Source: Weissella bombi
Lineage (GTDB): Bacteria > Bacillota > Bacilli > Lactobacillales > Lactobacillaceae
Direction: 5' to 3'
Length of the DNA: 64,000 nt
NCBI RefSeq assembly: GCF_900094835.1
Contig: NZ_FMAO01000009.1
Location: forward strand, 1-64,000
Positions 1-64,000 of this stretch are shown in pieces. How positions within the stretch are numbered: the first letter of the stretch is position 1; every line of letters starts with the position of its first letter. Position numbers and translations under genes: made by a program. The notes beneath the pieces are model-generated. The model was not told the origin of the DNA, made no database searches, and was given only the letters and a program-made list of their open reading frames with translations.

Positions 1-82
1 ATACCGAACACAGTAGTTAAGCTCAGTAGCGCCAAAAGTAGTTGGAGGATCGCCTCCTGCGAGGATAGGACGTCGCGATGCA
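1..82 (+). rRNA. rrf: 5S ribosomal RNA, 3' part
   Basis: The first bases match the conserved 3' two thirds of bacterial 5S rRNA: ACCGAACACAGTAGTTAAGC, then the GTAGTTGG...CCTCCTGCGAG arm and the closing TAGGACGTCGCGATGC. The 5' end lies outside the window, so this is the last gene of an rRNA operon running in the plus direction. The 3' end is estimated to within a few bases. No tRNA gene follows it. Confidence 0.93.
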
Positions 83-90
83 AATTTAGA

Positions 91-121
91 AGACTCACAG
101 TAAAATGTGAGTCTTTTTTTG
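91..121 (+). terminator. Terminator of the rRNA operon
   Basis: A perfect 9-bp stem AGACTCACA/TGTGAGTCT with a short GTAAAA loop is followed by eight T, directly after the 5S gene. It closes the rRNA operon. The 260 bases from here to the next gene are very A+T-rich and I see nothing definite in them. Confidence 0.9.
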
Positions 122-380
122 TGTCCATTATAAATAAATTATTATGGCATGATAATGTTTATGACAGTAATAATACGTGTAGAAAAACGATCAATTGACA
201 CATAAAAAATTTTTGCTTAAATAAAAAATAAGCATAACGTAAATAAAACAAATTAAATAACATGTAAAAATATTTAAAAATGTAGATATTTCAATATTTA
301 TTCATCCTAAACATATAAGGTTATTTTAAGTAAGTTAATTTAGACTAAGCTCTATTCAATAAGAGATAGGAGAGGTTTAT

Positions 381-893
381 ATGGTTAAATGGTTGAGAAA
401 TAGTCAAAGTAGTATGGTTGTATTAACATTGATTAGACTTTATGTGGGATATGTATGGTTAACAAGTGGATGGGGTAAGATTGCTTCTGGTAATTTTACC
501 GCAGAAGGTATGATACAACAGGCAATCAAGTCACCTGTAACAGGCGCAACAGGTTCACCGGCTTATGGTTGGTTTACTAAGTTCTTGGAAAATATTGTAC
601 AACCTAACATGGGATTATTTGATTTTATGGTGCAATACGGTGAATTATTGATCGGTTTAGGATTAATCTTTGGAACGCTAACAACGTTAGCATCATTTTT
701 TGGTTTAGGATTGAATTTTACATACTTATTAGCAGGAATGATTTCAACAAACCCTGTCCTAATTATTTTACAAATTTTGTTGCTAGTAGCAGGACTTAAT
801 GCTGGTAAAATTGGTGGTGACCGTTGGGTTATACCATTTATTCGTGAAAAAGTACCTTTTATGGGAAAAAGTAAAACTGCCGTTGAAAAATAA
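381..893 (+). CDS. DoxX family membrane protein
   Basis: A 170-residue protein with four predicted membrane segments (around residues 13-33, 80-105, 108-128 and 130-145). The early Arg-Leu-Tyr-Val-Gly-Tyr-Val-Trp-Leu...GW-x-K pattern is characteristic of the DoxX/TQO small-subunit family. These are small integral membrane proteins linked to respiratory or thiol redox functions, but the substrate here cannot be read from sequence. The start has a GATAGGAGAGG ribosome binding site six bases upstream. It is a single gene between the rRNA terminator and its own strong terminator. Confidence 0.7.
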   Translation: MVKWLRNSQSSMVVLTLIRLYVGYVWLTSGWGKIASGNFTAEGMIQQAIKSPVTGATGSPAYGWFTKFLENIVQPNMGLFDFMVQYGELLIGLGLIFGTLTTLASFFGLGLNFTYLLAGMISTNPVLIILQILLLVAGLNAGKIGGDRWVIPFIREKVPFMGKSKTAVEK

Positions 894-936
894 AAAAATA
901 TTATATAACAATTGATTTGTTATCTGATGACTGAAG

Positions 937-980
937 AACCGTCAATCTACACCTTAAAATGGTTAGATTGACGGTTTTTA
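937..980 (+). terminator. Terminator after the DoxX-like gene
   Basis: Inverted repeat AACCGTCAATCT ... AGATTGACGGTT, stem about 12 bp, followed by a short T run. It separates the DoxX gene from metG. Confidence 0.85.
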
Positions 981-1012
981 AACGTTTTCTCTTTAATTAA
1001 TTTTAAGATTAT

Positions 1013-1043
1013 CTGACAGTAGCCATTAAATCTTTGATATAAT
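1013..1043 (+). promoter_or_regulatory. Putative metG promoter
   Basis: CTGACA at 1013-1018 and a TATAAT at 1038-1043 lie 75-105 bases before the metG start. The spacer to TATAAT is 19; an overlapping GATATA at 1036 gives 17. No T-box anticodon or AGGGTGGNACC antiterminator signature is visible in this leader, so the gene does not look T-box controlled. Confidence 0.4.
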
Positions 1044-1117
1044 TGATTAACAGGCGTTAAATTAATGTAGCTAAAAATAACATCTTACTCATTCGTAAGG
1101 TGGGAGGTAGAATAAGA

Positions 1118-3121
1118 ATGGCAGAAGAAAAGAAAAGTTTCTATATTACAACACCAATTTATTATCCATCTGGTAAGTTGCACATCGGTAATACGTATAC
1201 AACTGTATTGGCTGATGCAGCAGCTCGTTACCACCGACTATTAAATGAAGATGTATATTTCTTAACGGGAACTGACGAGCACGGATTAAAAATTGAACAA
1301 AAAGCTGAAAAATTAAACATCTCACCAAAAGAATATGTTGATAAGATGGCTGCGGAGATTCAAACGCTATGGGCTGAATTGGATATCAGTAATGATGGTT
1401 TTGTTCGTACAACGGATGATTATCATGAAAAGGCAGTTCAAAAGATTTTCCAAAAGTTTTTGGACCAAGGTGATATCTACAAGGGACAATATGAAGGTTG
1501 GTATTCAGTTGATGACGAAGAATACTTCACTGAATCTCAATTGGCAGAAGTTTACCGTGATGAAGATGGTAACGTTACTGGTGGTAAGGCACCTTCAGGC
1601 CACGAAGTAGAGCTTGTTCAAGAGGAATCATATTTCTTTAAGATGAGTAAGTATGCTGACTGGTTGTTGGACTACTACAAGTCACATCCTAAGTTTATCC
1701 AACCATCAACTCGTATGAACGAGATGATTAAGAACTTTATTGAACCAGGACTTGAAGATTTGGCTGTAACACGTACTGCCTTTAACTGGGGTGTACCAGT
1801 AGCATCAGATCCAGATCACGTTGTTTATGTATGGATTGATGCGCTATCAAACTATATTACAAAGCTAGGTTATATGTCAGATGATACAACTTTGTTTGAC
1901 AAGTTCTGGCCAGCTAACGTGCACTTGGTGGGTAAGGAAATTGTCCGTTTCCACACAATTTATTGGCCAATCATGTTGCATGCTTTGGGATTGCCAATGC
2001 CTGAGACAATTGTTGGTCACGGTTGGTTAACAATGCGTGATGGTAAGATGTCTAAGTCAAAGGGTAACGTTGTGTATCCAGATACTTTGGCTGAGCGTTA
2101 CGGTATTGATGCCGTTCGTTACTACTTGTTACGTGCAATGCCATTTGGAAATGATGGTATTTTCACACCTGAAGACTTTGTTTCAAAACTAAATTATGAT
2201 TTGGCAAACGACTTGGGTAACTTGTTAAACCGTACAGTTGCCATGATTAATAAGTATGAAGCTGGTGTTATTCCAGAATTGCATACTGGTCTGACTGAAT
2301 TTGATCAAGATCTTGTTGAAACAGCAAAAGAAGTTATTGCTGATTACAACGATAATATGCAAGCATTGCGCACTGCAGATGCCTTGGCTAATGTATGGCA
2401 ATTGATTTCACGTGCTAACAAGTATATTGATGAAACAACACCATGGACACTTGCTAAGGATGATAGCAAAGCTGAAGTATTGTCATCAGTAATGGCTCAC
2501 TTAGCAGCTGCTTTGCGTGTTGTTGCAATCTTGCTACAACCAATTTTGACAAAAGCACCACAAAAGATTTTCAACCAATTAGGTTTGGATGATGCAAATG
2601 TTGATATCTTAGGATTAAGTTTTGAAGATATGCCAACTGGTGGTCACGTTGTGCCTAAGGGACAACCAATCTTCCCACGTGTTGATGTTGAGGCCGAAGT
2701 TGCTTATATTCGTGACAACATGACTGGTCAAGGTGGTAAGCAAACACGTTCAATGACGAAGCCAAAAGCACCAAAGACAATTACAACTAAGGATGAAATT
2801 GTTTTTGATGATTTTGAAAAGGTTGAATTACGTGTTGCTGAAATTAAAGAAGTTTCTGAAGTAGAAAAGTCTAATAAACTATTACGTTTTAAGTTAGATG
2901 ACGGTTCTGCGGATGGACGTACAATTTTGTCAGGTATTAAGAAGTTCTATCCAGAATATACAGAATTAGTAGGTAAGAAAGTTGCTTATGTAGCTAACTT
3001 GAAGCCTCGTAAGATGATGGGTGAACTTTCTGAAGGAATGCTACTTTCAGCTGAAAAAGATGGTAAAGTGACTTTGTCAATTTTGCCAGATGAAATTGAA
3101 GCAGGTTCAGAATTAGGCTAA
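1118..3121 (+). CDS. metG: Methionyl-tRNA synthetase
   Basis: Charges tRNA-Met with methionine in the cytosol. The Rossmann catalytic domain carries the HIGN form of the HIGH motif near residue 22 and KMSKSKGN near 310. An anticodon-binding helical domain follows, and residues ~560-667 form the C-terminal EMAP/Trbp111-like tRNA-binding domain (DFEKVELRVAEI, then GRTILSGIKKFY). The connective-peptide region has no CxxC pairs, so this looks like the metal-free version. I start at ATG 1118, with GGGAGG at 1102-1107; an in-frame GTG at 1100 lies upstream of that site and would leave it inside the gene. Length 667 residues is normal for Bacilli. It sits next to tatD-rnmV-rsmA in the usual Firmicutes order, with its own terminator. 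Confidence 0.97.
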   Translation: MAEEKKSFYITTPIYYPSGKLHIGNTYTTVLADAAARYHRLLNEDVYFLTGTDEHGLKIEQKAEKLNISPKEYVDKMAAEIQTLWAELDISNDGFVRTTDDYHEKAVQKIFQKFLDQGDIYKGQYEGWYSVDDEEYFTESQLAEVYRDEDGNVTGGKAPSGHEVELVQEESYFFKMSKYADWLLDYYKSHPKFIQPSTRMNEMIKNFIEPGLEDLAVTRTAFNWGVPVASDPDHVVYVWIDALSNYITKLGYMSDDTTLFDKFWPANVHLVGKEIVRFHTIYWPIMLHALGLPMPETIVGHGWLTMRDGKMSKSKGNVVYPDTLAERYGIDAVRYYLLRAMPFGNDGIFTPEDFVSKLNYDLANDLGNLLNRTVAMINKYEAGVIPELHTGLTEFDQDLVETAKEVIADYNDNMQALRTADALANVWQLISRANKYIDETTPWTLAKDDSKAEVLSSVMAHLAAALRVVAILLQPILTKAPQKIFNQLGLDDANVDILGLSFEDMPTGGHVVPKGQPIFPRVDVEAEVAYIRDNMTGQGGKQTRSMTKPKAPKTITTKDEIVFDDFEKVELRVAEIKEVSEVEKSNKLLRFKLDDGSADGRTILSGIKKFYPEYTELVGKKVAYVANLKPRKMMGELSEGMLLSAEKDGKVTLSILPDEIEAGSELG

Positions 3122-3144
3122 GTAGTTACTAATAAAATGACTAG

Positions 3145-3177
3145 AGGATTGAGGCAAACGTCTCAATCCTTTATTTG
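3145..3177 (+). terminator. metG terminator
   Basis: AGGATTGAG/CTCAATCCT 9-bp stem with an 8-base loop, then TTATTTG. Confidence 0.8.
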
Positions 3178-3206
3178 TAACAGAACGTACGAGAGGAGAT
3201 TAAAGT

Positions 3207-5153
3207 TTGACAATTTTTTATGCACTAGCATTAGTGTGCATCACAATTATTATTGCTAATTTTTTGACACAGGCTTTTCCAAAAATACCACAAGCACTAT
3301 GGCAAATCGTCGGTGGAATTCTTTTAGCTAGTTTACCGATTGTTAATCATTACGTGATTATGTTAGATCCGGAATGGTTTATGATGTTAGTTATTGCGCC
3401 ATTGCTATTTTATGAAGGACAGCATACACAAGCTAAGTTAATTTCAAAGCATTTTAGGTCAATTATTGAGCTTGCTGGTATTTTAGCAGTGTTAACGGTT
3501 GTTATTTTAATGGTATTTGGTCACGTTGCAATTGGCTGGACATTACCATTTGCGTTGGCATTGGCGGCAATTGTTACGCCGACTGATGCAACAGCGTTAG
3601 AATCAGTAACTAACGGCTTAGATATGCCTAGGGATATCAAGCGTTCATTGAGTTTGGAATCATTATTCAATGATGCGACTGGATTAGTTATCTTAGAGTT
3701 AGCTGTTCTGTGGATGAATACAGGAACTTTTTCTTTTGTTCATGGATTTAGTGAATTTTTGGTGGTAGCACTAGGCGGTGTGTTAGCCGGTTTAATTGCT
3801 GGATTTTTGTTTATTTACATTCGGCAGCATTTATTAAAATCTGAATTTGATGATACCATCGCACATCTTTTAATGTACTTTTTAGCCCCAATTGCTGTAT
3901 ATGGATTGGCTGAAGATATTTTTGGCGTTTCTGGTATTATTGCCGTTGTTGTGATGGGTGTTATGTCAAACGTTGAACAACAACATACACAATTTATGGA
4001 TCCAAAGCTAAATCGATTAACGTCACAATTAACAGAAATTGTGTCTCAAATATTAAATGGATTAGTGTTTGTTTTGTTAGGAACGTCACTCGTTCGTGTT
4101 GCCAAAGTTTATGTCTTACAGCCCGTTAGAGTTTGGGCAGCATTAGTTGGTATTGGTGTTGTATTATATATCGTAATGACATTCTTTAGGTATTTAGCCA
4201 TGCGTTATAGTGACCGTTTTGGCAATAAGTCATATTCTAAACGTGATAGTTTTGTGTTCGCAATTGGTGGCGTTCATGGTGCGGTTACAATGTCGATGGC
4301 TTTTTCATTACCATTTACTTTAAGTAGTGGATCAGCGTTTACTGAACGTAACGATTTATTATTATTGGCATCTACTGTTATTATTATGAGTTTGTTAGTA
4401 CCAGTTATCTTATTGCCTAATATTCTAAATCGATTGGCACCTTCTTATGATGAAGAAACGTATCAACAGGAACATACACGTATGGTAAATGCTGCGATAA
4501 CCTATGTTAGTCATACAGATGTATCGCAACGAACAAAAACAACAGTTATGCGACAATTACAGGACCAATTAGGCTATGGTAATGAGCAGTTAAATGAAGG
4601 AAATCGTAAACGTGCTTATCGTATATTGTTTAAAATAACTGATCAGGCAATAACGGCTGCAATCGATGAAAATCGTATTAGTGATGATGCCTTGAAACTT
4701 TATAATCGTATGCAATCTTTGCAAAATGGGTTTGGTAAAATTGGTAGACAACGGATGAGAATTTGGCGTCGTTTAACGACTCATATATTTAGACGACGGG
4801 TCGCCAATTATAAAGAAAATCACCATAATAAGCCTCAGGCAGTCGAAGAAGTTATTACAATTATTAGTGATGCTGTTACAGTATATATGGAAAAATTGCC
4901 TAAAGGAAAAATTGCACCAAAAGATATGATTGCATTAAGACAGGCATATTATCGTCAACAAGCGATGTTGCGGAATCAAAAGTCTAATTCCGTTGCTGAG
5001 CAACAAACGTTGTTAGATGGTTTAAAGATAGAATTAGATTATATTGAAGATCAGCGTACAACAGGTGATATTGATGCTGGACTTTTAAAGGCTCTGTACG
5101 ATGAAGTTATCAATGCACAGGCGGTTCTATTGGCAAATAGTAGTGATGATTAA
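3207..5153 (+). CDS. CPA1-family Na+/H+ antiporter
   Basis: A 648-residue monovalent cation:proton antiporter of the plasma membrane. The first ~410 residues hold about 12 membrane segments with the family marks TPTDATALESV (near 130), SLFNDATGLVILEL (near 152) and GGVHGAVTMSMA (near 348, where relatives usually have GGxRGA). A long, charged, helical cytosolic tail of ~230 residues follows, probably regulatory. Role: Na+ or K+ extrusion and pH homeostasis. It begins with TTG at 3207, preceded by GAGAGGAGA. Single-gene unit between the metG terminator and the tatD operon. The exact ion cannot be told from sequence. Confidence 0.85.
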   Translation: MTIFYALALVCITIIIANFLTQAFPKIPQALWQIVGGILLASLPIVNHYVIMLDPEWFMMLVIAPLLFYEGQHTQAKLISKHFRSIIELAGILAVLTVVILMVFGHVAIGWTLPFALALAAIVTPTDATALESVTNGLDMPRDIKRSLSLESLFNDATGLVILELAVLWMNTGTFSFVHGFSEFLVVALGGVLAGLIAGFLFIYIRQHLLKSEFDDTIAHLLMYFLAPIAVYGLAEDIFGVSGIIAVVVMGVMSNVEQQHTQFMDPKLNRLTSQLTEIVSQILNGLVFVLLGTSLVRVAKVYVLQPVRVWAALVGIGVVLYIVMTFFRYLAMRYSDRFGNKSYSKRDSFVFAIGGVHGAVTMSMAFSLPFTLSSGSAFTERNDLLLLASTVIIMSLLVPVILLPNILNRLAPSYDEETYQQEHTRMVNAAITYVSHTDVSQRTKTTVMRQLQDQLGYGNEQLNEGNRKRAYRILFKITDQAITAAIDENRISDDALKLYNRMQSLQNGFGKIGRQRMRIWRRLTTHIFRRRVANYKENHHNKPQAVEEVITIISDAVTVYMEKLPKGKIAPKDMIALRQAYYRQQAMLRNQKSNSVAEQQTLLDGLKIELDYIEDQRTTGDIDAGLLKALYDEVINAQAVLLANSSDD

Positions 5154-5313
5154 GACTCATAAAAGGAAATATTAATGTTTTACACTAACGAGCATGTTAT
5201 GCTTAATTAGTGATTGTATAAGCAATTTTTGGCTTTTTTTCAATCATTTGCTAGAATGATATAGACTAAAATTAAAAATAATTTAACCATACAAAAATAA
5301 CTAAGGAGTAAAC

Positions 5314-6135
5314 ATGGCAATTTATAAATCTGGGCAACGTCGTGCTGACGGATATGATACCCACACACATTTGAATGATGATACATTTTGGCATGACGTG
5401 CCAGCTTATTTTGGTAGGGCAACCGAATTTGGCATTGTAGAAATGAACATTGTTGGGTATGACAGTCAATCAAACGAACGTGCCATTCAATTAGCCCATG
5501 AATTTGAAGGAATGCATGCTATTATTGGTTGGCAACCAGAAGATATTGCGGAAATGGATGATAACAAATTAGCAATTTTCCGTGAACAATTACAAGATGA
5601 TGCAGTTATTGGTGTTGGTGAAACTGGTTTAGATTATTATTGGGATGATAATCCTGCTGCTGAAGTGCAGAAAAAAGCTTTTACACAACAATTAGAATTG
5701 GCTCATGAATTTAAATTACCAGTTACGGTTCACACACGTAGTGCAATGGCAGACACGTACGAAGCCTTAAAGAATGCGCATGTTGAAGACTTTGGTGGTG
5801 TGATGCACTCATTTACGGGAACACCTGAAGAAGCTAAGCAATTCCTTGATATGGGGATGTATATTTCATTTTCAGGAATCGCAACATTTAAGAATGCCAA
5901 GGATGTGCAGGAAACGGTGAAGTCAGTACCACTAGATCGTTTACTTGTTGAAACTGATGCACCTTATTTGGCACCAACACCAATGCGCGGTAAGCCAAAT
6001 GAGCCAATGTATGTACATTACATTATTGAATATATTGCTGAATTATTGGGCAAATCATATGATGAAATGGCGGAAATCACGACGAATAATGCACGTAGAT
6101 TATGGCATTTAGATCAAGCGACTGATGAAAATTAA
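5314..6135 (+). CDS. tatD: TatD family metal-dependent hydrolase (YabD type)
   Basis: A 273-residue amidohydrolase-fold enzyme, a predicted Mg2+-dependent 3'-5' exonuclease/DNase of the cytosol. Metal ligands visible: DTHTHL near residue 17, GVGETGLDYY near 107, VTVHTR near 147, GVMHSFTG near 167 and VETDAPYLAP near 213. There is a strong AAGGAG seven bases before ATG. It is the first gene of the tatD-rnmV-rsmA operon; its last 11 bases overlap rnmV. The N-terminus has a short extra segment before the first histidines compared with E. coli TatD. Confidence 0.95.
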   Translation: MAIYKSGQRRADGYDTHTHLNDDTFWHDVPAYFGRATEFGIVEMNIVGYDSQSNERAIQLAHEFEGMHAIIGWQPEDIAEMDDNKLAIFREQLQDDAVIGVGETGLDYYWDDNPAAEVQKKAFTQQLELAHEFKLPVTVHTRSAMADTYEALKNAHVEDFGGVMHSFTGTPEEAKQFLDMGMYISFSGIATFKNAKDVQETVKSVPLDRLLVETDAPYLAPTPMRGKPNEPMYVHYIIEYIAELLGKSYDEMAEITTNNARRLWHLDQATDEN

Positions 6136-6685
6136 AGAAGTAATTGTTGTAGAAGGACGTGCAGATACAGAAGCGTTACGGCATGCGGTTAATGCAGATA
6201 CAATTGAAACAAATGGTTCCGCGCTTAGCGAGCAAACAATTGCAGCGATTAAACAAGCGGCAGCTACTCGTGGCGTAATCGTGTTTACAGATCCGGATTT
6301 TAATGGTGAGCGGTTACGGAAAATCATCAGTAACGTTGTGCCAAATGCTAAGCATGCTTTTTTAACGAAAGACGAAGCTGGGCGATTGATTAAACATCAT
6401 AGTCTAGGAATTGAGTATGCAACACCTGCAGTGTTACGAACTGCTTTGCAAGATGTGTATACTGCTGAAACGACGGCAATCAGTTCTGATGTTACGATGG
6501 CAGATTTACGTCGCTTTGGGTTAGTTGCTGGACCGGATGCGGCTAAACGTCGGGAACATGTATCTGAAGCTATGAATTTAGGTTATGTAAATGGTAAACA
6601 ATTAATGAATCGTTTAATAATGTTTGGCATTAAAAAACAGGATTTATTAGCGGTTTTAGATGAATTAAATGAGGAAAAAGAATGA
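6125..6685 (+). CDS. rnmV: Ribonuclease M5
   Basis: Matures the 5S rRNA precursor in low-GC Gram-positives. The Toprim domain is clear: [11 protein letters not shown] at residues 8-18 gives the catalytic Glu, and [14 protein letters not shown] near 57 gives the metal-binding DxD pair. Length 186 is normal. The start lies inside the end of tatD and the stop overlaps the rsmA start by ATGA, so translation is probably coupled. Its substrate gene type (5S) lies 6 kb upstream. Confidence 0.96.
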
Positions 6686-7578
6686 CAGATGTGCCAGATA
6701 TTGCGACGCCAATGCGCACGCAAGCCATTATGAATAGTTTTGGCATTAATACAAAAAAGTCTTTAGGTCAAAATTTTTTGACGGATATTAATATATTGAA
6801 AAATATTGTTGCCGCTGGGGATGTGAAAGATACTGATAATGTTATCGAAATCGGACCAGGTATTGGAGCATTAACAGAACAATTGGCACGCTCAGCTAAA
6901 GAAGTTTTGGCATTTGAAATTGATGACCGTTTGATTCCAGTGTTGGATCATACAATGGCACCATATGACAATGTTACGATTGTTAATCAAGATATTTTGA
7001 AAGTTGATTTAGAATCTGAAATTAAAACGCATTTTAGTAACCCAGATGCACCATTAAAACTGGTTGCAAACTTACCATATTACATTACAACACCAATTCT
7101 TATGCAAGTTCTTCAATCAGATGTAAAGTTTGATAATATTGTTGTGATGATGCAAAAAGAAGTGGCAAGCCGTTTATCAGCTGAGGTTGGCACAAAAGAT
7201 TATGGTTCACTAACATTGGCGGTGCAATATCGTATGAATGCTACGTTAGCATTTACGGTATCAAGAACAGCATTTGTACCAAATCCTAATGTAGATTCGG
7301 CAATTATTTCATTAACACCACGTGAACCATTGGCAGTATTACCACACAATGAGCAACAATTGTTTAACTTATTTAAAGTTGGTTTTACAATGCGTCGTAA
7401 AACGTTGTGGAATAATTTAATTACGGCATTTGGTAAAGATGATGATATGAAAGAAAAGTTAACTGCTGCTTTAGAAGATGCTGCAATTGAACCACGTATT
7501 CGAGCTGAAAAATTGTCACTTGAAGACTTTATTACGTTGCATAATGCATTAGTAAAATCCGGTGTGTACAGTAAGTAG
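6682..7578 (+). CDS. rsmA: 16S rRNA dimethyladenosine transferase
   Basis: KsgA: dimethylates two adjacent adenines near the 3' end of 16S rRNA using S-adenosylmethionine. Motif [15 protein letters not shown] (residues ~56-69) binds the cofactor; motif [14 protein letters not shown] (near 131) is the catalytic loop; KSLGQNFL near residue 28 is the family N-terminal signature. At 298 residues it is full length. Third gene of the operon, overlapping rnmV by four bases. Confidence 0.97.
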
Positions 7579-7628
7579 CGCTATTTGCTATAATTATAAT
7601 TAGAACTAATTTTGAAAGAAGGTATGTC

Positions 7629-8999
7629 ATGGATTCCGGTCCGTCTATTATCACTAATTTGGTGATTATTATTGTTATTTTGTTGTTAGCTATTTTGTTT
7701 ACTTTAACAGAGTATTCATTGGTTAAGGTGCGTCCAAGTTCATTGCGTGCGATGCAAGAGGCTCGTGAAAAGCCTTCTGCTAAAATCGGACACGCTCTGA
7801 ACATGTTGGATCACTTATCAGAATATCTATCAACCGCACAAGTTGGTATTACATTAACATCATTGATCTTAGGTTGGTTAGGTGAAGATTTTATTGCAAC
7901 AATGATTGTTAATGCTGAAATCTTACCACCTGCAATTGCACACAGTGTGGCATCAATTGCAGCCATTTTGATCTTTACGTTTATTCACGCGGTCTTTACT
8001 GATTTGGTGCCAAAGAATATTGCGATTGATCAACCGGTTAAAATGTTGTTGGCCATTGTTAGACCTGTAATGTTTTTCCACGTTATTTTATTCCCATTAA
8101 TTTGGTTATTTGATCGTGCAGCTGCAATGTTTACAAAGTTGCTAGGATTTAATGCACATCCAGATGAAGATATTTATTCAGAAGCTGAAATTTTGTCTTT
8201 GTCAAAGGATGCTGCTGATGCAGGTGAATTGGATGAAGAAGACTTAACATTCATGAAACGTGCTTTTGCAATGAACGACAAAGAAGCTTTGGATATTATG
8301 ATTGATCGTACACAATTAACGGTTGTGGATGTGACAGAAACAATTTCTGATGCTTTAAATGTATATTTGGAAGAAAAGTTTTCACGAATTCCAGTTGTTG
8401 CAGATAATGATAAGGATAAGATTTTAGGATATGTCTTTTCATATGACTTGGTCCGCCAGGGACGTATTAGTCCAGACGCATCAGTTAGAACTGTCTTGCG
8501 TAACTTGCCAGTTGTTTCTGAAACACAACCAATTACAGAAGTGTTGCAAGAAATGATTGAGCATCGTGCACCAATCGTTGTTGTTAAGGACGAATTTGGT
8601 GGTACGTCAGGTATTGTTACGGACAAGGACATTTACGAAGAACTATTCGGTTCTGTTCGTGATGAGATTGATGATGTTGCTGATGATTTGGTTGAAAAGA
8701 TGGGCTCAGATGATGCAGGAAATATGCATTATCGTGTTTCTGGAAAAATGACGTTGTACGATTTTGAACGTTTCTTCAAGACAGAGCTTAGATCATTTGA
8801 ACAATCAGAAAAGGTAACGTTGACGGGTTATGTGTTGGATGAGCATCCAGATTTCCATGTCGGTCAAGCTATCCGCATTGCTAACTTTGAAATTACGGCG
8901 CTTGATTTTAAGGACGCATATATCGAGAAGTTTGAAGTTGTTGCATTACCTGCATCAGAAATTGATCCAGCAGATGATGATAATAACGAAAAAGACTAA
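7629..8999 (+). CDS. CNNM/HlyC-CorC family membrane protein, copy 1
   Basis: A 456-residue protein with an N-terminal DUF21/CNNM transmembrane domain (about residues 7-190, with TEYSLVKVRPSSL and GITLTSLILGWLGEDF), a CBS pair (about 215-340) and a C-terminal CorC_HlyC domain (about 365-440). Members export or sense Mg2+ or other divalent cations; the old haemolysin name is misleading. AAAGAAGG precedes the ATG. A close paralogue follows 180 bases downstream. Confidence 0.88.
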   Translation: MDSGPSIITNLVIIIVILLLAILFTLTEYSLVKVRPSSLRAMQEAREKPSAKIGHALNMLDHLSEYLSTAQVGITLTSLILGWLGEDFIATMIVNAEILPPAIAHSVASIAAILIFTFIHAVFTDLVPKNIAIDQPVKMLLAIVRPVMFFHVILFPLIWLFDRAAAMFTKLLGFNAHPDEDIYSEAEILSLSKDAADAGELDEEDLTFMKRAFAMNDKEALDIMIDRTQLTVVDVTETISDALNVYLEEKFSRIPVVADNDKDKILGYVFSYDLVRQGRISPDASVRTVLRNLPVVSETQPITEVLQEMIEHRAPIVVVKDEFGGTSGIVTDKDIYEELFGSVRDEIDDVADDLVEKMGSDDAGNMHYRVSGKMTLYDFERFFKTELRSFEQSEKVTLTGYVLDEHPDFHVGQAIRIANFEITALDFKDAYIEKFEVVALPASEIDPADDDNNEKD

Positions 9000-9031
9000 T
9001 TATGCACTGTTGATGTAAGTTAACAATGCAT

Positions 9032-9071
9032 AAAAGCTACTAAATTCGACATGAATTTGGTAGCTTTTTTA
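9032..9071 (+). terminator. Terminator between the two CNNM genes
   Basis: A 15-bp stem AAAGCTACTAAATTC/GAATTTGGTAGCTTT (one G-T pair) with a 5-base loop and six T. The two paralogues are therefore probably separate transcription units. Confidence 0.88.
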
Positions 9072-9182
9072 TCAAGTACCTGACGACAATTGTCGAGGGG
9101 ATGGATAAAGTATTTTATGCGAGATAAAGTTTAATATAATATGAATAATCGATGCCATTATATTTGAAAGTAGGAAATTAAT

Positions 9183-10547
9183 TTGAGTGAAGGAAGATTA
9201 ATCATATCAATTATTGTGATAATCTTGGTGCTAATGTTTGCAGCGTTATGTGTTTCTGCTGAATTTGCCTTAGTTAAGGTTAGAAGAAGTGCACTAGTAG
9301 AATTACAAGAAGCACGTGAACGACCATCACGCAAGATTGCAACAACGATCCACATGATTGATAATCTAAATGAGTATTTATCAACGACACAAGTTGGTAT
9401 TACGGTTACTGGTTTGCTATTAGGTTGGATGGGTGAAGAAACAATTGCTCATTTGTTGTTAGCGGGTGGTATTTTAAAGGAAATGACAGGCCCTAGTTCA
9501 GCAGCAATTGCATCAGTGGTTGCGTTGATTCTATTGACTTATATTGAAGTTGTTTTAACAGAGTTGGTACCTAAAAATGTATCTATTGAATTCCCCGTTA
9601 AAGTCGCTTTGTTTGTTTCAGGACCACTACGTTTGTTCCACGTGTTGTTCTATCCATTCGTTTGGTTGCTAAATAAGTCTGCAACAGGATTTACTCACTT
9701 GTTAGGACTTCGTACTGCTTCTGAAGATAATGAAGTTTATTCAGAAGCTGAAATTTTAAGTTTGTCACGTAATGCAGCAAAATCTGGTCAATTGCAGGAT
9801 GAAGATTATGTCTTTATGGAACGTGCATTTGAGATGAATGATAAAGTCGCTAATGACATTATGATTGATCGTACCCAGTTATTTGTGGTCGATGTTAGAA
9901 GCGATGTGAATGATGCATTGCACGCATATTTTGAAACAAAGCATTCACGTTTCCCGGTTGTTGCCGATGGTGATAAAGATAAAATCCTGGGTTACGTGTT
10001 TAATTACGATATTATGCGTCAGGCAGAAGTTGACCGTACAGTTCCTGTACGAAAGATTATTCGTAATATGCCAACGGTGCCTGAAAATATGCCTATCCAG
10101 GACGTTTTGAAGTTGATGATTTCAAAGCGTACACCAATGATTGTTGTTAAGGATGAATATGGTGGTACATCTGGTATCGTTACGGATAAAGATATTTATG
10201 AGGAACTATTCGGATCGGTTCGTGATGAGGTTGATTGGGTAGTTGATGATTTGGTTGAAAAACTGGGAACAGATGATCAACAACAGATGCATTATAAAAT
10301 TTCTGGAAAAATGACGGTTTATGACTTTGAACGTTATTTCAAGACAGATATTAAAGCGTTTGATAAGTCAGATATGGTTACCTTGACCGGATTTATCTTG
10401 GAACAATTCCCAGATATTAAGGGTGGTGAAACAGTTGAATTAGACAACTTCGCTATTAAGCCACTTGATTTTAAAGATGCATATATTAACGAGTTTGAAG
10501 TTGTTCGTTTAAATAAATCATCAGAACAAGATAAAACAGAAGAATAA
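9183..10547 (+). CDS. CNNM/HlyC-CorC family membrane protein, copy 2
   Basis: 454 residues with the same DUF21 - CBS pair - CorC_HlyC order as its upstream neighbour, colinear over the whole length. Segments such as VYSEAEILSLSRNAA, the DKDKILGYVF CBS motif and VVKDEYGGTSGIVTDKDIYEELFGSVRDE are almost shared. Starts with TTG at 9183 after TAGGAAATTAAT. Likely also a divalent cation exporter or sensor. The pair arose by tandem duplication; divergence is greatest in the membrane domain and the acidic tails, which may mean different ion specificity (inference). Confidence 0.88.
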   Translation: MSEGRLIISIIVIILVLMFAALCVSAEFALVKVRRSALVELQEARERPSRKIATTIHMIDNLNEYLSTTQVGITVTGLLLGWMGEETIAHLLLAGGILKEMTGPSSAAIASVVALILLTYIEVVLTELVPKNVSIEFPVKVALFVSGPLRLFHVLFYPFVWLLNKSATGFTHLLGLRTASEDNEVYSEAEILSLSRNAAKSGQLQDEDYVFMERAFEMNDKVANDIMIDRTQLFVVDVRSDVNDALHAYFETKHSRFPVVADGDKDKILGYVFNYDIMRQAEVDRTVPVRKIIRNMPTVPENMPIQDVLKLMISKRTPMIVVKDEYGGTSGIVTDKDIYEELFGSVRDEVDWVVDDLVEKLGTDDQQQMHYKISGKMTVYDFERYFKTDIKAFDKSDMVTLTGFILEQFPDIKGGETVELDNFAIKPLDFKDAYINEFEVVRLNKSSEQDKTEE

Positions 10548-10548
10548 A

Positions 10549-10602
10549 AAAATAAAGCGTTCGTTATAATGAATTAATCATTATAGCGAACGCTTTATTT
10601 TT
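10549..10602. terminator. Bidirectional terminator between CNNM copy 2 and veg
   Basis: A ~23-bp near-perfect stem built on AAATAAAGCGTTCGTTATAA and its complement, flanked by A runs on one side and T runs on the other. It serves both converging genes. Confidence 0.92.
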
Positions 10603-10613
10603 ATGTTAACGAA

Positions 10614-10847
10614 TTAATTGAAATCAAGTTCAATATTTTCTGTTAAAACATCAGTGTAACTAAATGAGGCACGATCAAATTCGTGTCCATCTTGTTCTAG
10701 GTCAAGGACGAAAACTGAACGGAAGGTGTTTCGTACAACGGCTTGGTGTTCAATGGTGCGGTGACGACTTTCATGGGTAGTCAAAGTAACTGGTTCACCG
10801 ATGTGTTCATCTAATTGTTGCTTAATTTCTGCTAATGCTGCAGGCAT
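10614..10847 (-). CDS. veg: Veg family protein
   Basis: A 77-residue cytosolic protein of the Veg family, which in B. subtilis promotes biofilm gene expression. It begins MPAALAEIKQQLDEHIGEP and contains HRTIEHQAVVRNTF-VFVLDLEQ, the family core. I chose ATG at 10847 because GAGAGGAG lies a few bases upstream; a longer reading frame reaches 10910 but runs through that site and a hairpin. In Bacillus veg lies near rsmA on the same strand; here it is close but inverted and separated by the CNNM pair. Confidence 0.88.
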   Translation of the reverse strand: MPAALAEIKQQLDEHIGEPVTLTTHESRHRTIEHQAVVRNTFRSVFVLDLEQDGHEFDRASFSYTDVLTENIELDFN

Positions 10848-10860
10848 AAGAACTCCTCTC

Positions 10861-10875
10861 ATGGGGCACCCCCAT
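10861..10875 (-). promoter_or_regulatory. Small hairpin in the veg leader
   Basis: ATGGGG-CAC-CCCCAT (plus strand) forms a 6-bp stem with a three-base loop, placed a few bases upstream of the veg GAGAGGAG ribosome binding site. It is not followed by a T run, so it is not an ordinary terminator. It may affect access to the ribosome binding site or mRNA stability. Confidence 0.4.
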
Positions 10876-11088
10876 AGCCAACGACAAATGGAATCGTTGC
10901 ATAAATACATTATCTATATAAAGATAAACTTAGTTATCTTTAATTATAACATAATTGTTTTTTTAAATCAAACTCATTTATGAGTGCAACAAAATATTTG
11001 ATGAGTTATAAAATATCAGGTCTTTTATTTAATACTTATCCTTGTTAATATTAGGGACAACAAAAAGATATAAAAGAGGGACAAGATA

Positions 11089-11562
11089 ATGGATGATGAA
11101 CGCATTACTTGGGATAAATACTTTATGTTACAGGCAATTATGTTAGCGGCACGTAGTACTTGTACACGGCTCCACGTTGGTGCTGTCGTGGTAAAAGACG
11201 GGCGCATTATTGCCAGTGGATATAACGGTTCTGTATCCGGAACCCCACATTGTACAGAAGTTGGCGATTTAATTGTTGATGGACATTGTATTCGTGCCGT
11301 GCATGCGGAGCAGAATGCTTTAATGCAACTAGCAAAAATGGGAATAAGTGCTGACGGTGCGCAGGTTTTCGTAACAGATTTTCCTTGTGTGCATTGTACA
11401 AAATTATTGTTGCAAGCAGGCGTTACAAAAATAAATTATTTACGTAATTATCATAATAATGATTTTGTATCGGAATTATTACATGCAAAAAATGTCGTAA
11501 TTGAACAGGTAAAAGTTGACCGTACAGATTTAGATAAAATTGATTTTCAAGCTTATTTATAG
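11089..11562 (+). CDS. Deoxycytidylate (dCMP) deaminase, ComEB type
   Basis: A 157-residue zinc enzyme converting dCMP to dUMP. The zinc and proton-shuttle motifs are visible: VHAEQNAL (HAE, near residue 71) and [11 protein letters not shown] (PCxxC, near 99). The N-terminal [34 protein letters not shown] matches the dCMP deaminase/ComEB family, and [12 protein letters not shown] is the substrate loop. It lies just upstream of thyA, which uses dUMP, so the two form a short dTMP pathway operon. Confidence 0.93.
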
Positions 11563-11584
11563 AAAGGTTAGTAAGGTACTCAGT

Positions 11585-12541
11585 ATGAGTAAAAATGAAC
11601 AAGGATACTTAGATTTAGCGCAAGATATATTAGACAATGGTGCTGTAAAAAATGATCGCACGGGAACCGGAACAAAATCTGTTTTTGGCCGCCAATTGCG
11701 GTTTGATATGAGTGAAGGTTTTCCACTACTAACGACTAAGCGTGTACCATTTGGCTTAATTAAAAGTGAGCTATTGTGGTTTCTTAAAGGAGATACCAAC
11801 ATTCGATTTTTACTAGAACATAAAAATCATATTTGGGATGAGTGGGCATTTAAAAATTGGGTGTCATCACCTGATTATGATGGACCAGATATGACTGACT
11901 TTGGTCGTCGATCATTAATTGATGAAAATTTTAAAAAACAATATGATGAACAACATGCTTTATTTGTTGATCGTATTTTAAATGATGATACGTTTGCAGC
12001 AAAATATGGTGAATTAGGGGATGTTTATGGTGCACAGTGGCGCCATTGGCGTCGTGTGCAAGGCGGCTTTATTGATCAGATTCATGATGTGATTGAACAG
12101 ATTAAGTCTAATCCTGATTCACGTCGTTTAATTGTCACAGCTTGGAATCCTGAAGATGTTCCAACGCAAGCATTACCACCGTGCCATACACTATTTCAAT
12201 TTTATGTTGCGGATGGTAAATTGAGCTTACAGCTTTACCAACGTTCAGCAGATGTATTTTTAGGAGTGCCATTTAATATTGCCTCATATGCTTTGTTATT
12301 ACATATGGTAGCAGCTCAAACTGGCTTGGAACCAGGTGAATTTGTGCATACTTTTGGTGATACCCATATTTACTCAAATCATATTGAGCAAGTTCAAACA
12401 CAATTACAACGTGATATGAAAGAATTACCAACAATTACGTTAAATCCTGCAGTCGAAGATATTGCATCATACACGATGTCAGATATTAAATTAAATGGGT
12501 ATGAACCTCACCCAAGTATCAAGGCACCAGTGGCTGTTTAA
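11585..12541 (+). CDS. thyA: Thymidylate synthase
   Basis: Makes dTMP from dUMP and methylene-tetrahydrofolate. The catalytic Cys lies in [12 protein letters not shown] (near residue 200), with preceding [12 protein letters not shown] and the phosphate-binding [11 protein letters not shown] near 22. At 318 residues it carries the ~50-residue insertion (around 85-140, [17 protein letters not shown] onward) typical of the L. casei enzyme. I start at ATG 11585, preceded by GAAAGGTTAGTAAGG; a longer frame from 11540 overlaps the deaminase and lacks a better site. Second gene of the dUMP/dTMP pair. Confidence 0.97.
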
Positions 12542-12718
12542 TAATTAAAATGGCGTCAAATAATGGTTAACTATATATTGTCTGACTGAAAAATATGGTA
12601 ACATAATAAGGTTACTATAAGTTTATTCAAAGAAACTTTTTATAGACTTGCTAAGTAAATTTTCGTAAAAGAAAATACAATATATTATTAATCTTTATAG
12701 TTCAGAGAGGAGATGCTC

Positions 12719-14014
12719 ATGGATAATGAGCCACAAACTCGATCAGGTCGACGACGTCAGGCTGAAAAGGAATTGAAAATACGCAAAAGACGTGAAGGCG
12801 GTCCACGTGATAAGAATTCTCAATCAAACGGGAAACGTCCACGTAAGCGTAGGATTCGCGGGGCAATCCTATTTGTTATTGCCATTATTGTCTTAATTGT
12901 AGGAATGCTATTTGGTGTTGCCTATAATAAAACTAAAAATGCAATTGATGGTTCTTTTCAAGAGACCGGCTTAACTAAAGAACGTAACGTTTCTAAAGTT
13001 ATTAAGCAAGGTAAGCCATTCTCAATTTTGTTATTGGGAACGGATACGGGTGAATTAGACCGAAAGTATAAAGGTCGTACTGATTCTTTGATGTTGGTTA
13101 CAGTAAATCCAAAGAAAGAAAAAGTAACGATTATGTCCTTGCCGCGTGATTCGGTAATTGCGCCAGTTGGTTATGAAGAAGAATTCCCACAGAAATTGAA
13201 TTCAGCCTATGAGTATGGATCGGCTAAAACAACGATTCAAACGATTCAAAAATGGTTAAATGTGCCAATTGACTATTATGCATTGGTCAACATGGGTGGA
13301 TTAGAAAAGGTGATTGATCAAATAGGTGGTGTTAAAATTAAGTCACCACTAACGTTCGGTTATAATCCTTATACTGCGCATAATAATGGTGAATTTATTT
13401 ATAACTTTACCAAAGGTTCATCAACGTACACCTTTAATCAAAGGGGACAAGTAAAGACGTATAAAAAGATGGATGGTCAAGCAGCTTTGGCATTTTCTCG
13501 TATGCGTTATGATGATCCACAAGGAGACTATGGTCGTCAACAACGTCAACGTTTAGTGCTACAAGCCATTGTTGATCAAGCAAAGAGTAATCCAAGTAAG
13601 TTAATTAATCAAAAGTTTTTGAATACTTTGTCTGATTCAACGCAAACAGACTTAACGTTTGGTGATATGTTAACCGTTGCGTCGCATTATCTAAGTGCTG
13701 CTAAAACAATTAAACAAGATCATGCCCAAGGAAATGAAGTTAATCTAACATCAGGTTCTTCTGAGCTTATTTCACAATCTGAAAAGCAACGTGTTACGAA
13801 CGTTTTGCGTAAATCACTTGGATTGAAGCATAAGAAGACCGGTACACTTTATGGTGGTAAGGTTTCTAACGCAACGTTATCAATGAACGGATTACCAACA
13901 CAAAATAGTGTGGAATCTGCAGATGGCGAGGAAACTAGTACGTATGATGATACGTACGGTACCCAAACCACAGATGACACGTATGGCACTACTGATACGT
14001 ACGGTGGTTACTAA
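12719..14014 (+). CDS. LytR-CpsA-Psr (LCP) family cell-wall polymer ligase
   Basis: 431 residues. Basic cytosolic head (RSGRRRQAEKELKIRKRRE), one membrane anchor at about residues 45-67, then an extracellular LCP domain (about 100-290) with FSILLLGTDTGE, KGRTDSLMLVTVNPKKEKVTIMSLPRDS and ALAFSRMRYDDPQGDYGRQQRQR, the Asp/Arg set that binds polyprenyl pyrophosphate. It transfers wall teichoic acid or polysaccharide from undecaprenyl carriers to peptidoglycan. The tail has a small Thr/Tyr/Gly/Asp-rich repeat (TYDDTYGTQTTDDTYGT). ATG at 12719 fits the GAGAGGAG site better than ATG 12713, which abuts it. Confidence 0.92.
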   Translation: MDNEPQTRSGRRRQAEKELKIRKRREGGPRDKNSQSNGKRPRKRRIRGAILFVIAIIVLIVGMLFGVAYNKTKNAIDGSFQETGLTKERNVSKVIKQGKPFSILLLGTDTGELDRKYKGRTDSLMLVTVNPKKEKVTIMSLPRDSVIAPVGYEEEFPQKLNSAYEYGSAKTTIQTIQKWLNVPIDYYALVNMGGLEKVIDQIGGVKIKSPLTFGYNPYTAHNNGEFIYNFTKGSSTYTFNQRGQVKTYKKMDGQAALAFSRMRYDDPQGDYGRQQRQRLVLQAIVDQAKSNPSKLINQKFLNTLSDSTQTDLTFGDMLTVASHYLSAAKTIKQDHAQGNEVNLTSGSSELISQSEKQRVTNVLRKSLGLKHKKTGTLYGGKVSNATLSMNGLPTQNSVESADGEETSTYDDTYGTQTTDDTYGTTDTYGGY

Positions 14015-14072
14015 AAATAGAAAACGTTAACCAGTATGATTAATAAAAATATCTGAATAACTACGTTAATGA

Positions 14073-14108
14073 AGTCGCTAAATTCTAATTGAATTTAGCG
14101 ACTTTTTT
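14073..14108 (+). terminator. Terminator of the LCP gene
   Basis: AAGTCGCTAAATTC/GAATTTAGCGACTT stem of about 14 bp, TAATT loop, T6 tail. Confidence 0.92.
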
Positions 14109-14216
14109 GTACCGTTTGAATGAAAAAATACAGTATACTAAATAAAATACGAACTTTTGTATAAAATATGTCTTTTTTTAAAACGTTTAACTATATTATG
14201 TGAACATTTTATTTTA

Positions 14217-14245
14217 TTGACGTTTCGATTGTTCGCTGTTATCAT
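14217..14245 (+). promoter_or_regulatory. Promoter of the phn-type operon
   Basis: TTGACG at 14217-14222 and TATCAT at 14240-14245 with an ideal 17-base spacer, 62 bases before the binding-protein gene. Upstream, TTTAAC (14186) and GTGAAC (14200) resemble PhoP half-sites but their 14-base spacing is not the classical 11, so phosphate control is only a possibility. Confidence 0.65.
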
Positions 14246-14306
14246 TTTAAGTGACCTTTAAGAGTTCGTAAGTGTATATGACTAAATTTTAAGGAGTACA
14301 AGGGTA

Positions 14307-15239
14307 ATGTTTAAAAAAGTTGTAGCGGGAGCCACTGTAGCAATGTTGGCCACAACGATTGTTTCAGCTGTGCCAGCAGTAACTGCGGATGCAGCATCAA
14401 AGAAAGTTGATTTGAAAGAATTAAACGTACAATTCGTACCATCATCTCAAGCAGATACCATTCAAGCGAAGGCTAAGCCATTGGAAAAGTTGTTGAAGAA
14501 GCAACTAGGAATTCCAGTACACGTTACAATTTCAACTGATTACAATACAGTTGTTGAAGCAATGGGATCAGGTAAGGTTGATATGGGATTCTTACCACCT
14601 GACCCTTACGTACAAGCACATAAGCAATACGGTGCAAAAGTTATCTTACAATCACAACGTTATGGTATTAACGATAAGAAGAACGATGGTTCTGATACTG
14701 ATAAGTTAGTTGATTACTACCGTGCTTTGGTATTAGTTAAGAAGGATTCAGGGATTAAGAACGCTAAGGATTTGAAGGGTAAGAAGATTGCCGTTCAAAA
14801 CCCAACTTCTGATGCTGGATACATTTTCCCGGTTGTTGACTTAAACAAGAAGGGCATGAACGTTGTTAAGAACTCTGATCTAGTGACTGTTAAGGGTCAC
14901 GATCAAGGTGCTATCTCAGTATTGAATGGTGATACTGATGCTGCCTTTATCTTTGATGATGCTCGTAATTTAGTTAAGAAGGATAATCCAGATGCATTTA
15001 AGGATACACGTGTTCTAGAATACACAGCTAAGATTCCTAACGATACGATTACATTACGTAAGGGCATTTCAAAGGCTGATACAAAGACTATTCAAAATGC
15101 AATGCTTAAGGTTTCAAAGACGGATAAGGGTAAGAAGATTATGAAGGATGTTTATAGCTGGGCTGGTGTAACCAAGTCAAAGGATTCAAACTTCGATACT
15201 GTTCGTAAGTACCAAAAGCAAGTAGAAGATATCAAGTAA
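14307..15239 (+). CDS. phnD: Phosphate/phosphonate ABC transporter substrate-binding protein
   Basis: A 310-residue periplasmic-binding-fold protein of the PhnD family. The domain starts after residue 35 with ELNVQFVPSSQADTIQAKAKPLEKLLKKQLG and contains GSGKVDMGFLPPDPYVQAHKQYGAKVILQSQR and NPTSDAGYIFPVVDL, the loops that hold the phosphorus oxyanion. The signal peptide (KK, hydrophobic 8-26, VTADA-A) has no cysteine, so unlike most Gram-positive binding proteins it has no lipobox. It heads a binding protein - ATPase - permease - permease operon. Phosphate, phosphite and phosphonate are all possible ligands. Confidence 0.9.
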   Translation: MFKKVVAGATVAMLATTIVSAVPAVTADAASKKVDLKELNVQFVPSSQADTIQAKAKPLEKLLKKQLGIPVHVTISTDYNTVVEAMGSGKVDMGFLPPDPYVQAHKQYGAKVILQSQRYGINDKKNDGSDTDKLVDYYRALVLVKKDSGIKNAKDLKGKKIAVQNPTSDAGYIFPVVDLNKKGMNVVKNSDLVTVKGHDQGAISVLNGDTDAAFIFDDARNLVKKDNPDAFKDTRVLEYTAKIPNDTITLRKGISKADTKTIQNAMLKVSKTDKGKKIMKDVYSWAGVTKSKDSNFDTVRKYQKQVEDIK

Positions 15240-15265
15240 GTGTAATTAAAAATTAATAACCTTTT

Positions 15266-15307
15266 AAAGTGAGGCTTGGTGTCAATAGGTATACCAAGGC
15301 TCGCTTT
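15266..15307 (+). terminator. Internal attenuating hairpin after phnD
   Basis: AAAGTGAGGCTTGGT pairs with ACCAAGGCTCGCTTT (15 bp, one mismatch and one G-T) around a 12-base loop, with no real T run after it. It probably stabilises or partly terminates the phnD message, giving an excess of binding protein over the ATPase and permeases. Confidence 0.6.
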
Positions 15308-15356
15308 AGTACATATTTTTAAGAATAGACAGATACAGAAGGTGGGATAGTAAAAC

Positions 15357-16121
15357 ATGGGTAACGGTTTAGGAACTATCAAGGTTAATGATGTTTCAAA
15401 GATTTATCCAAATGGTACGATTGGATTAGATCATATTAATCTTGATATTAAATCAGGTGAATTCGTAGTCATCGTTGGATTGTCAGGTGCTGGTAAGAGT
15501 ACGTTATTACGTGCGATTAATCGTCTTCATGATGTGAGTGAAGGTGAAATATTACTGGATGATGTCGATATTACGAAATCAAAAGGAAAAGCTTTACGAC
15601 AACAAAGACGCAATATTGCGATGATTTTCCAAAATTTTAATTTGGTTAAACGAGCAACGGTTGCCCGTAATGTTTTGTCTGGTCGAGTTGGTTATTATTC
15701 AACTTTTAGAAGCACTTTTGGCCTTTTCTCTAAGGAGGATAAGGAAAAAGCAGCTGCTAATTTAGATCGTGTTAATATGTTGGACAAGTACTATACTCGT
15801 GCAGATGAATTGTCAGGTGGACAACAACAACGTGTGGCAATTGCACGAGCAATGATGCAATCACCAAATGTTGTATTGGCTGACGAACCAATCGCATCAC
15901 TTGATCCTAAAACAACTAAGATGGTTATGGATGATTTACAACATTTAAATGATTTGGGGATGACAGTTGTTGTTAATTTGCACAGTGTTGAATTAGCAAT
16001 GTCATACGCAACTCGTATTATTGGTCTACGTGCAGGTAAGTTGGTTTACGATAAGCCAATTGAACAAGTAAGTGAGCATGACTTTGATGAAATTTATGCT
16101 GAATCTGGAGATGGGGAGTAG
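15357..16121 (+). CDS. phnC: Phosphate/phosphonate ABC transporter ATP-binding protein
   Basis: 254 residues. Walker [10 protein letters not shown] near residue 42, Q-loop [14 protein letters not shown], signature [15 protein letters not shown] near 148, Walker [13 protein letters not shown], and switch His in VNLHSVE. The [16 protein letters not shown] segment is characteristic of PhnC. It drives the two PhnE-like permeases that follow after a three-base gap. Start ATG with GGTGGGA upstream. Confidence 0.93.
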
Positions 16122-16124
16122 GAT

Positions 16125-16907
16125 ATGAACGCAACTTTACCTGAACGCCAATTCAGTGAAAAGTGGCATGTTAAGGGCAGCTTGGCTGTTCTCCTATTTG
16201 TCTTAATTTTTATTGGATCTGGTTATAATACTGGGGTATCAACTAGTTTTAGTTGGGATCAATTTTGGCAGTTATTAATTCGAATGATGCATCCAGATTG
16301 GGCGTATGTTTCATCGATTATTACGCCAATTGCTGAAACAATTCAGATGGCACTAGTTGGAACTTTATTAGGAACAATTATTGCAATACCATTTAGTTTG
16401 CTAGCCGCACGTAACATTGTAAAAAACACTTATTTACGAGGAATTATTCGGTTCTTCCTAAATTTGGTACGTGCTTTGCCTGATTTGTTGTTAGCAGCTG
16501 TCTTCGTTGCCATCGTCGGAATTGGCCCAATGGCCGGAGTTGGTGCACTAACAATCTTTAGTTTTGGAATGATTTCTAAGTTATTCTATGAAGCGATTGA
16601 AACAATTGATGAAGGACCAATTGAAGCATTAACAGCTGTTGGTGCTAATGGTATTCAAAAAATTGTGTTCGCAGTTATTCCACAAGTTATGAATCAATTT
16701 TTGAGTTTCTTCCTATATACATTGGAAATCAATGTCCGTGCTTCAACAGTGCTAGGTTATTTGGGTGCTGGTGGTGTTGGTTTGTATTTGGATCAAACGT
16801 TGTCATTATTCCGTTACGATCGAACGGCTATTGTTATTCTAGCAATTTTGGTTGTGGTTATCGTTGTTGACGGTATTTCTAATCGACTACGGGAGGCGTT
16901 GGCATAA
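16125..16907 (+). CDS. phnE: Phosphate/phosphonate ABC transporter permease 1
   Basis: A 260-residue permease with about six membrane segments and the EAA coupling loop (EAIETIDEGPIEALTAVGANGIQKIVFAVIPQ, around residues 157-190) that docks on PhnC. RALPDLLLAAVFVAIVGIGPMAGV is the typical PhnE stretch. Its stop TAA shares one base with the next start (TAATG), so the two permeases are translationally coupled and probably form a heterodimer. Confidence 0.92.
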   Translation: MNATLPERQFSEKWHVKGSLAVLLFVLIFIGSGYNTGVSTSFSWDQFWQLLIRMMHPDWAYVSSIITPIAETIQMALVGTLLGTIIAIPFSLLAARNIVKNTYLRGIIRFFLNLVRALPDLLLAAVFVAIVGIGPMAGVGALTIFSFGMISKLFYEAIETIDEGPIEALTAVGANGIQKIVFAVIPQVMNQFLSFFLYTLEINVRASTVLGYLGAGGVGLYLDQTLSLFRYDRTAIVILAILVVVIVVDGISNRLREALA

Positions 16908-17701
16908 TGCAAAAAATTCAACGAAATTCGTGGCAAAAATATGGTCCGTATATTATTACGCTAGTCGTCGTCTTAATTTTTGTTTGGGCTTTTACGGGTA
17001 TTCCGTTATCGACAGTTAAACCACAAGCGATGCAGGTAACAAAATCAATTATTAATGGTTTGTTTCATCCAGAGTGGTCATATGTTTACACTGGGGATGG
17101 TGAAGATTTGGTTAGTGCCTTAATTGAGACGCTAGCTATTGCCTTCTTAGGAACGTTTATTTCAGCGATTTTGACGTTACCCTTTGCCTTTTTGGCTGCA
17201 CGCACTAAGAAGGGATTCTTTACACCACGTTCAACATTAGGTAAATTAATCTTAACCATCATTCGTGTCTTCCCTGAAATTGTGTTGGCAATCATGTTCA
17301 TTAAAGCGGTTGGTCCTGGGGCCTACGCCGGTGTTTTGGCCGTATCAATTCATTCAATTGGTATGCTTGGAAAGTTGTTCTCAGAAGCAATTGAAAACAT
17401 TGATCGTGGACCGAATGAAGCAATCGTTGCAGCAGGTGGGTCAACATTAGATGGGTTAACGTTGGCAACAATTCCAGCAGTTTTGCCAGAATTTATGAAT
17501 TATACGTTGTACCGTTTTGAAATCGCTGTGCGTTCAGCTGCAATTTTGGGAATTGTTGGTGCTGGTGGTATTGGTGCACCACTAATCTTTGCATTGCAAA
17601 CGCGTCAATGGCCGAAGGTTGGTATTATTCTATTGGGTATTATCGTAATGGTTACAGTAATTGATTTCTTATCTGGACAATTGCGTAAGCGTTTAGTTTA
17701 G
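16907..17701 (+). CDS. phnE: Phosphate/phosphonate ABC transporter permease 2
   Basis: 264 residues, a paralogue of the preceding permease with the same layout. EAA loop EAIENIDRGPNEAIVAAGGSTLDGLTLATIPA at about residues 163-194, and RVFPEIVLAIMFIKAVGPGAYAGV in the position of the matching segment in permease 1. Last gene of the operon; a strong terminator follows. No C-P lyase or phosphite dehydrogenase gene is present in the window, so transport of phosphate itself is a reasonable alternative. Confidence 0.92.
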   Translation: MQKIQRNSWQKYGPYIITLVVVLIFVWAFTGIPLSTVKPQAMQVTKSIINGLFHPEWSYVYTGDGEDLVSALIETLAIAFLGTFISAILTLPFAFLAARTKKGFFTPRSTLGKLILTIIRVFPEIVLAIMFIKAVGPGAYAGVLAVSIHSIGMLGKLFSEAIENIDRGPNEAIVAAGGSTLDGLTLATIPAVLPEFMNYTLYRFEIAVRSAAILGIVGAGGIGAPLIFALQTRQWPKVGIILLGIIVMVTVIDFLSGQLRKRLV

Positions 17702-17742
17702 TCATAATACTTATTAATAGGACTAACTATTTGAAACACACG

Positions 17743-17792
17743 AAAAAGGTCGAAGTCAGTTCCATAAACTTGGAAGGCTTCGACCTTTTTGT
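17743..17792 (+). terminator. Terminator of the phn-type operon
   Basis: AAAAAGGTCGAAG/CTTCGACCTTTTT perfect 13-bp stem with T5. Confidence 0.93.
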
Positions 17793-17825
17793 TATTAATT
17801 ATAAAAATGTCATAAGGAGAATCAC

Positions 17826-19379
17826 ATGCAAGTTTCAATTTTATCAACGTCAGATGTTCACGGATATATAAGAGCTGATGATTTTCGTCGTCCTTTGTTA
17901 AATAATCAATTAGGGTTTACCAGAGCAGCGACAGTGATTGCAGCGCAACAAAAACAAATTACGGATTCAGGAAATGTTGTTGTTACCATTGAAAATGGTG
18001 ATTTTATTCAAGGATCGCCATTAACTAATTACATTCAAAAAATTGTACCTGAGCAAACAGACATGTACCAAAAATTAACTGATGCCGTATCATATGATGT
18101 TAGAATTTTAGGAAATCATGAATTTAATTTTGGCCGTGAATATATTGAAAAGGTGTTTTCTGATACTGATAATTTGTTAAATGCTAATATTTTGGATACA
18201 CAAACACAAGAACCATTTGTTGGGCAACCATATAAGATTATTGAACGTAAGGGTGTCAAAATTGGTGTTATTGGATTAACTACGCAATTTATTCCACATT
18301 GGGAACAACTATCACATATTGCTAATTTAATTTTTAAAGATCCTGTAGCGGTGGCTGAACGATATATCGAAAAATTACGACCACAAGTGGATATTTTGAT
18401 TTTGGCGTATCATGGTGGTTTTGCAGAAGATTTGCAAACAGGAGAACCATTAGAAAAGTTAACCTCAGAAAATCAAGGTTATCAATTGCTGCAACTACCA
18501 GGAGTTGATGCACTTGTAACAGGCCACCAACACCGTGAGATTGCTGATGTGGTTGATGGTGTACCAACAACACAACCAGGTTATCGAGGTAATTATGTTG
18601 GCTTAATGACGTTAACATTGGATGATTCAAATAAAAGAGTGAGTGCGACTGCTCAAATTTTACCAACTGGTGAAAGTGCTGAACGTTCAGACATTGTATC
18701 GTTGATTGACCCATTACAAAAGCAGGTTAATGATTGGCTAGATACCCCGGTTGGACACGTGGGTGATAATATGCAAATTACAGATCATTTTGCTGCTCGT
18801 TTGCATAATCATCCATTCATTGAGTTAGTTAATCAAGTACAAATGGCAGCAACGGATACACAAATTTCTAATACGGCATTGTTTAACAATGAAGTGCGCG
18901 GACTTACAGATGCAGTTACACAACGTGACATTATGACAAACTATATTTTTCCAAATACATTAGTGGTTGAAGCATTAACGGGACAAGATATTAAAGATGC
19001 GCTTGAGGTAAATGCACGGTACTTTAAATTAGATGATCAAGGTGAAGTGATATTGAATCCTTTGTTTACGATGCCTAAAGTACAACATTATAATTACGAT
19101 ATTTGGAGCGGTATTGATTACACATTTGATTTGACACAACCGATGGGTCAACGTGTAATCGCAATTAAAAAAGATGGGCAACCATTAGATTTGGCGAAGA
19201 CATATGAAGTGACGATGAATAATTATCGTGCGGGAGGGGCTGGTAATTTCCCAATGTTTTCAATGGATAAAGCAGTTCGTGAAGTGCAACGTGAGACGGC
19301 TGATTTAATTGGTGAGTATATTATGAATCATCCACATGTGCATATCGAGCAACCAACTAATTTAACAATTATTAAATAG
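17826..19379 (+). CDS. Cytosolic 5'-nucleotidase / metallophosphatase
   Basis: A 517-residue two-domain enzyme. The N-terminal calcineurin-like domain has the metal ligands STSDVHGY (residue ~7), ENGDFIQGS, GNHEFNFG (~97), AYHGGF (~197) and TGHQHREI (~235). The C-terminal 5'-nucleotidase domain (about 310-500) has VEALTGQDIKDALEVNA and NNYRAGGAGNFPMF for nucleotide binding. It would release phosphate from nucleotides or 2',3'-cyclic nucleotides. There is no signal peptide, so it acts in the cytosol. It lies directly after the phosphate/phosphonate importer, consistent with phosphate scavenging. Confidence 0.9.
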   Translation: MQVSILSTSDVHGYIRADDFRRPLLNNQLGFTRAATVIAAQQKQITDSGNVVVTIENGDFIQGSPLTNYIQKIVPEQTDMYQKLTDAVSYDVRILGNHEFNFGREYIEKVFSDTDNLLNANILDTQTQEPFVGQPYKIIERKGVKIGVIGLTTQFIPHWEQLSHIANLIFKDPVAVAERYIEKLRPQVDILILAYHGGFAEDLQTGEPLEKLTSENQGYQLLQLPGVDALVTGHQHREIADVVDGVPTTQPGYRGNYVGLMTLTLDDSNKRVSATAQILPTGESAERSDIVSLIDPLQKQVNDWLDTPVGHVGDNMQITDHFAARLHNHPFIELVNQVQMAATDTQISNTALFNNEVRGLTDAVTQRDIMTNYIFPNTLVVEALTGQDIKDALEVNARYFKLDDQGEVILNPLFTMPKVQHYNYDIWSGIDYTFDLTQPMGQRVIAIKKDGQPLDLAKTYEVTMNNYRAGGAGNFPMFSMDKAVREVQRETADLIGEYIMNHPHVHIEQPTNLTIIK

Positions 19380-19395
19380 ATCATGAAGTGTAGTT

Positions 19396-19444
19396 AAAAG
19401 GGCCATAATCCATCATTAAATTGATAGATTATGGCCCTTTTTGA
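19396..19444. terminator. Bidirectional terminator
   Basis: AAAAGGGCCATAATC ... GATTATGGCCCTTTTT, 15-bp stem, A run before and T run after, between the converging nucleotidase and PspC genes. Confidence 0.93.
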
Positions 19445-19474
19445 ATTTCAATGTATGCCGACAAGACTTTACTT

Positions 19475-19768
19475 TTAAAGTTCGTCGTCTTCTTTATCAT
19501 CATCAGGTGTTACATCACGACGTTGACCACTTGATTTTTCATCAAACTGGTAAGTAGTGTGGTGTGTTTCTCTTGGTGCATCAGGCATAATAATAGCGGC
19601 AACAATGTATAAAATTATAAAAAGTGGGAAGACACCTGAAAAAACGGTGGCAGCAACGAACAATAGACGAACTAATGTGGTGTCTAAATCTAAATAGTCT
19701 GAAATACCACCTAATACACCACCTAGCACACGATTATTTGACTTGGTTAGTTTATTTTTCTTTGACAT
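19475..19768 (-). CDS. PspC domain membrane protein
   Basis: 97 residues. The PspC domain (about 6-60) is recognisable from RVLGGVLGGISDYLDLDTTLVRLLFVAATVFSGVFPLFIILYIVAAIIMP, one or two membrane segments, followed by an acidic cytosolic tail ending in DDDKEDDEL. PspC-type proteins take part in envelope stress responses. I prefer ATG 19768 because GAAAGTGAG lies upstream of it. It is transcribed away from a PadR-DUF1700-DUF4097 operon, a grouping seen in cell-envelope stress modules of other Firmicutes. Confidence 0.88.
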   Translation of the reverse strand: MSKKNKLTKSNNRVLGGVLGGISDYLDLDTTLVRLLFVAATVFSGVFPLFIILYIVAAIIMPDAPRETHHTTYQFDEKSSGQRRDVTPDDDKEDDEL

Positions 19769-19884
19769 GATGTTACTCACTTTCATTTTTATTACAGGAA
19801 AGTTAAAACGCTTTACAGACCAGTTTTCATTCCCTATACTTGTATTATATTATACGTCTTATAGTATTGTAAAGGAAGATGATT

Positions 19885-20208
19885 ATGGCAATGCAATTAT
19901 CAAGTGATTTAATGGATGGTTTGGTATTAGCGTTACTTTCTAAGGAAGATTTATATGGTTATTCATTAACGAAGCAAGTCCAAGAACGGTTTGCTGTTTC
20001 TGAATCAACAATGTACCCAGTGTTACGGCGCCTAAAAAAACGGGATTGGGTGACAACATATGATGAGCCCTTTGAAGGACGCAATCGAAGATATTACAAA
20101 ATATCAAATCTAGGGTATCAAGAAATGGCGCGTATTCAAGAAGAATGGCGTTATTTCAGTAGTAAGGTAAATGAGATTATGTTAGCAGGAGATACTGATG
20201 GAAAATAG
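19885..20208 (+). CDS. PadR family transcriptional regulator
   Basis: A 107-residue winged-helix repressor: LMDGLVLALLSKEDLYGYSLTKQVQERFAVSESTMYPVLRRLKKRDWV is the PadR helix-turn-helix, GRNRRYYKISNLGYQEM the wing. AAAGGA lies eight bases before ATG 19885; ATG 19879 is also in frame but too close. It overlaps the DUF1700 gene by 11 bases and probably autoregulates the operon and perhaps the divergent PspC gene. Confidence 0.92.
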   Translation: MAMQLSSDLMDGLVLALLSKEDLYGYSLTKQVQERFAVSESTMYPVLRRLKKRDWVTTYDEPFEGRNRRYYKISNLGYQEMARIQEEWRYFSSKVNEIMLAGDTDGK

Positions 20209-20824
20209 TATTTATTTTGCGCAGGTCAAAAATTATTTACAACAATTAACACCAAGTGAACAAGAGGATGTGATTCAGTTTTACCAGGAATACGCTGTCG
20301 ACGCTGAGTTATCAGGAACGCGCTTAATTTCAGAACTGGGTACGCCAAAACAGTTGGCAGGACGCATTTTGGTTGATTACTCATTGCGTAATGCAGAAGA
20401 TGAAGAATTACCACATGATGATAGTCGGCAAGGCCATCAAAATTGGTTTAAACAAGAATTAAAATTGATTAGTACCGTTTTAGAAGGGTTATTATCCTCA
20501 ATTGTGTGGTTGCCCGCAATGTTGCTGATTTTAGTGTGTCTTTTTGCAACCATCATTATTGCAGTAGTCGTTGTTGTTGTATTAATTTACTATTTATTGA
20601 CTGGTGTTTTTCAAATCATTGGTGGCTTGGCTGTATTACCTCATAATTGGGCTACAGGATTGTACCAGGGTGGTATTGGATTAATTATTGTTGGGCTTCA
20701 ATTTGTTATTTGGCCAATTGGTGCAGCGCTTATCCGCATGGTTTTCCAATTATTAATGCGCTTTGTTAAATATATAGGTCGTAAGTTTTCACATAAAAAT
20801 AGTGAGGTGACACATCATGCGTAA
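20198..20824 (+). CDS. DUF1700 family membrane protein
   Basis: 208 residues. N-terminal cytosolic part with YLQQLTPSEQEDVIQFYQEYAVDAE and ELGTPKQLAGRILVDY, the DUF1700 signature, then three or four membrane segments between about 98 and 190. AGGAG lies before the ATG inside padR. PadR-DUF1700-DUF4097 operons recur in Firmicutes; they are thought to sense or respond to envelope damage, but the biochemical role is unknown. Confidence 0.88.
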   Translation: MENSIYFAQVKNYLQQLTPSEQEDVIQFYQEYAVDAELSGTRLISELGTPKQLAGRILVDYSLRNAEDEELPHDDSRQGHQNWFKQELKLISTVLEGLLSSIVWLPAMLLILVCLFATIIIAVVVVVVLIYYLLTGVFQIIGGLAVLPHNWATGLYQGGIGLIIVGLQFVIWPIGAALIRMVFQLLMRFVKYIGRKFSHKNSEVTHHA

Positions 20825-21755
20825 AGAATTTCGCTATGTATTAACTGGTTTTATTGTGATTTCTTTTGGCGTTATTATTATGTTGGTTGGATTGGCACAT
20901 GGTGGTCAAAATAAATTAGGCTGGCATAATGGCCATTTTGAAGTATCGCAAATTAAATCAATTCACCATGTTGTTAAACCCGTGAAAAAACTTGATGTTG
21001 AGACAGCTGGTGTGCCAGTTACACTTGAAACAGGAAAACAGAAAAAGATTGAAATAAAAGGTCGCATCACAAATCCTGATTTTTTGCATGTTATTCGTGA
21101 TGGTAAGCAATTGAAAATCCGTTATATACCTAGTCAAGAAAAAGGATATGAGGTTGGCTTTAATAAGCGTGAACCTGAAAAAATTATTATCAGTGTTCCT
21201 GAACAGATGCGTTTGGATGAATATCAGCAATCAGCAATTTATGGTGCAATGAATATTTCAAATGTTAATGCTAAGCATGTGACTTTGACGGCAACTAATG
21301 CTGATGTAAAAATGGATCATGTAGACATGACAAACTTCTCTACATCAGCGCATGACGCAGATATTGCATTGAATAATATTAATTCGCAACAAACAACACT
21401 TAACGTGAACGACAGTCGTTTAAAAACGAATGATTCTCAGGTGGGGCGTTTGATGTTGTCTGCAGATGAAAGTATCACGAAGTTACAACAAACGGTAATT
21501 AACAAGAGTGCAGTTCAGGTAACTAACGGAAACTTGAAACTAGTTAACACACAAATGCAAAACCAAAATGTTATAACAGTCATGGACGGTTCTCTAAAGG
21601 CAAGCGGATTATCAGATATTAATCTACAAATGCAGGCAACGTCTGGTAAAATCAAGGTCGCCGGTGAAAACTATGGTGATAGTTATGCTAATGATTTAGT
21701 AACCAATAACCAATTAAATGTTGCTGTGTCAGGTGGTAACATTATTATTAAATAA
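20817..21755 (+). CDS. DUF4097 family surface protein
   Basis: 312 residues. One N-terminal membrane anchor (about 8-28), then an extracytoplasmic domain of short repeated beta strands (KHVTLTATNADVKMDHVDMTNFSTSAHDADIALNNI style), which is the DUF4097 solenoid. The start overlaps DUF1700 by eight bases. Related proteins (LiaG/LiaX-like) accompany envelope stress regulators. Third gene of the module; a terminator follows. Confidence 0.85.
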   Translation: MRKEFRYVLTGFIVISFGVIIMLVGLAHGGQNKLGWHNGHFEVSQIKSIHHVVKPVKKLDVETAGVPVTLETGKQKKIEIKGRITNPDFLHVIRDGKQLKIRYIPSQEKGYEVGFNKREPEKIIISVPEQMRLDEYQQSAIYGAMNISNVNAKHVTLTATNADVKMDHVDMTNFSTSAHDADIALNNINSQQTTLNVNDSRLKTNDSQVGRLMLSADESITKLQQTVINKSAVQVTNGNLKLVNTQMQNQNVITVMDGSLKASGLSDINLQMQATSGKIKVAGENYGDSYANDLVTNNQLNVAVSGGNIIIK

Positions 21756-21762
21756 TAAAACG

Positions 21763-21798
21763 AAAAGCACTAGCGATGTGGGGTCGCTAGTGCTTTTG
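21763..21798 (+). terminator. Terminator of the PadR operon
   Basis: AAAAGCACTAGCGA/TCGCTAGTGCTTTT stem of 14 bp with a TGTGGGG loop. Confidence 0.92.
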
Positions 21799-21921
21799 TA
21801 TGTCATTAGACGTTAGTCGTGATGACATTTAATCATAAATAAAAGTAAGGTTCTATCTACGATTATATTTTAAGGAGTAGGTTGTAGGTTAGTTAGGCCT
21901 ACATGCTAAGTATTTAAACTT

Positions 21922-21976
21922 AGTGTTATGAGTTTATTGTACATATAGTCAGAGAAACATGCTTTCTCGTAACACT
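21922..21976. repeat. Imperfect inverted repeat downstream of the YihY gene
   Basis: AGTGTTATGAG (21922-21932) pairs with CTCGTAACACT (21966-21976), 11 bp with one G-T, and an inner GAGAAA/TTTCTC pair shares the right arm. No T run follows on either strand. It may be a weak terminator, a processed 3' end or a remnant; I cannot assign it. Confidence 0.35.
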
Positions 21977-22018
21977 TAATAATATAACGCATTAATTCCC
22001 AAAACACAACATTTTATT

Positions 22019-22918
22019 TTATTTTTTTCCTGAATTTCGGAAAAATAGTTTAATCATGTACCAGTTGCTGGCGCGATCACTAATGTGTGGCGGAAACAGT
22101 TCTTGTAAAATAGCGGTAATTATTGTACCGATTAATGATGCTAACGCAATGAAATTAATCCATAGTAATAAGATAATAGCTGAACTCAATGCTTGGTAAA
22201 ATGAAAAAGCACGAGCAGCTATATTAATGTACCATCCAAAGGCTTTAGCCAACCAAATAACTAATGTAATTTGAACAATTGTACCAACAATGTTCCAAAT
22301 AAAGCGAGGTCTTTTAATTGGTAAAAATGTATTAAATAAGAAAGCACCAATGAATAAACCGATAATGACAATTAGACGTTTGGCGGATTCAATTTTATAC
22401 ATAATCTGGCTACTGATTGGTAGGGCGTCTAAAACGTTTGTACCGACTGAAGCGATAATTAATAGGATACCAATGATTAGTAAGATAATAATTAACCAAA
22501 ACATTGAGATAAAGCGATTAAAAATGGCAACATTATTTGGTTGGACATTGTAAATTCCGTTTTGAGCAACACGAATTGCTGAAACAACACGAGATAATGA
22601 CCAAAGTGTAATAATAATTGAAATCGAGATGGCACCAACGCCATTTTGGCTCAAAACCGATCGGATGATTGGATCAAGGAAAGTAAAGACAGATTCAGGT
22701 ACAGCTGTTTGGACATAGTTTAATGCTGTATCAATTGTTAGACCTAGATAGGGTAATATTGTACTTAGGATAACAATGCCAGGAAATAGGGATAATAAGC
22801 CGAAATAGGCAATTGATGAACTGGCAGTAATGACATCAACACGCGAAACAACGTTAATAATGGTTGTAACGAATTTATTATTCAGAAAATTTTTAAAAAG
22901 CAGTTTCACGATGTTCAT
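22019..22918 (-). CDS. YihY/BrkB family membrane protein
   Basis: 299 residues with about six membrane segments; the family marks are SSIAYFGLLSLFPGIVILSTILPYLG and, near the C-terminus, FYQALSSAIILLLWINFIALASLIGTIITA. It was once annotated as ribonuclease BN, which is incorrect for this family; the function is unknown (a transporter or flippase is suspected). AGGAG ends one base before ATG 22918, which is tight; GTG at 22909 (codon 4) sits at a better distance and may be the true start. Confidence 0.88.
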   Translation of the reverse strand: MNIVKLLFKNFLNNKFVTTIINVVSRVDVITASSSIAYFGLLSLFPGIVILSTILPYLGLTIDTALNYVQTAVPESVFTFLDPIIRSVLSQNGVGAISISIIITLWSLSRVVSAIRVAQNGIYNVQPNNVAIFNRFISMFWLIIILLIIGILLIIASVGTNVLDALPISSQIMYKIESAKRLIVIIGLFIGAFLFNTFLPIKRPRFIWNIVGTIVQITLVIWLAKAFGWYINIAARAFSFYQALSSAIILLLWINFIALASLIGTIITAILQELFPPHISDRASNWYMIKLFFRNSGKK

Positions 22919-23035
22919 TCTCCTGATAAAATTAACAATAATTACCTAATTTTATCAAATATTAGGATAAGTGGCGTACAATTAATTACAAAACTGAGAT
23001 ATAGATAAATAAAAAGGGAAAAGTGGGATTATAAA

Positions 23036-23425
23036 ATGAAAACAAAAAAACCTCCTCGTATTAAATATTGGCTCATAATTTTAATAGGCTATGTTGCCAT
23101 TTTTTTGATTGGTTTTTTTATACCAGTAGCTTATAATACATTGACTCATAGAGACAATCAAGTTGCCACTACTACTAGTTCTTCATCAAGTAGTCAGGAA
23201 AGTAAGCAAAAAAGTGAGTCGGTAACAACAAAGAAAGCGACAACGAGTGCAAAAACAGCTAAAAGTCACTCAAAAAAAGCAACTTCTAAAGTTCAAGTGG
23301 AAGCGGGTCAAACTGGTTATGCATTGGCAACTAAGTATGGCTTGAGTGTCGATGAATTGCAAGAGCTTAATCCAAATGTTGATTTGAATAACTTAAGCGA
23401 AGGCGAAACACTAAAAATTAAATAG
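23036..23425 (+). CDS. LysM domain membrane-anchored protein
   Basis: 129 residues: basic N-terminus, one membrane segment (about 11-33), a Ser/Thr/Lys-rich linker (about 42-85) and one C-terminal LysM domain (VEAGQTGYALATKYGLSVDELQELNPNVDLNNLSEGETLKIK). The type II orientation puts LysM outside, where it would bind peptidoglycan. It is followed within 16 bases by copy 1 of the palindromic repeat family. Confidence 0.88.
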   Translation: MKTKKPPRIKYWLIILIGYVAIFLIGFFIPVAYNTLTHRDNQVATTTSSSSSSQESKQKSESVTTKKATTSAKTAKSHSKKATSKVQVEAGQTGYALATKYGLSVDELQELNPNVDLNNLSEGETLKIK

Positions 23426-23440
23426 TTGGGGTGAAAGAGG

Positions 23441-23605
23441 GCGAGACAAAAGTCGTTTTGAAGCCGGGGTGTAACGTGATTTGTGCAATTTTTGGCCGTA
23501 GCAAAGCGAAGGACAGGGATTGTATAAATTCCGTTACATTGAGGCTTCAGACTTTTGGAACGCGTTTATACTATAAAGATTACAGGCTTATAATTAATAC
23601 ATTTT
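23441..23605 (+). repeat. Palindromic repeat family, copy 1
   Basis: 165-bp imperfect palindrome, nested as GCG..CAAAAGT..GAAGCC..GTAACG on the left and CGTTAC..GGCTTC..ACTTTTG..CGCG on the right, around a core hairpin at 23494-23514 (GGCCGTAGC-AAA-GCGAAGGAC). Copy 2 aligns without gaps over the same 165 bases with about 19 differences by hand count; copies 3 and 4 align in the opposite orientation. Starts 16 bases after the LysM stop codon. A 61-codon open frame crosses it but I do not consider it a gene. The rest of this 310-base intergenic stretch holds only a hairpin (23611-23647) and the MFS leader. Confidence 0.85.
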
Positions 23606-23610
23606 TAACG

Positions 23611-23656
23611 AAATGACGTTGGGATATTTATTGTCTCAACGTCATTTACTATTTTG
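23611..23656 (+). terminator. Hairpin/terminator after repeat copy 1
   Basis: AAATGACGTTGGGA / TCTCAACGTCATTT stem (about 13 bp) with a short loop; the T run after it is interrupted (ACTATTTTG). A similar but weaker GTTGG...CCCAATC pairing follows repeat copy 2, so it may belong to the element. Confidence 0.6.
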
Positions 23657-23735
23657 TAATGAAAAAGATACTTACACATATTCAATAAATGTGCTTAAAT
23701 AAAAATCAGGCACTTTTTAAGATTTAGGAGGAGTT

Positions 23736-25121
23736 ATGCAAGAAGAGAAAGTTTCACCCAAAGTTATTTGGTCAATTGTGGCCACTGCTATTTTGGGATT
23801 TTCAGGTATTTTAACAGAAACGTCAATGAATGTGACGTTTCCGGAATTAATTCAACAATTCCATCAACCAATGGGGACAGTACAGTGGTTAACAACTGCT
23901 TATCTATTAGTCGTTGCATTGATGATGTTGACGTCAGCTCACTTTAATTCAATTTTGAGCAAACGTTGGACATATTTGATTGGCTGGATTGCGTTTGTTG
24001 TTGGTGATGTTATTGCTATGGTAGCACCTAATTTCTGGTTACTATTGTTTGGACGTTTAATTATGGCCGTTGGTACAGGATTTGCACTACCATTAGTGTT
24101 TAACATTATCTTTACGAGTGTTCCAATGTCACAACTTGGTAAGTTTATGGGATTTGGAACATTGATTATTTCTTTGGCACCGGCATTAGGACCTGTATAT
24201 GGAGGTGTGGTAGCCTACACTTTGGGTTGGCGTGCTATTTTCATGATTATTTTACCAGTAGCACTTATTTCATTATTAATTGGTTGGTTTAATCTTGATA
24301 AGCAAGTACCAAAGACAGCAAATAAGTTTGCACTAGGACAGTTTGTGTTAATTGGTGCATCACTAACATCAGCATTGTTGGCATTGGGTCAACTAGAATC
24401 AGGTAAGATTACTGTAACGATTATTAGCTTGTTTGTCGTTGCAATCGTGGCAATGACTGCATTTATTATGGTTGCTAAGAAGTCACAACATCAATTAATT
24501 GATTTAACTATTTTCCGTAGTAAAGCGCTTGTTATGGCGTTGTTGATTTATGCAACATCACAAGCAATTAATTTGGCTGTTAACTTTGCATTGCCACAGT
24601 ACACACAACTAACATTGGGCGCTACAACAATGGTTGCTGGTTTCATCTTGATGCCAGGTTCATTATTAGGTTCAGCCGTTGCACCGGTTTACGGGGCAAT
24701 GTATGATCGTAAGGGTGCTAACCAACCATTAGCTTGGGGTACTATTGCATTTTTGGCAGTTATGATTGTCTTTTCATTCATGGCACCAAATATTATGACT
24801 ATTGGTTTGACGGTTGTTTACGCTTTGTTCACGTTAGCACGAAACTTGACATTTAGTGTGTCAATGACTGCTGGAGTTGCTGAAGTTCAGCCACAACAGT
24901 CAGGTGATGTTAACGCTGTGTTCAACACGATGCAACAATTTATTGGTGCGGTTGGAACAACAGTTGCTGCCTTGTTTATCCAAACAACAGGTACAACTAA
25001 AGCTGCTATTGCATCACAAACAGCGACTGGTTTTGGTCACTTAATTGTATTTAGTACAGTTATTGTTGCCATCAGTTTGATCTGGTTAGTTGTCTTTATG
25101 AAGACTAAGACGGCTAAGTAA
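23736..25121 (+). CDS. MFS drug efflux transporter (DHA2/EmrB-QacA type)
   Basis: 461 residues with about 14 membrane segments. Motif C-like GFGTLIISLAPALGPVYGG (near 142) marks drug:H+ antiporters; AYLLVVALMMLTSAHFNSILSKRWTYLIGW is the motif A region, with its usual Gly/Arg pattern weakened. It likely exports a toxic amphiphile at the expense of the proton gradient. Strong AGGAGGAG precedes ATG. Single-gene unit with two terminators behind it and no adjacent regulator. Confidence 0.88.
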   Translation: MQEEKVSPKVIWSIVATAILGFSGILTETSMNVTFPELIQQFHQPMGTVQWLTTAYLLVVALMMLTSAHFNSILSKRWTYLIGWIAFVVGDVIAMVAPNFWLLLFGRLIMAVGTGFALPLVFNIIFTSVPMSQLGKFMGFGTLIISLAPALGPVYGGVVAYTLGWRAIFMIILPVALISLLIGWFNLDKQVPKTANKFALGQFVLIGASLTSALLALGQLESGKITVTIISLFVVAIVAMTAFIMVAKKSQHQLIDLTIFRSKALVMALLIYATSQAINLAVNFALPQYTQLTLGATTMVAGFILMPGSLLGSAVAPVYGAMYDRKGANQPLAWGTIAFLAVMIVFSFMAPNIMTIGLTVVYALFTLARNLTFSVSMTAGVAEVQPQQSGDVNAVFNTMQQFIGAVGTTVAALFIQTTGTTKAAIASQTATGFGHLIVFSTVIVAISLIWLVVFMKTKTAK

Positions 25122-25130
25122 AAAAATATA

Positions 25131-25174
25131 AAGGCTATTGCTTCAATTAATTAGTTGAGGTGATAGCTTTTTTG
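25131..25174 (+). terminator. First terminator after the MFS gene
   Basis: AAGGCTATTGCTTCAA / TTGAGGTGATAGCTTTT imperfect stem followed by T6. Confidence 0.75.
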
Positions 25175-25185
25175 TTAAATATAAA

Positions 25186-25238
25186 AAAATAAAGGCCGGT
25201 GAAATCCGTATGATTGATTTCACCGGCCTTTATTTTAG
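25186..25238. terminator. Second, very strong terminator
   Basis: A perfect 20-bp stem (left arm 25188-25207, right arm from about 25216, core AAAGGCCGGTGAAATC), flanked by A on the left and T on the right. Placed in tandem with the first, it isolates the opp operon from read-through. Confidence 0.92.
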
Positions 25239-25299
25239 CTAAAAAACGAACAATAAACCGTTAAATGAGTTTAAAATTAGAAAAATATTAAAATATTCC

Positions 25300-25328
25300 T
25301 TGAATTAAAAAGACCGTTACATTATAAT
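25300..25328 (+). promoter_or_regulatory. Promoter of the opp operon
   Basis: TTGAAT (25300-25305), 17-base spacer, TATAAT (25323-25328), 64 bases before oppD. A/T-rich sequence continues upstream to the terminator. No CodY-like palindrome is clear to me. Confidence 0.7.
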
Positions 25329-25391
25329 ATTAAAAAATTATGATAGATTTAAGAATAAGATGATAGCTACGAAAAAGTCGAGGTGAACTAA

Positions 25392-26408
25392 GTGGAAGAC
25401 GGACAAGAATTATTGGAACTAAATGATATTTCAACGTCTTTTAAGATTGACGGGCAGTATTATGACGCGATATCACATATTAATTTAACTGTGAAGAGAG
25501 ATGGAATTTTAGCAATTGTTGGTGAATCAGGATGCGGGAAAAGTACATTAGCCACAACTATTATGGGGTTACATGATACAGATACAACTCGTATTAGTGG
25601 ACAAGCGTTATTTGATGGACAAGATTTATTAAAATTAGATGATAAAAGCATGAACGATATTCGAGGCGCCAAAATTGGGATGATTTTTCAAGATCCGCTA
25701 TCGGCACTTAACCCATTAAAACGCATCGCAGATCAGATTAGTGAGGGATTGGATTATCATACGACCATGACATCTGATGAAAAACATGCTCGAGTGATGG
25801 AGTTGTTGTCTCAAGTAGGTATTGTGAATCCTGAACGAACAGCACGGCAATTTCCGCATGAGCTATCAGGTGGAATGAGGCAACGTGTGATTATCGCAAT
25901 TGCCATTGCATGTAAACCAGATATTATCATCGCTGATGAACCAACTACGGCATTAGATGTAACCATTCAAGCACAAATTTTAGATGTATTACGTGGTATT
26001 CAAGCTGAGAATCATGCAGGAATTATTTTGATTACGCATGATTTGGGAGTTGTTGCTGAGACGGCCGATGAAGTTGCAGTTATGTATGCTGGTGAAGTTG
26101 TTGAACGTGGTACGACCGAACAAGTATTTAATAACCCACAACATCCGTATACCCGCTCATTATTGCGTTCAGTGCCACAGGGGAATCAAGATGTGACACA
26201 TGATGATCTTTATGTGATTGAGGGAAGTGTCCCCTCAATAGAGCGTATGCCACAAACGGGTGATCGTTTTGCACCACGGATTCCGTGGATTCCAGCCGAA
26301 GCGCATGAAGAAAATCCAAGTATGCATGAAGTTGCACCGGGACATCAGGTTAGGTGTACGTGTTATCAACAATTTTATTTTAAAAGCTTGGAGGAAACGA
26401 ATAAATGA
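25392..26408 (+). CDS. oppD: Oligopeptide ABC transporter ATP-binding protein OppD
   Basis: 338 residues. Walker A GESGCGKST, Q-loop MIFQDPLSALNPLKRI, signature ELSGGMRQRVIIAIA, Walker B IIIADEPTTALDVT, switch ITHDLG. Pairs with OppF to power peptide import. Starts with GTG at 25392 after GAGGTG. The C-terminal oligo_HPY region, where relatives have a CxxxxxxC pair and further cysteines for an iron-sulfur cluster, reads GDRFAPRIPWIPAEAHEEN, and only cysteines near the end (RCTCY) remain. Overlaps oppF by ATGA. Confidence 0.95.
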   Translation: MEDGQELLELNDISTSFKIDGQYYDAISHINLTVKRDGILAIVGESGCGKSTLATTIMGLHDTDTTRISGQALFDGQDLLKLDDKSMNDIRGAKIGMIFQDPLSALNPLKRIADQISEGLDYHTTMTSDEKHARVMELLSQVGIVNPERTARQFPHELSGGMRQRVIIAIAIACKPDIIIADEPTTALDVTIQAQILDVLRGIQAENHAGIILITHDLGVVAETADEVAVMYAGEVVERGTTEQVFNNPQHPYTRSLLRSVPQGNQDVTHDDLYVIEGSVPSIERMPQTGDRFAPRIPWIPAEAHEENPSMHEVAPGHQVRCTCYQQFYFKSLEETNK

Positions 26409-27358
26409 GTTTAGTTGAAATTAAAGATTTAAAAGTTCATTACCCGATTCGTTCAGGTTTTTTGAATCGGGTAACTGATAAAGTTAAAGCGGTTGATGGT
26501 ATTAATTTGAACATTGAAGCCGGTGAAACATACGGATTGGTAGGCGAATCTGGCTCAGGAAAATCAACTACTGGTAAATCAGTAGTGGGATTAGAAAAAA
26601 TCACCTCGGGTTCAATTAAGTATAAAGGTGTTGATATTACTAATGTGAGTGCTCGTCGTAATGTTAATTATAATCAGAGCGTACAAATGATTTTTCAAGA
26701 CTCATTGTCTAGTTTGAATCCACGTAAAAGAGTGTTGGACATTATAGCAGAACCGTTACGAAATTTTCAGCATTTATCAACCGAAGAAGAAAAAATTCGA
26801 GTGCTGCAGTTGCTAGAAATAGTTGGCTTAAGTCCGGAGTCATTGTATAAATACCCACACCAATTTTCAGGAGGTCAACGACAACGTATTGGGATTGCAC
26901 GGGCCGTTGCTACAAACCCAGAATTGATTATTGCTGATGAACCAGTTTCTGCTTTGGACTTGTCTGTTCAAGCACAAGTACTGAATTTCATGAAGAAGAT
27001 TCAACGTGAATTTGGTATTTCATATTTGTTCATATCACATGATTTAGGTGTTGTTCGGCATATGTGTCAGAACATTGCCATTATGAATAAGGGGCGTTTG
27101 GTTGAAGTCGGTACTCGTGAAGATATTTATGACAATCCATTACACATTTATACCAAACGTTTGTTAGCAGCAATTCCTGAAGTGGATGTTTCTAAAAGGC
27201 AGGAACGGCAACAACAACGTAAGCAAATTGAAAAAATGTATAACGAGCAAGCTGATCAATATTATGACGAAGAGGGGTTAGCTTATCCGTTAGTACAGGT
27301 GTCACCAACGCACTTTGTGGCATTGCCTAAAGAACAGATTATTGATCAATTAAAGTGA
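26405..27358 (+). CDS. oppF: Oligopeptide ABC transporter ATP-binding protein OppF
   Basis: 317 residues. Walker A GESGSGKST near 44, MIFQDSLSSLNPRKRV, signature QFSGGQRQRIGIARAV near 155, Walker B LIIADEPVSALDLS, switch ISHDLG. Second ATPase of the Opp transporter. The C-terminal extension is highly charged and ends LVQVSPTHFVALPKEQI. GGAGG precedes its ATG inside oppD. Confidence 0.95.
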   Translation: MSLVEIKDLKVHYPIRSGFLNRVTDKVKAVDGINLNIEAGETYGLVGESGSGKSTTGKSVVGLEKITSGSIKYKGVDITNVSARRNVNYNQSVQMIFQDSLSSLNPRKRVLDIIAEPLRNFQHLSTEEEKIRVLQLLEIVGLSPESLYKYPHQFSGGQRQRIGIARAVATNPELIIADEPVSALDLSVQAQVLNFMKKIQREFGISYLFISHDLGVVRHMCQNIAIMNKGRLVEVGTREDIYDNPLHIYTKRLLAAIPEVDVSKRQERQQQRKQIEKMYNEQADQYYDEEGLAYPLVQVSPTHFVALPKEQIIDQLK

Positions 27359-27374
27359 AAGGGGGACACAGTTA

Positions 27375-28331
27375 ATGTGGAAAACAATTCTACGACGAAT
27401 CTTAATTATGATTCCAGAAATTATTTTATTAAGTATTTTAGTTTTTCTTTTGGCTAAAGCCATGCCAGGTGATCCCTTTACAGGATCAATCAATCCACGT
27501 TCAAGTGCAACGCAAATTGAACATTTAAAACAGTTGAATGGGCTTTATGATCCATGGTATCAACAATATTGGAATTGGGTAGTGCATCTATTCCATGGTG
27601 ATTTGGGACAAAGTTATCAGTATCATGAACCCGTGACGAACTTGATTGGCGATCGTGCTATTAATACGCTATGGTTATCGGCATTTACGATGATTTTGAC
27701 ATACGTGATTGCATTGCCATTAGGTCTTTATGCAGGAAAACATGATGGTAAATTACCAGATACGGTTATTCGAATTTATACCTACGTGACGTACTGTATT
27801 CCGTTCTTCGTTATCTTAGTAATTGGTTTGTGGATATTCGGTTATGTACTAAATTGGTTCCCAACAACCGGGTCGGTATCACCGACAGCTACGGGGATGT
27901 GGATGATTGGTTCACGATTCTTACACGTACTACTACCGGGATTGTTAGGTGCGTTGTTTGGGACCGTCAATGTTGTACAGTATATGCGTTCTGAAGTTAT
28001 TGATGCGAAAAATTCAGATTATGTACGTACGGCACGTTCAAAAGGAGTACCACAAAAAGCAATTTATAAGCATCATATTTTCAGAAATTCATTATTACCG
28101 ATTGCTGCTTTTGGTGGTTATTCAATTACAGGATTATTGAACGGTTCGATTTTTACTGAAACCATTTTTTCATATCCAGGAATGGGAATGTTATTTATTG
28201 ATTCCATTAGTTATCGAGATTACACAGTAATTACGGCGTTAGTCTTGCTGTTTGGTATTCTAAACCTTTTGGGTACGTTACTATCAGATATTATTCTTAG
28301 TGTTGTTGATCCGCGCATTCGTGTTAATTAA
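27375..28331 (+). CDS. oppB: Oligopeptide ABC transporter permease OppB
   Basis: 318 residues, six membrane segments; EAA loop DYVRTARSKGVPQKAIYKHHIFRNSLLP at about 216-244; N-terminal RRILIMIPEIILLSILVFLLAKAMPGDPF is the DppB/OppB signature. Forms the channel with OppC. AAAGGGGG precedes the ATG. Confidence 0.95.
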   Translation: MWKTILRRILIMIPEIILLSILVFLLAKAMPGDPFTGSINPRSSATQIEHLKQLNGLYDPWYQQYWNWVVHLFHGDLGQSYQYHEPVTNLIGDRAINTLWLSAFTMILTYVIALPLGLYAGKHDGKLPDTVIRIYTYVTYCIPFFVILVIGLWIFGYVLNWFPTTGSVSPTATGMWMIGSRFLHVLLPGLLGALFGTVNVVQYMRSEVIDAKNSDYVRTARSKGVPQKAIYKHHIFRNSLLPIAAFGGYSITGLLNGSIFTETIFSYPGMGMLFIDSISYRDYTVITALVLLFGILNLLGTLLSDIILSVVDPRIRVN

Positions 28332-28346
28332 GAAGGGGGCATAAAA

Positions 28347-29291
28347 ATGGTAATGAATACAAAATCAACCGAAATGTCGCCTGAAGAATTAGCGACATTG
28401 ACGGAGCAAGCAAAACAAGAAGCTGCACCGTCAGCAACTAAAATTTTATGGCAAGAGATTAAGGCGGATCGACCGGCTTTGATTTCTCTAATCATCGTAG
28501 TAGCAGCAATTCTGTTTGTGATGATTACGCCTTTGTTTATTAATACTAGCAAAATGATGTCTACAGATATCTTAGCGTATTTAACGCCCCCATTACATGA
28601 CCACTTTTTGTTAGGTGCTGATGCAAATGGACGATCGATTGCCATGCAATTAATTGTTGGATCTCGAAATTCAATCGGGATTGCCATTGGGTTAACCATT
28701 ATTTCTTCAACGATTGGAATTGCTTGGGGGTTAATTTCAGGTTATTTCGGTGGTTATGTTGATTGGGGGATGCAACGTGTCTATGATTTCATGATGATGT
28801 TGCCGATGACAATGATGATAATCGTTTTGGTTACAATTATTGATAACTATAATTCAGTTACTTTAACGTTAATTTTTTCATTGTTTTATTGGATGGGAAC
28901 ATCTCGTCTAATTCGATCACGAACGTTGTCAGAAACAAAGAAAGATTATGTGGCTGCGTCAATTACTTCGGGAACCAAGCCATTAAAGATTATTTTTAGG
29001 GAAATCATGCCCAACATTTCATCATTAATTATTGTAGATACGACACTTTCATTCGCTGAGAACATCGGTGTTGAAACTGGACTATCATATTTGGGATTTG
29101 GTTTACCACCCCAGACACCATCTTTAGGAACATTAATTGCTAATGCAAATGATCCTAATAACATTACACAATATTGGTGGACTTGGTTACCCGCTGCTAT
29201 TGAGATTATTATTTTATGTTTAGCGATTAGTTATATTGGTCAAGTTGTTAGTCGTGCAGCAAACGCGTCACAACGTCGAGCAGGCAAATAA
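28347..29291 (+). CDS. oppC: Oligopeptide ABC transporter permease OppC
   Basis: 314 residues: cytosolic N-terminal ~45 residues, then six membrane segments with HFLLGADANGRSIAMQLIVGSRNSIGIAIG and the EAA loop DYVAASITSGTKPLKIIFREIMPN near 196-220. GLSYLGFGLPPQTPSLG is a family hallmark. Partner of OppB; AAGAAGGGGGC precedes the ATG. Confidence 0.95.
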   Translation: MVMNTKSTEMSPEELATLTEQAKQEAAPSATKILWQEIKADRPALISLIIVVAAILFVMITPLFINTSKMMSTDILAYLTPPLHDHFLLGADANGRSIAMQLIVGSRNSIGIAIGLTIISSTIGIAWGLISGYFGGYVDWGMQRVYDFMMMLPMTMMIIVLVTIIDNYNSVTLTLIFSLFYWMGTSRLIRSRTLSETKKDYVAASITSGTKPLKIIFREIMPNISSLIIVDTTLSFAENIGVETGLSYLGFGLPPQTPSLGTLIANANDPNNITQYWWTWLPAAIEIIILCLAISYIGQVVSRAANASQRRAGK

Positions 29292-29395
29292 TTATCAGAC
29301 AAGAGTATTAAGGGTGGTGATGGGCTTTCAAAAACATAATATATTGTCATCATATTGGAATTTTTTCATGAATAAAAAGGGAATGAGGATAGCGT

Positions 29396-31204
29396 ATGAA
29401 TAAGGCAAGTAAAAAATGGGCAGTTTCATCAGCAGCGGCTTTAGCAGTTATGTCGATTGCTGCTGTAAGTATCGATAGTGGTAATGATGTCGCAGCGGCT
29501 GAAACAAAGCGTGCTAAGTTGTCAGATACGTATAAAAATAACGCTAAGACTGATAATAAAGCAAATAATAAAAGTACTTTAAAGGTTGCTGAACCAAATG
29601 ACTCACCTTTTAAGGGGATTACTGAGCCTATTTTGGCTGATAATCAAGAGGATAGTAACGTATTTAGCCCAGGTGGTTCTGGTAATTTGTTTAATATTGA
29701 TAAGAATTACAAAATTATTGATGGTGGGTTAGCTAACCAAAAACTGGATCGTGATAATAATACGGTCACGATTACAATTCGTGACAATGCTAAGTGGTCA
29801 GATGGGAAGCCGGTAACTGCACGTGATGTTGAGTATGCATATGAAATTATTGCGCACCCTAAGTCAACATCGTCACAATACTCATCAGATTTTGAACGTA
29901 TTGCTGGAATGAAAGATTTCCATGATGGCAAAGCAGATACTATTTCAGGATTTACATATCCAGATGGTGAGGATGGTAAGAAAGTTGTCATCCAATATAA
30001 TGCACTATCACCAAGTATGAAATATTCAGGTAATTCATTTATCTGGGGAACGGTAGCGCCTTATCACCTTTATAAGGGCGTACCAATTGATAAGCTAGCA
30101 GGTTCTGATCAAGTACGTAAAAACCCAGTGTTTGTCGGTCCATATAAATTGGATAAGGTTGTTGAGGGAGAGTCAACTTCATGGTCACCTAATAAGTACT
30201 ATTGGGGTAAGCAACCTAAGATTAAGCATGTAACGATTAATGTCGTATCATCTAATAGTATTGATAAAGCAATTCAAACAAGTAAATATGACTTTACGTC
30301 ACCAGCAGGTGTTATGCGTGGTACAAGTTATAAGAACTTAAAGAAGCTAAAAAACTATAAGATAGTTGGTCAACCAGACCTAGGTTATAACTACTTTGGA
30401 TTCAATGTCGGTGAATACGACACTGATAAAAAGGTTAACGTTATGGATCCTAAGTCAAAGATGAGAAATAAGAACTTACGTCAGGCTATGATGTATGCCG
30501 TAAATGAAGACGCGATTAATGATAAGTTCGGTAATGGCGTTAAGTGGCGTGCTAAAACATTGATTCCACCAATTTTCGGAAAGTATGCTGACAAGTCAGC
30601 TAAGGGATTCCCATATAATCCTAAGAAGGCTGAAAAACTTTTGGATGACGCTGGCTATAAGAAAGATGGTAAGTGGCGTACACAACCAAATGGTAAGAAA
30701 TTAGTTATCCATTTTGGTGCTATGCAGGGATCTTCAACGAGTCATGCAACATACCAAGATTATTTGCAACGTTGGCGTAAAATTGGTTTGAACGTTAAGA
30801 TGGCAACTGGTAAGGAAATGGAAATGAATAGTTTTTATGACACACTACAAAAACCAAAGCAAAATAAGATTGATATCTTCAGTGCTGCTTGGAGTGTATC
30901 GTCTGAACCAACACCAAGTCAATTGTATGGTGCTGATGCGCCATTTAACATGGGTCACTTTGTGACGAGGAAGAATACACAGTTGATCAATGATATGAAT
31001 AATGACAAGGCATGGAATGATTCATATCGTACTGAGAAATTCAAGGAATGGCAAAAGTACATGAATGATCAAGCAGCCTATGTGGCAACTGATAACAGTT
31101 ATCGATGGGGTCCAGTTAATAAGCGAGTTAAAGGCTTTGATATTGGCGCTGCTAATAATGAATTCTGGAGCAACTTGTCATTGACGTCATCGAAGATAAA
31201 GTAA
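29396..31204 (+). CDS. oppA: Oligopeptide-binding protein OppA (no lipobox)
   Basis: 602-residue family 5 extracellular solute-binding protein: DRDNNTVTITIRDNAKWSDGKPVTARDVEYAYEII (about 115-150) is the SBP_bac_5 signature, with NKNLRQAMMYAVNEDAI near 360. It captures peptides for OppBCDF, feeding the amino-acid auxotrophies usual in lactic acid bacteria. The signal peptide (KK, hydrophobic 11-25, then DVAAAET) contains no cysteine, so it cannot be a lipoprotein. TGAGGATAG precedes the ATG. Last gene of the operon, with a 104-base gap after oppC and a strong terminator after it. Confidence 0.93.
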   Translation: MNKASKKWAVSSAAALAVMSIAAVSIDSGNDVAAAETKRAKLSDTYKNNAKTDNKANNKSTLKVAEPNDSPFKGITEPILADNQEDSNVFSPGGSGNLFNIDKNYKIIDGGLANQKLDRDNNTVTITIRDNAKWSDGKPVTARDVEYAYEIIAHPKSTSSQYSSDFERIAGMKDFHDGKADTISGFTYPDGEDGKKVVIQYNALSPSMKYSGNSFIWGTVAPYHLYKGVPIDKLAGSDQVRKNPVFVGPYKLDKVVEGESTSWSPNKYYWGKQPKIKHVTINVVSSNSIDKAIQTSKYDFTSPAGVMRGTSYKNLKKLKNYKIVGQPDLGYNYFGFNVGEYDTDKKVNVMDPKSKMRNKNLRQAMMYAVNEDAINDKFGNGVKWRAKTLIPPIFGKYADKSAKGFPYNPKKAEKLLDDAGYKKDGKWRTQPNGKKLVIHFGAMQGSSTSHATYQDYLQRWRKIGLNVKMATGKEMEMNSFYDTLQKPKQNKIDIFSAAWSVSSEPTPSQLYGADAPFNMGHFVTRKNTQLINDMNNDKAWNDSYRTEKFKEWQKYMNDQAAYVATDNSYRWGPVNKRVKGFDIGAANNEFWSNLSLTSSKIK

Positions 31205-31240
31205 GTTAAATATTATGTATAAATTGAAGTATATGTAAAT

Positions 31241-31292
31241 AACTGGTCGGAAAGAATTTGGTGTTGAACCTAATTCTTTCCGACCAGTTTTG
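31241..31292 (+). terminator. opp operon terminator
   Basis: AACTGGTCGGAAAGAATT / AATTCTTTCCGACCAGTT stem of about 18 bp with T-rich 3' side. Confidence 0.93.
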
Positions 31293-31420
31293 TGTTGATG
31301 CGTTTGTTGTTGATAATTAAGGGTAGTAAATTGTAATGTATTTTTCAGTCCGAAAATTATTCTGTGATACTATTAAAACAATATAACGTAATTGTATTTG
31401 ATAAATAGGGAGTATATATC

Positions 31421-31930
31421 GTGGGTGATAGGGCTAAATTAATATTGTGGGGAATGGTTGGTACAGTTTTGTTTGGGGCGGTAGTTTTTACCGTAACCAT
31501 ATATTATGGTTCACAACAAAGAAATGATAAAGTAGTTTCTGCTAAAAAAGAATATGCAACTAAGTCAATTAAAGATGAAAATTCTGAACATTCAGTAATG
31601 TCTTCATCTAGTATTGCAGTGGATAGTACAGAAGCATTGGATACTGAACAAGGACCACAAATTACACCTATAACTTTTGAGGAGGGGATGGGCTTGATTG
31701 ATAAGGTTGGAGGTGAAATCATTGGTGAAGACGCAAAAGTTATTGCTTCAGATGGTCCTTCTATTACCATTGGTGGTGGTGTCGGTGCTAAAGGCTATGA
31801 CAAAATAACATTTACGCCAGATGAAGCCGGTAATGTAACTATTCACTATGAATTTGGAACTTTAGAGGGTGGTAGTTATAGCTCAATAGCTTCTTATATG
31901 CCTGAAAAGGATTATGTAACTACTCGTTAA
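31421..31930 (+). CDS. Hypothetical membrane-anchored protein
   Basis: 169 residues of unknown function. One N-terminal membrane segment (about 7-28), a Ser/Glu-rich spacer (38-72) and an acidic extracytoplasmic domain with alternating Gly and beta-prone stretches (VIASDGPSITIGGGVGAKGYDKITFTPDEAGNVTIHYEFG). No cysteine. Starts with GTG at 31421, eight bases after AGGGAG. 46 bases separate it from the next gene, also an exported unknown, so they may be cotranscribed. Confidence 0.7.
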   Translation: MGDRAKLILWGMVGTVLFGAVVFTVTIYYGSQQRNDKVVSAKKEYATKSIKDENSEHSVMSSSSIAVDSTEALDTEQGPQITPITFEEGMGLIDKVGGEIIGEDAKVIASDGPSITIGGGVGAKGYDKITFTPDEAGNVTIHYEFGTLEGGSYSSIASYMPEKDYVTTR

Positions 31931-31975
31931 TTGATATTCTGTTACTGTTCAGAATGGTTAAATTGAGGTATTGAG

Positions 31976-32398
31976 ATGATATTAAAACAAAGATATAAAT
32001 TATGGTTGATATTACCAATGTTGTTATTAGGATTGAGTACCAGTAGTTCACTAGTTTTTGCAGATGATAATCAACAAAATAATTTTGATACAACGGAATT
32101 CTATATGGGGGCACCAGACAAACAGAAGATTATATTGTTGGGAAGTACAAGTTATTTAAGTAACCCAAGAAATTCTGACTATATGGATGCTAAAAAAAGT
32201 GGTAGTTTGTATTTCACTACTACAGTTGGTCATATGCGACAAGTTTTAAGAAAAGCAGGCATTAATCTACATCAAGTACAAAATCCGGTACAAAATGGGG
32301 CGAGAGTTTATCAAATTGGTATGTTACAAGATTTAGAAATTATGAAAGGTAATACGCAATTACCAATTTATATCGTTAAATCTATGATGATAAGATAA
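31976..32398 (+). CDS. Hypothetical secreted protein
   Basis: 140 residues with a Sec signal peptide (basic KQRYK, hydrophobic 9-29, cleavage likely after VFA-DD). The mature part of ~110 residues has no cysteine and no motif I recognise; it includes YFTTTVGHMRQVLRKAGINLHQVQNPVQNG. GAGGTATTGAG precedes the ATG. A terminator lies about 85 bases downstream. Confidence 0.65.
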   Translation: MILKQRYKLWLILPMLLLGLSTSSSLVFADDNQQNNFDTTEFYMGAPDKQKIILLGSTSYLSNPRNSDYMDAKKSGSLYFTTTVGHMRQVLRKAGINLHQVQNPVQNGARVYQIGMLQDLEIMKGNTQLPIYIVKSMMIR

Positions 32399-32481
32399 TA
32401 AACGATATTAAAGTTAAAATGAAATTACCATGTTCAAGGCATAGATATCAATAATATTTGTTCTAAAGTTCACGGAAATTT

Positions 32482-32525
32482 AACCGCTAACGGTAGTCTT
32501 TACTACGCGTTATGCGGTTTTTTTA
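32482..32525 (+). terminator. Terminator after the secreted-protein pair
   Basis: AACCGC / GCGGTT outer stem and GTAGT / ACTAC inner stem with a CTTT loop, followed by seven T. Confidence 0.85.
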
Positions 32526-32639
32526 TACAAAAAAGTGTGTAGCACAATGTATTACTTTCATGGATTATATTTCCACTGGACTTGATTATTAAATTTTATT
32601 ACTATAATAGCCAAAAAACGAATAAAGGGGAAATCCGTT

Positions 32640-33095
32640 ATGCGCATTAAAATTATGAGATTAGATAAGAAGTCACCAAAAGAAGATGAAGTATTATTTC
32701 ATGTTCATGAAGTAACCTCCACAATTGATGAAGCCATAAATGTGCTTAAGAACAACTCTAAATCGCTTATAGCTACATTAATAAATAGTGAACGTGAGGA
32801 AAAAATTAGCTTTCATAATATTATTTATGTTGAATATCTTGAAAGACAGGTTTTTTTATACACAAAAAATAAAACATATCTCTTGCGTAAATCTCTGGTT
32901 AACTTTAAGCAGAAAAGTCCTAATTATTTAGTACAGATTTCAAAGAACACGTTGGTTAATATTTATTATGTAACAGCTTTTACTTCACATATAAACGGTA
33001 ATTTGACACTTCAATTGACGTCACATGAGAAGTTAATCGTAAGTAGAAGATACGTAGTGGAATTGAGAAAAGTTCTTAAATCTATAATTGAATAA
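32640..33095 (+). CDS. LytTR-domain transcription regulator
   Basis: 151 residues. The C-terminal ~95 residues are a LytTR DNA-binding domain (IIYVEYLERQVFLYTKNKTYLLRKSLVNFKQKSPNYLVQISKNTLVNIYYV ... LIVSRRYVVELRKVL). There is no receiver domain; the N-terminal ~50 residues (DEVLFHVHEVTSTIDEAINVLKNN) are of the short type seen in LytTR-DUF3021 pairs. AAAGGGGAAAT precedes the ATG. It is followed by a DUF3021 membrane protein, its usual partner, which is believed to modulate its activity. Confidence 0.9.
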   Translation: MRIKIMRLDKKSPKEDEVLFHVHEVTSTIDEAINVLKNNSKSLIATLINSEREEKISFHNIIYVEYLERQVFLYTKNKTYLLRKSLVNFKQKSPNYLVQISKNTLVNIYYVTAFTSHINGNLTLQLTSHEKLIVSRRYVVELRKVLKSIIE

Positions 33096-33121
33096 TCCTT
33101 TTGTGTTTGATTTTATACCGC

Positions 33122-33235
33122 ATGTGTCTAGTTTCCTTTGTGGGTTGGTTTTTAGTTGCTACAATACGAAATAAGCTTAAGGAAAAGGTAGCTAATAACT
33201 GTATAAAACGTGGATATACTGCAAAAGTAATCTGA
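33122..33235 (+). other. Possible 37-codon hydrophobic ORF, doubtful
   Basis: ATG 33122 to TGA 33233 reads MCLVSFVGWFLVATIRNKL and continues with a basic tail, resembling a single-span membrane peptide. There is no Shine-Dalgarno sequence before it, so it may be a decayed gene fragment in the 238-base gap between the LytTR and DUF3021 genes. Confidence 0.2.
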
Positions 33236-33333
33236 TTAATTTTGAGCTTACATTATTTATGTCATATTGGTTGATCAGTAGTTGCTAGCTATTTGCTTGG
33301 ATTTAATAAAAATTGTGAGGTGAATTAATAAAT

Positions 33334-33732
33334 ATGAACTATTTCAGAATAATTTTTAACGGTCTGGGGATAGGATCGGTCATTTATTTGGGACTGATTT
33401 TAGTTCAAGGTCAAGCAACCGTTGTTTCGGCTAAAGATGTTTTGTTTCTTTTTAGCATTTCTTTTTGTATTGCAATTGGAACTATTGTATTTAAAGTAGA
33501 AGGACTAAGTTATCTGAGCGCATTAGTATTACATTATTTGGGTGTCATAATACTAATTATTTTGATGAATCTTATTTTTGGAGTGAATGATAGTCTTATT
33601 CATTTGATTATAGCTACCACTATCATTTACATAATTTCTTACACTGTGACCATGATTAAATTCTTTTTAGTATCGAGGAAATTTAACCGTGATTTAGAAA
33701 AACTTAAAAATAAGAAACATTCACAAATATAA
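33334..33732 (+). CDS. DUF3021 family membrane protein
   Basis: 132 residues with four membrane segments (about 11-29, 35-52, 60-82, 90-115) and a basic cytosolic tail. Size, topology and position after a short LytTR regulator match DUF3021, thought to be a membrane antagonist or sensor for the LytTR protein. GAGGTG precedes the ATG. Confidence 0.75.
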   Translation: MNYFRIIFNGLGIGSVIYLGLILVQGQATVVSAKDVLFLFSISFCIAIGTIVFKVEGLSYLSALVLHYLGVIILIILMNLIFGVNDSLIHLIIATTIIYIISYTVTMIKFFLVSRKFNRDLEKLKNKKHSQI

Positions 33733-33764
33733 TAATTTAAATATGGAATTGGGGAGAAGACGAC

Positions 33765-34238
33765 ATGGATATTATGAAATTATTGGCGATATTAGCACCA
33801 TTGTCTTATTTGTTACACTGTATTGAGGAATTCTTATTTCCGGGAGGTTTTATTACTTGGTATCATAGTTGGCGACCCTCTTTGGAAAAGCAGCAACCAA
33901 GTTATTATTGGAAAGTTAATATAATTGCATTTACAATCGTGACAATCACAAGTTTCTTTGCTTTATTTACTAAGGAAAATATTTCCGCTTTAGTAATATC
34001 AACTAGTTTTTTAGCATGTAATACTATTCTCACACATGTTATAGGTGCAATTAAAACACGAATGTATTCTCCAGGGATGATCACGGGTATCATTTTATAT
34101 CTACCTATTTGCATAATGTGCTATATTACAGCTTATTCAGCACATTTAATAAGTATAAAGAATCTTTCTATATACGTTATTATTGCCCCTTTATATGAGT
34201 TATGGAATTGGTATAAGCAAAGAAAGTTAGCTATCTAA
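33765..34238 (+). CDS. HXXEE domain membrane protein
   Basis: 157 residues with about five membrane segments. The opening LHCIEEFLFPGGF fits the HxxEE signature that names the family, and the TRMYSPGMITGI and PLYELWNWY segments agree with it. Function unknown; the conserved His and two Glu suggest a metal site. GGGGAGAAG precedes the ATG. A terminator follows 19 bases after the stop. Confidence 0.75.
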   Translation: MDIMKLLAILAPLSYLLHCIEEFLFPGGFITWYHSWRPSLEKQQPSYYWKVNIIAFTIVTITSFFALFTKENISALVISTSFLACNTILTHVIGAIKTRMYSPGMITGIILYLPICIMCYITAYSAHLISIKNLSIYVIIAPLYELWNWYKQRKLAI

Positions 34239-34257
34239 ATAATTTTTAATTACTCAG

Positions 34258-34295
34258 AACCTGTTTCCGATATGCAATCGGGGGCAGGTTTTTTG
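34258..34295 (+). terminator. Terminator after the HXXEE gene
   Basis: AACCTG..TCCGAT / AATCGGgggCAGGTT stem with T6. The remaining ~200 bases to the next gene hold a probable promoter region (TTGTTATAGT around 34410) but nothing else I can name. Confidence 0.85.
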
Positions 34296-34500
34296 CTTTT
34301 TAACAGATAAAATAATTTACATATAGGTGTGAATTGCCTCAATACTTTTTTATGTAATATAGCAATAAAATTTAAAAACATAAACTAATTATTTTACGGA
34401 CACTTTTCGTCTTTGTTATAGTGAATGTATAGTCTTATGTTTTTATTTATAATCAAGTGATGAATCATCAATTGTTTTTAATAAAAAAGGAGATAATAAT

Positions 34501-34677
34501 ATGAAAAAGAGTTTCTGGTTTAGAACAGTATCAATTCTATTTTTATTGTCCATTTTAATAGGTGTATGGTATTTTAATGTGCCATATAGCGACATTATTG
34601 TCCCTATATTGATGCTAGGAAGTGTTGGCGTAGCATTTATAGGCAGTTCTATAGATAAAAAAGAAAAACAGATATAA
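34501..34677 (+). CDS. Small hydrophobic membrane protein (58 aa)
   Basis: 58 residues, too short for most gene finders. AAGGAG sits ten bases before the ATG. Two membrane segments (about 8-25 and 29-48) with basic ends (MKKSFWFR and DKKEKQI). No recognised family. The good ribosome binding site and the clean two-span topology make it a likely real gene. Confidence 0.65.
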   Translation: MKKSFWFRTVSILFLLSILIGVWYFNVPYSDIIVPILMLGSVGVAFIGSSIDKKEKQI

Positions 34678-34842
34678 AAATTATAGTTGAATAGCTTAAT
34701 TGATTTAGACGGTAAATTGTTGGAATTATTTTGACGATTTATTGCCTATTTTGATTTATATGTGTCGACTATTACAGTAGTTAAGCTAATTGTTATTTTA
34801 GTTATAAAGGTTGGATTTAATTGGTATATGGGAGGTATCATT

Positions 34843-35208
34843 ATGAAAAAATTAAATGAACTGTTAAAACAAAAACCGCTATATACCTTATTTGTTATTG
34901 CAATTGTAGTAGGAATGATCAAGGTATGTACTAATATTATTCAACACCATCCTGTGTATGAAGAACTTGATAGTATTATTTATATATTTGGCATTTATTT
35001 TATTTGTTGGATAATTGTAAAAACAATACATAATACTTATATTCGATTTGGTGTGGCAGCTTTTATAAGTTTTATTTACTTAAGTGTACAAATGTTTTTT
35101 GATGGTAGTTATGTAAATTACACCTCTTTTATTGTTATTGGCGTGGTAGCCATTTTAATAGCTGCAATAATGATGGTTGTTATACATGTACTTGATAGTT
35201 GGGCATGA
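34843..35208 (+). CDS. Hypothetical four-span membrane protein
   Basis: 121 residues with four membrane segments and short charged ends; begins MKKLNELLKQKPLYTLFVIA. I chose ATG 34843 because GGGAGG lies before it; a GTG at 34762 is in frame but has no site. No family recognised. It belongs to the run of small membrane proteins between 31.4 and 36.7 kb. Confidence 0.65.
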   Translation: MKKLNELLKQKPLYTLFVIAIVVGMIKVCTNIIQHHPVYEELDSIIYIFGIYFICWIIVKTIHNTYIRFGVAAFISFIYLSVQMFFDGSYVNYTSFIVIGVVAILIAAIMMVVIHVLDSWA

Positions 35209-35326
35209 GAACGAGTAGTCTTGTTTGCTGATATTAATTGATTAAAGGCAATGATAATGACTTAATGCTTGAAAAGATTAGACAACAAAGAATGATTTTT
35301 TTCATTATGACTGTGTAAAGTAATAG

Positions 35327-35363
35327 AGGGTACATGATTCTGTTGAGTCTCATGTACCCTTTT
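35327..35363. terminator. Terminator between convergent genes
   Basis: AGGGTACATGA / TCATGTACCCT stem of 11 bp, TTTTAG after it on the plus strand. Confidence 0.75.
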
Positions 35364-35395
35364 AGCTTAATGGCCTTTATAATAGCGGGCTAATT

Positions 35396-35794
35396 TTATT
35401 GTTTACAAACGATCTCAACTTTTATGCGGTCAGGGTCTTCAATATATAGAGCATAACTTTCTGCTCCACCGGCGTGCGGATATAGATTAGCGTACAATTC
35501 ATTATAGTTGGAAGCAAGAAGCTGTGAACGTATCTTATCAACTTGCTTGGTTGTTAATACAAGAAAAGCTAAGTGATTTAGGCCCACTCTTGTACGGTTG
35601 TATTCAGGTATTGTTTTATTAGATTGAACAAAAACAAGGTATGTTTCGTCTAATTTATAACTGATACCGTTTGGCCATTCTTGATAGATTTTATAATTTA
35701 AATTTTCTAAAAGTAACGTATCCCAAAATAAACGTGTATTTTTTAAATTACTGACGTATATCTCAATATGGTTTATCTGACCTGTTTTACTCAT
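35396..35794 (-). CDS. VOC (glyoxalase/dioxygenase) superfamily protein
   Basis: 132 residues with two beta-alpha-beta-beta-beta modules: INHIEIYVSNLKNTRLFWDTLL at the start and RVGLNHLAFLVLTTKQVDKIRSQL ... YALYIEDPDRIKVEIVC. Candidate metal ligands are His9 region, His at NHLAF and the final Glu. Substrate unknown; such proteins often give resistance to an antibiotic or detoxify an aldehyde. AAAGGAAAG precedes the ATG on the minus strand. Isolated gene. The ~200 bases upstream of it hold a 69-codon open frame I do not accept as a gene. Confidence 0.82.
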   Translation of the reverse strand: MSKTGQINHIEIYVSNLKNTRLFWDTLLLENLNYKIYQEWPNGISYKLDETYLVFVQSNKTIPEYNRTRVGLNHLAFLVLTTKQVDKIRSQLLASNYNELYANLYPHAGGAESYALYIEDPDRIKVEIVCKQ

Positions 35795-36043
35795 TAAGTG
35801 TCTTTCCTTTATAATTTTTATTTATTGCTTTTATTAAGTGTAATTTTACTTCTTTTCCCTTTGAAGTGAAATTACTTTTTAGTTTGACAAATAGTGACGG
35901 TTTAATAAAAAGATGATCTTGTTGTAAATTCTTTTGAAAATACAATAAAAAATGTAATCTTTGTAAATTGATACGACCGATGGGGGGATGAATCAATATG
36001 ATAAGATATAGCCATCTATTTATCTGTTTAAGGAGTGAAGAAA

Positions 36044-36679
36044 ATGAAAAAAATTATAGCGATATTATTATTTTTTATAATGATAGTTGCTATTCAAATA
36101 CCTACATTAGGAGAAGTAATTTGGAATAATGAAAATAGTGGCAGTATTAATTATTTAAATCATTTTTTATTAGTTTTGGCTCGTTTTTTATTTTATTAGC
36201 CATTTTATGGCTTATTTATAAAAGTTTAGGTGGCAAAGTTGAATCTCTTGCATTGGTCCGTTAAAAATGTGGGTATAGCAATATTAGGCGCGTTAATATC
36301 TCAAATAATACAGTACATAGTTTCTTATATGGCACAACAAAATACTTCTGATCCCGATATACTAAAAGCGCTTTATTCGAATTTAGCACTTATAACTCTT
36401 ATAACCCTTTTGGTTTTATCTCCAATATTGGAAGAATTTTTATTTCAAGGTATATTACAGGCGGAAATTTTGGAAAATCTACCTCCTATTTTTTCAGTGG
36501 TATTAACGGCTGCAATTTTTGCGATTATACATGGATTTGGCTTTAATGTCGGTACGTTAGCTTTGTTCGTTTCAGGATTAGCCTATGCAATTGTATTTTG
36601 GTATACGAAAGATCTAAAGATGACCATCTTATGTCACGGATTATCTAATTTAATAGTGGTAGTATTACTGATATTATAA
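36044..36679 (+). pseudogene. CPBP family intramembrane protease, broken by two frameshifts
   Basis: AAGGAG precedes ATG 36044, and the frame reads MKKIIAILLFFIMIVAIQI for 51 codons to a TAG at 36197. Near 36170 the reading continues in another frame (GSFFILLAILWLIYKSLGG) to a TAA near 36260, then returns to the first frame for the rest. The 3' part (from 36230, 149 codons) keeps all CPBP (Abi) motifs: SPILEEFLFQGIL, FAIIHGFGF and CHGLSNLIV. These Glu and His residues are those of prenyl-protease-like CAAX enzymes often found as bacteriocin immunity genes. The 36230 GTG has no ribosome binding site, so the gene is probably dead unless the shifts are sequencing errors. Confidence 0.75.
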
Positions 36680-36805
36680 AATTGTTTACTTACAAATAAG
36701 GTGAATGATAATTACATTCTTTCTAGTAATGAAAAAATCTGCTAACTAAATATGAAAATATCAAATAAACACTACGTATGTTAATTTTTGGTAAATTCAC
36801 ATCAA

Positions 36806-36830
36806 GTAAAACGTTTTACCTAAACGTTTA
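36806..36830 (+). promoter_or_regulatory. LacI-family operator pair before ribokinase
   Basis: A perfect 14-bp palindrome GTAAAACGTTTTAC (36806-36819) followed at once by TAAACGTTTA (36821-36830). Both have the central CG of LacI-family (RbsR/CcpA-type) operators. The second overlaps the -35 box, as expected of a repressor site. Confidence 0.75.
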
Positions 36831-36855
36831 CACAATTTAATAATACCGATATAAT
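36827..36855 (+). promoter_or_regulatory. Ribokinase promoter
   Basis: TTTACA (36827-36832), 17-base spacer, TATAAT (36850-36855), 65 bases before the rbsK start; its -35 overlaps the second operator. Confidence 0.75.
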
Positions 36856-36919
36856 GGGGATTATTAAGATTTACCTTGAGAGATAATACTGAATTATTGA
36901 TAATATACGGAGAAAAATA

Positions 36920-37864
36920 ATGACAAAAAAAATAACCGTGTTGGGTTCAACCAATATTGATCGTGTTGTATCAGTACCAAGATTTGCCCAAAGTGGTGAA
37001 ACATTGCATACAGATAGTCATTTAACGAATGCAATGGGTGGTAAAGGTTTAAATCAAGGTGTTGCAGTCGCACGTTCAGGTGTACAAACTAATATGATTA
37101 CTAAGGTGGGGCGTGAATTTAACATCGCTGAAAATATGGCAGTTAAAAACTTGCTGACAGATCATGTTATGTTTTCAGAAAAGGGAGAAACAGGTCAAGC
37201 ATATATCACGGTTTCTGAAGAAACAGGTGATAATATGATTTATATTTATGGTGGTGCAAATGCTGACTTAACAGTAGCGGATGTTAATGAACATAAAGAT
37301 GCAATTATTGAATCTGATTTTGTTGTTGCACAGTTGGAAATTCCGATTGCCTCAGTTATCGCAGCATTTAAAATTGCGCATGAAAATGGCGTTAAGACAA
37401 TTCTTAATCCTGCACCAATGCCTGAAACAGGTGGGTTACCTGAAGAATTGTTGGAGTTGACAGACGTTATTGCGCCTAATGAACATGAGACTTTCCTATT
37501 AACGGATGTTCCTATAACCGATGAGGAATCATTATTACGTAACGCTGTTTATTATTTCCAACGGGGCATTGATACTGTGATTATCACATTGGGGTCACAG
37601 GGTGCCTTTTATATGCGTGATAATGGTGAAACGAAACTTGTCCCTATTTTTAAAACAAAAACAGTTGATACAACTGCGGCTGGTGATACATTTATTGGGG
37701 CGATGGCAACGCGCCTAAATAAAGATTTGAGCAACTTAGAAGATGCTATGGTGTATGGATCAGCGGCATCGTCAGTTACTGTTTCAAGGCCGGGGGCGCA
37801 ACCAAGTATTCCATTTGAAAATGAGGTACTTGCTATTTTAATTGCACAAGATCGCATGATTTAA
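36920..37864 (+). CDS. rbsK: Ribokinase
   Basis: 314-residue PfkB-family kinase phosphorylating D-ribose. GSTNIDRVVSVPRFAQSGETLH at the start, substrate-binding AMGGKGLNQGVAVARSG near 39 (the GGKGxNQ motif of ribokinase), ILNPAPMP, and the catalytic DTTAAGDTFIGAMA near 252 with the base Asp. CGGAGAAAAATA precedes the ATG. No ribose transporter or RbsR gene lies nearby, although the promoter has LacI-type operators. Followed by a HAD phosphatase 60 bases on. Confidence 0.93.
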   Translation: MTKKITVLGSTNIDRVVSVPRFAQSGETLHTDSHLTNAMGGKGLNQGVAVARSGVQTNMITKVGREFNIAENMAVKNLLTDHVMFSEKGETGQAYITVSEETGDNMIYIYGGANADLTVADVNEHKDAIIESDFVVAQLEIPIASVIAAFKIAHENGVKTILNPAPMPETGGLPEELLELTDVIAPNEHETFLLTDVPITDEESLLRNAVYYFQRGIDTVIITLGSQGAFYMRDNGETKLVPIFKTKTVDTTAAGDTFIGAMATRLNKDLSNLEDAMVYGSAASSVTVSRPGAQPSIPFENEVLAILIAQDRMI

Positions 37865-37924
37865 TAATATGAACGGGTGATAATAATTGGGATATATGCT
37901 GAATCATTAAGAGGGGAATGTATA

Positions 37925-38746
37925 ATGATTAAACAAATATTTTTAGATATGGATGGCACGTTGTTGGATGATCAGGGAGATGTTACCCAACAAACGATTG
38001 ATACTATTAGGGATGCGAATATACCAGTAACCTTGGTTTCAGCACGAGCACCACAAGAAATGACAGTGGCAATTGACCAATTAGCGTTGGATGCACCACA
38101 AGTTGCTTTCAATGGTGGTTTAATTTATCAGTGGCATGATGAGAAGATGCATGTTTTACGTGCTAATACAATCGCTAGAGGTGTTAATGAGCAATTAATG
38201 CGGTGGTTGTTAGACAACTATGCTGGTATGAGTTTAAGTTATTATACCCAAGACGATTGGGTAGTTTCTGAGATGTCACCAGAAATAAGTCGTGAGATTG
38301 AATTCACGGGAGTAATACCACGTGTGTTAGATATGACAGATTTTACTACTGATGTGCAAAATGGTGTTTTTAAAATCATGTTGATCGATTTAACCGGTGA
38401 ATTATTGGATGATATTCAAGCGGCCATTTTAGCTCTAAATTTGCCGGGAATCAATGTGCAACAGTCAGATAAGGAACATTTAGAAATAACGAGTCGTGTG
38501 GCCGAAAAAGCTTTCGGGGTTGCGTATATTGTTGAACAAGAAGATTTAAACAAGTCTGAAACGGCGGCGTTTGGGGATGGTCAGAATGATTTGTCGATGT
38601 TTGATGAAGTTGGTTTAGCCGTTGCCATGGGGAATGCGCCACTTAATGTGCGTCAGGCAGGCGATTTTGTAACAAAGACGAATCAGGAAAATGGCGTTGC
38701 ATATGGAATCAAGCAAATTTTATTGCAACAAGCCGATAATAAATAA
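37925..38746 (+). CDS. Cof-type HAD phosphatase
   Basis: 273 residues. HAD motif I IFLDMDGTLLDDQGD at the start, motif II TLVSARAP, motif III Lys in SRVAEKAFGV, motif IV FGDGQNDLSMFDEVGLAVAMGNAP. Large type IIB cap. These dephosphorylate sugar phosphates or flavin nucleotides; the substrate is not predictable. I start at ATG 37925 (GAGGGGAA upstream) and not at the in-frame ATG 37877. Probably cotranscribed with rbsK. Confidence 0.9.
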   Translation: MIKQIFLDMDGTLLDDQGDVTQQTIDTIRDANIPVTLVSARAPQEMTVAIDQLALDAPQVAFNGGLIYQWHDEKMHVLRANTIARGVNEQLMRWLLDNYAGMSLSYYTQDDWVVSEMSPEISREIEFTGVIPRVLDMTDFTTDVQNGVFKIMLIDLTGELLDDIQAAILALNLPGINVQQSDKEHLEITSRVAEKAFGVAYIVEQEDLNKSETAAFGDGQNDLSMFDEVGLAVAMGNAPLNVRQAGDFVTKTNQENGVAYGIKQILLQQADNK

Positions 38747-38765
38747 ATTTTTTGATATATAAAAG

Positions 38766-38804
38766 AAGCAGGAAGTAACCGATTATTGGTTATTTCCTGC
38801 TTTT
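38766..38804. terminator. Bidirectional terminator
   Basis: AGCAGGAA..TAACC / GGTTA..TTCCTGCT stem, A and T flanks, between the HAD gene and the convergent membrane-anchored protein gene. Confidence 0.88.
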
Positions 38805-38815
38805 CTAAACTATAT

Positions 38816-39733
38816 TTAGATATCAAGGCTTGATGATGCACTAGAACTTGCATTATCGTATTGTGATTTGTAGTAGTCAGCCATCTTGTCTTGAAGGATG
38901 CTAGATAATTCTGATTCTGACTTAATCTTATTAGCTGCTGGCATTTTAACGCGTAGTTTATCATCACGCTTAGTATTGAGGTTGAATGTAACCCGACCTA
39001 ACTGACCATCTTCCTTACCAGAGAAGTTCATCTTTAGTAAGTGACCACTTTTACCAGTAGTGATACCAAACTTTAAACCGTTAATATCATCAAGGGATGA
39101 TTTGAATTCTTTCCATTCTGATTTTGGAATATCCTTACCAGACTTTGTTTTAGATATTTTGGTCATTAAACGTTTCATGTCAGCTTTATTCAAGTTGACT
39201 TTATAACCATCAGAAACTTTCTCAAATTTCTTACCATCTAAGTCTTTGAACCATTCAGTAAGGGTACTAGTATCAGACTTAACCTTACCAGGCTTAAGCT
39301 TAGATGTTTCATATGAAGAAGTATCAGAAGCGCTTAACCAATATGGGTCAAGTGATTTTGAAATTTTGGCAGCCGCACCACTATATTTAAGTGCTTGCAA
39401 AGTATTTGTCACATAGCTAGCTGATAAATAAGCATGATTGTTATTAGCTTTGATGTGCATCTTTTGGGTCTGCTTATCAGTCACATTCATTACTAAGTCC
39501 ATATTATTTTTATGCTTTGCATCAAATTTCATTTTACCGCTAATGCTTTTAGCAGACATATCATCACCACTGACTTTTACCCGGAAATCAGCAATGTTGT
39601 CTTTACTTTCCGTCATTTTAGTTAGACTAGAATTGAATTGTCGTTTTGGTGTGTGTAGTGCCATATATGTACCACCACCAGCTACGGCTACAACGACAAC
39701 AGCCGTTGTACCAATTACGATAGATTTTTTCAT
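38816..39733 (-). CDS. Hypothetical membrane-anchored extracellular protein
   Basis: 305 residues: one N-terminal membrane segment (about 5-26) and a large Lys/Asp/Ser-rich extracytoplasmic domain of alternating beta strands (ISGKMKFDAKHKNNMDLVMNVTDKQTQKMHIKANNNHAYLS), ending in a Ser/Ala-rich tail. The pattern resembles the LolA/LppX-like half-barrel proteins of Gram-positives, but I cannot assign a family. No cysteine. GAGGGGG precedes ATG. Function unknown. Confidence 0.75.
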   Translation of the reverse strand: MKKSIVIGTTAVVVVAVAGGGTYMALHTPKRQFNSSLTKMTESKDNIADFRVKVSGDDMSAKSISGKMKFDAKHKNNMDLVMNVTDKQTQKMHIKANNNHAYLSASYVTNTLQALKYSGAAAKISKSLDPYWLSASDTSSYETSKLKPGKVKSDTSTLTEWFKDLDGKKFEKVSDGYKVNLNKADMKRLMTKISKTKSGKDIPKSEWKEFKSSLDDINGLKFGITTGKSGHLLKMNFSGKEDGQLGRVTFNLNTKRDDKLRVKMPAANKIKSESELSSILQDKMADYYKSQYDNASSSASSSLDI

Positions 39734-39935
39734 AATTTACCCCCTCTTAATCACTCTCCCCCATTCGATAGAATATGGCATTTATTAAAATTTCATATTC
39801 TAATTATATTATAACAAAAACAAAATATAAGCGTACAAAAAGGTGATTTATGTTTAAATTGTAACTAAAATAAATTAAAGTAATTGACTTAACAGGCATA
39901 TAATGGTTTTTATAGCATGAGTAATTATCATGAGA

Positions 39936-40100
39936 GCGAGACAAAAGTCGTTTTGAAGCCGGTGTGTAACGTGCTTGTCGTAATTTTTGGCCGTAGCAAG
40001 GCGAAGGACAAGGATTTCGGCAATTGCGTTACATTGAGGCTTCAGACTGTTGGAACGCGTTTATGCTATAAAACTTACGGGCTTATAATTAATACATTTT
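39936..40100 (+). repeat. Palindromic repeat family, copy 2
   Basis: Gap-free match to copy 1 over 165 bases (about 88 % by hand count). Core hairpin at 39989-40009. The inner stem differs from copy 1 but still pairs: here TTGTCG with CGGCAA, where copy 1 has TTTGTG with TATAAA. It lies in the 457-base gap between the divergent genes starting at 39733 (minus) and 40191 (plus), in the same strand sense as the downstream DUF3290 gene. Nothing else is evident in that gap apart from a weak GTTGG/CCCAATC hairpin after the repeat. Confidence 0.85.
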
Positions 40101-40190
40101 GAATTAAGAAGGTTGGAACGATTTCTTTTGTCCCAATCTATTCATAGTAATCATTTTCATGTGTCTTTTAAAAAATCAGAGGTTAACATC

Positions 40191-40640
40191 ATGACATTTT
40201 ATACATATCAGTATTTACTGGATCATCAGGCGCAATTTCCATACTTACGCTTAGCTATTATTGTTTTTTTAGCAATCATGTTTATTGGTTTATTAGTGCG
40301 GTACTTTTCTAACAAGGGTGACATTAAGTATAAAGATTTAGCGGTAATCGTTGGTACGTTAATCGTCTTGGCACTGGCAATTCAATTTAATGATTATACT
40401 AATTTTCAAACAACTAGTAAGCAGAGTGGTCAGCAAGTATCTTTAGTAGAAGATATTGCTAAGAAATTAGATGTAAAGCCACAAAAATTAAGTGTTAATA
40501 ATTTGCAAGAAGGTAATGGAGATATTTTAATTCATAGTTCTAAAGGTAATTATCGCGTTATTTTTAATAGTGATAATTCTGAATATGTTTTGGAAAAAAT
40601 AGCTTTAACAAAAGAGACAATTAAAGTGGAGGATAAGTAA
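40191..40640 (+). CDS. DUF3290 family membrane protein
   Basis: 149 residues with two membrane segments (about 22-45 and 55-75) and a C-terminal cytosolic domain. It matches DUF3290 in size and in being paired with DUF421. Start ATG 40191 after AGAGG; a longer in-frame start at 40113 falls next to the repeat element and was rejected. Function unknown. Confidence 0.78.
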   Translation: MTFYTYQYLLDHQAQFPYLRLAIIVFLAIMFIGLLVRYFSNKGDIKYKDLAVIVGTLIVLALAIQFNDYTNFQTTSKQSGQQVSLVEDIAKKLDVKPQKLSVNNLQEGNGDILIHSSKGNYRVIFNSDNSEYVLEKIALTKETIKVEDK

Positions 40641-40643
40641 ATC

Positions 40644-41282
40644 ATGTTTTCATATTCAGATGTGTTTTTGAAACTGATTATTGGGTTCGTTTTTATTACA
40701 TTATTAATTAAATTTAGTGGTAAGGGTAGTTTGGCACCAACTTCACCTTTGGATCAATTACAGAATTACGTTTTAGGTGGTATTATTGGAGGAATTTTAT
40801 ATAACCAGTCAATCTCAATTGCTCAATATGTTGTTGTCTTGTCAATTTGGGCTTTGCTAATGTTAACCACTCGTTATTTAAAAATTCATAATCATGTTGT
40901 TGGTAAATTTATTGATGGTGAACCAATGACGGTTATTTATAATGGTAAATTATTAGTAAAAACTTGTTTGCAAGCTAATTTATCGGCCAAAGAAATTGAT
41001 TTTAAATTGCGTTCAGCAGGTGTTCTAGACATTACCACGGTAAAACGTGCCATCTTGGAACAAAATGGTAGTATAACAATTTTAGGTAAATACGATGAAG
41101 ACGTACGTTTCCCTGTTATTGTTGATGGGAATATTGATATGGATGTCTTATCAGTTATGAATAAAGATGAGGAATGGCTCCAGCAAGAGTTAGAGAAACA
41201 AGGCGTAGAAAATGTGAAAGATGTTTATATGGCACGTTATCGTCATGATAAATGGGATATCGCAACTTACAATACGAAATAA
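40644..41282 (+). CDS. DUF421 (YetF-like) membrane protein
   Basis: 212 residues: three membrane segments in the first 80 residues, then a cytosolic YetF/DUF421 domain with IKFSGKGSLAPTSPLDQLQNYVLGGIIGG and VGKFIDGEPMTVIYNGKLL. The gene follows DUF3290 by three bases, and the two probably form one membrane complex. Function unknown; DUF421 proteins in Bacillus are associated with spore or envelope functions. Confidence 0.87.
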   Translation: MFSYSDVFLKLIIGFVFITLLIKFSGKGSLAPTSPLDQLQNYVLGGIIGGILYNQSISIAQYVVVLSIWALLMLTTRYLKIHNHVVGKFIDGEPMTVIYNGKLLVKTCLQANLSAKEIDFKLRSAGVLDITTVKRAILEQNGSITILGKYDEDVRFPVIVDGNIDMDVLSVMNKDEEWLQQELEKQGVENVKDVYMARYRHDKWDIATYNTK

Positions 41283-41329
41283 AAAAACCTCCAAGACTAA
41301 CAGTTAAGTGTTAATCTTGGAGGTTTTTT
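41282..41329. terminator. Bidirectional terminator
   Basis: AAAAAACCTCCAAGA / TCTTGGAGGTTTTTT perfect 15-bp stem between DUF421 and the convergent AEC transporter. Confidence 0.92.
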
Positions 41330-41336
41330 GTAACTA

Positions 41337-42308
41337 TTAAACAAGTAGCATAATAATAACTACGGCAAATGGAAAAATAAAGATACTTTCCGTTAAAATA
41401 CGTGTTGAAAAGTCAACGTCCATGTCATTTTGTTCAGCTAACATTGGTAGAACAGTTAACATTGGTGTTATTGATTGAATCATCAATGTCTTAACTAATA
41501 AGTCAGGTAGTGTAAATAGACCAGTTAATTGGTTAATCCATAGGACAACCGCCATCATAAGGGGTGTAATCACGAATTTTCCTATCTGAGCAAAAATATC
41601 AACTTTTTCCATTTTAAGATGCGATAATTGTGTTTTTGCAAGTTGTAAACCAATAAAAATAAGTGAAAGTGGCGTTACAACGTTTGCAACATAATTAAGC
41701 CCTTGGTATAAAAAGCCATTAACGGGTAGTTTGATATTAATGAAAAAGAAGATAATTCCGATAACAAATCCCCACATAGGTGGTGTTAGGAGATTAAGTG
41801 TACGACGCCATAATGGTAATTTAACAGTGTCAGTTGTTTGAGGGCCATCTTTATAAATTAATTTAACACCAACTGCCCAAGTGGTAATCGTATTAGCTAC
41901 GAAGTAGGCTAAAAAGTAAGGTAAACTTTTGCTACCAAATAAAGCGAGGTTTAATGGTAGACCAACGAATAAGGTATTCGCATTAACAAATCCGTTTAAA
42001 AAGATACTACGACGATCTTTATTAAGGTGTAGTAAATGACCAACTGGGATTGCGATTAAGAAGCAAAGACCAATGGCAATCAATGATAAAATAACACCAA
42101 TCAATAGGATGTGAAAGTTTTGTCTGTTGATGTATTTTTGTGCCGAAATAAAAACCGATACAGGTAGTGCGACATTAACAACAATGGTTGATAGGTCGTT
42201 GATAAAATGGTCGCTAACAGCTTTAGACTTACCAATAATAATACCGATAATAATGATAGTGATAATAATAAGAACACTATTTAATGAAATAAGAAAGGTT
42301 GGTAGCAT
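41337..42308 (-). CDS. AEC family transporter
   Basis: 323 residues with ten membrane segments, of the auxin efflux carrier superfamily: LPTFLISLNSVLIIITIIIIGIIIGK start, VNVALPVSVFISAQKY, GFVNANTLFVGLPLNLALFG and QSITPMLTVLPMLAEQNDMD near the C-terminus. In lactic acid bacteria these often carry malate or other organic acids, but no malolactic gene is adjacent here. AGGAG precedes the ATG. Confidence 0.87.
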   Translation of the reverse strand: MLPTFLISLNSVLIIITIIIIGIIIGKSKAVSDHFINDLSTIVVNVALPVSVFISAQKYINRQNFHILLIGVILSLIAIGLCFLIAIPVGHLLHLNKDRRSIFLNGFVNANTLFVGLPLNLALFGSKSLPYFLAYFVANTITTWAVGVKLIYKDGPQTTDTVKLPLWRRTLNLLTPPMWGFVIGIIFFFINIKLPVNGFLYQGLNYVANVVTPLSLIFIGLQLAKTQLSHLKMEKVDIFAQIGKFVITPLMMAVVLWINQLTGLFTLPDLLVKTLMIQSITPMLTVLPMLAEQNDMDVDFSTRILTESIFIFPFAVVIIMLLV

Positions 42309-42494
42309 AAAAAACTCCTAAAATAAATTGATGAATTAATGACTATGTCAATTAATAGCAATCAAATTCATTCTACACTTATATAATCTTAAATGCGATG
42401 CCATTTAAGAGTTGATACGATAAATTTGCAATGGCATATGTAATCAGTATTATATGGTTTATAAAAATAAATTTAGAAGTAGTGGGGAATTAAG

Positions 42495-42917
42495 ATGAAT
42501 ATTTGGCAAACATTATATGAAAAAGCAAAAGTACAATATGATCCAAAAGACGTTACACCATTTATTTATGCGCATAATGTTGTTTGTGCATTAGAAGCAG
42601 AAAATGGCGATATTTATACAGGATTTTGTGTGGAAAGTTGTTCAGGCGTTTGCAATTTGTGTGCAGAACGAGTAGCGGCTTTGAACATGTATGTTAATAG
42701 TGGGCAAACGCATATTAAGAGAATGATTGCCTTTCGCGATTCGGCGCCTAGTGGTGGTGGTTCGGGGATGCCTTGTGGTGCTTGCCAAGACTTTTTATTG
42801 CAATTAGATCAAAAAAATAAGGCAACTGAAATCATGATTGACTATGGTAATCTAGAAACGACGACTTTAGGTGAATTAATGCCTAATTGGTGGGGGAATG
42901 AACGGTATAGTGAATGA
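42495..42917 (+). CDS. Cytidine deaminase-like protein
   Basis: 140 residues of the zinc-dependent cytidine deaminase fold: CAERVAALNM (near 55, Cys-Ala-Glu) and MPCGACQDFL (near 95) supply the zinc ligands and catalytic Glu. The substrate may be cytidine, blasticidin-like or another nucleoside; the extra cysteines in ESCSGVCNLCAE are unusual. GTGGGG precedes the ATG. Confidence 0.83.
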   Translation: MNIWQTLYEKAKVQYDPKDVTPFIYAHNVVCALEAENGDIYTGFCVESCSGVCNLCAERVAALNMYVNSGQTHIKRMIAFRDSAPSGGGSGMPCGACQDFLLQLDQKNKATEIMIDYGNLETTTLGELMPNWWGNERYSE

Positions 42918-42990
42918 ATAATAATTGATTAAGGTTACACCTGGTCGTCTTGAGGCATCCTAAAATTATTCAACAATTTGAACAACTATA

Positions 42991-43030
42991 AAAAATGGTC
43001 GAGTAGCAGTTTTGTTACTCGACCATTTTG
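42991..43030. terminator. Terminator
   Basis: AAAATGGTCGAGTA / TACTCGACCATTTT stem of 14 bp, A and T flanks. It can serve the deaminase (plus) and the exporter gene (minus). Confidence 0.92.
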
Positions 43031-43097
43031 CGTGTGTTTTAAGCGTGGGATGTTTGACTGTTTATATAAAAATACCCGAAAGTTAAAAATTAACTTA

Positions 43098-45157
43098 CTA
43101 TTTTAAATTTAATTTTTTAGTAACAACATTATCTAAAAATTTATCATGTGTAATTATAATAATAAGTTTATTTTCTGTAAGTAATGTATTAAGTATAATT
43201 TTGAGGCCGTTTTTGCTTTTTTGGTCTAAATGCGATGTTGGTTCATCTAAAAGATATACTGAAGATTCATGAAGTAACGCACGTAAAAGTAAAATTTTTT
43301 GTTTTTGTCCCTCAGATACATTAGTACCAGTAGTTGTTAAATTAAAAGAATCTTTTAAATCTAAGTGTAAGAGTTTTTTAAATTGATAGTATTTTTTTCC
43401 TGTGTATTAATTGATTTGGAATTTTCAATAAATATATTAAATAAAATGTTGTTTTTAAGTGTATCCTCATAAACATGCATTTCGGAAGAATACATAGAGG
43501 TGACAGCTCTTAAATAATTTTGGCTAGTATATCCAGTATTATGAGTATCTGCAATAAAAATATTATTATAATTAGTAGTTTCTAAACCAGCTAGTATTCT
43601 AAAAAGTGTAGATTTACCTGTTCCAGTATCTCCAGTTAGTAAGTTGATTTCTTTATTCGTGAATATATGATTCGGGTATGCTATTTTTCTGTTCTTTGTT
43701 TGACATATATGGGAAAAACATTTTATTTTTATATTTTTTATTGTAAATGATTTGTTAGTTATATTATTTGAAGCAGGTTTATTAAAAATTTGAGTATTTA
43801 GATTTACGTAATTGATAGCCGCTTTACTTTGAGCAAAGTTTATATAATTGTTTACAATTCGAGTTGTACTTGAAATGATAATGAAAAGCAGGTATATTCC
43901 CGTTTCTATGTTAACAAGATTATTAGTAGTATAAAAAATACATAATCCGGCTAAAGATAATAATAGAATATTTATAGTTATTTGTATTAACACTTGCAAT
44001 TTTATTTGCAATGTTGAATATTGTTTAGTAGATTTAAAAAAATTATCAATTTTTAATTGAAACCATTTGTTAGCTTCTTGCTTTTTGTTAAATGTATTGA
44101 TATCAAAACTTGATTGTATTAAATTTATGAAACAATTAGAGTAACTATTTCCTATATGCATGTTTTCTAAAAAAGTATTACAAATTTTATTTGATTGAGA
44201 AATTACTATAAAAGTTATAATGAGTATCCATGCAAATAGAAATATTGTTAATATAGGACTATACAACAGTAGAAAGAATAAAAGAAATAGTAAATAGAAG
44301 CATTCTAATTTTAAGAATAACTTGTCCACAGAACCATGGACGGCCATTATGATGTTCCAAAAATATGTAGAGCTTTTTTCTATTTCTTTATTTGCATATA
44401 TATCAGCTAATTTATGGTTTAAAAAATTTTTAATTAATTCTTGTTGGATAGCGTTAATTAGATTTATTTTTATGTTGTTTAATTTATGAATAGACAGTTG
44501 AAAAATAATTGTTAGGAAAATAGTTAAAATGATTAATTGAAAATAAACTATTTTATCTTGTATATTAGTAATAGCTGAAGAAATAATATGTGTTAAAAAA
44601 ATAGGAATAAAAGATACATTAATTACAGAAATAATTAAGAAAGCTTTGGAAAAGTAAGATAATTGTTTAATTTTCTTTTTCAAAAAAAATGTTGAGTCAA
44701 TTTGATTTGTAATATTGGCTTTTGAAAACATTTTAAAAATGTTAATATCTTTGTGAATAATGATTACTTGACCTAAAAACATTTTAAAAAAATCAGATTT
44801 TGTGATTTTGGTGATTGTTGTATTGCAAGGATTTGAAATGACCAAATAGTGTTTGAATACTTTATGAATGACTATATAGTGTGGAATATTATTCTCTAAT
44901 ACACGAGCAATGCAAGGCATTTTTATAGATGATAATTCTTCATTAGATTCAATTAAAAAACAATCACTATTTAGATAATGTTTTTTAAGAATATTTTGAA
45001 GATCTAGCATTGATAGTTCTTTAGAGATATCAATATTTAGAGAATCGATAATAAAACGAAAATTATTAGCATTTACATTATGACTTTTAAGGATAGTTAT
45101 AATTACAGCTACACCACAATCATAATCACTGTTTTGCATAGTATGAGGTTTTTTCAT
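43098..45157 (-). pseudogene. C39-peptidase bacteriocin ABC exporter, frameshifted
   Basis: Read from ATG 45157 (AAGGA upstream) the frame gives 598 residues: an N-terminal C39 peptidase (Gln8, Cys14 in YDCGVA, His93 in PHYIVIH, Asn109 where Asp is usual), six membrane segments (about 165-435) and an ATPase with Walker A GDTGTGKST near 509, stopping at 43361. Past a run of seven A (plus-strand T7 at 43392-43398), the +1 frame continues with the missing half: VSEGQKQKILLLRALLHE signature, VYLLDEPTSHLD Walker B, IIIITHD switch, to a TAG at 43098. One extra A would restore a 686-residue protein of normal size. It would cleave and export the double-glycine peptide encoded just upstream. Very A+T-rich. 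Confidence 0.85.
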
Positions 45158-45187
45158 GAAGATTCCTTAAGTTAAAAAAACAGTATA

Positions 45188-45304
45188 TTAAGAATATATT
45201 GTATAGCAATAGACAAACCATCCTCCAGATTTTTTGCAAATCTTATGAATATGTTTTTTTCCACCATAAAGTTTCGATGATTCAAATTGTGTTAATTTTT
45301 TCAT
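45188..45304 (-). CDS. Double-glycine leader peptide (putative bacteriocin or pheromone precursor)
   Basis: 38 codons, AAGGAG six bases before ATG 45304. The N-terminus MKKLTQFESSKLYGG is a textbook double-glycine leader; the predicted mature peptide has 23 residues starting KKHIHKICK, five Lys and two His, with Cys at mature positions 8 and 18 and an aromatic C-terminal half (WFVYCYTIYS). It lacks the YGNGV box of pediocin-like bacteriocins. Its start overlaps the flippase stop (ATGA), and the C39 exporter gene begins 31 bases after its stop, so maturation and export by that protein is the natural reading. Too short for routine gene calling. No immunity gene is obvious. Confidence 0.8.
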   Translation of the reverse strand: MKKLTQFESSKLYGGKKHIHKICKKSGGWFVYCYTIYS

Positions 45305-46728
45305 AAGCACTCCTTAAAAAATGATTTTATAATTGTTAATATTTTTTTGTAGAAAAAAATTCCGACAGATAATATATATACAACACTACCAATTAGAATT
45401 TCTAAAAGTAAATTACCAGAACTCAAAGGTAACTGGTGATTTATGAACAAAACTATTCCATACATTAAAATAGCAGATATCAAGAATTTTAGACTTCTTG
45501 AAAATATTTGTTTTATATTGAAATGCTTTTTAATAATATAGAACTGAACCACGGTGACAGATAATTCAGCAGCTATGGTTGCATATACAACACCAATTTC
45601 TTGAAATAACTTAATACATGGATAGTTTAGTAATAAATTGATGCAAGCGCCAATTACTACAGAGTAAAAATATGGTTTTATATTTTTAGTTGGTATTAAA
45701 AATTGGACGCCGATGATATGACTCCAACTAATCAAGATAATTAAAAGTGCTTCTAATTCAATGTAGGTTGATATGCCAGAAAATTTATTGGAAAAAAACC
45801 ATAATGAGAAATCTTTTGATAAAGCTAATATGCCAGCGACTAATGGAAAACATAAAAAATTGGTAATGAGAAAACTATTTACAATTAATTTTTTAAGTGT
45901 TTCAAATTGTTTTGTAGCATATAATTTATTTATTCTCGGAATAAAAACTGTACCAGAAGCAGTAATGAAAGTTATTAAAATTCTTATTAATCGATCAGCG
46001 TTTTCAAAGTAGGCAACAGCAGTCATACTAGAAAATATACCCAAGTAAGTCTTATTAATAGTGGCATATAAAGTAATGATTAATTCAGGTAGAAGTAAAA
46101 GAGCTGCTGGTTTGATATGCTTTTTAAAATGCCAATAATGTTTTGTTGGTTTAGCAATTTCTTTGTGTAGATTTGTATAGAAAGTTAAATTACTAATTAA
46201 AGTAGAACAAGATAAGATACAGATGTACAATAGTAAATCTGATTGATTTTTTATAAGAATAAAAATACTAAGAATAGTGGCGATACGCATGATAAGATTA
46301 CGTATCGTGATTAATTTAAAGTTTTCAATACCTTGATAGTACCAGGAAATGTCCAAGGCCAGTGCAATAATTTGAATAGATTGGGCTAAATAGAAGATAA
46401 AGTAAGTTGTCTGAGTTAAAAATAAAAAGACTATAAAAATTATAAAGGTAAATATAGAGACAATTATTCGAAAGAAATAAAGTTCCCAAAATAATTGAGT
46501 TTGTAATAATTTGTTTTTTTTAGAAGTAGTAATTAGCTGACAACCGTAAGTGACACCAATAGTAGCGATTAAGATAAAATATTGGGTATTTGTTGCAGTG
46601 TAAGAATGAATACCAAGTTCATGAGGGCCTAAAGTTCGGGCTATATAAGGCATTGTTAATAGAGGGACAAATAAATTAAAAATGTGATACAAAACGTTCC
46701 AAAAATAGTTATACACTAAAGATGTCAT
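45301..46728 (-). CDS. Wzx-like polysaccharide/oligosaccharide flippase
   Basis: 475 residues, 12-14 membrane segments of the MOP superfamily. The N-terminus VLYHIFNLFVPLLTMPYIARTLGPHELGIHSYTAT is diagnostic of Wzx/RfbX flippases, which turn lipid-linked oligosaccharides across the membrane. No glycosyltransferase or polymerase gene is nearby; instead the stop overlaps the start of a double-glycine peptide gene. No clear Shine-Dalgarno before ATG 46728. Codon use is extremely A/T-biased, unlike the flanking genes, which suggests acquisition by transfer. The 276 bases upstream contain only a possible extended -10 (TGCTATATT, minus strand, near 46770). Confidence 0.88.
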   Translation of the reverse strand: MTSLVYNYFWNVLYHIFNLFVPLLTMPYIARTLGPHELGIHSYTATNTQYFILIATIGVTYGCQLITTSKKNKLLQTQLFWELYFFRIIVSIFTFIIFIVFLFLTQTTYFIFYLAQSIQIIALALDISWYYQGIENFKLITIRNLIMRIATILSIFILIKNQSDLLLYICILSCSTLISNLTFYTNLHKEIAKPTKHYWHFKKHIKPAALLLLPELIITLYATINKTYLGIFSSMTAVAYFENADRLIRILITFITASGTVFIPRINKLYATKQFETLKKLIVNSFLITNFLCFPLVAGILALSKDFSLWFFSNKFSGISTYIELEALLIILISWSHIIGVQFLIPTKNIKPYFYSVVIGACINLLLNYPCIKLFQEIGVVYATIAAELSVTVVQFYIIKKHFNIKQIFSRSLKFLISAILMYGIVLFINHQLPLSSGNLLLEILIGSVVYILSVGIFFYKKILTIIKSFFKECL

Positions 46729-47004
46729 ATAATTTAACCAAGCTTTTTGAGAAATTATCTGTTAAAAAATATAGCATGATTCTTTCAGGAAGGATTTGCT
46801 GTAAATTAATCGTACTAAAATTGTAATTAAACGTCATTGAGTGTAAAGCCTTATAGAAATGCTAAATACTAAATAATATTAATAAATCGGCTAATTTTCT
46901 CATTTTAAGGTAAAATTTAGATTACGACTTCCAGAAAATAGTGCAGTATAACAGGTTTTGTGGTATTATAATTAAATTAGAAACTAAGGATAGGAGTTGT
47001 CTAA

Positions 47005-47649
47005 ATGTTAGCGACTTTAGTTAAGTCTCGAGACCTATTAACAACGCTCAGTGAAAATGCAACACTTCAAGATGCATTAGATGTCTTTGATAGCTCTAAC
47101 TTCCGAGCTATTCCTATTTTAGACGAAAGCGGACAATTGTTTCGCGGTGCCATTTATAAATTGCACATTTACCAGCATTTAATTCAAGGTGGAGATTTGA
47201 ATGCACCGGTGACGAGCTACATGCGTAATATGACCAAATTCGTGCGTGTGGAATCAACTTTTTACGAAGCATTTTTTACATTAAAAGATTTACCATTTAT
47301 TTCAGTTCTTGATAACGATAATCATTTTATCGGTATCTTAACACACGCGCGTATGATGAGATTACTAGCTGATTCTTGGACGACAGATGGCGGTCGTTAT
47401 AGTTTAACGCTGGTATCTGAAGGTGAGCGGGGTACGTTAGAAAAAGCAACCCATATTATTTCTCGATATACCACCATTTCATCAGCAATGACTTTAAATC
47501 CTGATAAAAACCCACGAACAACTCGCTTGTTGTTCACATTACCACGTACGGTGAGTGAAGGTTCTTTGTCAAAAATCATTAAGATATTATCTCGTAAGGG
47601 TTATCATTTAGAGTCATTAGAAGATTTATCACAATCATCATATATGTAA
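47005..47649 (+). CDS. CBS domain protein with C-terminal ACT-like domain (CbpA-like)
   Basis: 214 residues: two CBS motifs (about 1-62 and 68-125) and an ACT-like region (about 130-208). Soluble, cytosolic. Proteins with this architecture, such as Listeria CbpA, bind cyclic di-AMP or adenine nucleotides; that assignment here is inference from architecture. GGATAGGAG precedes the ATG. 51 bases separate it from the TatD-like gene, so they may be cotranscribed. Confidence 0.78.
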   Translation: MLATLVKSRDLLTTLSENATLQDALDVFDSSNFRAIPILDESGQLFRGAIYKLHIYQHLIQGGDLNAPVTSYMRNMTKFVRVESTFYEAFFTLKDLPFISVLDNDNHFIGILTHARMMRLLADSWTTDGGRYSLTLVSEGERGTLEKATHIISRYTTISSAMTLNPDKNPRTTRLLFTLPRTVSEGSLSKIIKILSRKGYHLESLEDLSQSSYM

Positions 47650-47700
47650 GGTATTCAAAAGCGACCAACTATTTGGATCGCTTTTTTGTTAGGAGATTAA

Positions 47701-48426
47701 ATGATGTTAATTGATATGCATAGTCATAGTGATGGTAGTGCTGAATTTATTGCAGAACAAAATAAAGCACATGTTGCTAGTGTTTTGAATGCAACAACGA
47801 GTGAAGAATTCCAATTTAATCAGCGTTATATTGGTGAGCAGCAGTTACTTAGTTATGGTGTTCATCCATGGGAATCACAACGACAAATTATTAATCATGA
47901 GTTATTAATGCGTGCACCAATTATTGGTGAAATTGGCTTGGATACGGAATGGACAGATGTGCCTTTAACTATTCAACGGCCTGTTTTTTCGGCACAATTA
48001 CGGACTGCGCAACAATTAAATAAACCAGTTGTTTTGCATACCAAAGGGTGTGAAGCAGAAATTTTGGATACTTTAAAAGCGTATCCGCAATTAACGACTT
48101 TAGTACACTGGTATTCGGCAGCAGAATATCAAGATGAATACTTAAAACGGCCAAATAGTTATTTTTCAATTGGTCCTGATGTGTTGACTGATTCGGTTGT
48201 ACAGGAGTTTGCTAAAAAAGTACCAGCAACGCAATTATTTATTGAATCAGATGGGTTAGAAAGTTTTGTCTGGGTTTTAAAAAGATCGGTTGATGTTAGT
48301 GAGTATCAGTCGTTGCTAGAAGTGGTTTATCAAAAAGTAGCGCAACTACGAAATGTTTCTGTAGAACAACTAGAATTACAAGTGCAGAGTAATTGGCAAC
48401 AATTTCTAACTAGTCTATCAAAATAA
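47701..48426 (+). CDS. TatD-like metal-dependent hydrolase, second copy
   Basis: 241 residues, shorter and distant from the tatD at 5.3 kb. DMHSHSDGS supplies the first histidines, GEIGLDTEW the Glu, VVLHTKG and LVHWYSAAEY two further His, and FIESDGLES the Asp. Likely a Mg2+/Mn2+ phosphoesterase; substrate unknown. AGGAG precedes the ATG pair at 47701/47704. A terminator (48430-48463) and then two tandem palindromic repeats follow. Confidence 0.85.
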   Translation: MMLIDMHSHSDGSAEFIAEQNKAHVASVLNATTSEEFQFNQRYIGEQQLLSYGVHPWESQRQIINHELLMRAPIIGEIGLDTEWTDVPLTIQRPVFSAQLRTAQQLNKPVVLHTKGCEAEILDTLKAYPQLTTLVHWYSAAEYQDEYLKRPNSYFSIGPDVLTDSVVQEFAKKVPATQLFIESDGLESFVWVLKRSVDVSEYQSLLEVVYQKVAQLRNVSVEQLELQVQSNWQQFLTSLSK

Positions 48427-48429
48427 TAC

Positions 48430-48463
48430 GAAAAGCCGTCAATCGTTCGATTGACGGCTTTTA
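48430..48463 (+). terminator. Terminator
   Basis: AAAAGCCGTCAATCG / CGATTGACGGCTTTT stem of about 14 bp with a tiny loop. Confidence 0.93.
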
Positions 48464-48478
48464 ATGGTTTTTTGGGTG

Positions 48479-48492
48479 ATTTTTTCACACTC
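48479..48492 (+). repeat. Solo end sequence of the palindromic repeat
   Basis: ATTTTTTCACACTC, identical in type to the right ends of copies 3 and 4 (48609-48622 and 48741-48754). It precedes copy 3, so each unit in the tandem pair is flanked by this 14-bp direct repeat. Confidence 0.75.
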
Positions 48493-48495
48493 TTT

Positions 48496-48622
48496 AACGT
48501 GTTCAAAAAATCTGAACCTTAAATGTAACGCTATTTAGATCAGTCACGTCCTGCGCGTTGCTCCGGACATAACCGATCTAAACAACGTTACAACCGGGTT
48601 CAAACCAATTTTTTTCACACTC
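48496..48622 (-). repeat. Palindromic repeat family, copy 3
   Basis: Imperfect palindrome: GTG..AAAAAAT..GAACC..TGTAACG..TTTAGATC on the left and GATCTAAA..CGTTACA..GGGTTC..ATTTTTTTCAC on the right. The core hairpin at 48548-48568 runs from GTCC to GGAC. It aligns with copies 1 and 2 when these are reverse-complemented (AACGTGTTC versus AACGCGTTC, then TCTGAA, CC and AATGTAACG). I assign the minus strand because there the conserved core mismatches become G-A pairs. Confidence 0.85.
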
Positions 48623-48627
48623 TTTTA

Positions 48628-48754
48628 AACGTGCTCAAAAAATCTGAATCCTTAATATAACGCTAGTTAAACTAATCACGCCCTACGCTGCGCTTCGGTC
48701 GCAATCAACTTAACCAACGTTATACTCGGATTCAAAACGATTTTTTTCACACTC
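48628..48754 (-). repeat. Palindromic repeat family, copy 4
   Basis: Tandem to copy 3 with a 132-base period. The same nested stems have changed bases on both arms: TATAACG/CGTTATA for TGTAACG/CGTTACA, GAATCC/GGATTC for GAACC/GGGTTC, GTTAA/TTAAC for the next stem. Core hairpin at 48680-48700. Its last base touches the tetR stop codon (48755), so on the minus strand it is the immediate 3' UTR of tetR. Confidence 0.85.
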
Positions 48755-49357
48755 CTAATTAAACGCAATTAAATCATGCGGTGCCATAAAACGACTACGC
48801 ATTAAAATATTGGCTAGTTCGTCAGGATCTTCAGGATTATCTTTATCAATCCAATGACGGACGATGTTTAGAATGCTATTAATCGCAATCTCTTTGGTGT
48901 AATCAATTGGAATATCGTTAGTAAAGTGCCCATTATTTTTGATTAGTTGTGCCGTGAAAAGGTCATCAACCACATTTTTAATTTGTGAAAAGAATTGTGA
49001 ATCGCCATTATTTGAGAATAATGCATGCATGGTTGCACGTTCACTATCAACATATTCTAAAGCTTGGCTAAAAACGCGATATGTTGCACCAGAACGATCG
49101 GCACTAGAAGCATTACTCAATGGTTCTTTTAGATTGTCCTTTAATGCTGCTGAGATGTTCATAATTAGTTCATCTTCAATTTTAGCTAATAATTCATACT
49201 TATCGGTATAGTGCACATAAAAAGTCCCCCGGCTTACACCAGCATCACGTGTGATATCAGATACCGTGATATTACTGAAGCCTTTGTCTTCAATGAGTTT
49301 GATAAAGGATTGTTTGATATTTTGTTTTGTACGTGCGTTACGATCAGCTTGTTTCAT
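48755..49357 (-). CDS. TetR family repressor of the YhgE gene
   Basis: 200 residues. N-terminal helix-turn-helix: TKQNIKQSFIKLIEDKGFSNITVSDITRDAGVSRGTFYVHYTDKYELL (about 11-58), then an all-helical ligand domain of the type with a TetR_C_33-like pattern (YRVFSQALEYVDSERATMHALFSNNG). Divergent from the YhgE/Pip gene, with two matching palindromic operators between them. GGGGTAGGAATT precedes the ATG. It ends exactly at repeat copy 4. Confidence 0.9.
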   Translation of the reverse strand: MKQADRNARTKQNIKQSFIKLIEDKGFSNITVSDITRDAGVSRGTFYVHYTDKYELLAKIEDELIMNISAALKDNLKEPLSNASSADRSGATYRVFSQALEYVDSERATMHALFSNNGDSQFFSQIKNVVDDLFTAQLIKNNGHFTNDIPIDYTKEIAINSILNIVRHWIDKDNPEDPDELANILMRSRFMAPHDLIAFN

Positions 49358-49374
49358 AATTCCTACCCCATTTA

Positions 49375-49391
49375 TTGAACAACGTGTTCAA
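49375..49391. promoter_or_regulatory. TetR operator 1
   Basis: TTGAACAACGTGTTCAA, a perfect 6-bp palindrome with a 5-base centre, 17 bases before the tetR start; suited to autorepression. Confidence 0.75.
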
Positions 49392-49448
49392 AATTGTACA
49401 TTGTACTAATGCCCTATTAGCATTAATATAGTCCTCAGAGAAAAAATA

Positions 49449-49465
49449 TTCAACAAGTTGTTCAA
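49449..49465. promoter_or_regulatory. TetR operator 2
   Basis: TTCAACAAGTTGTTCAA, matching operator 1 at 13 of 17 positions, 29 bases before the YhgE start; it would block transcription of that gene. Confidence 0.7.
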
Positions 49466-49493
49466 TAATTTGTTGTAGGAGGAGAGAAAAACA

Positions 49494-52016
49494 ATGTTGA
49501 AATCAGAGTGGCAATGGCTAAAAGCACATAAATTTTATATGTTAGTTCTTTTTGTTTTACTATTTGTACCATCAATTTATGCTGTCACTTTCCTAGGTTC
49601 ATTGTGGAATCCTTATGGTGAGGTAAGCAAATTACCAGTAGCGGTAGTTAATAAGGATCAGTCAGTGACTTACGCAGGAAAGAAATTAACGGTAGGTCAT
49701 GACTTAAAAACGGAATTACAAAAGTCTGATGCGATGAATTTTAAATTTCCATCGGCATCAGCAGCCGAAAAGGGCTTGGATGATGGTAAATACTATACCG
49801 TTATTACAATTCCAAAGAATTTTTCACGTAATGCAACGACATTGCTAGACAAGCAACCAAAACAAATGAAGTTGCAATACGAAACGAGTTCTGGTCATAG
49901 TTTTATTGCAGGTAAGTTATCCGAATCAGGTGCTGAACGAATTGGTACGCAAATTTCAGGTAAGGTTACGAAAATTTATACCAAGACTTTGTTTAAAGAA
50001 ATGCAAAAAGCCGGTAAGGGGATGGACGAAGCCGGCGCTGCCAATAAAAAGTTAGCTGATGGTGCTAATACGTTAAAAGATGGTAGTGATCAAGTGACAA
50101 CCAATCTTAATAAGCTAGCAGCTAGTTCATTAACCTTTCAAGATGGTGCTAAAACATTAACGCAAGGCGTTGGTCAGTATACATCAGCGGTTAGTCAAGC
50201 AAGTACTGGTAGCAAACAACTTGCGTCTGGTTTGAATCAAATGAATCAACAGGCACCAACTTTGATTAATGGTATTGGTCAATTACAACAAGGAACAAAG
50301 CAATACACAGCTGCAGTTGGTCAAGCCGCTCAAGGTAGTCAAACACTATCAACCGGACTAAATCAATTAAATCAACAAGTCCCAACACTGCAGACTGGTG
50401 TGACAAAGTTAAATGATGGTTTGGCAAAATTAAATAAGCAGATGGTTGATAATGATGTTAAGGGTAATTTGGCAAAAGTTCAAAAAGAATTGACTTCGTT
50501 GTCATCTGTAATTGATGATACACAGGCTGCTTTACCAAACGATCAAACAATTAATAGTCAATTTAGCACATTACAATCGGATTTGAAGGCGTTAGAGCAA
50601 GCAAATGCAGCAGATCAAGGTACGCTAACAAATAATGTGAATGCAGCCATGAATGATGCGGGTATTGATTTAACGGCCGAGCAAAAACAAAAATTTGTAC
50701 AGTCATTGGCAAGCAAACAAAGTAATACGCAGACTGCTAAGGTCTTAGCTACGATGACACAGCATGCAACGGCATTACAAGGTAGTGTCGGTCAATTAGT
50801 ACAAGCTGTTCAAAAGAATCAGGGCACATTAACGTCACTAAATAAGACGTTACAAAATACAGATGTAAAAACAATTAATACGCAACTAACAGCATTGCAA
50901 CAAGTGCCCGATGCAGTTGCACAATTATCATCAGGCTCACAACAGTTAAATGATAAGTTGCCAACGTTAAAGAGTGCCGTTAATACATTGGCTACTGGTG
51001 GTCAAACATTAAATACGGGGCTACAAACGTTGCAGGGCAAATCAGCTACATTAAATACCAGTGTGGCAACATTGCAGTCTGGTGCGCAAACATTAAGTGG
51101 TGGTGTTGGCCAACTAGCTAGTGGTGCTACACAATTGAATGGTGGACTTCAGACCTTAAATGGTATGAGTGGTCAACTAAACAGTGGTGCTAGTCAATTA
51201 AGTGGCGGTGCCGGTCAAATTAGCGATGGTTCAGGAAAGCTAGCAAGTGCTGCGCAACAGATGGGGCCAGCTTTGTCGAAGATGAACACAGGAAATCAGA
51301 CATTAGCAGCTAAGTTAGCAGATGCCGGTAAGCAAGCTGGTCAGCTTAAGAGTACTAAGGGAACGCTAAAGCAAATGGCTACGCCAGCTAAGTTAGCACA
51401 TACTGAAAAAGATAAGGTACCTAATAATGGTACTGGTATGATTCCATACATGTTCTCAGTTGGTATGTTTGTTGGTATGATGGCATTGAATTTGATGCTC
51501 GATATGGTAACACCACGAACAAAAATATCATCGTTGGGTGCTTGGTTTGGCTCAAAGATGTTTATTCTATTCGGACTTGCTACATTAGCTCCAATGGTGT
51601 TGTATGCACTAAGTGACTGGGTATTAGGCATGGATCCAATTAATCCGGGAAAAACATTCTTGGTAATGCTATTAACAAGTTATATGGACGCAGCTTTGGT
51701 AACGGCTATCTACATGTGGTTTGGTCGTGCTGGCGCATTCGTTTCAATGGTATTGTTGGTTGTTCAATTGAGTGTGGCCGCCGGAACGTATCCAATTGAA
51801 TTATCAAATAAGTTTTATGAGTGGTTACACCCATTGGTACCAATGTCATATTCAGTAAATGGTTTACGTGAAACAATTATGATTGGTGGACCTATTAACA
51901 CAGAGTTAACAGTTATCATTAGTGTTGGCATTGTTTCTCTATTAGCCATGTTTATCTATTTTGTTATCCGTCGTCGTAGTTTTACTACAATGGATGATCC
52001 GGTAATGAATGCATAA
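49494..52016 (+). CDS. YhgE/Pip family membrane protein
   Basis: 840 residues. One N-terminal membrane segment (about 12-35), a ~600-residue extracellular region rich in Gln/Leu/Ser/Thr/Gly heptads (repeats such as LNDGLAKL, LASGATQLNGGLQTL, LSGGAGQISDGSGKLASAAQQM) that should form long coiled coils, and five or six C-terminal membrane segments of the ABC-2 type (about 645-835). The family includes the lactococcal phage infection protein and ESX-linked YueB-like phage receptors. Controlled by the divergent TetR. AGGAGGAGAG precedes the ATG. Confidence 0.92.
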   Translation: MLKSEWQWLKAHKFYMLVLFVLLFVPSIYAVTFLGSLWNPYGEVSKLPVAVVNKDQSVTYAGKKLTVGHDLKTELQKSDAMNFKFPSASAAEKGLDDGKYYTVITIPKNFSRNATTLLDKQPKQMKLQYETSSGHSFIAGKLSESGAERIGTQISGKVTKIYTKTLFKEMQKAGKGMDEAGAANKKLADGANTLKDGSDQVTTNLNKLAASSLTFQDGAKTLTQGVGQYTSAVSQASTGSKQLASGLNQMNQQAPTLINGIGQLQQGTKQYTAAVGQAAQGSQTLSTGLNQLNQQVPTLQTGVTKLNDGLAKLNKQMVDNDVKGNLAKVQKELTSLSSVIDDTQAALPNDQTINSQFSTLQSDLKALEQANAADQGTLTNNVNAAMNDAGIDLTAEQKQKFVQSLASKQSNTQTAKVLATMTQHATALQGSVGQLVQAVQKNQGTLTSLNKTLQNTDVKTINTQLTALQQVPDAVAQLSSGSQQLNDKLPTLKSAVNTLATGGQTLNTGLQTLQGKSATLNTSVATLQSGAQTLSGGVGQLASGATQLNGGLQTLNGMSGQLNSGASQLSGGAGQISDGSGKLASAAQQMGPALSKMNTGNQTLAAKLADAGKQAGQLKSTKGTLKQMATPAKLAHTEKDKVPNNGTGMIPYMFSVGMFVGMMALNLMLDMVTPRTKISSLGAWFGSKMFILFGLATLAPMVLYALSDWVLGMDPINPGKTFLVMLLTSYMDAALVTAIYMWFGRAGAFVSMVLLVVQLSVAAGTYPIELSNKFYEWLHPLVPMSYSVNGLRETIMIGGPINTELTVIISVGIVSLLAMFIYFVIRRRSFTTMDDPVMNA

Positions 52017-52024
52017 AGAAATAA

Positions 52025-52061
52025 AGAATCTGAAACAAATCAATGTTTCAGGTTCTTTTTT
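52025..52061 (+). terminator. Terminator of the YhgE gene
   Basis: AGAATCTGAAACA / TGTTTCAGGTTCT stem of 13 bp and T6. Confidence 0.92.
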
Positions 52062-52139
52062 GTTATAAAATGTAAAATAGAATGATTAATGGTTAGAAAT
52101 TAATACTTTACTACAAAGGATATAAAGGAAGCGTATTAA

Positions 52140-53096
52140 ATGGAAGTTAATATATGGGTTTGGATTGGCTTTTTCGCATTTGTGATTGCGATGCTTATAT
52201 TGGATCTGGGTGTTTTTAACAAAAAGGGAGAAGTACCAACCTTTAAAAAATCATTGTTACAAACGGCAGCGTGGGTTGTGCTAGCATTTATCTTTGCCGG
52301 TGGTATTTGGTACTTTGAAGGTAGTGGTCATGCCATTGATTTTGTCACCGGTTACTTGTTGGAAGAATCATTGAGTATGGATAACTTGTTTATTTTTATC
52401 CTAGTATTTGGCTTCTTCGGTATTGAAGCACGTTATCAACATCGTGTATTGTTCTGGGGAATCTTTGGTGCAATTGTGATGCGTGTCCTCTTTATTTTAG
52501 GTGGGGCAGCATTGTTGCACAAATTCGAATGGTTGATGTATTTGTTTGGTATCTTTTTGGTTTATACCGGTGTAAAGATGCTGTTCAATAAAAATGAAGA
52601 TCAGAATCTAGATGATAGTAAGATTATTCAAACATTGCGGAAGTTTTTGCCGGTTAAAGATGATGTAAGCAAACCACATTTTATTATAAAAGAAAATGGT
52701 AAGCACTATGTCACACCATTTTTAATTGCTTTAATTTTTATTGAGTTATCAGATATCTTATTTGCTGTTGATTCAATTCCGGCTGTATTGGCAGTGACGC
52801 AAGATACATTTATTGTAACTACTTCTAATATCTTTGCGGTTTTGGGATTACGTTCATTGTTCTTTGCACTATCTAAGTTGCTACCAATGTTCCGTTACAT
52901 TAAATATGCTTTGGCCGTTATCTTAGCCTTTATCGGTGCCAAAATGTTAATTAATGAGGGTGGTAAAATGTTTGATTGGCAATTCGCAATCTCAAACGTT
53001 GCCTCATTAGTTGTTATTATTGGTTTGTTGGCGATTGCAATTATTGCATCGATTGCTAAAACTCGTTGGGAAGACGAACATAGTAATGTGAAATAA
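52140..53096 (+). CDS. TerC family membrane protein
   Basis: 318 residues with about nine membrane segments. EESLSMDNLFIFILVFGFFGI (near 78) and IFIELSDILFAVDSIPAVLAVTQDTFIVTTSNIFAVLGLRSLFFAL (near 200) carry the conserved acidic residues of the TerC/Alx family. Relatives export Mn2+ and assist metalation of secreted enzymes. AAAGGAAG precedes the ATG. Confidence 0.93.
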   Translation: MEVNIWVWIGFFAFVIAMLILDLGVFNKKGEVPTFKKSLLQTAAWVVLAFIFAGGIWYFEGSGHAIDFVTGYLLEESLSMDNLFIFILVFGFFGIEARYQHRVLFWGIFGAIVMRVLFILGGAALLHKFEWLMYLFGIFLVYTGVKMLFNKNEDQNLDDSKIIQTLRKFLPVKDDVSKPHFIIKENGKHYVTPFLIALIFIELSDILFAVDSIPAVLAVTQDTFIVTTSNIFAVLGLRSLFFALSKLLPMFRYIKYALAVILAFIGAKMLINEGGKMFDWQFAISNVASLVVIIGLLAIAIIASIAKTRWEDEHSNVK

Positions 53097-53100
53097 ATAA

Positions 53101-53145
53101 AATGACCTTATTCCATTTATTTTTTGGAATGAGGCCATTTTTTAT
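53101..53145 (+). terminator. terC terminator
   Basis: AATGACCTTATTCCA / TGGAATGAGGCCATT stem with two mismatches and T6. Confidence 0.85.
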
Positions 53146-53318
53146 ATTGGTATTTAGATTGTTTCATTAGCAGTACAGGTGCGTTTACAAAAATAATTAT
53201 AGGTGGCGTAGAATTAATGTATAGATGTCGTGTGACTGGGCGTCTTCGTTAATATCAGTATGTGGGATACTGGTAATTTTTTATTTCAATGGTCGTTTTA
53301 GTTCTTGGGGGACGTAAA

Positions 53319-54899
53319 ATGAAGCGTAAAAAAATTCTCAAATTTGCAGTACTTGGGATGGTATTAGGTGTTGGTTCAGGGTTAGTGATACAAAACCAAC
53401 AAGTACATGCCAAAACGGATGTGTTACAACATAAAAAGGTTAAAAGTAATGGTGTTGATGATGCTGTTTATCGACAAGCTTCTGCGAGTGAATTAGCGCA
53501 GATGGTGCGTGATGGTAAAGTTACTAGTCAGCAATTAATTAAGCATGCGGTGTCACAAATTAAAGCTGAAAACCCACAATTAAATGCGGTTATTAGTTTA
53601 CGTGAGTCGGCTGCATTAAAAGAATCAGCAGCAATGAAGGATACGGGGCAACCTTTCTATGGTGTACCAATTTTAATTAAAGGTCTTGGTCAGCAATTAG
53701 ATGGTGAGTCTAATACCAGGGGATTAAAAGATCTTAAGGATAATAAAGCAACTGAAACAAGTGACTATGTTAAGAAGTTACAATCAATGGGATTTGTAAT
53801 TATTGGTCAAACTAATTTTCCGGAATTGGGATTGGTAAATATCACGGATTCAAAGTTGAACGGCGTTGCCCATAATCCTTGGCGGCTATCTCGTAATACA
53901 GGTGGTTCTTCAGGAGGCGCAGTAGCCAGTGTTGCGGCTGATTTTGTGCCAATGGCAACTGGTAATGATGCGGGTGGATCACTTAGAATTCCAGCATCAT
54001 TTACGGGTGTAATCGGACTAAAGCCAACACAAGGGGCAATTACAGGAGATAGTACAGTTCCTTCAACAGTTAACTTTGCTGATGCTCGGAAAATTTCAGA
54101 TTTACAAACTTATTTTAAAGGCATGCAGAGTTCAGAGCATCCAGAATTGATTAAAGATGCACCAGCTGATTTGAAACAGCTAAAGATTGCTTATTCAACG
54201 AAATCACCAGTAGGAACAAAGGTTAGCAAAGATGCTGTTAAGGCAGTTCAACAATCAGTAAAGTTTTTGAGGGCACAAGGTTATACTGTCGTAAAGAAAG
54301 ATGCACCAGTTGACGGTAAGAAGCTTATGAAGATGTATTATACAGAATCAACACCAACTGGTACGGATGCAAATAAGATGATCAAGGAAAAAACTGGTAA
54401 AAACATGCAATTTAAGGATGTTTCACCAATGACATGGGCCTTGTATCAAGCGGATAAGAAACAGACTAAACAAAGTGAAAAATTTGTGACAACTGAAATG
54501 ACCAAAGTTAGTCAACAAATGACTGATTTTCATAAGACTTATCCCATCTATTTGACACCAACAACGGCGACACCAGCACCTAAAAACAATGATCCAGCTT
54601 ATTTGCCTAAATATGTTAAGCAATTAAAGCATATCCAGAATTTGAATCATAAAGAGCAAATTCAATTAATTTATGATGCCTGGCTTCATGGTTTATCAAA
54701 AACACCGTTTACGCAGTTAGCAAATGTTTCAGGAGAACCGGCACTTAGCTTACCAACGTATGTGACAAAGCAAGGTTTGCCATTAGGCGTTCAGTTTGAA
54801 GCTGATAAGGGACAGGATCAATTGTTGTTACAATTAGGAAAAGAGTTCCAAGATCATGATCAATTGCATTTTTTGGATAGCTATCAAGCGGGGAAGTAA
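53319..54899 (+). CDS. Secreted amidase (amidase signature family)
   Basis: 526 residues. Signal peptide (KRKKILK, hydrophobic 8-25, VHA-KT), then the amidase signature domain: YGVPILIKGLG (catalytic Lys), TGGSSGGAVASVAADFVPMATGNDAGGSLRIPASFTGVIGLKPT broken here only by the cis-Ser and nucleophile Ser. It would hydrolyse an amide outside the cell. I start at ATG 53319 (GGGGGAC upstream), not at the in-frame 53289. Secreted members of this family are uncommon; the substrate is unknown. Single gene. Confidence 0.87.
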   Translation: MKRKKILKFAVLGMVLGVGSGLVIQNQQVHAKTDVLQHKKVKSNGVDDAVYRQASASELAQMVRDGKVTSQQLIKHAVSQIKAENPQLNAVISLRESAALKESAAMKDTGQPFYGVPILIKGLGQQLDGESNTRGLKDLKDNKATETSDYVKKLQSMGFVIIGQTNFPELGLVNITDSKLNGVAHNPWRLSRNTGGSSGGAVASVAADFVPMATGNDAGGSLRIPASFTGVIGLKPTQGAITGDSTVPSTVNFADARKISDLQTYFKGMQSSEHPELIKDAPADLKQLKIAYSTKSPVGTKVSKDAVKAVQQSVKFLRAQGYTVVKKDAPVDGKKLMKMYYTESTPTGTDANKMIKEKTGKNMQFKDVSPMTWALYQADKKQTKQSEKFVTTEMTKVSQQMTDFHKTYPIYLTPTTATPAPKNNDPAYLPKYVKQLKHIQNLNHKEQIQLIYDAWLHGLSKTPFTQLANVSGEPALSLPTYVTKQGLPLGVQFEADKGQDQLLLQLGKEFQDHDQLHFLDSYQAGK

Positions 54900-55041
54900 A
54901 CACTTGGGCTGTTAAAATGGTGTGATTTGGTTTAAAATCTATAGTCATTAAGTAAAAAGTAAATAGCGTATTTGGGTGGGGGCTAATTAGTCTCGACCCA
55001 TTTCGTGCGTTAATAAGAAATTAGAAATGAGGCACAAAATA

Positions 55042-55608
55042 ATGAAGATGATTGTTGGTTTGGGCAATATTGGTAAGGAATACGATAAAACACGTCATAA
55101 CATTGGTTTTATGACAGTTGACGCATTAGCTGATAAGTACCAAGCAATGTTTAAGCAAGATGGTCAACGTCACGCTTTTGTGGCGGATGTGCGCATTAAT
55201 AATGAAAAAGTGTTGTTAGTAAAACCAACGACTTATATGAATGATTCTGGGGATGCAGTACGTCCATTGGTTGATTACTATAAGTTAGATTTGGCTGATT
55301 TATTGGTTGTACAAGATGATATGGATATGGATCTTGGACGACTACGTTTACGCCAGAAGGGATCTGCTGGTGGGCACAACGGCATTAAAAGTATTGCCAG
55401 TCAATTAGGAACACAAAAGTTTAATCGTTTGAAGTTCGGAATTGGTCATCCAGCACATGTTCACCAAGCAGTAGTTGATTATGTATTGGGACATTTCGGT
55501 AAGGATGAGCAACCTGATTTATTAGCAGGATTAGACAAAGCTGTTGAAATTTTTGAAGGATTCGCTGATGGTGAAGAAATGCCAATGTTAATGAATCGAT
55601 TTAATTAA
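55042..55608 (+). CDS. pth: Peptidyl-tRNA hydrolase
   Basis: 188 residues; releases tRNA from stalled peptidyl-tRNA. MIVGLGNIGKEYDKTRHNIGF gives the active-site Asn and His, KPTTYMNDSGDAV and LVVQDDMDMDLGRLRLRQKGSAGGHNGIKSI the rest of the pocket. ATG 55042 lies nine bases after GAGG; an in-frame ATG at 55027 contains that site. First gene of the conserved pth-mfd cluster, 17 bases before mfd. Confidence 0.96.
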   Translation: MKMIVGLGNIGKEYDKTRHNIGFMTVDALADKYQAMFKQDGQRHAFVADVRINNEKVLLVKPTTYMNDSGDAVRPLVDYYKLDLADLLVVQDDMDMDLGRLRLRQKGSAGGHNGIKSIASQLGTQKFNRLKFGIGHPAHVHQAVVDYVLGHFGKDEQPDLLAGLDKAVEIFEGFADGEEMPMLMNRFN

Positions 55609-55625
55609 AAGGATAAATAAGCGTT

Positions 55626-58600
55626 ATGGAATTAACGGAATTTTTACAACAGGATAAGGACTTACAGCAATTAGCAACTGGGTTAACGCAAGGCGGTCGT
55701 CATTTGATGACGGGTATTTCCGGAACAGCACGGACCGTCTATTTAGCTGCGCTACAAAAGCAAACGCGTCAGCCAATGGTGATTGTGTCAGATAGTCAAT
55801 TTCATGCTGATCAATTGACTGAAGATTTACAAGCGCTATTAGGTGATGAACATGTGCAGGTATTTCCGGCAGAAGAAAGTTTAGCTGCAGAATTAGCTGT
55901 TACATCATTAGACACGCGCCTAGCACGTGTAAAAGCTATGACAATGCTGTTAAATGATCCACAAGCTGTCATTGTGACAGGCATTGCTGGTGCGCAACGC
56001 TATTTGCCACCAGTCGAATCATTTAAAAATGCCCAATTGACGATTGATTTTGATCATGAATATGAACTAAAGCAATTAGAAACGCAATTACACCAAATGG
56101 GCTATCATCGTAACAGCACAGTTGAGCAACCAGGTGAATTTGCTATCCGTGGTTCAATCGTGGATATTTATCCATTAAATCTTGGTAATCCAGTTCGGTT
56201 AGACTTTTTTGATACGCAACTAGATTCGATGCGGTCTTTCGACGCGGAGACACAACGTAGTATCGATAATTTAGATAGTTTAACTATTTTACCGGCAACG
56301 GATTTAATTATTAGTGATGAAGAACGAGAGCAAGCTAAGACGCGTCTTGAGCTAGCGATGACTAAGTATCGTGATTCATTGGAAGGGGCAGATAAGCGTC
56401 ATTTAACGGAAGCAATGACACCATTGCTAAATACTTTAGCTGATGGTCAATTGTTGCCGGATATTCGTGCTTATCTACACATTCTGTATCCAGATGCAGT
56501 TAGCTTGTTTGACTATCTACCAGCAAACGGGATTGCAGTATTTGATGATTATCCACGCGCAGTGGAAAATGCGGCTCAAATGCAGTTAGACGATACTAAC
56601 TGGTGGGCAGATAAATTATCTAAACAACAGGCATTACCGGTTGAAAATTTTGGGTGGACTTTAACTGATCAAGCACGTGATGTGCAGCAGACAAGTTTGG
56701 TATTATCACCACTACAGCGAGGAATTGGTCAGTTACGACAAACAAGTTTAACGAATGTGACAGTCCGCCCAACGCAACAATTTTTTGGACAAATGCCACT
56801 GTTAAAAGGTGAAGTTGATCGTTGGCAAAAGCAAAACATGACCATTGTTTTCCTAACTAATTCGGCTGATCGCCAAGTTAAACTGGTTCAGACGTTAAAT
56901 GATTTTGGCATAAAAATTAATCAAGTGTCAGCTGATGGTCTAACAACTGGACGAACACAATTAACGACTTTGCCATTGAGTGCTGGTTTCGAATTGCCAA
57001 TGCAAAAGTTGGTTGTATTAACAGAAAAAGAGCTGTTCCAACAAGTTCGTAAGCGAGCTCCAAGACGACAGACGTTATCAAATGCAGAACGTATTAAAAG
57101 TTACAACGAATTAAAGCCGGGTGACTATGTCGTGCATGTTAATCATGGTATTGGAATCTATGAAGGTATGCAGACGATTGAAAATCGTGGTGTTAAGCAA
57201 GATTACATTACGATTGGTTATCAAAAAGATGCAAAGCTGTTTATTCCTGTTACACAATTAGATTTGGTACAAAAGTATGTTGGTGCTGCTGAAAAGGCCC
57301 CTAAGATTAATAAAATGGGTGGTACCGAATGGCAGCGAGCAAAGGCTAAAGTTGCTAAAAAGGTTGAGGATATTGCTGATGATCTTTTGGCGCTATATGC
57401 CGAACGTGAAATTAAAAAGGGTTATGCTTTTGCACCAGATGACGATGCAATGCGTAATTTTGAAGAGGCTTTTCCTTACCCTGAAACACCAGATCAGATT
57501 CGGTCTATCAAAGAGATTAAAGCTGATATGGAAAAAGTACGCCCAATGGATCGTCTGTTAGTTGGGGATGTCGGTTTTGGAAAAACTGAAGTTGCAATGC
57601 GGGCAGCTTTTAAAGCGGCTCACGAGGGTAAACAAGTTGCGATGTTAGTACCAACGACAATTTTGGCACAACAACACTATGAGTCATTTATTAATCGTTT
57701 TGAAGGTACTGATTTAAATATTGCGGGGATGTCACGTTTTCAAACGCCTAAACAAAAGAAAGAAATTAAAGCAGGACTGAAGAATCATACGATTGATATT
57801 GTTATTGGAACGCACAGTTTGTTGGCTAAAGACGTTATGTTCGATGATTTAGGTTTGTTGATTATTGATGAGGAACAACGCTTTGGTGTTAAGCATAAGG
57901 AACGCCTTAAGAGCTTACAAACAAACGTGGACGTCTTGACCTTAACAGCAACGCCAATTCCCCGTACGTTAAACATGGCTATGGTTGGCGTGCGTGATCT
58001 TTCGGTAATCGAAACGCCACCAGCTAATCGTTATCCAATCCAAACATATGTTATGGAACAAAACGGACGTGTTATTACTAACGCTATTGAACGTGAAATG
58101 GCACGTGGTGGTCAAACCTTTTATTTGCATAATCGTGTGGCAGATATTGAAAAAGTTGCCGGCATGATTCAGAGCTTAGTCCCAGAAGCACGTGTTGCTT
58201 ATATTCATGGGCAAATGACGGAAGCTCAAATGGAAGGCATCTTGATTGATTTTATTAATGGTGAATATGATGTCTTAGTTACAACAACCATTATTGAAAC
58301 AGGAGTGGATATTCCAAACGCTAACACGTTATTTGTTGAAAATGCTGACTATATGGGGCTATCACAACTTTACCAATTACGTGGACGTGTCGGTCGTTCG
58401 CATAATGTTGCTTATGCCTATTTCACTTATCCGGGGACACGTTCTTTGAATGAAGAAAGTGAAAAACGCTTAACGGCCATTCGCGATTTTACAGAATTAG
58501 GTTCTGGTTTCAAAATTGCAATGCGTGATTTATCAATTCGTGGGGCTGGTGATTTGCTAGGACAATCACAACACGGCTTTATTAACACGGTTGGTTATGA

Positions 58601-59126
58601 TTTGTATACGCAGATGCTACAGGAAGCTGTGGCGGCTAAACAAGGTAAGCAGGTTAAACAAGTGGATTCTGAATTGGATTTGCAGGTTGAAGCATATTTG
58701 CCATCAAATTATGTGGCTGATGGACCACAAAAGATTGATTTGTATCAACGTATTCGTAAAGCAAATCAACCTGAACAGTTTGCTGAAATTACAGATGATT
58801 TGGTTGACCGGTTTGGTGATATTCCGGCAGCAGCTAGTCGTTTGTTAGAAGTATCTAAGCTAAAAGCACTGGCCGATCAGCTTGGTATTGAACAAATTAA
58901 GCGAACGGTCAACCAGCCGGAATTGGTGATGATTCGTTTTGCTAAAGAGTCAACGATTACAACGCAACAAGTACAACAGGCGAGTGCCTTGACGAAAACG
59001 CGTGGACAGATTAAAGTAAATGAACCGATTTTGTTTGCGATGGCAATTCAGCCAAATCAGACGGATGATGATTGGTTACAAAATTTAATGCAGTTTTTAA
59101 CTGCATTAATGCCAAAAAAGGACTGA
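55626..59126 (+). CDS. mfd: Transcription-repair coupling factor
   Basis: 1166 residues. N-terminal UvrB-like region (about 1-290, lacking helicase motifs), the RNA-polymerase-interacting CarD-like domain (about 495-560, LKPGDYVVHVNHGIGIYEGM), then RecG-type helicase: Walker A VGDVGFGKTEVAMR near 643, DEEQRFGV near 748, TATPIPRTL, TTTIIETGVDIPNANT and QLRGRVGRS; C-terminal TRCF domain. Removes RNA polymerase stalled at lesions and recruits UvrA. AAGGA precedes the ATG. Confidence 0.97.
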   Translation: MELTEFLQQDKDLQQLATGLTQGGRHLMTGISGTARTVYLAALQKQTRQPMVIVSDSQFHADQLTEDLQALLGDEHVQVFPAEESLAAELAVTSLDTRLARVKAMTMLLNDPQAVIVTGIAGAQRYLPPVESFKNAQLTIDFDHEYELKQLETQLHQMGYHRNSTVEQPGEFAIRGSIVDIYPLNLGNPVRLDFFDTQLDSMRSFDAETQRSIDNLDSLTILPATDLIISDEEREQAKTRLELAMTKYRDSLEGADKRHLTEAMTPLLNTLADGQLLPDIRAYLHILYPDAVSLFDYLPANGIAVFDDYPRAVENAAQMQLDDTNWWADKLSKQQALPVENFGWTLTDQARDVQQTSLVLSPLQRGIGQLRQTSLTNVTVRPTQQFFGQMPLLKGEVDRWQKQNMTIVFLTNSADRQVKLVQTLNDFGIKINQVSADGLTTGRTQLTTLPLSAGFELPMQKLVVLTEKELFQQVRKRAPRRQTLSNAERIKSYNELKPGDYVVHVNHGIGIYEGMQTIENRGVKQDYITIGYQKDAKLFIPVTQLDLVQKYVGAAEKAPKINKMGGTEWQRAKAKVAKKVEDIADDLLALYAEREIKKGYAFAPDDDAMRNFEEAFPYPETPDQIRSIKEIKADMEKVRPMDRLLVGDVGFGKTEVAMRAAFKAAHEGKQVAMLVPTTILAQQHYESFINRFEGTDLNIAGMSRFQTPKQKKEIKAGLKNHTIDIVIGTHSLLAKDVMFDDLGLLIIDEEQRFGVKHKERLKSLQTNVDVLTLTATPIPRTLNMAMVGVRDLSVIETPPANRYPIQTYVMEQNGRVITNAIEREMARGGQTFYLHNRVADIEKVAGMIQSLVPEARVAYIHGQMTEAQMEGILIDFINGEYDVLVTTTIIETGVDIPNANTLFVENADYMGLSQLYQLRGRVGRSHNVAYAYFTYPGTRSLNEESEKRLTAIRDFTELGSGFKIAMRDLSIRGAGDLLGQSQHGFINTVGYDLYTQMLQEAVAAKQGKQVKQVDSELDLQVEAYLPSNYVADGPQKIDLYQRIRKANQPEQFAEITDDLVDRFGDIPAAASRLLEVSKLKALADQLGIEQIKRTVNQPELVMIRFAKESTITTQQVQQASALTKTRGQIKVNEPILFAMAIQPNQTDDDWLQNLMQFLTALMPKKD

Positions 59127-59130
59127 ACGC

Positions 59131-60720
59131 ATGAATAAGAGTGGTCAAAATTTAATGGCGGGAGCTGGTATTTTAACGTTAGCCGGTATTATCGCAAAGG
59201 TATTAAGTGCTGTCTATCGTATTCCATTCCAAAATTTAGTTGGTAACACTGGTTTTTACGTGTATCAACAGGTGTATCCTATTTACGGTATTGGCGTGGT
59301 GTTAGCTTTAAGTGGTTGGCCTGTGTTTATTTCAAAAATCATTACTGAACAACCTGATGAGGAGCATCAGCAATTAGTTGCCAGACGATTGTTTTGGTGG
59401 TTATTGCTGATTAGTTGTGGGTTATTCATCCTGGTTTATGGTGGTGCACCCATACTGGCGTTAGGAATGGGTGGCAATTTAAAATTGTTACCAGTAATCA
59501 AGGCTGTTTCATGGATGTTTTGGTTTATGCCGTTCTTAGCTGTTGGTCGTGGATTTGCGCAAGGACAATTAAACATGATGCCCACAGCGGTGTCTCAAGT
59601 TATTGAGCAGGTAGCACGTGTTGCAATTATTATTGCAATTGCTTGGTATGGTGTTCATGCTGACTGGTCAGTTTATACAATTGGTACTTGGGCAATGGCC
59701 GCCGCAGCTTTTGCCGCCGCAGCCGCAACGCTATATATTGCTAACATTGTTAAGTCAATCTGGCATAATCCTATTACGAAGGCTGTTAAAAAGGATAAAT
59801 CAATTGGTTGGTTTAGAATTTTACATCGTCTTTGGAATGAAGGTAATTTGCTGGCTATGTTGGCAGGTTTGTTGGTGTTGTTACAGTTAGTAGATTCGTT
59901 TTCAACAAAAGGGTTGTTACAAATCTATGGGCTTAGTACCCATGCTGCCGAATATGCTAAAGGTGTATATGATCGTGGTCAACCGCTAGTGCAATTGGGG
60001 ATGGTTTTGGCAACTGCCATTAGTACATCCCTGTTACCGGTTTTACGAAATCATGTGGTTCGTAGTGAACAAAAGATGTTCGTCGGTGATTTTCAAATGA
60101 TGTTTCGCTTGTCATTAATTTTGTCAGGGGTTGCCACTTGCGGTTTGATGGCAGTCATGCCTGCCGTTAATCAGGTGTTGTTTAGTACGCGTGAAGGTAG
60201 TCATGCGTTGATGATTTTTGTATTAACGGTTATTCCAGCAACATTAATTTTAATTGGTACTAGTGTATTGCAGAGTTTGAATAAGACACACGGGATTAGT
60301 TGGTTGATTATTTTAACGATGCTTATTAAATATGCATTGAATATTTGGCTTATTCCTAAGCATGGCATTATTGGTGCTTCTTGGGCGACAATGTTGTCAT
60401 TATTACCAATGTTGTACATCGTGATGCATCGGTTACCCAAAACGTTATGGCAAGATTGGCACAGCATTCATTGGTGGCCTAAATTTATGTTGACGCTGTT
60501 AGCCGTGTTAATCGGTGCGGGCGGTTGTTGTCATATTGGTGGTCTGTTGATGGGAACATCGCGATTAGCCAGTTTAATAACTCTGATAATTGCAGTATTA
60601 GTTGGTATAATAGTATTTATTATCATGATATGGCGTTTACGCCTGCTGTCAGTAGCAGAGTGGTATGCGTTACCTAAAGGTTATAAAGTATATAATTTCT
60701 TGGAAGGGAAAAATAAATAA
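59131..60720 (+). CDS. MOP-family polysaccharide/lipid flippase (YabM/SpoVB-like)
   Basis: 529 residues with 14 membrane segments. N-terminus GAGILTLAGIIAKVLSAVYRIPFQNLVGNTGFYVYQQVYPIYG and FMPFLAVGRGFAQGQLNMMPTAVSQVIEQVARV are typical of the YabM/SpoVB/MurJ branch that moves undecaprenyl-linked wall precursors. Occupies the yabM position between mfd and the S4 gene, starting four bases after mfd and sharing one base with rqcP. Confidence 0.92.
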   Translation: MNKSGQNLMAGAGILTLAGIIAKVLSAVYRIPFQNLVGNTGFYVYQQVYPIYGIGVVLALSGWPVFISKIITEQPDEEHQQLVARRLFWWLLLISCGLFILVYGGAPILALGMGGNLKLLPVIKAVSWMFWFMPFLAVGRGFAQGQLNMMPTAVSQVIEQVARVAIIIAIAWYGVHADWSVYTIGTWAMAAAAFAAAAATLYIANIVKSIWHNPITKAVKKDKSIGWFRILHRLWNEGNLLAMLAGLLVLLQLVDSFSTKGLLQIYGLSTHAAEYAKGVYDRGQPLVQLGMVLATAISTSLLPVLRNHVVRSEQKMFVGDFQMMFRLSLILSGVATCGLMAVMPAVNQVLFSTREGSHALMIFVLTVIPATLILIGTSVLQSLNKTHGISWLIILTMLIKYALNIWLIPKHGIIGASWATMLSLLPMLYIVMHRLPKTLWQDWHSIHWWPKFMLTLLAVLIGAGGCCHIGGLLMGTSRLASLITLIIAVLVGIIVFIIMIWRLRLLSVAEWYALPKGYKVYNFLEGKNK

Positions 60721-60998
60721 TGCGATTAGATAAGTATTTAAAAGTAGCACGTTTGATCAAACGTCGATCAGTAGCGAAGGATATTTCTGATCAAGGACGA
60801 ATCGATATTAACGGTAAAACTGCGAAGTCATCGAGTGATGTTAAAACCGGTGATGAGTTAACGATTCGTTTTGGAAATAAGACAACAACTATTGAAATTG
60901 AACGGATTGTTGAAACAACTAAAAAAGATGAAGCTGAGCACATGTATCGCATTGTATCGGAAACATATGCACAGGATTTTAGTGCTGACAATCAATAA
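60720..60998 (+). CDS. rqcP: S4 domain protein RqcP (YabO/Hsp15-like)
   Basis: 92 residues. S4 RNA-binding fold from the first residue: MRLDKYLKVARLIKRRSVAKDISDQGRIDINGKTAKSSSDVKTGDELTI. It partners with RqcH in C-terminal alanine tailing on stalled 50S subunits. The ATG overlaps the flippase stop (TAATG), so it is translationally coupled. Confidence 0.94.
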   Translation: MRLDKYLKVARLIKRRSVAKDISDQGRIDINGKTAKSSSDVKTGDELTIRFGNKTTTIEIERIVETTKKDEAEHMYRIVSETYAQDFSADNQ

Positions 60999-61083
60999 GA
61001 TAACGTTCTGTTATATTTTTATATAAAATTATTAAGAAACGTTAATGAGTGTTAAGAAAATATAGGTTTAGCGTTACAGTTAT

Positions 61084-61186
61084 GGTGCTTAGAGATTACT
61101 TTTTTGATGCTTTCCGGAGGGCAAAATGATGCGAAAAGTTAAGAAACAATCAAATATCCAGCCCTTGAATTCTGCCGGAAAGCACC
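61084..61186 (+). promoter_or_regulatory. mRNA structure sealing the divIC start
   Basis: TGCTTTCCGG (61108-61117) pairs perfectly with CCGGAAAGCA (61175-61184), and AGGGC (61118-61122) with GCCCT (61161-61165). The 15-bp, bulged helix includes the CGGAGGG ribosome binding site and encloses ATG 61126. An upstream GGTGCTT (61084-61090) can instead pair with AAGCACC (61180-61186), a mutually exclusive fold. Position and exclusivity suggest translational control. Confidence 0.55.
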
Positions 61187-61500
61187 ATATGAATTATCAA
61201 ATACGGCAAGAGCAGTATAATCGATACATTCATCGGCGTCGTCGTATTATTGCGATGATTGCAATAGTAGTTGTTGCTATTATTACGATGATTAATTTAT
61301 ATGGTCAACAAACTAAGTACACAAATGCCTCAGCTGGATTGCAAGAAACTAACAAAGCTTTGACGAATGCTAAGAAGACTAATACAGATTTAAAGCAAGA
61401 AGTAAAAGATTTGCATGACGATAGTTACTTGCAAAAATTAATTCGTGAGAAGTATATGTACACAAAAGATAATGAAATTGTGTTCAATATGCCAAATTAA
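61126..61500 (+). CDS. divIC: Septum formation initiator DivIC/FtsB
   Basis: 124 residues: cytosolic basic N-terminus, one membrane segment (about 43-62), then an extracellular coiled coil (NASAGLQETNKALTNAKKTNTDLKQEVKDLHDD) and the conserved end YLQKLIREKYMYTKDNEIVFNMP. Works with DivIB and FtsL to activate septal wall synthesis. ATG 61126 or 61129 follow CGGAGGG. In the usual divIC place; yabR, which often follows it, is missing. Confidence 0.95.
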   Translation: MMRKVKKQSNIQPLNSAGKHHMNYQIRQEQYNRYIHRRRRIIAMIAIVVVAIITMINLYGQQTKYTNASAGLQETNKALTNAKKTNTDLKQEVKDLHDDSYLQKLIREKYMYTKDNEIVFNMPN

Positions 61501-61559
61501 CAATTAAAAACGAGCCTAAATGGCGTTGTAAAAAGAATTTAACTTTTTATAACGTGTTT

Positions 61560-61607
61560 AAGGGCCGCTAATCTATCACAGTGAGTGGTTAGGTTGGTGG
61601 CCTTTTT
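61560..61607 (+). terminator. divIC terminator
   Basis: AAGGGCC..CTAATC / GGTTAG..GGCCTTTTT imperfect stem with T5. A second hairpin GTTGTAAAAAG / CTTTTTATAAC (61523-61555) stands just before it. Confidence 0.75.
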
Positions 61608-61702
61608 GAATATGGTAGTTGATTTTGTGCTAGCCATTTTTATATGCAGATGATTTTGGCATATAATGAAAGTAACCAATTAAAGATAATGGAGCACATA
61701 GG

Positions 61703-62677
61703 ATGAAACCAAAAGTTTTACGCGCGAATTTAATACGTAAAATTCGGACACAACAGTTGTTTAATACTGATGATCATGTGCTGGTAGCTGTGTCGGGTGG
61801 TCAAGATTCATTGCGACTATTGCGATGGTTAACAGAAGGTGATTTACCGCAAGATGTGCAGCCGAAAGTTAGTGCCGTTTATATTAATCATCAACTGCGA
61901 CAAGATGCTGCGGAGGAAGAAACGTTTGTGCGACACGTATTTGCGAATACCCCTAATTTAGTCTCAAATACAATTGAAAGATTGCATTGGGATGAAGTAC
62001 CAACGGTTTCTGTTGAAGAGCAAGCACGTGATAAACGATACAATGTGATGTTTAGGGTTGCTAAGAACATTGGCGCAAATATGATTGTTACTGCTCATCA
62101 TCTAAATGATCAGGTAGAAACAATTTTATACAAGCTAACACGTGGTAGTCGTTTAGAGCAGCTGACGGGGATGCCGGCTAAACAAAGATTGACGAATGAA
62201 TTGCAGTTAGTACGCCCATTTTTAGATTTATCAAAGGCAGATTTACGAGAATTAGTTAAAGAGCCGGTTCAAGAATGGATTGATGATTATACAAATGATG
62301 ATCAAAAGTATGCTCGCAATCGACTTCGTCATGCTGTGATTCCTGATTTACAACAAATTAATCAACAAGCAATGATGCATATTATTGATTTTGCTAAAGA
62401 GCTAACAGCAATTCAAGCGTTAGCGGCACCGCAAATTGACCAATATGTTTTAGATTTAGAGCAGGGAACCTTAGATTGGTCTTTGCCACCAGCACAATTA
62501 GTTTTAATACTACAAAAGTGGTTACAAAATCATCAGATACTAGATGTAAAAAACCGTCAGTTAGAGCAGGCGGTGCAATTAATGAAAAACAAAAATACTG
62601 CAACAGGTACTGTTCAATTACAAGGAAATAACAAGCTGGTTAGAGACCATAAAAATTTGCTGCTATTAAAAGGGTAA
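61703..62677 (+). CDS. tilS: tRNA(Ile)-lysidine synthase, short form
   Basis: Converts the wobble C34 of tRNA-Ile(CAU) to lysidine. PP-loop motif VAVSGGQDSLRLL (about 28-40), VYINHQLR, ANMIVTAHHLNDQVETILYKLTRGS and DYTNDDQKYARNRLRH are the core signatures. At 324 residues it ends after the central helical domain (GTVQLQGNNKLVRDHKNLLLL) and lacks most of the C-terminal domain present in the ~450-residue Bacillus enzyme. Followed by hpt and ftsH as usual. Confidence 0.94.
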   Translation: MKPKVLRANLIRKIRTQQLFNTDDHVLVAVSGGQDSLRLLRWLTEGDLPQDVQPKVSAVYINHQLRQDAAEEETFVRHVFANTPNLVSNTIERLHWDEVPTVSVEEQARDKRYNVMFRVAKNIGANMIVTAHHLNDQVETILYKLTRGSRLEQLTGMPAKQRLTNELQLVRPFLDLSKADLRELVKEPVQEWIDDYTNDDQKYARNRLRHAVIPDLQQINQQAMMHIIDFAKELTAIQALAAPQIDQYVLDLEQGTLDWSLPPAQLVLILQKWLQNHQILDVKNRQLEQAVQLMKNKNTATGTVQLQGNNKLVRDHKNLLLLKG

Positions 62678-62772
62678 AACTTTTGGTTATTGACTAAACA
62701 TTTAAGGCTAAACATGTTATTCTTAAAGTTATGTAACAGTAGGGGAATTAAGATTTAGGAGATTAACAAAAC

Positions 62773-63369
62773 ATGAACCAATCGGATATGAATAATGATA
62801 TCGAACGGGTATTGTATAGCGAAGCAGACATTGCTAAAGCTGCAAAGCGAGTTGGTGAGCAATTAGCTGCTGACTATGAGGGTCAAACACCAATTATTCT
62901 ATCAGTACTTAAGGGTGCTGTTTTGTGGACTGTCGATGTTATGAGACATATGCAATATGCAGAAGTTGAATTCATTGACGTTTCTAGCTATAACGGTGGT
63001 ATTGCCTCATCAGGAAGTGTAGATTTGGTAACAGATTTACAGACTGACATTACAGGTCGTGATATTATTATCATGGAAGATATCGTTGATACTGGCCGCT
63101 CATTAAAGTTTATGGTTGAGTTACTAAAAAATCGTGGTGCAAAATCAGTTAAAACTGCTAGTTTATTGGATAAAAAAGATGGTCGCGTTGTGGAAGCAAC
63201 GGTTGATTATGTTGGCTTTGATGTGCCGAAAGCCTTCGTGGTAGGATATGGACTTGATTACAAGCAACTATATCGTAACCTACCATACGTTGGTGTTTTG
63301 AAGCGCGAAGTTTATGATCCACAACATGCTGATATTGTTGATACGGTAGACATCACACCAAATCATTAA
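62773..63369 (+). CDS. hpt: Hypoxanthine-guanine phosphoribosyltransferase
   Basis: 198 residues; purine salvage, making IMP and GMP from bases and PRPP. The PRPP loop IIIMEDIVDTGRSL (near 97) and VPKAFVVGYGLDYKQLYRNLPYVGVL (near 155) are diagnostic; LSVLKGAVLWTVD the pyrophosphate loop. TAGGAGATTAA precedes the ATG. In B. subtilis tilS-hpt form a coregulated pair before ftsH, and the order is the same here. Confidence 0.96.
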   Translation: MNQSDMNNDIERVLYSEADIAKAAKRVGEQLAADYEGQTPIILSVLKGAVLWTVDVMRHMQYAEVEFIDVSSYNGGIASSGSVDLVTDLQTDITGRDIIIMEDIVDTGRSLKFMVELLKNRGAKSVKTASLLDKKDGRVVEATVDYVGFDVPKAFVVGYGLDYKQLYRNLPYVGVLKREVYDPQHADIVDTVDITPNH

Positions 63370-63424
63370 GTTAGTACATAATATAAGGTAGTAACTGCTA
63401 TTACTATCTATACGGGAGGAATTG

Positions 63425-64000
63425 ATGAAAAACCAACGAAACGGAAATTTTGTCCGAAATAGTTTGTTTTACGTAATTGTAGTCCTAGGTATTATGGGGT
63501 TGATTTATTGGGTAGCCGGGCCCACACAGACCTCGAATACAAAGACTATCTCTACGTCAACATTTATGACGGAATTGCGTGACAAAAAGATTGATAAAGT
63601 CACGATTCAACCTGGCGATGGCGTTTATGACATTAAGGGTGAATACAAAAAGGCACAATCAGATAAAGATGCTAACAATGACGCTTTTACCTCACTATTA
63701 GGTGGAAATTCAAAGAAAGCTAATTCCTTTGAAACTAAGTTGGTTGGTAGTGACAATATTGTCGCAGATGTCCAAAAGACAGCTGATAAGTCAAAAACAG
63801 ATGTCACAACTAAACCACAACCTTCTAACTTTTGGGGTACATTGGCAGTAACGATGTTGCCACTACTTTTGATGGTCGGCTTATTCTACCTAATGATGGG
63901 TGGTTTGAACCAAGGCGGTCAAGGTGGTCGTGGTAATATGATGGGAATGGGTAAGTCAAAAGCTAAGGCTGCTGACCCATCAGAGAATAAGAAGCGCTTT
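63425..64000 (+). CDS. ftsH: ATP-dependent zinc metalloprotease FtsH, N-terminal part
   Basis: First 192 codons; the gene runs past the window. MKNQRNGNFVRNSLFYVIVVLG opens with the first membrane segment (about 11-31), an extracellular domain follows (TISTSTFMTELRDKKIDKVTIQPGD), the second segment lies at about 138-160 (LPLLLMVGLFYLMMGG) and a Gly/Met-rich linker leads to the AAA domain outside the window. GGGAGGA precedes ATG 63425. Membrane-bound quality-control protease. Confidence 0.95.
   Translation, partial: MKNQRNGNFVRNSLFYVIVVLGIMGLIYWVAGPTQTSNTKTISTSTFMTELRDKKIDKVTIQPGDGVYDIKGEYKKAQSDKDANNDAFTSLLGGNSKKANSFETKLVGSDNIVADVQKTADKSKTDVTTKPQPSNFWGTLAVTMLPLLLMVGLFYLMMGGLNQGGQGGRGNMMGMGKSKAKAADPSENKKRF

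Follow-up and report, generated by a model that had tools for sequence, protein, structure and literature searches.

REP elements are clustered intergenic palindromes with polarity, and integron attC sites act in folded, single-stranded form, with bulges on one side, a free inner stem-loop and the core GTTRRRY. Two further repeats, EFAR and Efa-1, were reportedly recognised by Venditti in 2007 as one family, and the targets of EFAR are said to be stem-loops that are lost upon insertion. The available part of PMC3733652 counts EFAR among the MITEs of Enterococci, defines MITEs as repeats of 70-300 bp with 15-30 bp terminal inverted repeats and no coding capacity, and gives the REP palindrome a size of 20-40 nt. 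Efa-1 appears in the available part of PMC2267715 as a 163 bp repeat of 65 copies with two adjacent stem-loops, marked as intergenic. Passages of the same two sources describe BOX, RUP, ERIC and NEMIS as dispersed, MITE-like folding repeats found near genes.

The window analysed here, a 64,000-nucleotide stretch of Weissella bombi DNA, contains four copies of a common nested hairpin of about 122 nt. Two are of a type designated A and two, in tandem, of a type designated B. The features are as follows.

23441..23563, + strand: copy 1 hairpin, A type (model R1 match, 134.1 bits)
23564..23610, + strand: conserved A-type tail with GCTTATAATTAATACATTTT, a 20-nt motif identical in the two A-type copies, 1 and 2
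23611..23647, + strand: terminator-like hairpin belonging to the unit of copy 1
39933..40140, + strand: whole copy 2 unit, the stretch missing at the orthologous site in genomes G019 and G022, its edges exact to a few nt only
39933..39947, + strand: left end of the copy 2 unit, AGAGCGAGACAAAAG, with 80% complementarity to the right end
39936..40058, + strand: copy 2 hairpin, A type (R1 match, 128.8 bits)
40125..40139, + strand: right end of the copy 2 unit, CTTTTGTCCCAATCT, 15 nt
48431..48462, either strand: bidirectional terminator-like stem common to a TetR-like gene (with copies 3 and 4) and a convergent TatD-like gene
48478..48492, - strand: foot of a further tandem copy, the third, which is truncated (GAGTGTGAAAAAATC), by reading
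48499..48620, - strand: copy 3 hairpin, B type, tandem (R1 match, 113.7 bits)
48631..48752, - strand: copy 4 hairpin, B type, tandem (R1 match, 110.6 bits)

A sequence-only reading had placed four related copies here, and all four lie where it put them; its ends at 23605 and 40100 run into part of the conserved tail, and the hairpins proper have the limits listed above. At E <= 0.01 model R1 finds these four copies only in the window, each with a weaker echo on the other strand. A blastn comparison shows the two types to be homologous (E 7e-11 to 2e-7 among the window copies), and copy 4 searched directly against copy 2 gives nothing at 1e-4. For the 20-nt tail motif, 0.08 chance matches are expected at <=3 mismatches. 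The right end of the copy 2 unit doubles as the descending arm of a stem that resembles a terminator; the scan found no T-run for this stem.

The element resembles MITEs in its size (hairpin about 110-125 nt, A-type unit about 208 nt), its dispersal, its filled and empty orthologous sites and its tandem growth. Inverted ends of 15 nt are seen in copy 2, whereas the B type and copies elsewhere end at the hairpin foot. No parent transposase or autonomous partner was found. Compared by description only, the likeness to EFAR and Efa-1 lies in adjacent stem-loops, found in the Weissella A type alone; those repeats carry two stem-loops in about 165-170 bp, whereas the A type carries two in about 208 nt and other copies have one hairpin, often in tandem. 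The likeness to BOX, RUP, ERIC and NEMIS, again by description, is that the element is dispersed, MITE-like, folding and near genes. Like REP sequences, the copies are high-copy, clustered intergenic imperfect palindromes with polarity. They are, however, several times longer than REP palindromes, and GTGA or AGA precedes the foot in place of the REP tag GTAG/CGTC. The Y1 transposase (PF01797) is missing in eight of the nine R2-matching Weissella genomes (G000, G003, G012, G017, G019, G022, G024 and G409); one gene is present in G021, which has four element matches, and the genus as a whole has it in 3/28 genomes. Tag, size and lack of Y1 led to the rejection of REP/RAYT identity, though the element-carrying G021 has Y1. 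The resemblance to attC sites is one of working only; the 3' flank mostly reads GTTAT or GTTTC, not GTTRRRY, with T at its position 5 in 73/112 fully flanked copies. A relation to group II introns, considered for the insertion after terminators, was dropped, the element fold being a single hairpin.

The comparison with Rfam proposed in the earlier reading returned no family over the Lactobacillaceae copies tested. At the gathering score, Rfam 15 has none over the element in the window, at 15 distant loci or at 12 more, the exception being a T-box overlap in genome G025; with relaxed limits, copy 2 by itself gave E values of 2.2 and 5.5. The literature search, in the parts of the sources it covered, yielded no description of this hairpin family.

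Hairpin architecture and covariation

Each unit is one long imperfect hairpin. From a GYG/CRC foot it rises through a UGA/GAA internal loop and an 8-bp arm to a GNUU bulge of 4 nt, confined to the 5' side and followed by a 7-bp arm. Above this stand GGAGUGUAAG/CUUACAYGCAGG-like strands and then an inner stem that varies freely yet stays complementary. Long stretches of all four window copies fold on the element strand with z-scores of -3.7 to -9.8 and no shuffle as good (-7.2 for 23441-23590 of copy 1); taken by itself, the 86-nt inner part of copy 2 scores -2.8, with 3/200 shuffles equally good. Copy 3 reaches -60.6 kcal/mol on the - strand against -37.7 on the + strand.

Three alignments were built. 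A1 holds 42 copies with strand set by blastn homology; four of its rows come from L. pobuzihii, and the core-truncated copy L053 and duplicates of the window copies are left out. A3 holds 37 copies from other genera and plasmids. A4 is the best 150 of 199 matches, reduced to 113 after removal of other-strand echoes, 112 of them with full flanks. In A1, 95.5% of pair cells are paired and two-sided changes occur in 26/47 pairs, against 12.5 in shuffles, with 0/500 shuffles attaining any of five covariation measures. In A3, a covariance-model-fitted alignment that leans to the structure, the figures are 96.1% and 41/48 pairs, with 545 two-sided cells against 166 shuffled. The first bulge position is G in all 37 of these copies.

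The larger-alignment check for covariation, run by shuffles in place of R-scape, thus finds covarying pairs, and the compensations reported for the outer stems are real: between copies 3 and 4, 11/12 changed pairs still pair, six through changes on both sides. The covariation proposed for two N positions of the CCGNAGCNNNGCGNAGG core does not hold. A1 reads U-A 20, A-A 10 and U-C 6 times and six other combinations once each, and independent columns would give 20.7 U-A (28 x 31 / 42); the two positions are therefore the middle of a G.A / N.N / A.G internal loop, with no covarying pair. This core is present in Weissella-type copies (with L. pobuzihii) and is absent, by eye, from the 37 A3 copies, whose apical loop is different.

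Distribution, insertion and turnover

The family extends far beyond the four copies first described. A covariance-model search finds it in 213/397 Lactobacillaceae genomes and 25/40 genera, while an even draw of the class gives model matches in 9/398 genomes, G000 among them. Genome G088 (genus g26) has at least 139 distinct copies in 110 arrays among the matches listed; it is taken as a Lacticaseibacillus only because one of the loci, L100, most resembles Lacticaseibacillus and Pediococcus plasmid elements. Matches outside Lactobacillaceae are weak (best 41-54 bits in each of 8 genomes). One, in G025, falls within a T-box leader match, and G560 has six tandem units with a layout like the element's; membership of the family outside Lactobacillaceae is not claimed. 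A plasmid search with L100 returned 14 records. Queries with copy 2, L094, L159 and L156 matched no plasmid, and phages and viral contigs gave no match for the queries used, exact 20- and 25-mers included.

At the sites of copies 1 and 2 the element is missing in two sister genomes, G022 and G019, the latter assigned to W. hellenica because the element at its locus L037 is the one also seen at L058. Both sisters have, by eye, another terminator-like hairpin at the copy 1 site. No clear target-site duplication was found at copy 2; by reading, TGGAGA flanks one plasmid locus on both sides. Copies 3 and 4 look ancestral, since G019 retains an apparent remnant. Tandem arrays make up 33 of 68 arrays, with spacers of 7-15 nt. 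One plasmid locus occurs with two copies and a remnant, with one copy, or with the remnant only, a polymorphism that is a change of array size and no fresh insertion. At one orthologous locus, full in G019 and G022 and shortened in G000, the inner hairpin has been replaced or partly lost. Three orthologous copy pairs differ by 15 pair-keeping one-sided changes, 11 broken ones and one two-sided, figures that omit a fourth pair (L041:728/L056:202), seemingly swapped.

Strand preference and neighbouring genes

The fold favours one strand. G-U pairs exceed A-C pairs on the element strand by 242:21 in A1, 114:21 in A3 and 363:55 in A4, and that strand is the more stable in 41/42, 36/37 and 109/113 copies, respectively, under RNA and likewise DNA parameters. 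For an orientation test based on crude longest-ORF gene calls, 41/42 A1 and 109/113 A4 copies were classed; the rest lacked a called gene on one or both sides and were skipped. The G-U:A-C counts in A1 are 52:11 for copies antisense to both neighbours, 38:3 for sense/sense, 29:1 for antisense/sense and 117:9 for sense/antisense; those in A4 are 170:29, 72:16, 73:7 and 34:2. The test is clean in A1 only, since the strand of A3 and A4 copies was picked by a model score that itself favours G-U. The excess is present in sense and antisense copies, and a host-mRNA role therefore does not explain it. Nor was the replication strand retained as its source, only 65/110 listed G088 arrays opposing the leading strand, a weak orientation.

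These counts bear on the idea that the copies are neutral, decaying MITEs in which template-switch repair or gene conversion keeps the two arms complementary, the fold being unselected. Palindromes readily undergo repair of this kind. Between 50 nearest A4 pairs there are 71 two-sided WC-WC changes, beside one-sided WC-GU 65, WC-AC 42 and WC-other 23, so that the recent bias is weak there (65:42); 20 disjoint nearest pairs of A1 give WC-GU 61, WC-AC 18 and WC-other 29, with 17 two-sided. The lost or replaced inner hairpin and the 11 broken changes between orthologous copies also suit neutral decay. Arm copying, however, yields no excess of G-U over A-C, which by class is 4.5- to 17-fold in A4 and 4.7- to 29-fold in A1, and the one-sided GNUU bulge and internal loops persist without being repaired to pairs. 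Neutral decay is strained by the strand bias, and we consider it improbable. Selection on folding, as the sequence-only reading had argued, is strongly supported by covariation in two alignments and by G-U far above A-C on one strand.

Placement at gene ends is non-random in Weissella: 37/41 classed A1 copies (the four L. pobuzihii rows belonging to this alignment) touch a gene 3' end. Counted from the stop codon, copy 1 starts 15 nt past a LysM gene (23036-23425) and copy 4 starts 2 nt past the TetR-like gene (48755-49357, - strand); copies 1, 3 and 4 are sense, in runs beginning 2-15 nt after a stop codon and before a terminator-like stem. Similarly, 16/32 copies of loci L092-L116 start -4 to 8 nt from a sense-gene stop. 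Such positions would suit a UTR hairpin of the kind proposed for REP and NEMIS repeats, one that sets mRNA stability, ribosome release or end processing (e.g. by RNase III). Placement differs in genomes G088 and G266, where 111 forward copies were analysed. Both neighbours were called for 66 arrays; 31 of these run antisense to the two genes, and 13 occupy the space between a divergent gene pair. A T-run (>=5 within 15 nt) precedes 13/23 arrays with a sense upstream gene against 2/44 with an antisense one, and the arrays so preceded sit behind a probable terminator. Two inverted pairs in G088 enclose ordinary genes (DUF975, Fe-S, Usp, HTH). As these arrays are mostly antisense with the same strand bias, 3'-UTR RNA was dropped as a general explanation, and we regard an mRNA element as unlikely.

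A family of independent small RNA genes is a still poorer candidate and very unlikely. The one-strand fold is very stable, A-type copies have a terminator-like stem, and 307 putative sRNAs are reported for L. casei BL23 in the available part of PMC8220740. Yet in A4 conservation of the 5' flank reaches no further than 2-4 nt (majority letters G, T, G, A at -4 to -1, in 59, 75, 103 and 108 of 112), which leaves no room for a promoter, and the A-type promoter-like site, TTTATA-18-TATAAT in the copy 1 tail, comes after the hairpin. Of the earlier suggestion, that the repeat is a structured RNA and more than a decaying MITE, the second half therefore survives; the first is unsupported, because antisense copies keep the strand bias and the 5' flank lacks promoter room. 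RNA and a folded single strand of DNA fit equally well.

Proposed spread as a folded strand and its significance

On balance, we favour the view that the four copies belong to one high-copy, non-autonomous mobile hairpin repeat family of Lactobacillaceae, MITE- or EFAR-like, that spreads as a folded single strand. That strand, DNA or RNA, would be the form acted on by a putative enzyme during spread, and only well-folding copies would found new ones. Single-stranded DNA seems likelier than RNA as the propagating form, since the bias holds even where a copy runs antisense to both neighbours and since conservation of the 5' flank does not extend to the length of a promoter. The Weissella unit would have gained a tail and a terminator-like stem, and it lies mostly at gene ends; any effect on host mRNA would be secondary. 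Weighing against a mobile repeat, no enzyme was found, G021 has Y1, and copy 2 has no clear duplication. Host-level selection on the fold may also act, since orthologous copies also keep pairs. More tentatively, the element could represent a Lactobacillaceae-wide class of mobile hairpins spread single-stranded (as DNA or RNA) by an enzyme that is no Y1 (HUH) transposase. What this enzyme recognises would be the fold together with the GNUU bulge on one side, most of the sequence being ignored, which would leave the inner stem free to turn over while paired.

A structured element common among lactic acid bacteria, in over half of the sampled genomes and with more than 100 copies in at least one, lies outside Rfam 15. 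Its deep covariation together with mobile-repeat behaviour is a caution against RNA discovery by covariation alone, and it offers a natural test case of how selection for mobility shapes nucleic-acid folds. The element also alters gene ends, copy 1 occupying the place that in both sister genomes belongs to another hairpin of terminator-like form.

Four copies of one hairpin

The sequence-only reading had described a family of four palindromic repeats, and all four copies were borne out at their places with one common fold, a nested imperfect hairpin of about 122 nt:

23441-23563, + strand, copy 1 hairpin (A type)
39936-40058, + strand, copy 2 hairpin (A type)
48499-48620, - strand, copy 3 hairpin (B type)
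48631-48752, - strand, copy 4 hairpin (B type)

In copies 1 and 2 the hairpin leads on through a conserved tail to a terminator-like stem. The B-type hairpins, copies 3 and 4, lie in tandem and start 2 nt 3' of the stop codon of a TetR-like gene. The two types are homologous (blastn among the window copies, E 7e-11 to 2e-7); copy 4 gave no direct blastn match to copy 2 at 1e-4. On the element strand, the four long stretches spanning the window copies fold with z-scores between -3.7 and -9.8, and the 86-nt inner part of copy 2 by itself folds more weakly (z -2.8). The copy 1 tail contains a promoter-like TTTATA-18-TATAAT (10/12; 23565-23594), which would fire directly into its own unit's terminator-like stem; the same scan reported no such site in copy 2. 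Positions 1-81 carry one end of a 5S rRNA gene that the window edge truncates.

Covariation and the favoured strand

Compensating stem changes, previously read as the mark of a structured RNA, were recovered in a larger alignment (A1; 42 copies, mainly Weissella; 47 pairs). Paired cells made up 95.5%, against 88.3% in shuffles; 26 of 47 pairs changed on both sides (12.5 in shuffles), giving 112 two-sided cells (30.3 in shuffles), and none of 500 shuffles scored as high by any measure. The covarying N-N pair formerly proposed for the core was not upheld in these 42 copies. A second alignment, A3, comprises 37 copies from other genera and plasmids and was aligned to the covariance model R1, so that its 96.1% pairing, two-sided change in 41/48 pairs and 545 two-sided cells (166 shuffled) are biased toward the R1 structure. 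Inner stems diverge widely in sequence between copies while pairing is kept. Among the conserved unpaired features of A3 are a G-N-U-U bulge confined to the 5' side (G in 37/37, U in 33/37 and 36/37) and UGA/GAA at the foot (U 27/37, G 33/37, A 31/37; G 28/37, A 30/37, A 17/37 with G 16/37).

G-U pairs outnumber A-C pairs by 242:21 in A1, 114:21 in A3 and 363:55 in the forward rows of A4 (113 copies kept from the best 150 of 199 matches once other-strand echoes were removed). With both RNA and DNA parameters, the element strand is more stable than its complement in 41/42, 36/37 and 109/113 copies, respectively. In A1 it was blastn homology that set the orientation, so no structural score had a part in picking the strand. 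The strands of A3 and A4 were picked by model score, which prefers the better-folding strand, making them a weaker test than A1, though the one-sided bulge supports the same orientation. Among nearest disjoint copies, A1 (20 pairs) gave one-sided WC-GU 61, WC-AC 18 and WC-other 29, with two-sided WC-WC 17; A4 (50 pairs) gave 65, 42, 23 and 71. The G-U excess holds in anti/anti copies (A1 52:11, A4 170:29; element strand relative to upstream/downstream neighbour gene) as in sense/sense copies (38:3 and 72:16). The favoured strand is therefore a property of the element, not of the adjacent mRNA.

Distribution, arrays and gene context

R1 (E <= 0.001) matched 38/301 Lactobacillaceae genomes in 12/40 genera, and R2, built from A3, matched 213/397 in 25/40 genera (E <= 1e-4; at most nine candidates scored per genome). 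An even draw of Bacilli gave R2 matches in 9/398 genomes, the window's own among the nine. Close search returned at least 150 matches in G088 (taken as Lacticaseibacillus), 132 in G266, 56 in G350, 26 in G189, 28 in G328, 24 in G156 and 29 in G560, counts that may contain other-strand echoes; among the matches listed, G088 has at least 139 distinct copies, all 90 nt or more apart, in 110 arrays. The Lactobacillaceae copies tested had no Rfam match. G560, from Bacilli outside Lactobacillaceae, carries six tandem units with the element's layout (L246:1948-2681, 34-54 bits). An R2 match at L254:1353-1467 falls within a stretched T-box leader match (1177-1614): either the hit is false or the leader carries an insertion. 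A separate Lactobacillaceae locus (L102:2501-2586, -) matches the RatA antitoxin RNA family (59.4 bits).

The R1 search of the own genome (1.82 Mb) gave 25 rows, sorted by hand into 12 full-length copies, 4 shortened, 1 weak and 8 other-strand echoes. By blastn, 6/25 genus genomes, this one included, hold copy-2-like DNA. An exact 23-mer of the element occurs in 13 stretches, in W. hellenica, W. paramesenteroides, W. fangxianensis and, separately, Ligilactobacillus pobuzihii. The L. pobuzihii copies (L065, L066) are of Weissella type with an identical core and are without most of the Weissella tail, the match ending near position 142-155 of 165, which suggests that the element may have passed between the genera. 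Two Weissella genomes differ in the inner hairpin at a shared orthologous locus (L041:728-841, L056:202-323), in a way that resembles a swap or a partial deletion.

In G019 (taken as W. hellenica) and G022, about 39933-40140 is missing at the copy 2 site, and the copy 1 site has a different terminator-like hairpin instead of the element; no clear target-site duplication was seen at the copy 2 site. A short remnant-like stretch at the copies 3/4 site in G019 indicates that the array was probably lost there. Tandem arrays account for 33/68 in G088 and G266, with spacers of 7-15 nt. At one L. paracasei plasmid locus, the three plasmids compared, out of six with 80% coverage, range from two copies with a remnant, through a single copy, to just the remnant; these differences are changes in array size, not new insertions.

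Of A1 copies, 41/42 could be classed (four A1 rows are L. pobuzihii): convergent 19, anti/anti 12, sense/sense 6 and divergent 4. For the 68 arrays of G088 and G266, both neighbours were called for 66: anti/anti 31, sense/sense 14, divergent 13 and convergent 8. By hand count, a called gene lies within 35 nt of the 5' edge in 19/67 and of the 3' edge in 2/67; 5' edges often fall 22-26 nt ahead of an antisense gene's start or directly 3' of a stop codon. At least five consecutive T occur in the 15 nt ahead of the array in 13/23 cases with a sense upstream gene versus 2/44 with an antisense one.

Mode of spread and known systems

The element may spread as a folded single strand, with the structural constraint acting at that step. 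Because conservation of the 5' flank extends over just 2-4 nt, leaving no room for a promoter, single-stranded DNA would be the simpler folded form; RNA is a less likely alternative. The Y1 transposase domain PF01797 was absent from eight of nine Weissella genomes with R2 matches (G000, G003, G012, G017, G019, G022, G024, G409) and occurs once in the ninth, G021. In three orthologous pairs, 15 one-sided changes keep pairing, 11 break pairs and one is two-sided; this is more pairing than our guess for unconstrained fixed copies and counts against a constraint acting at spread.

Both REP/RAYT repeats and attC sites were compared, and the element departs from each in defining features. EFAR/Efa-1 of E. 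faecalis was reportedly treated by Venditti in 2007. By description (PMC2267715, PMC3733652), EFAR/Efa-1 and the wider MITE class are the nearest known likenesses. The element is a dispersed hairpin repeat with filled and empty orthologous sites, under strand-specific structural constraint.
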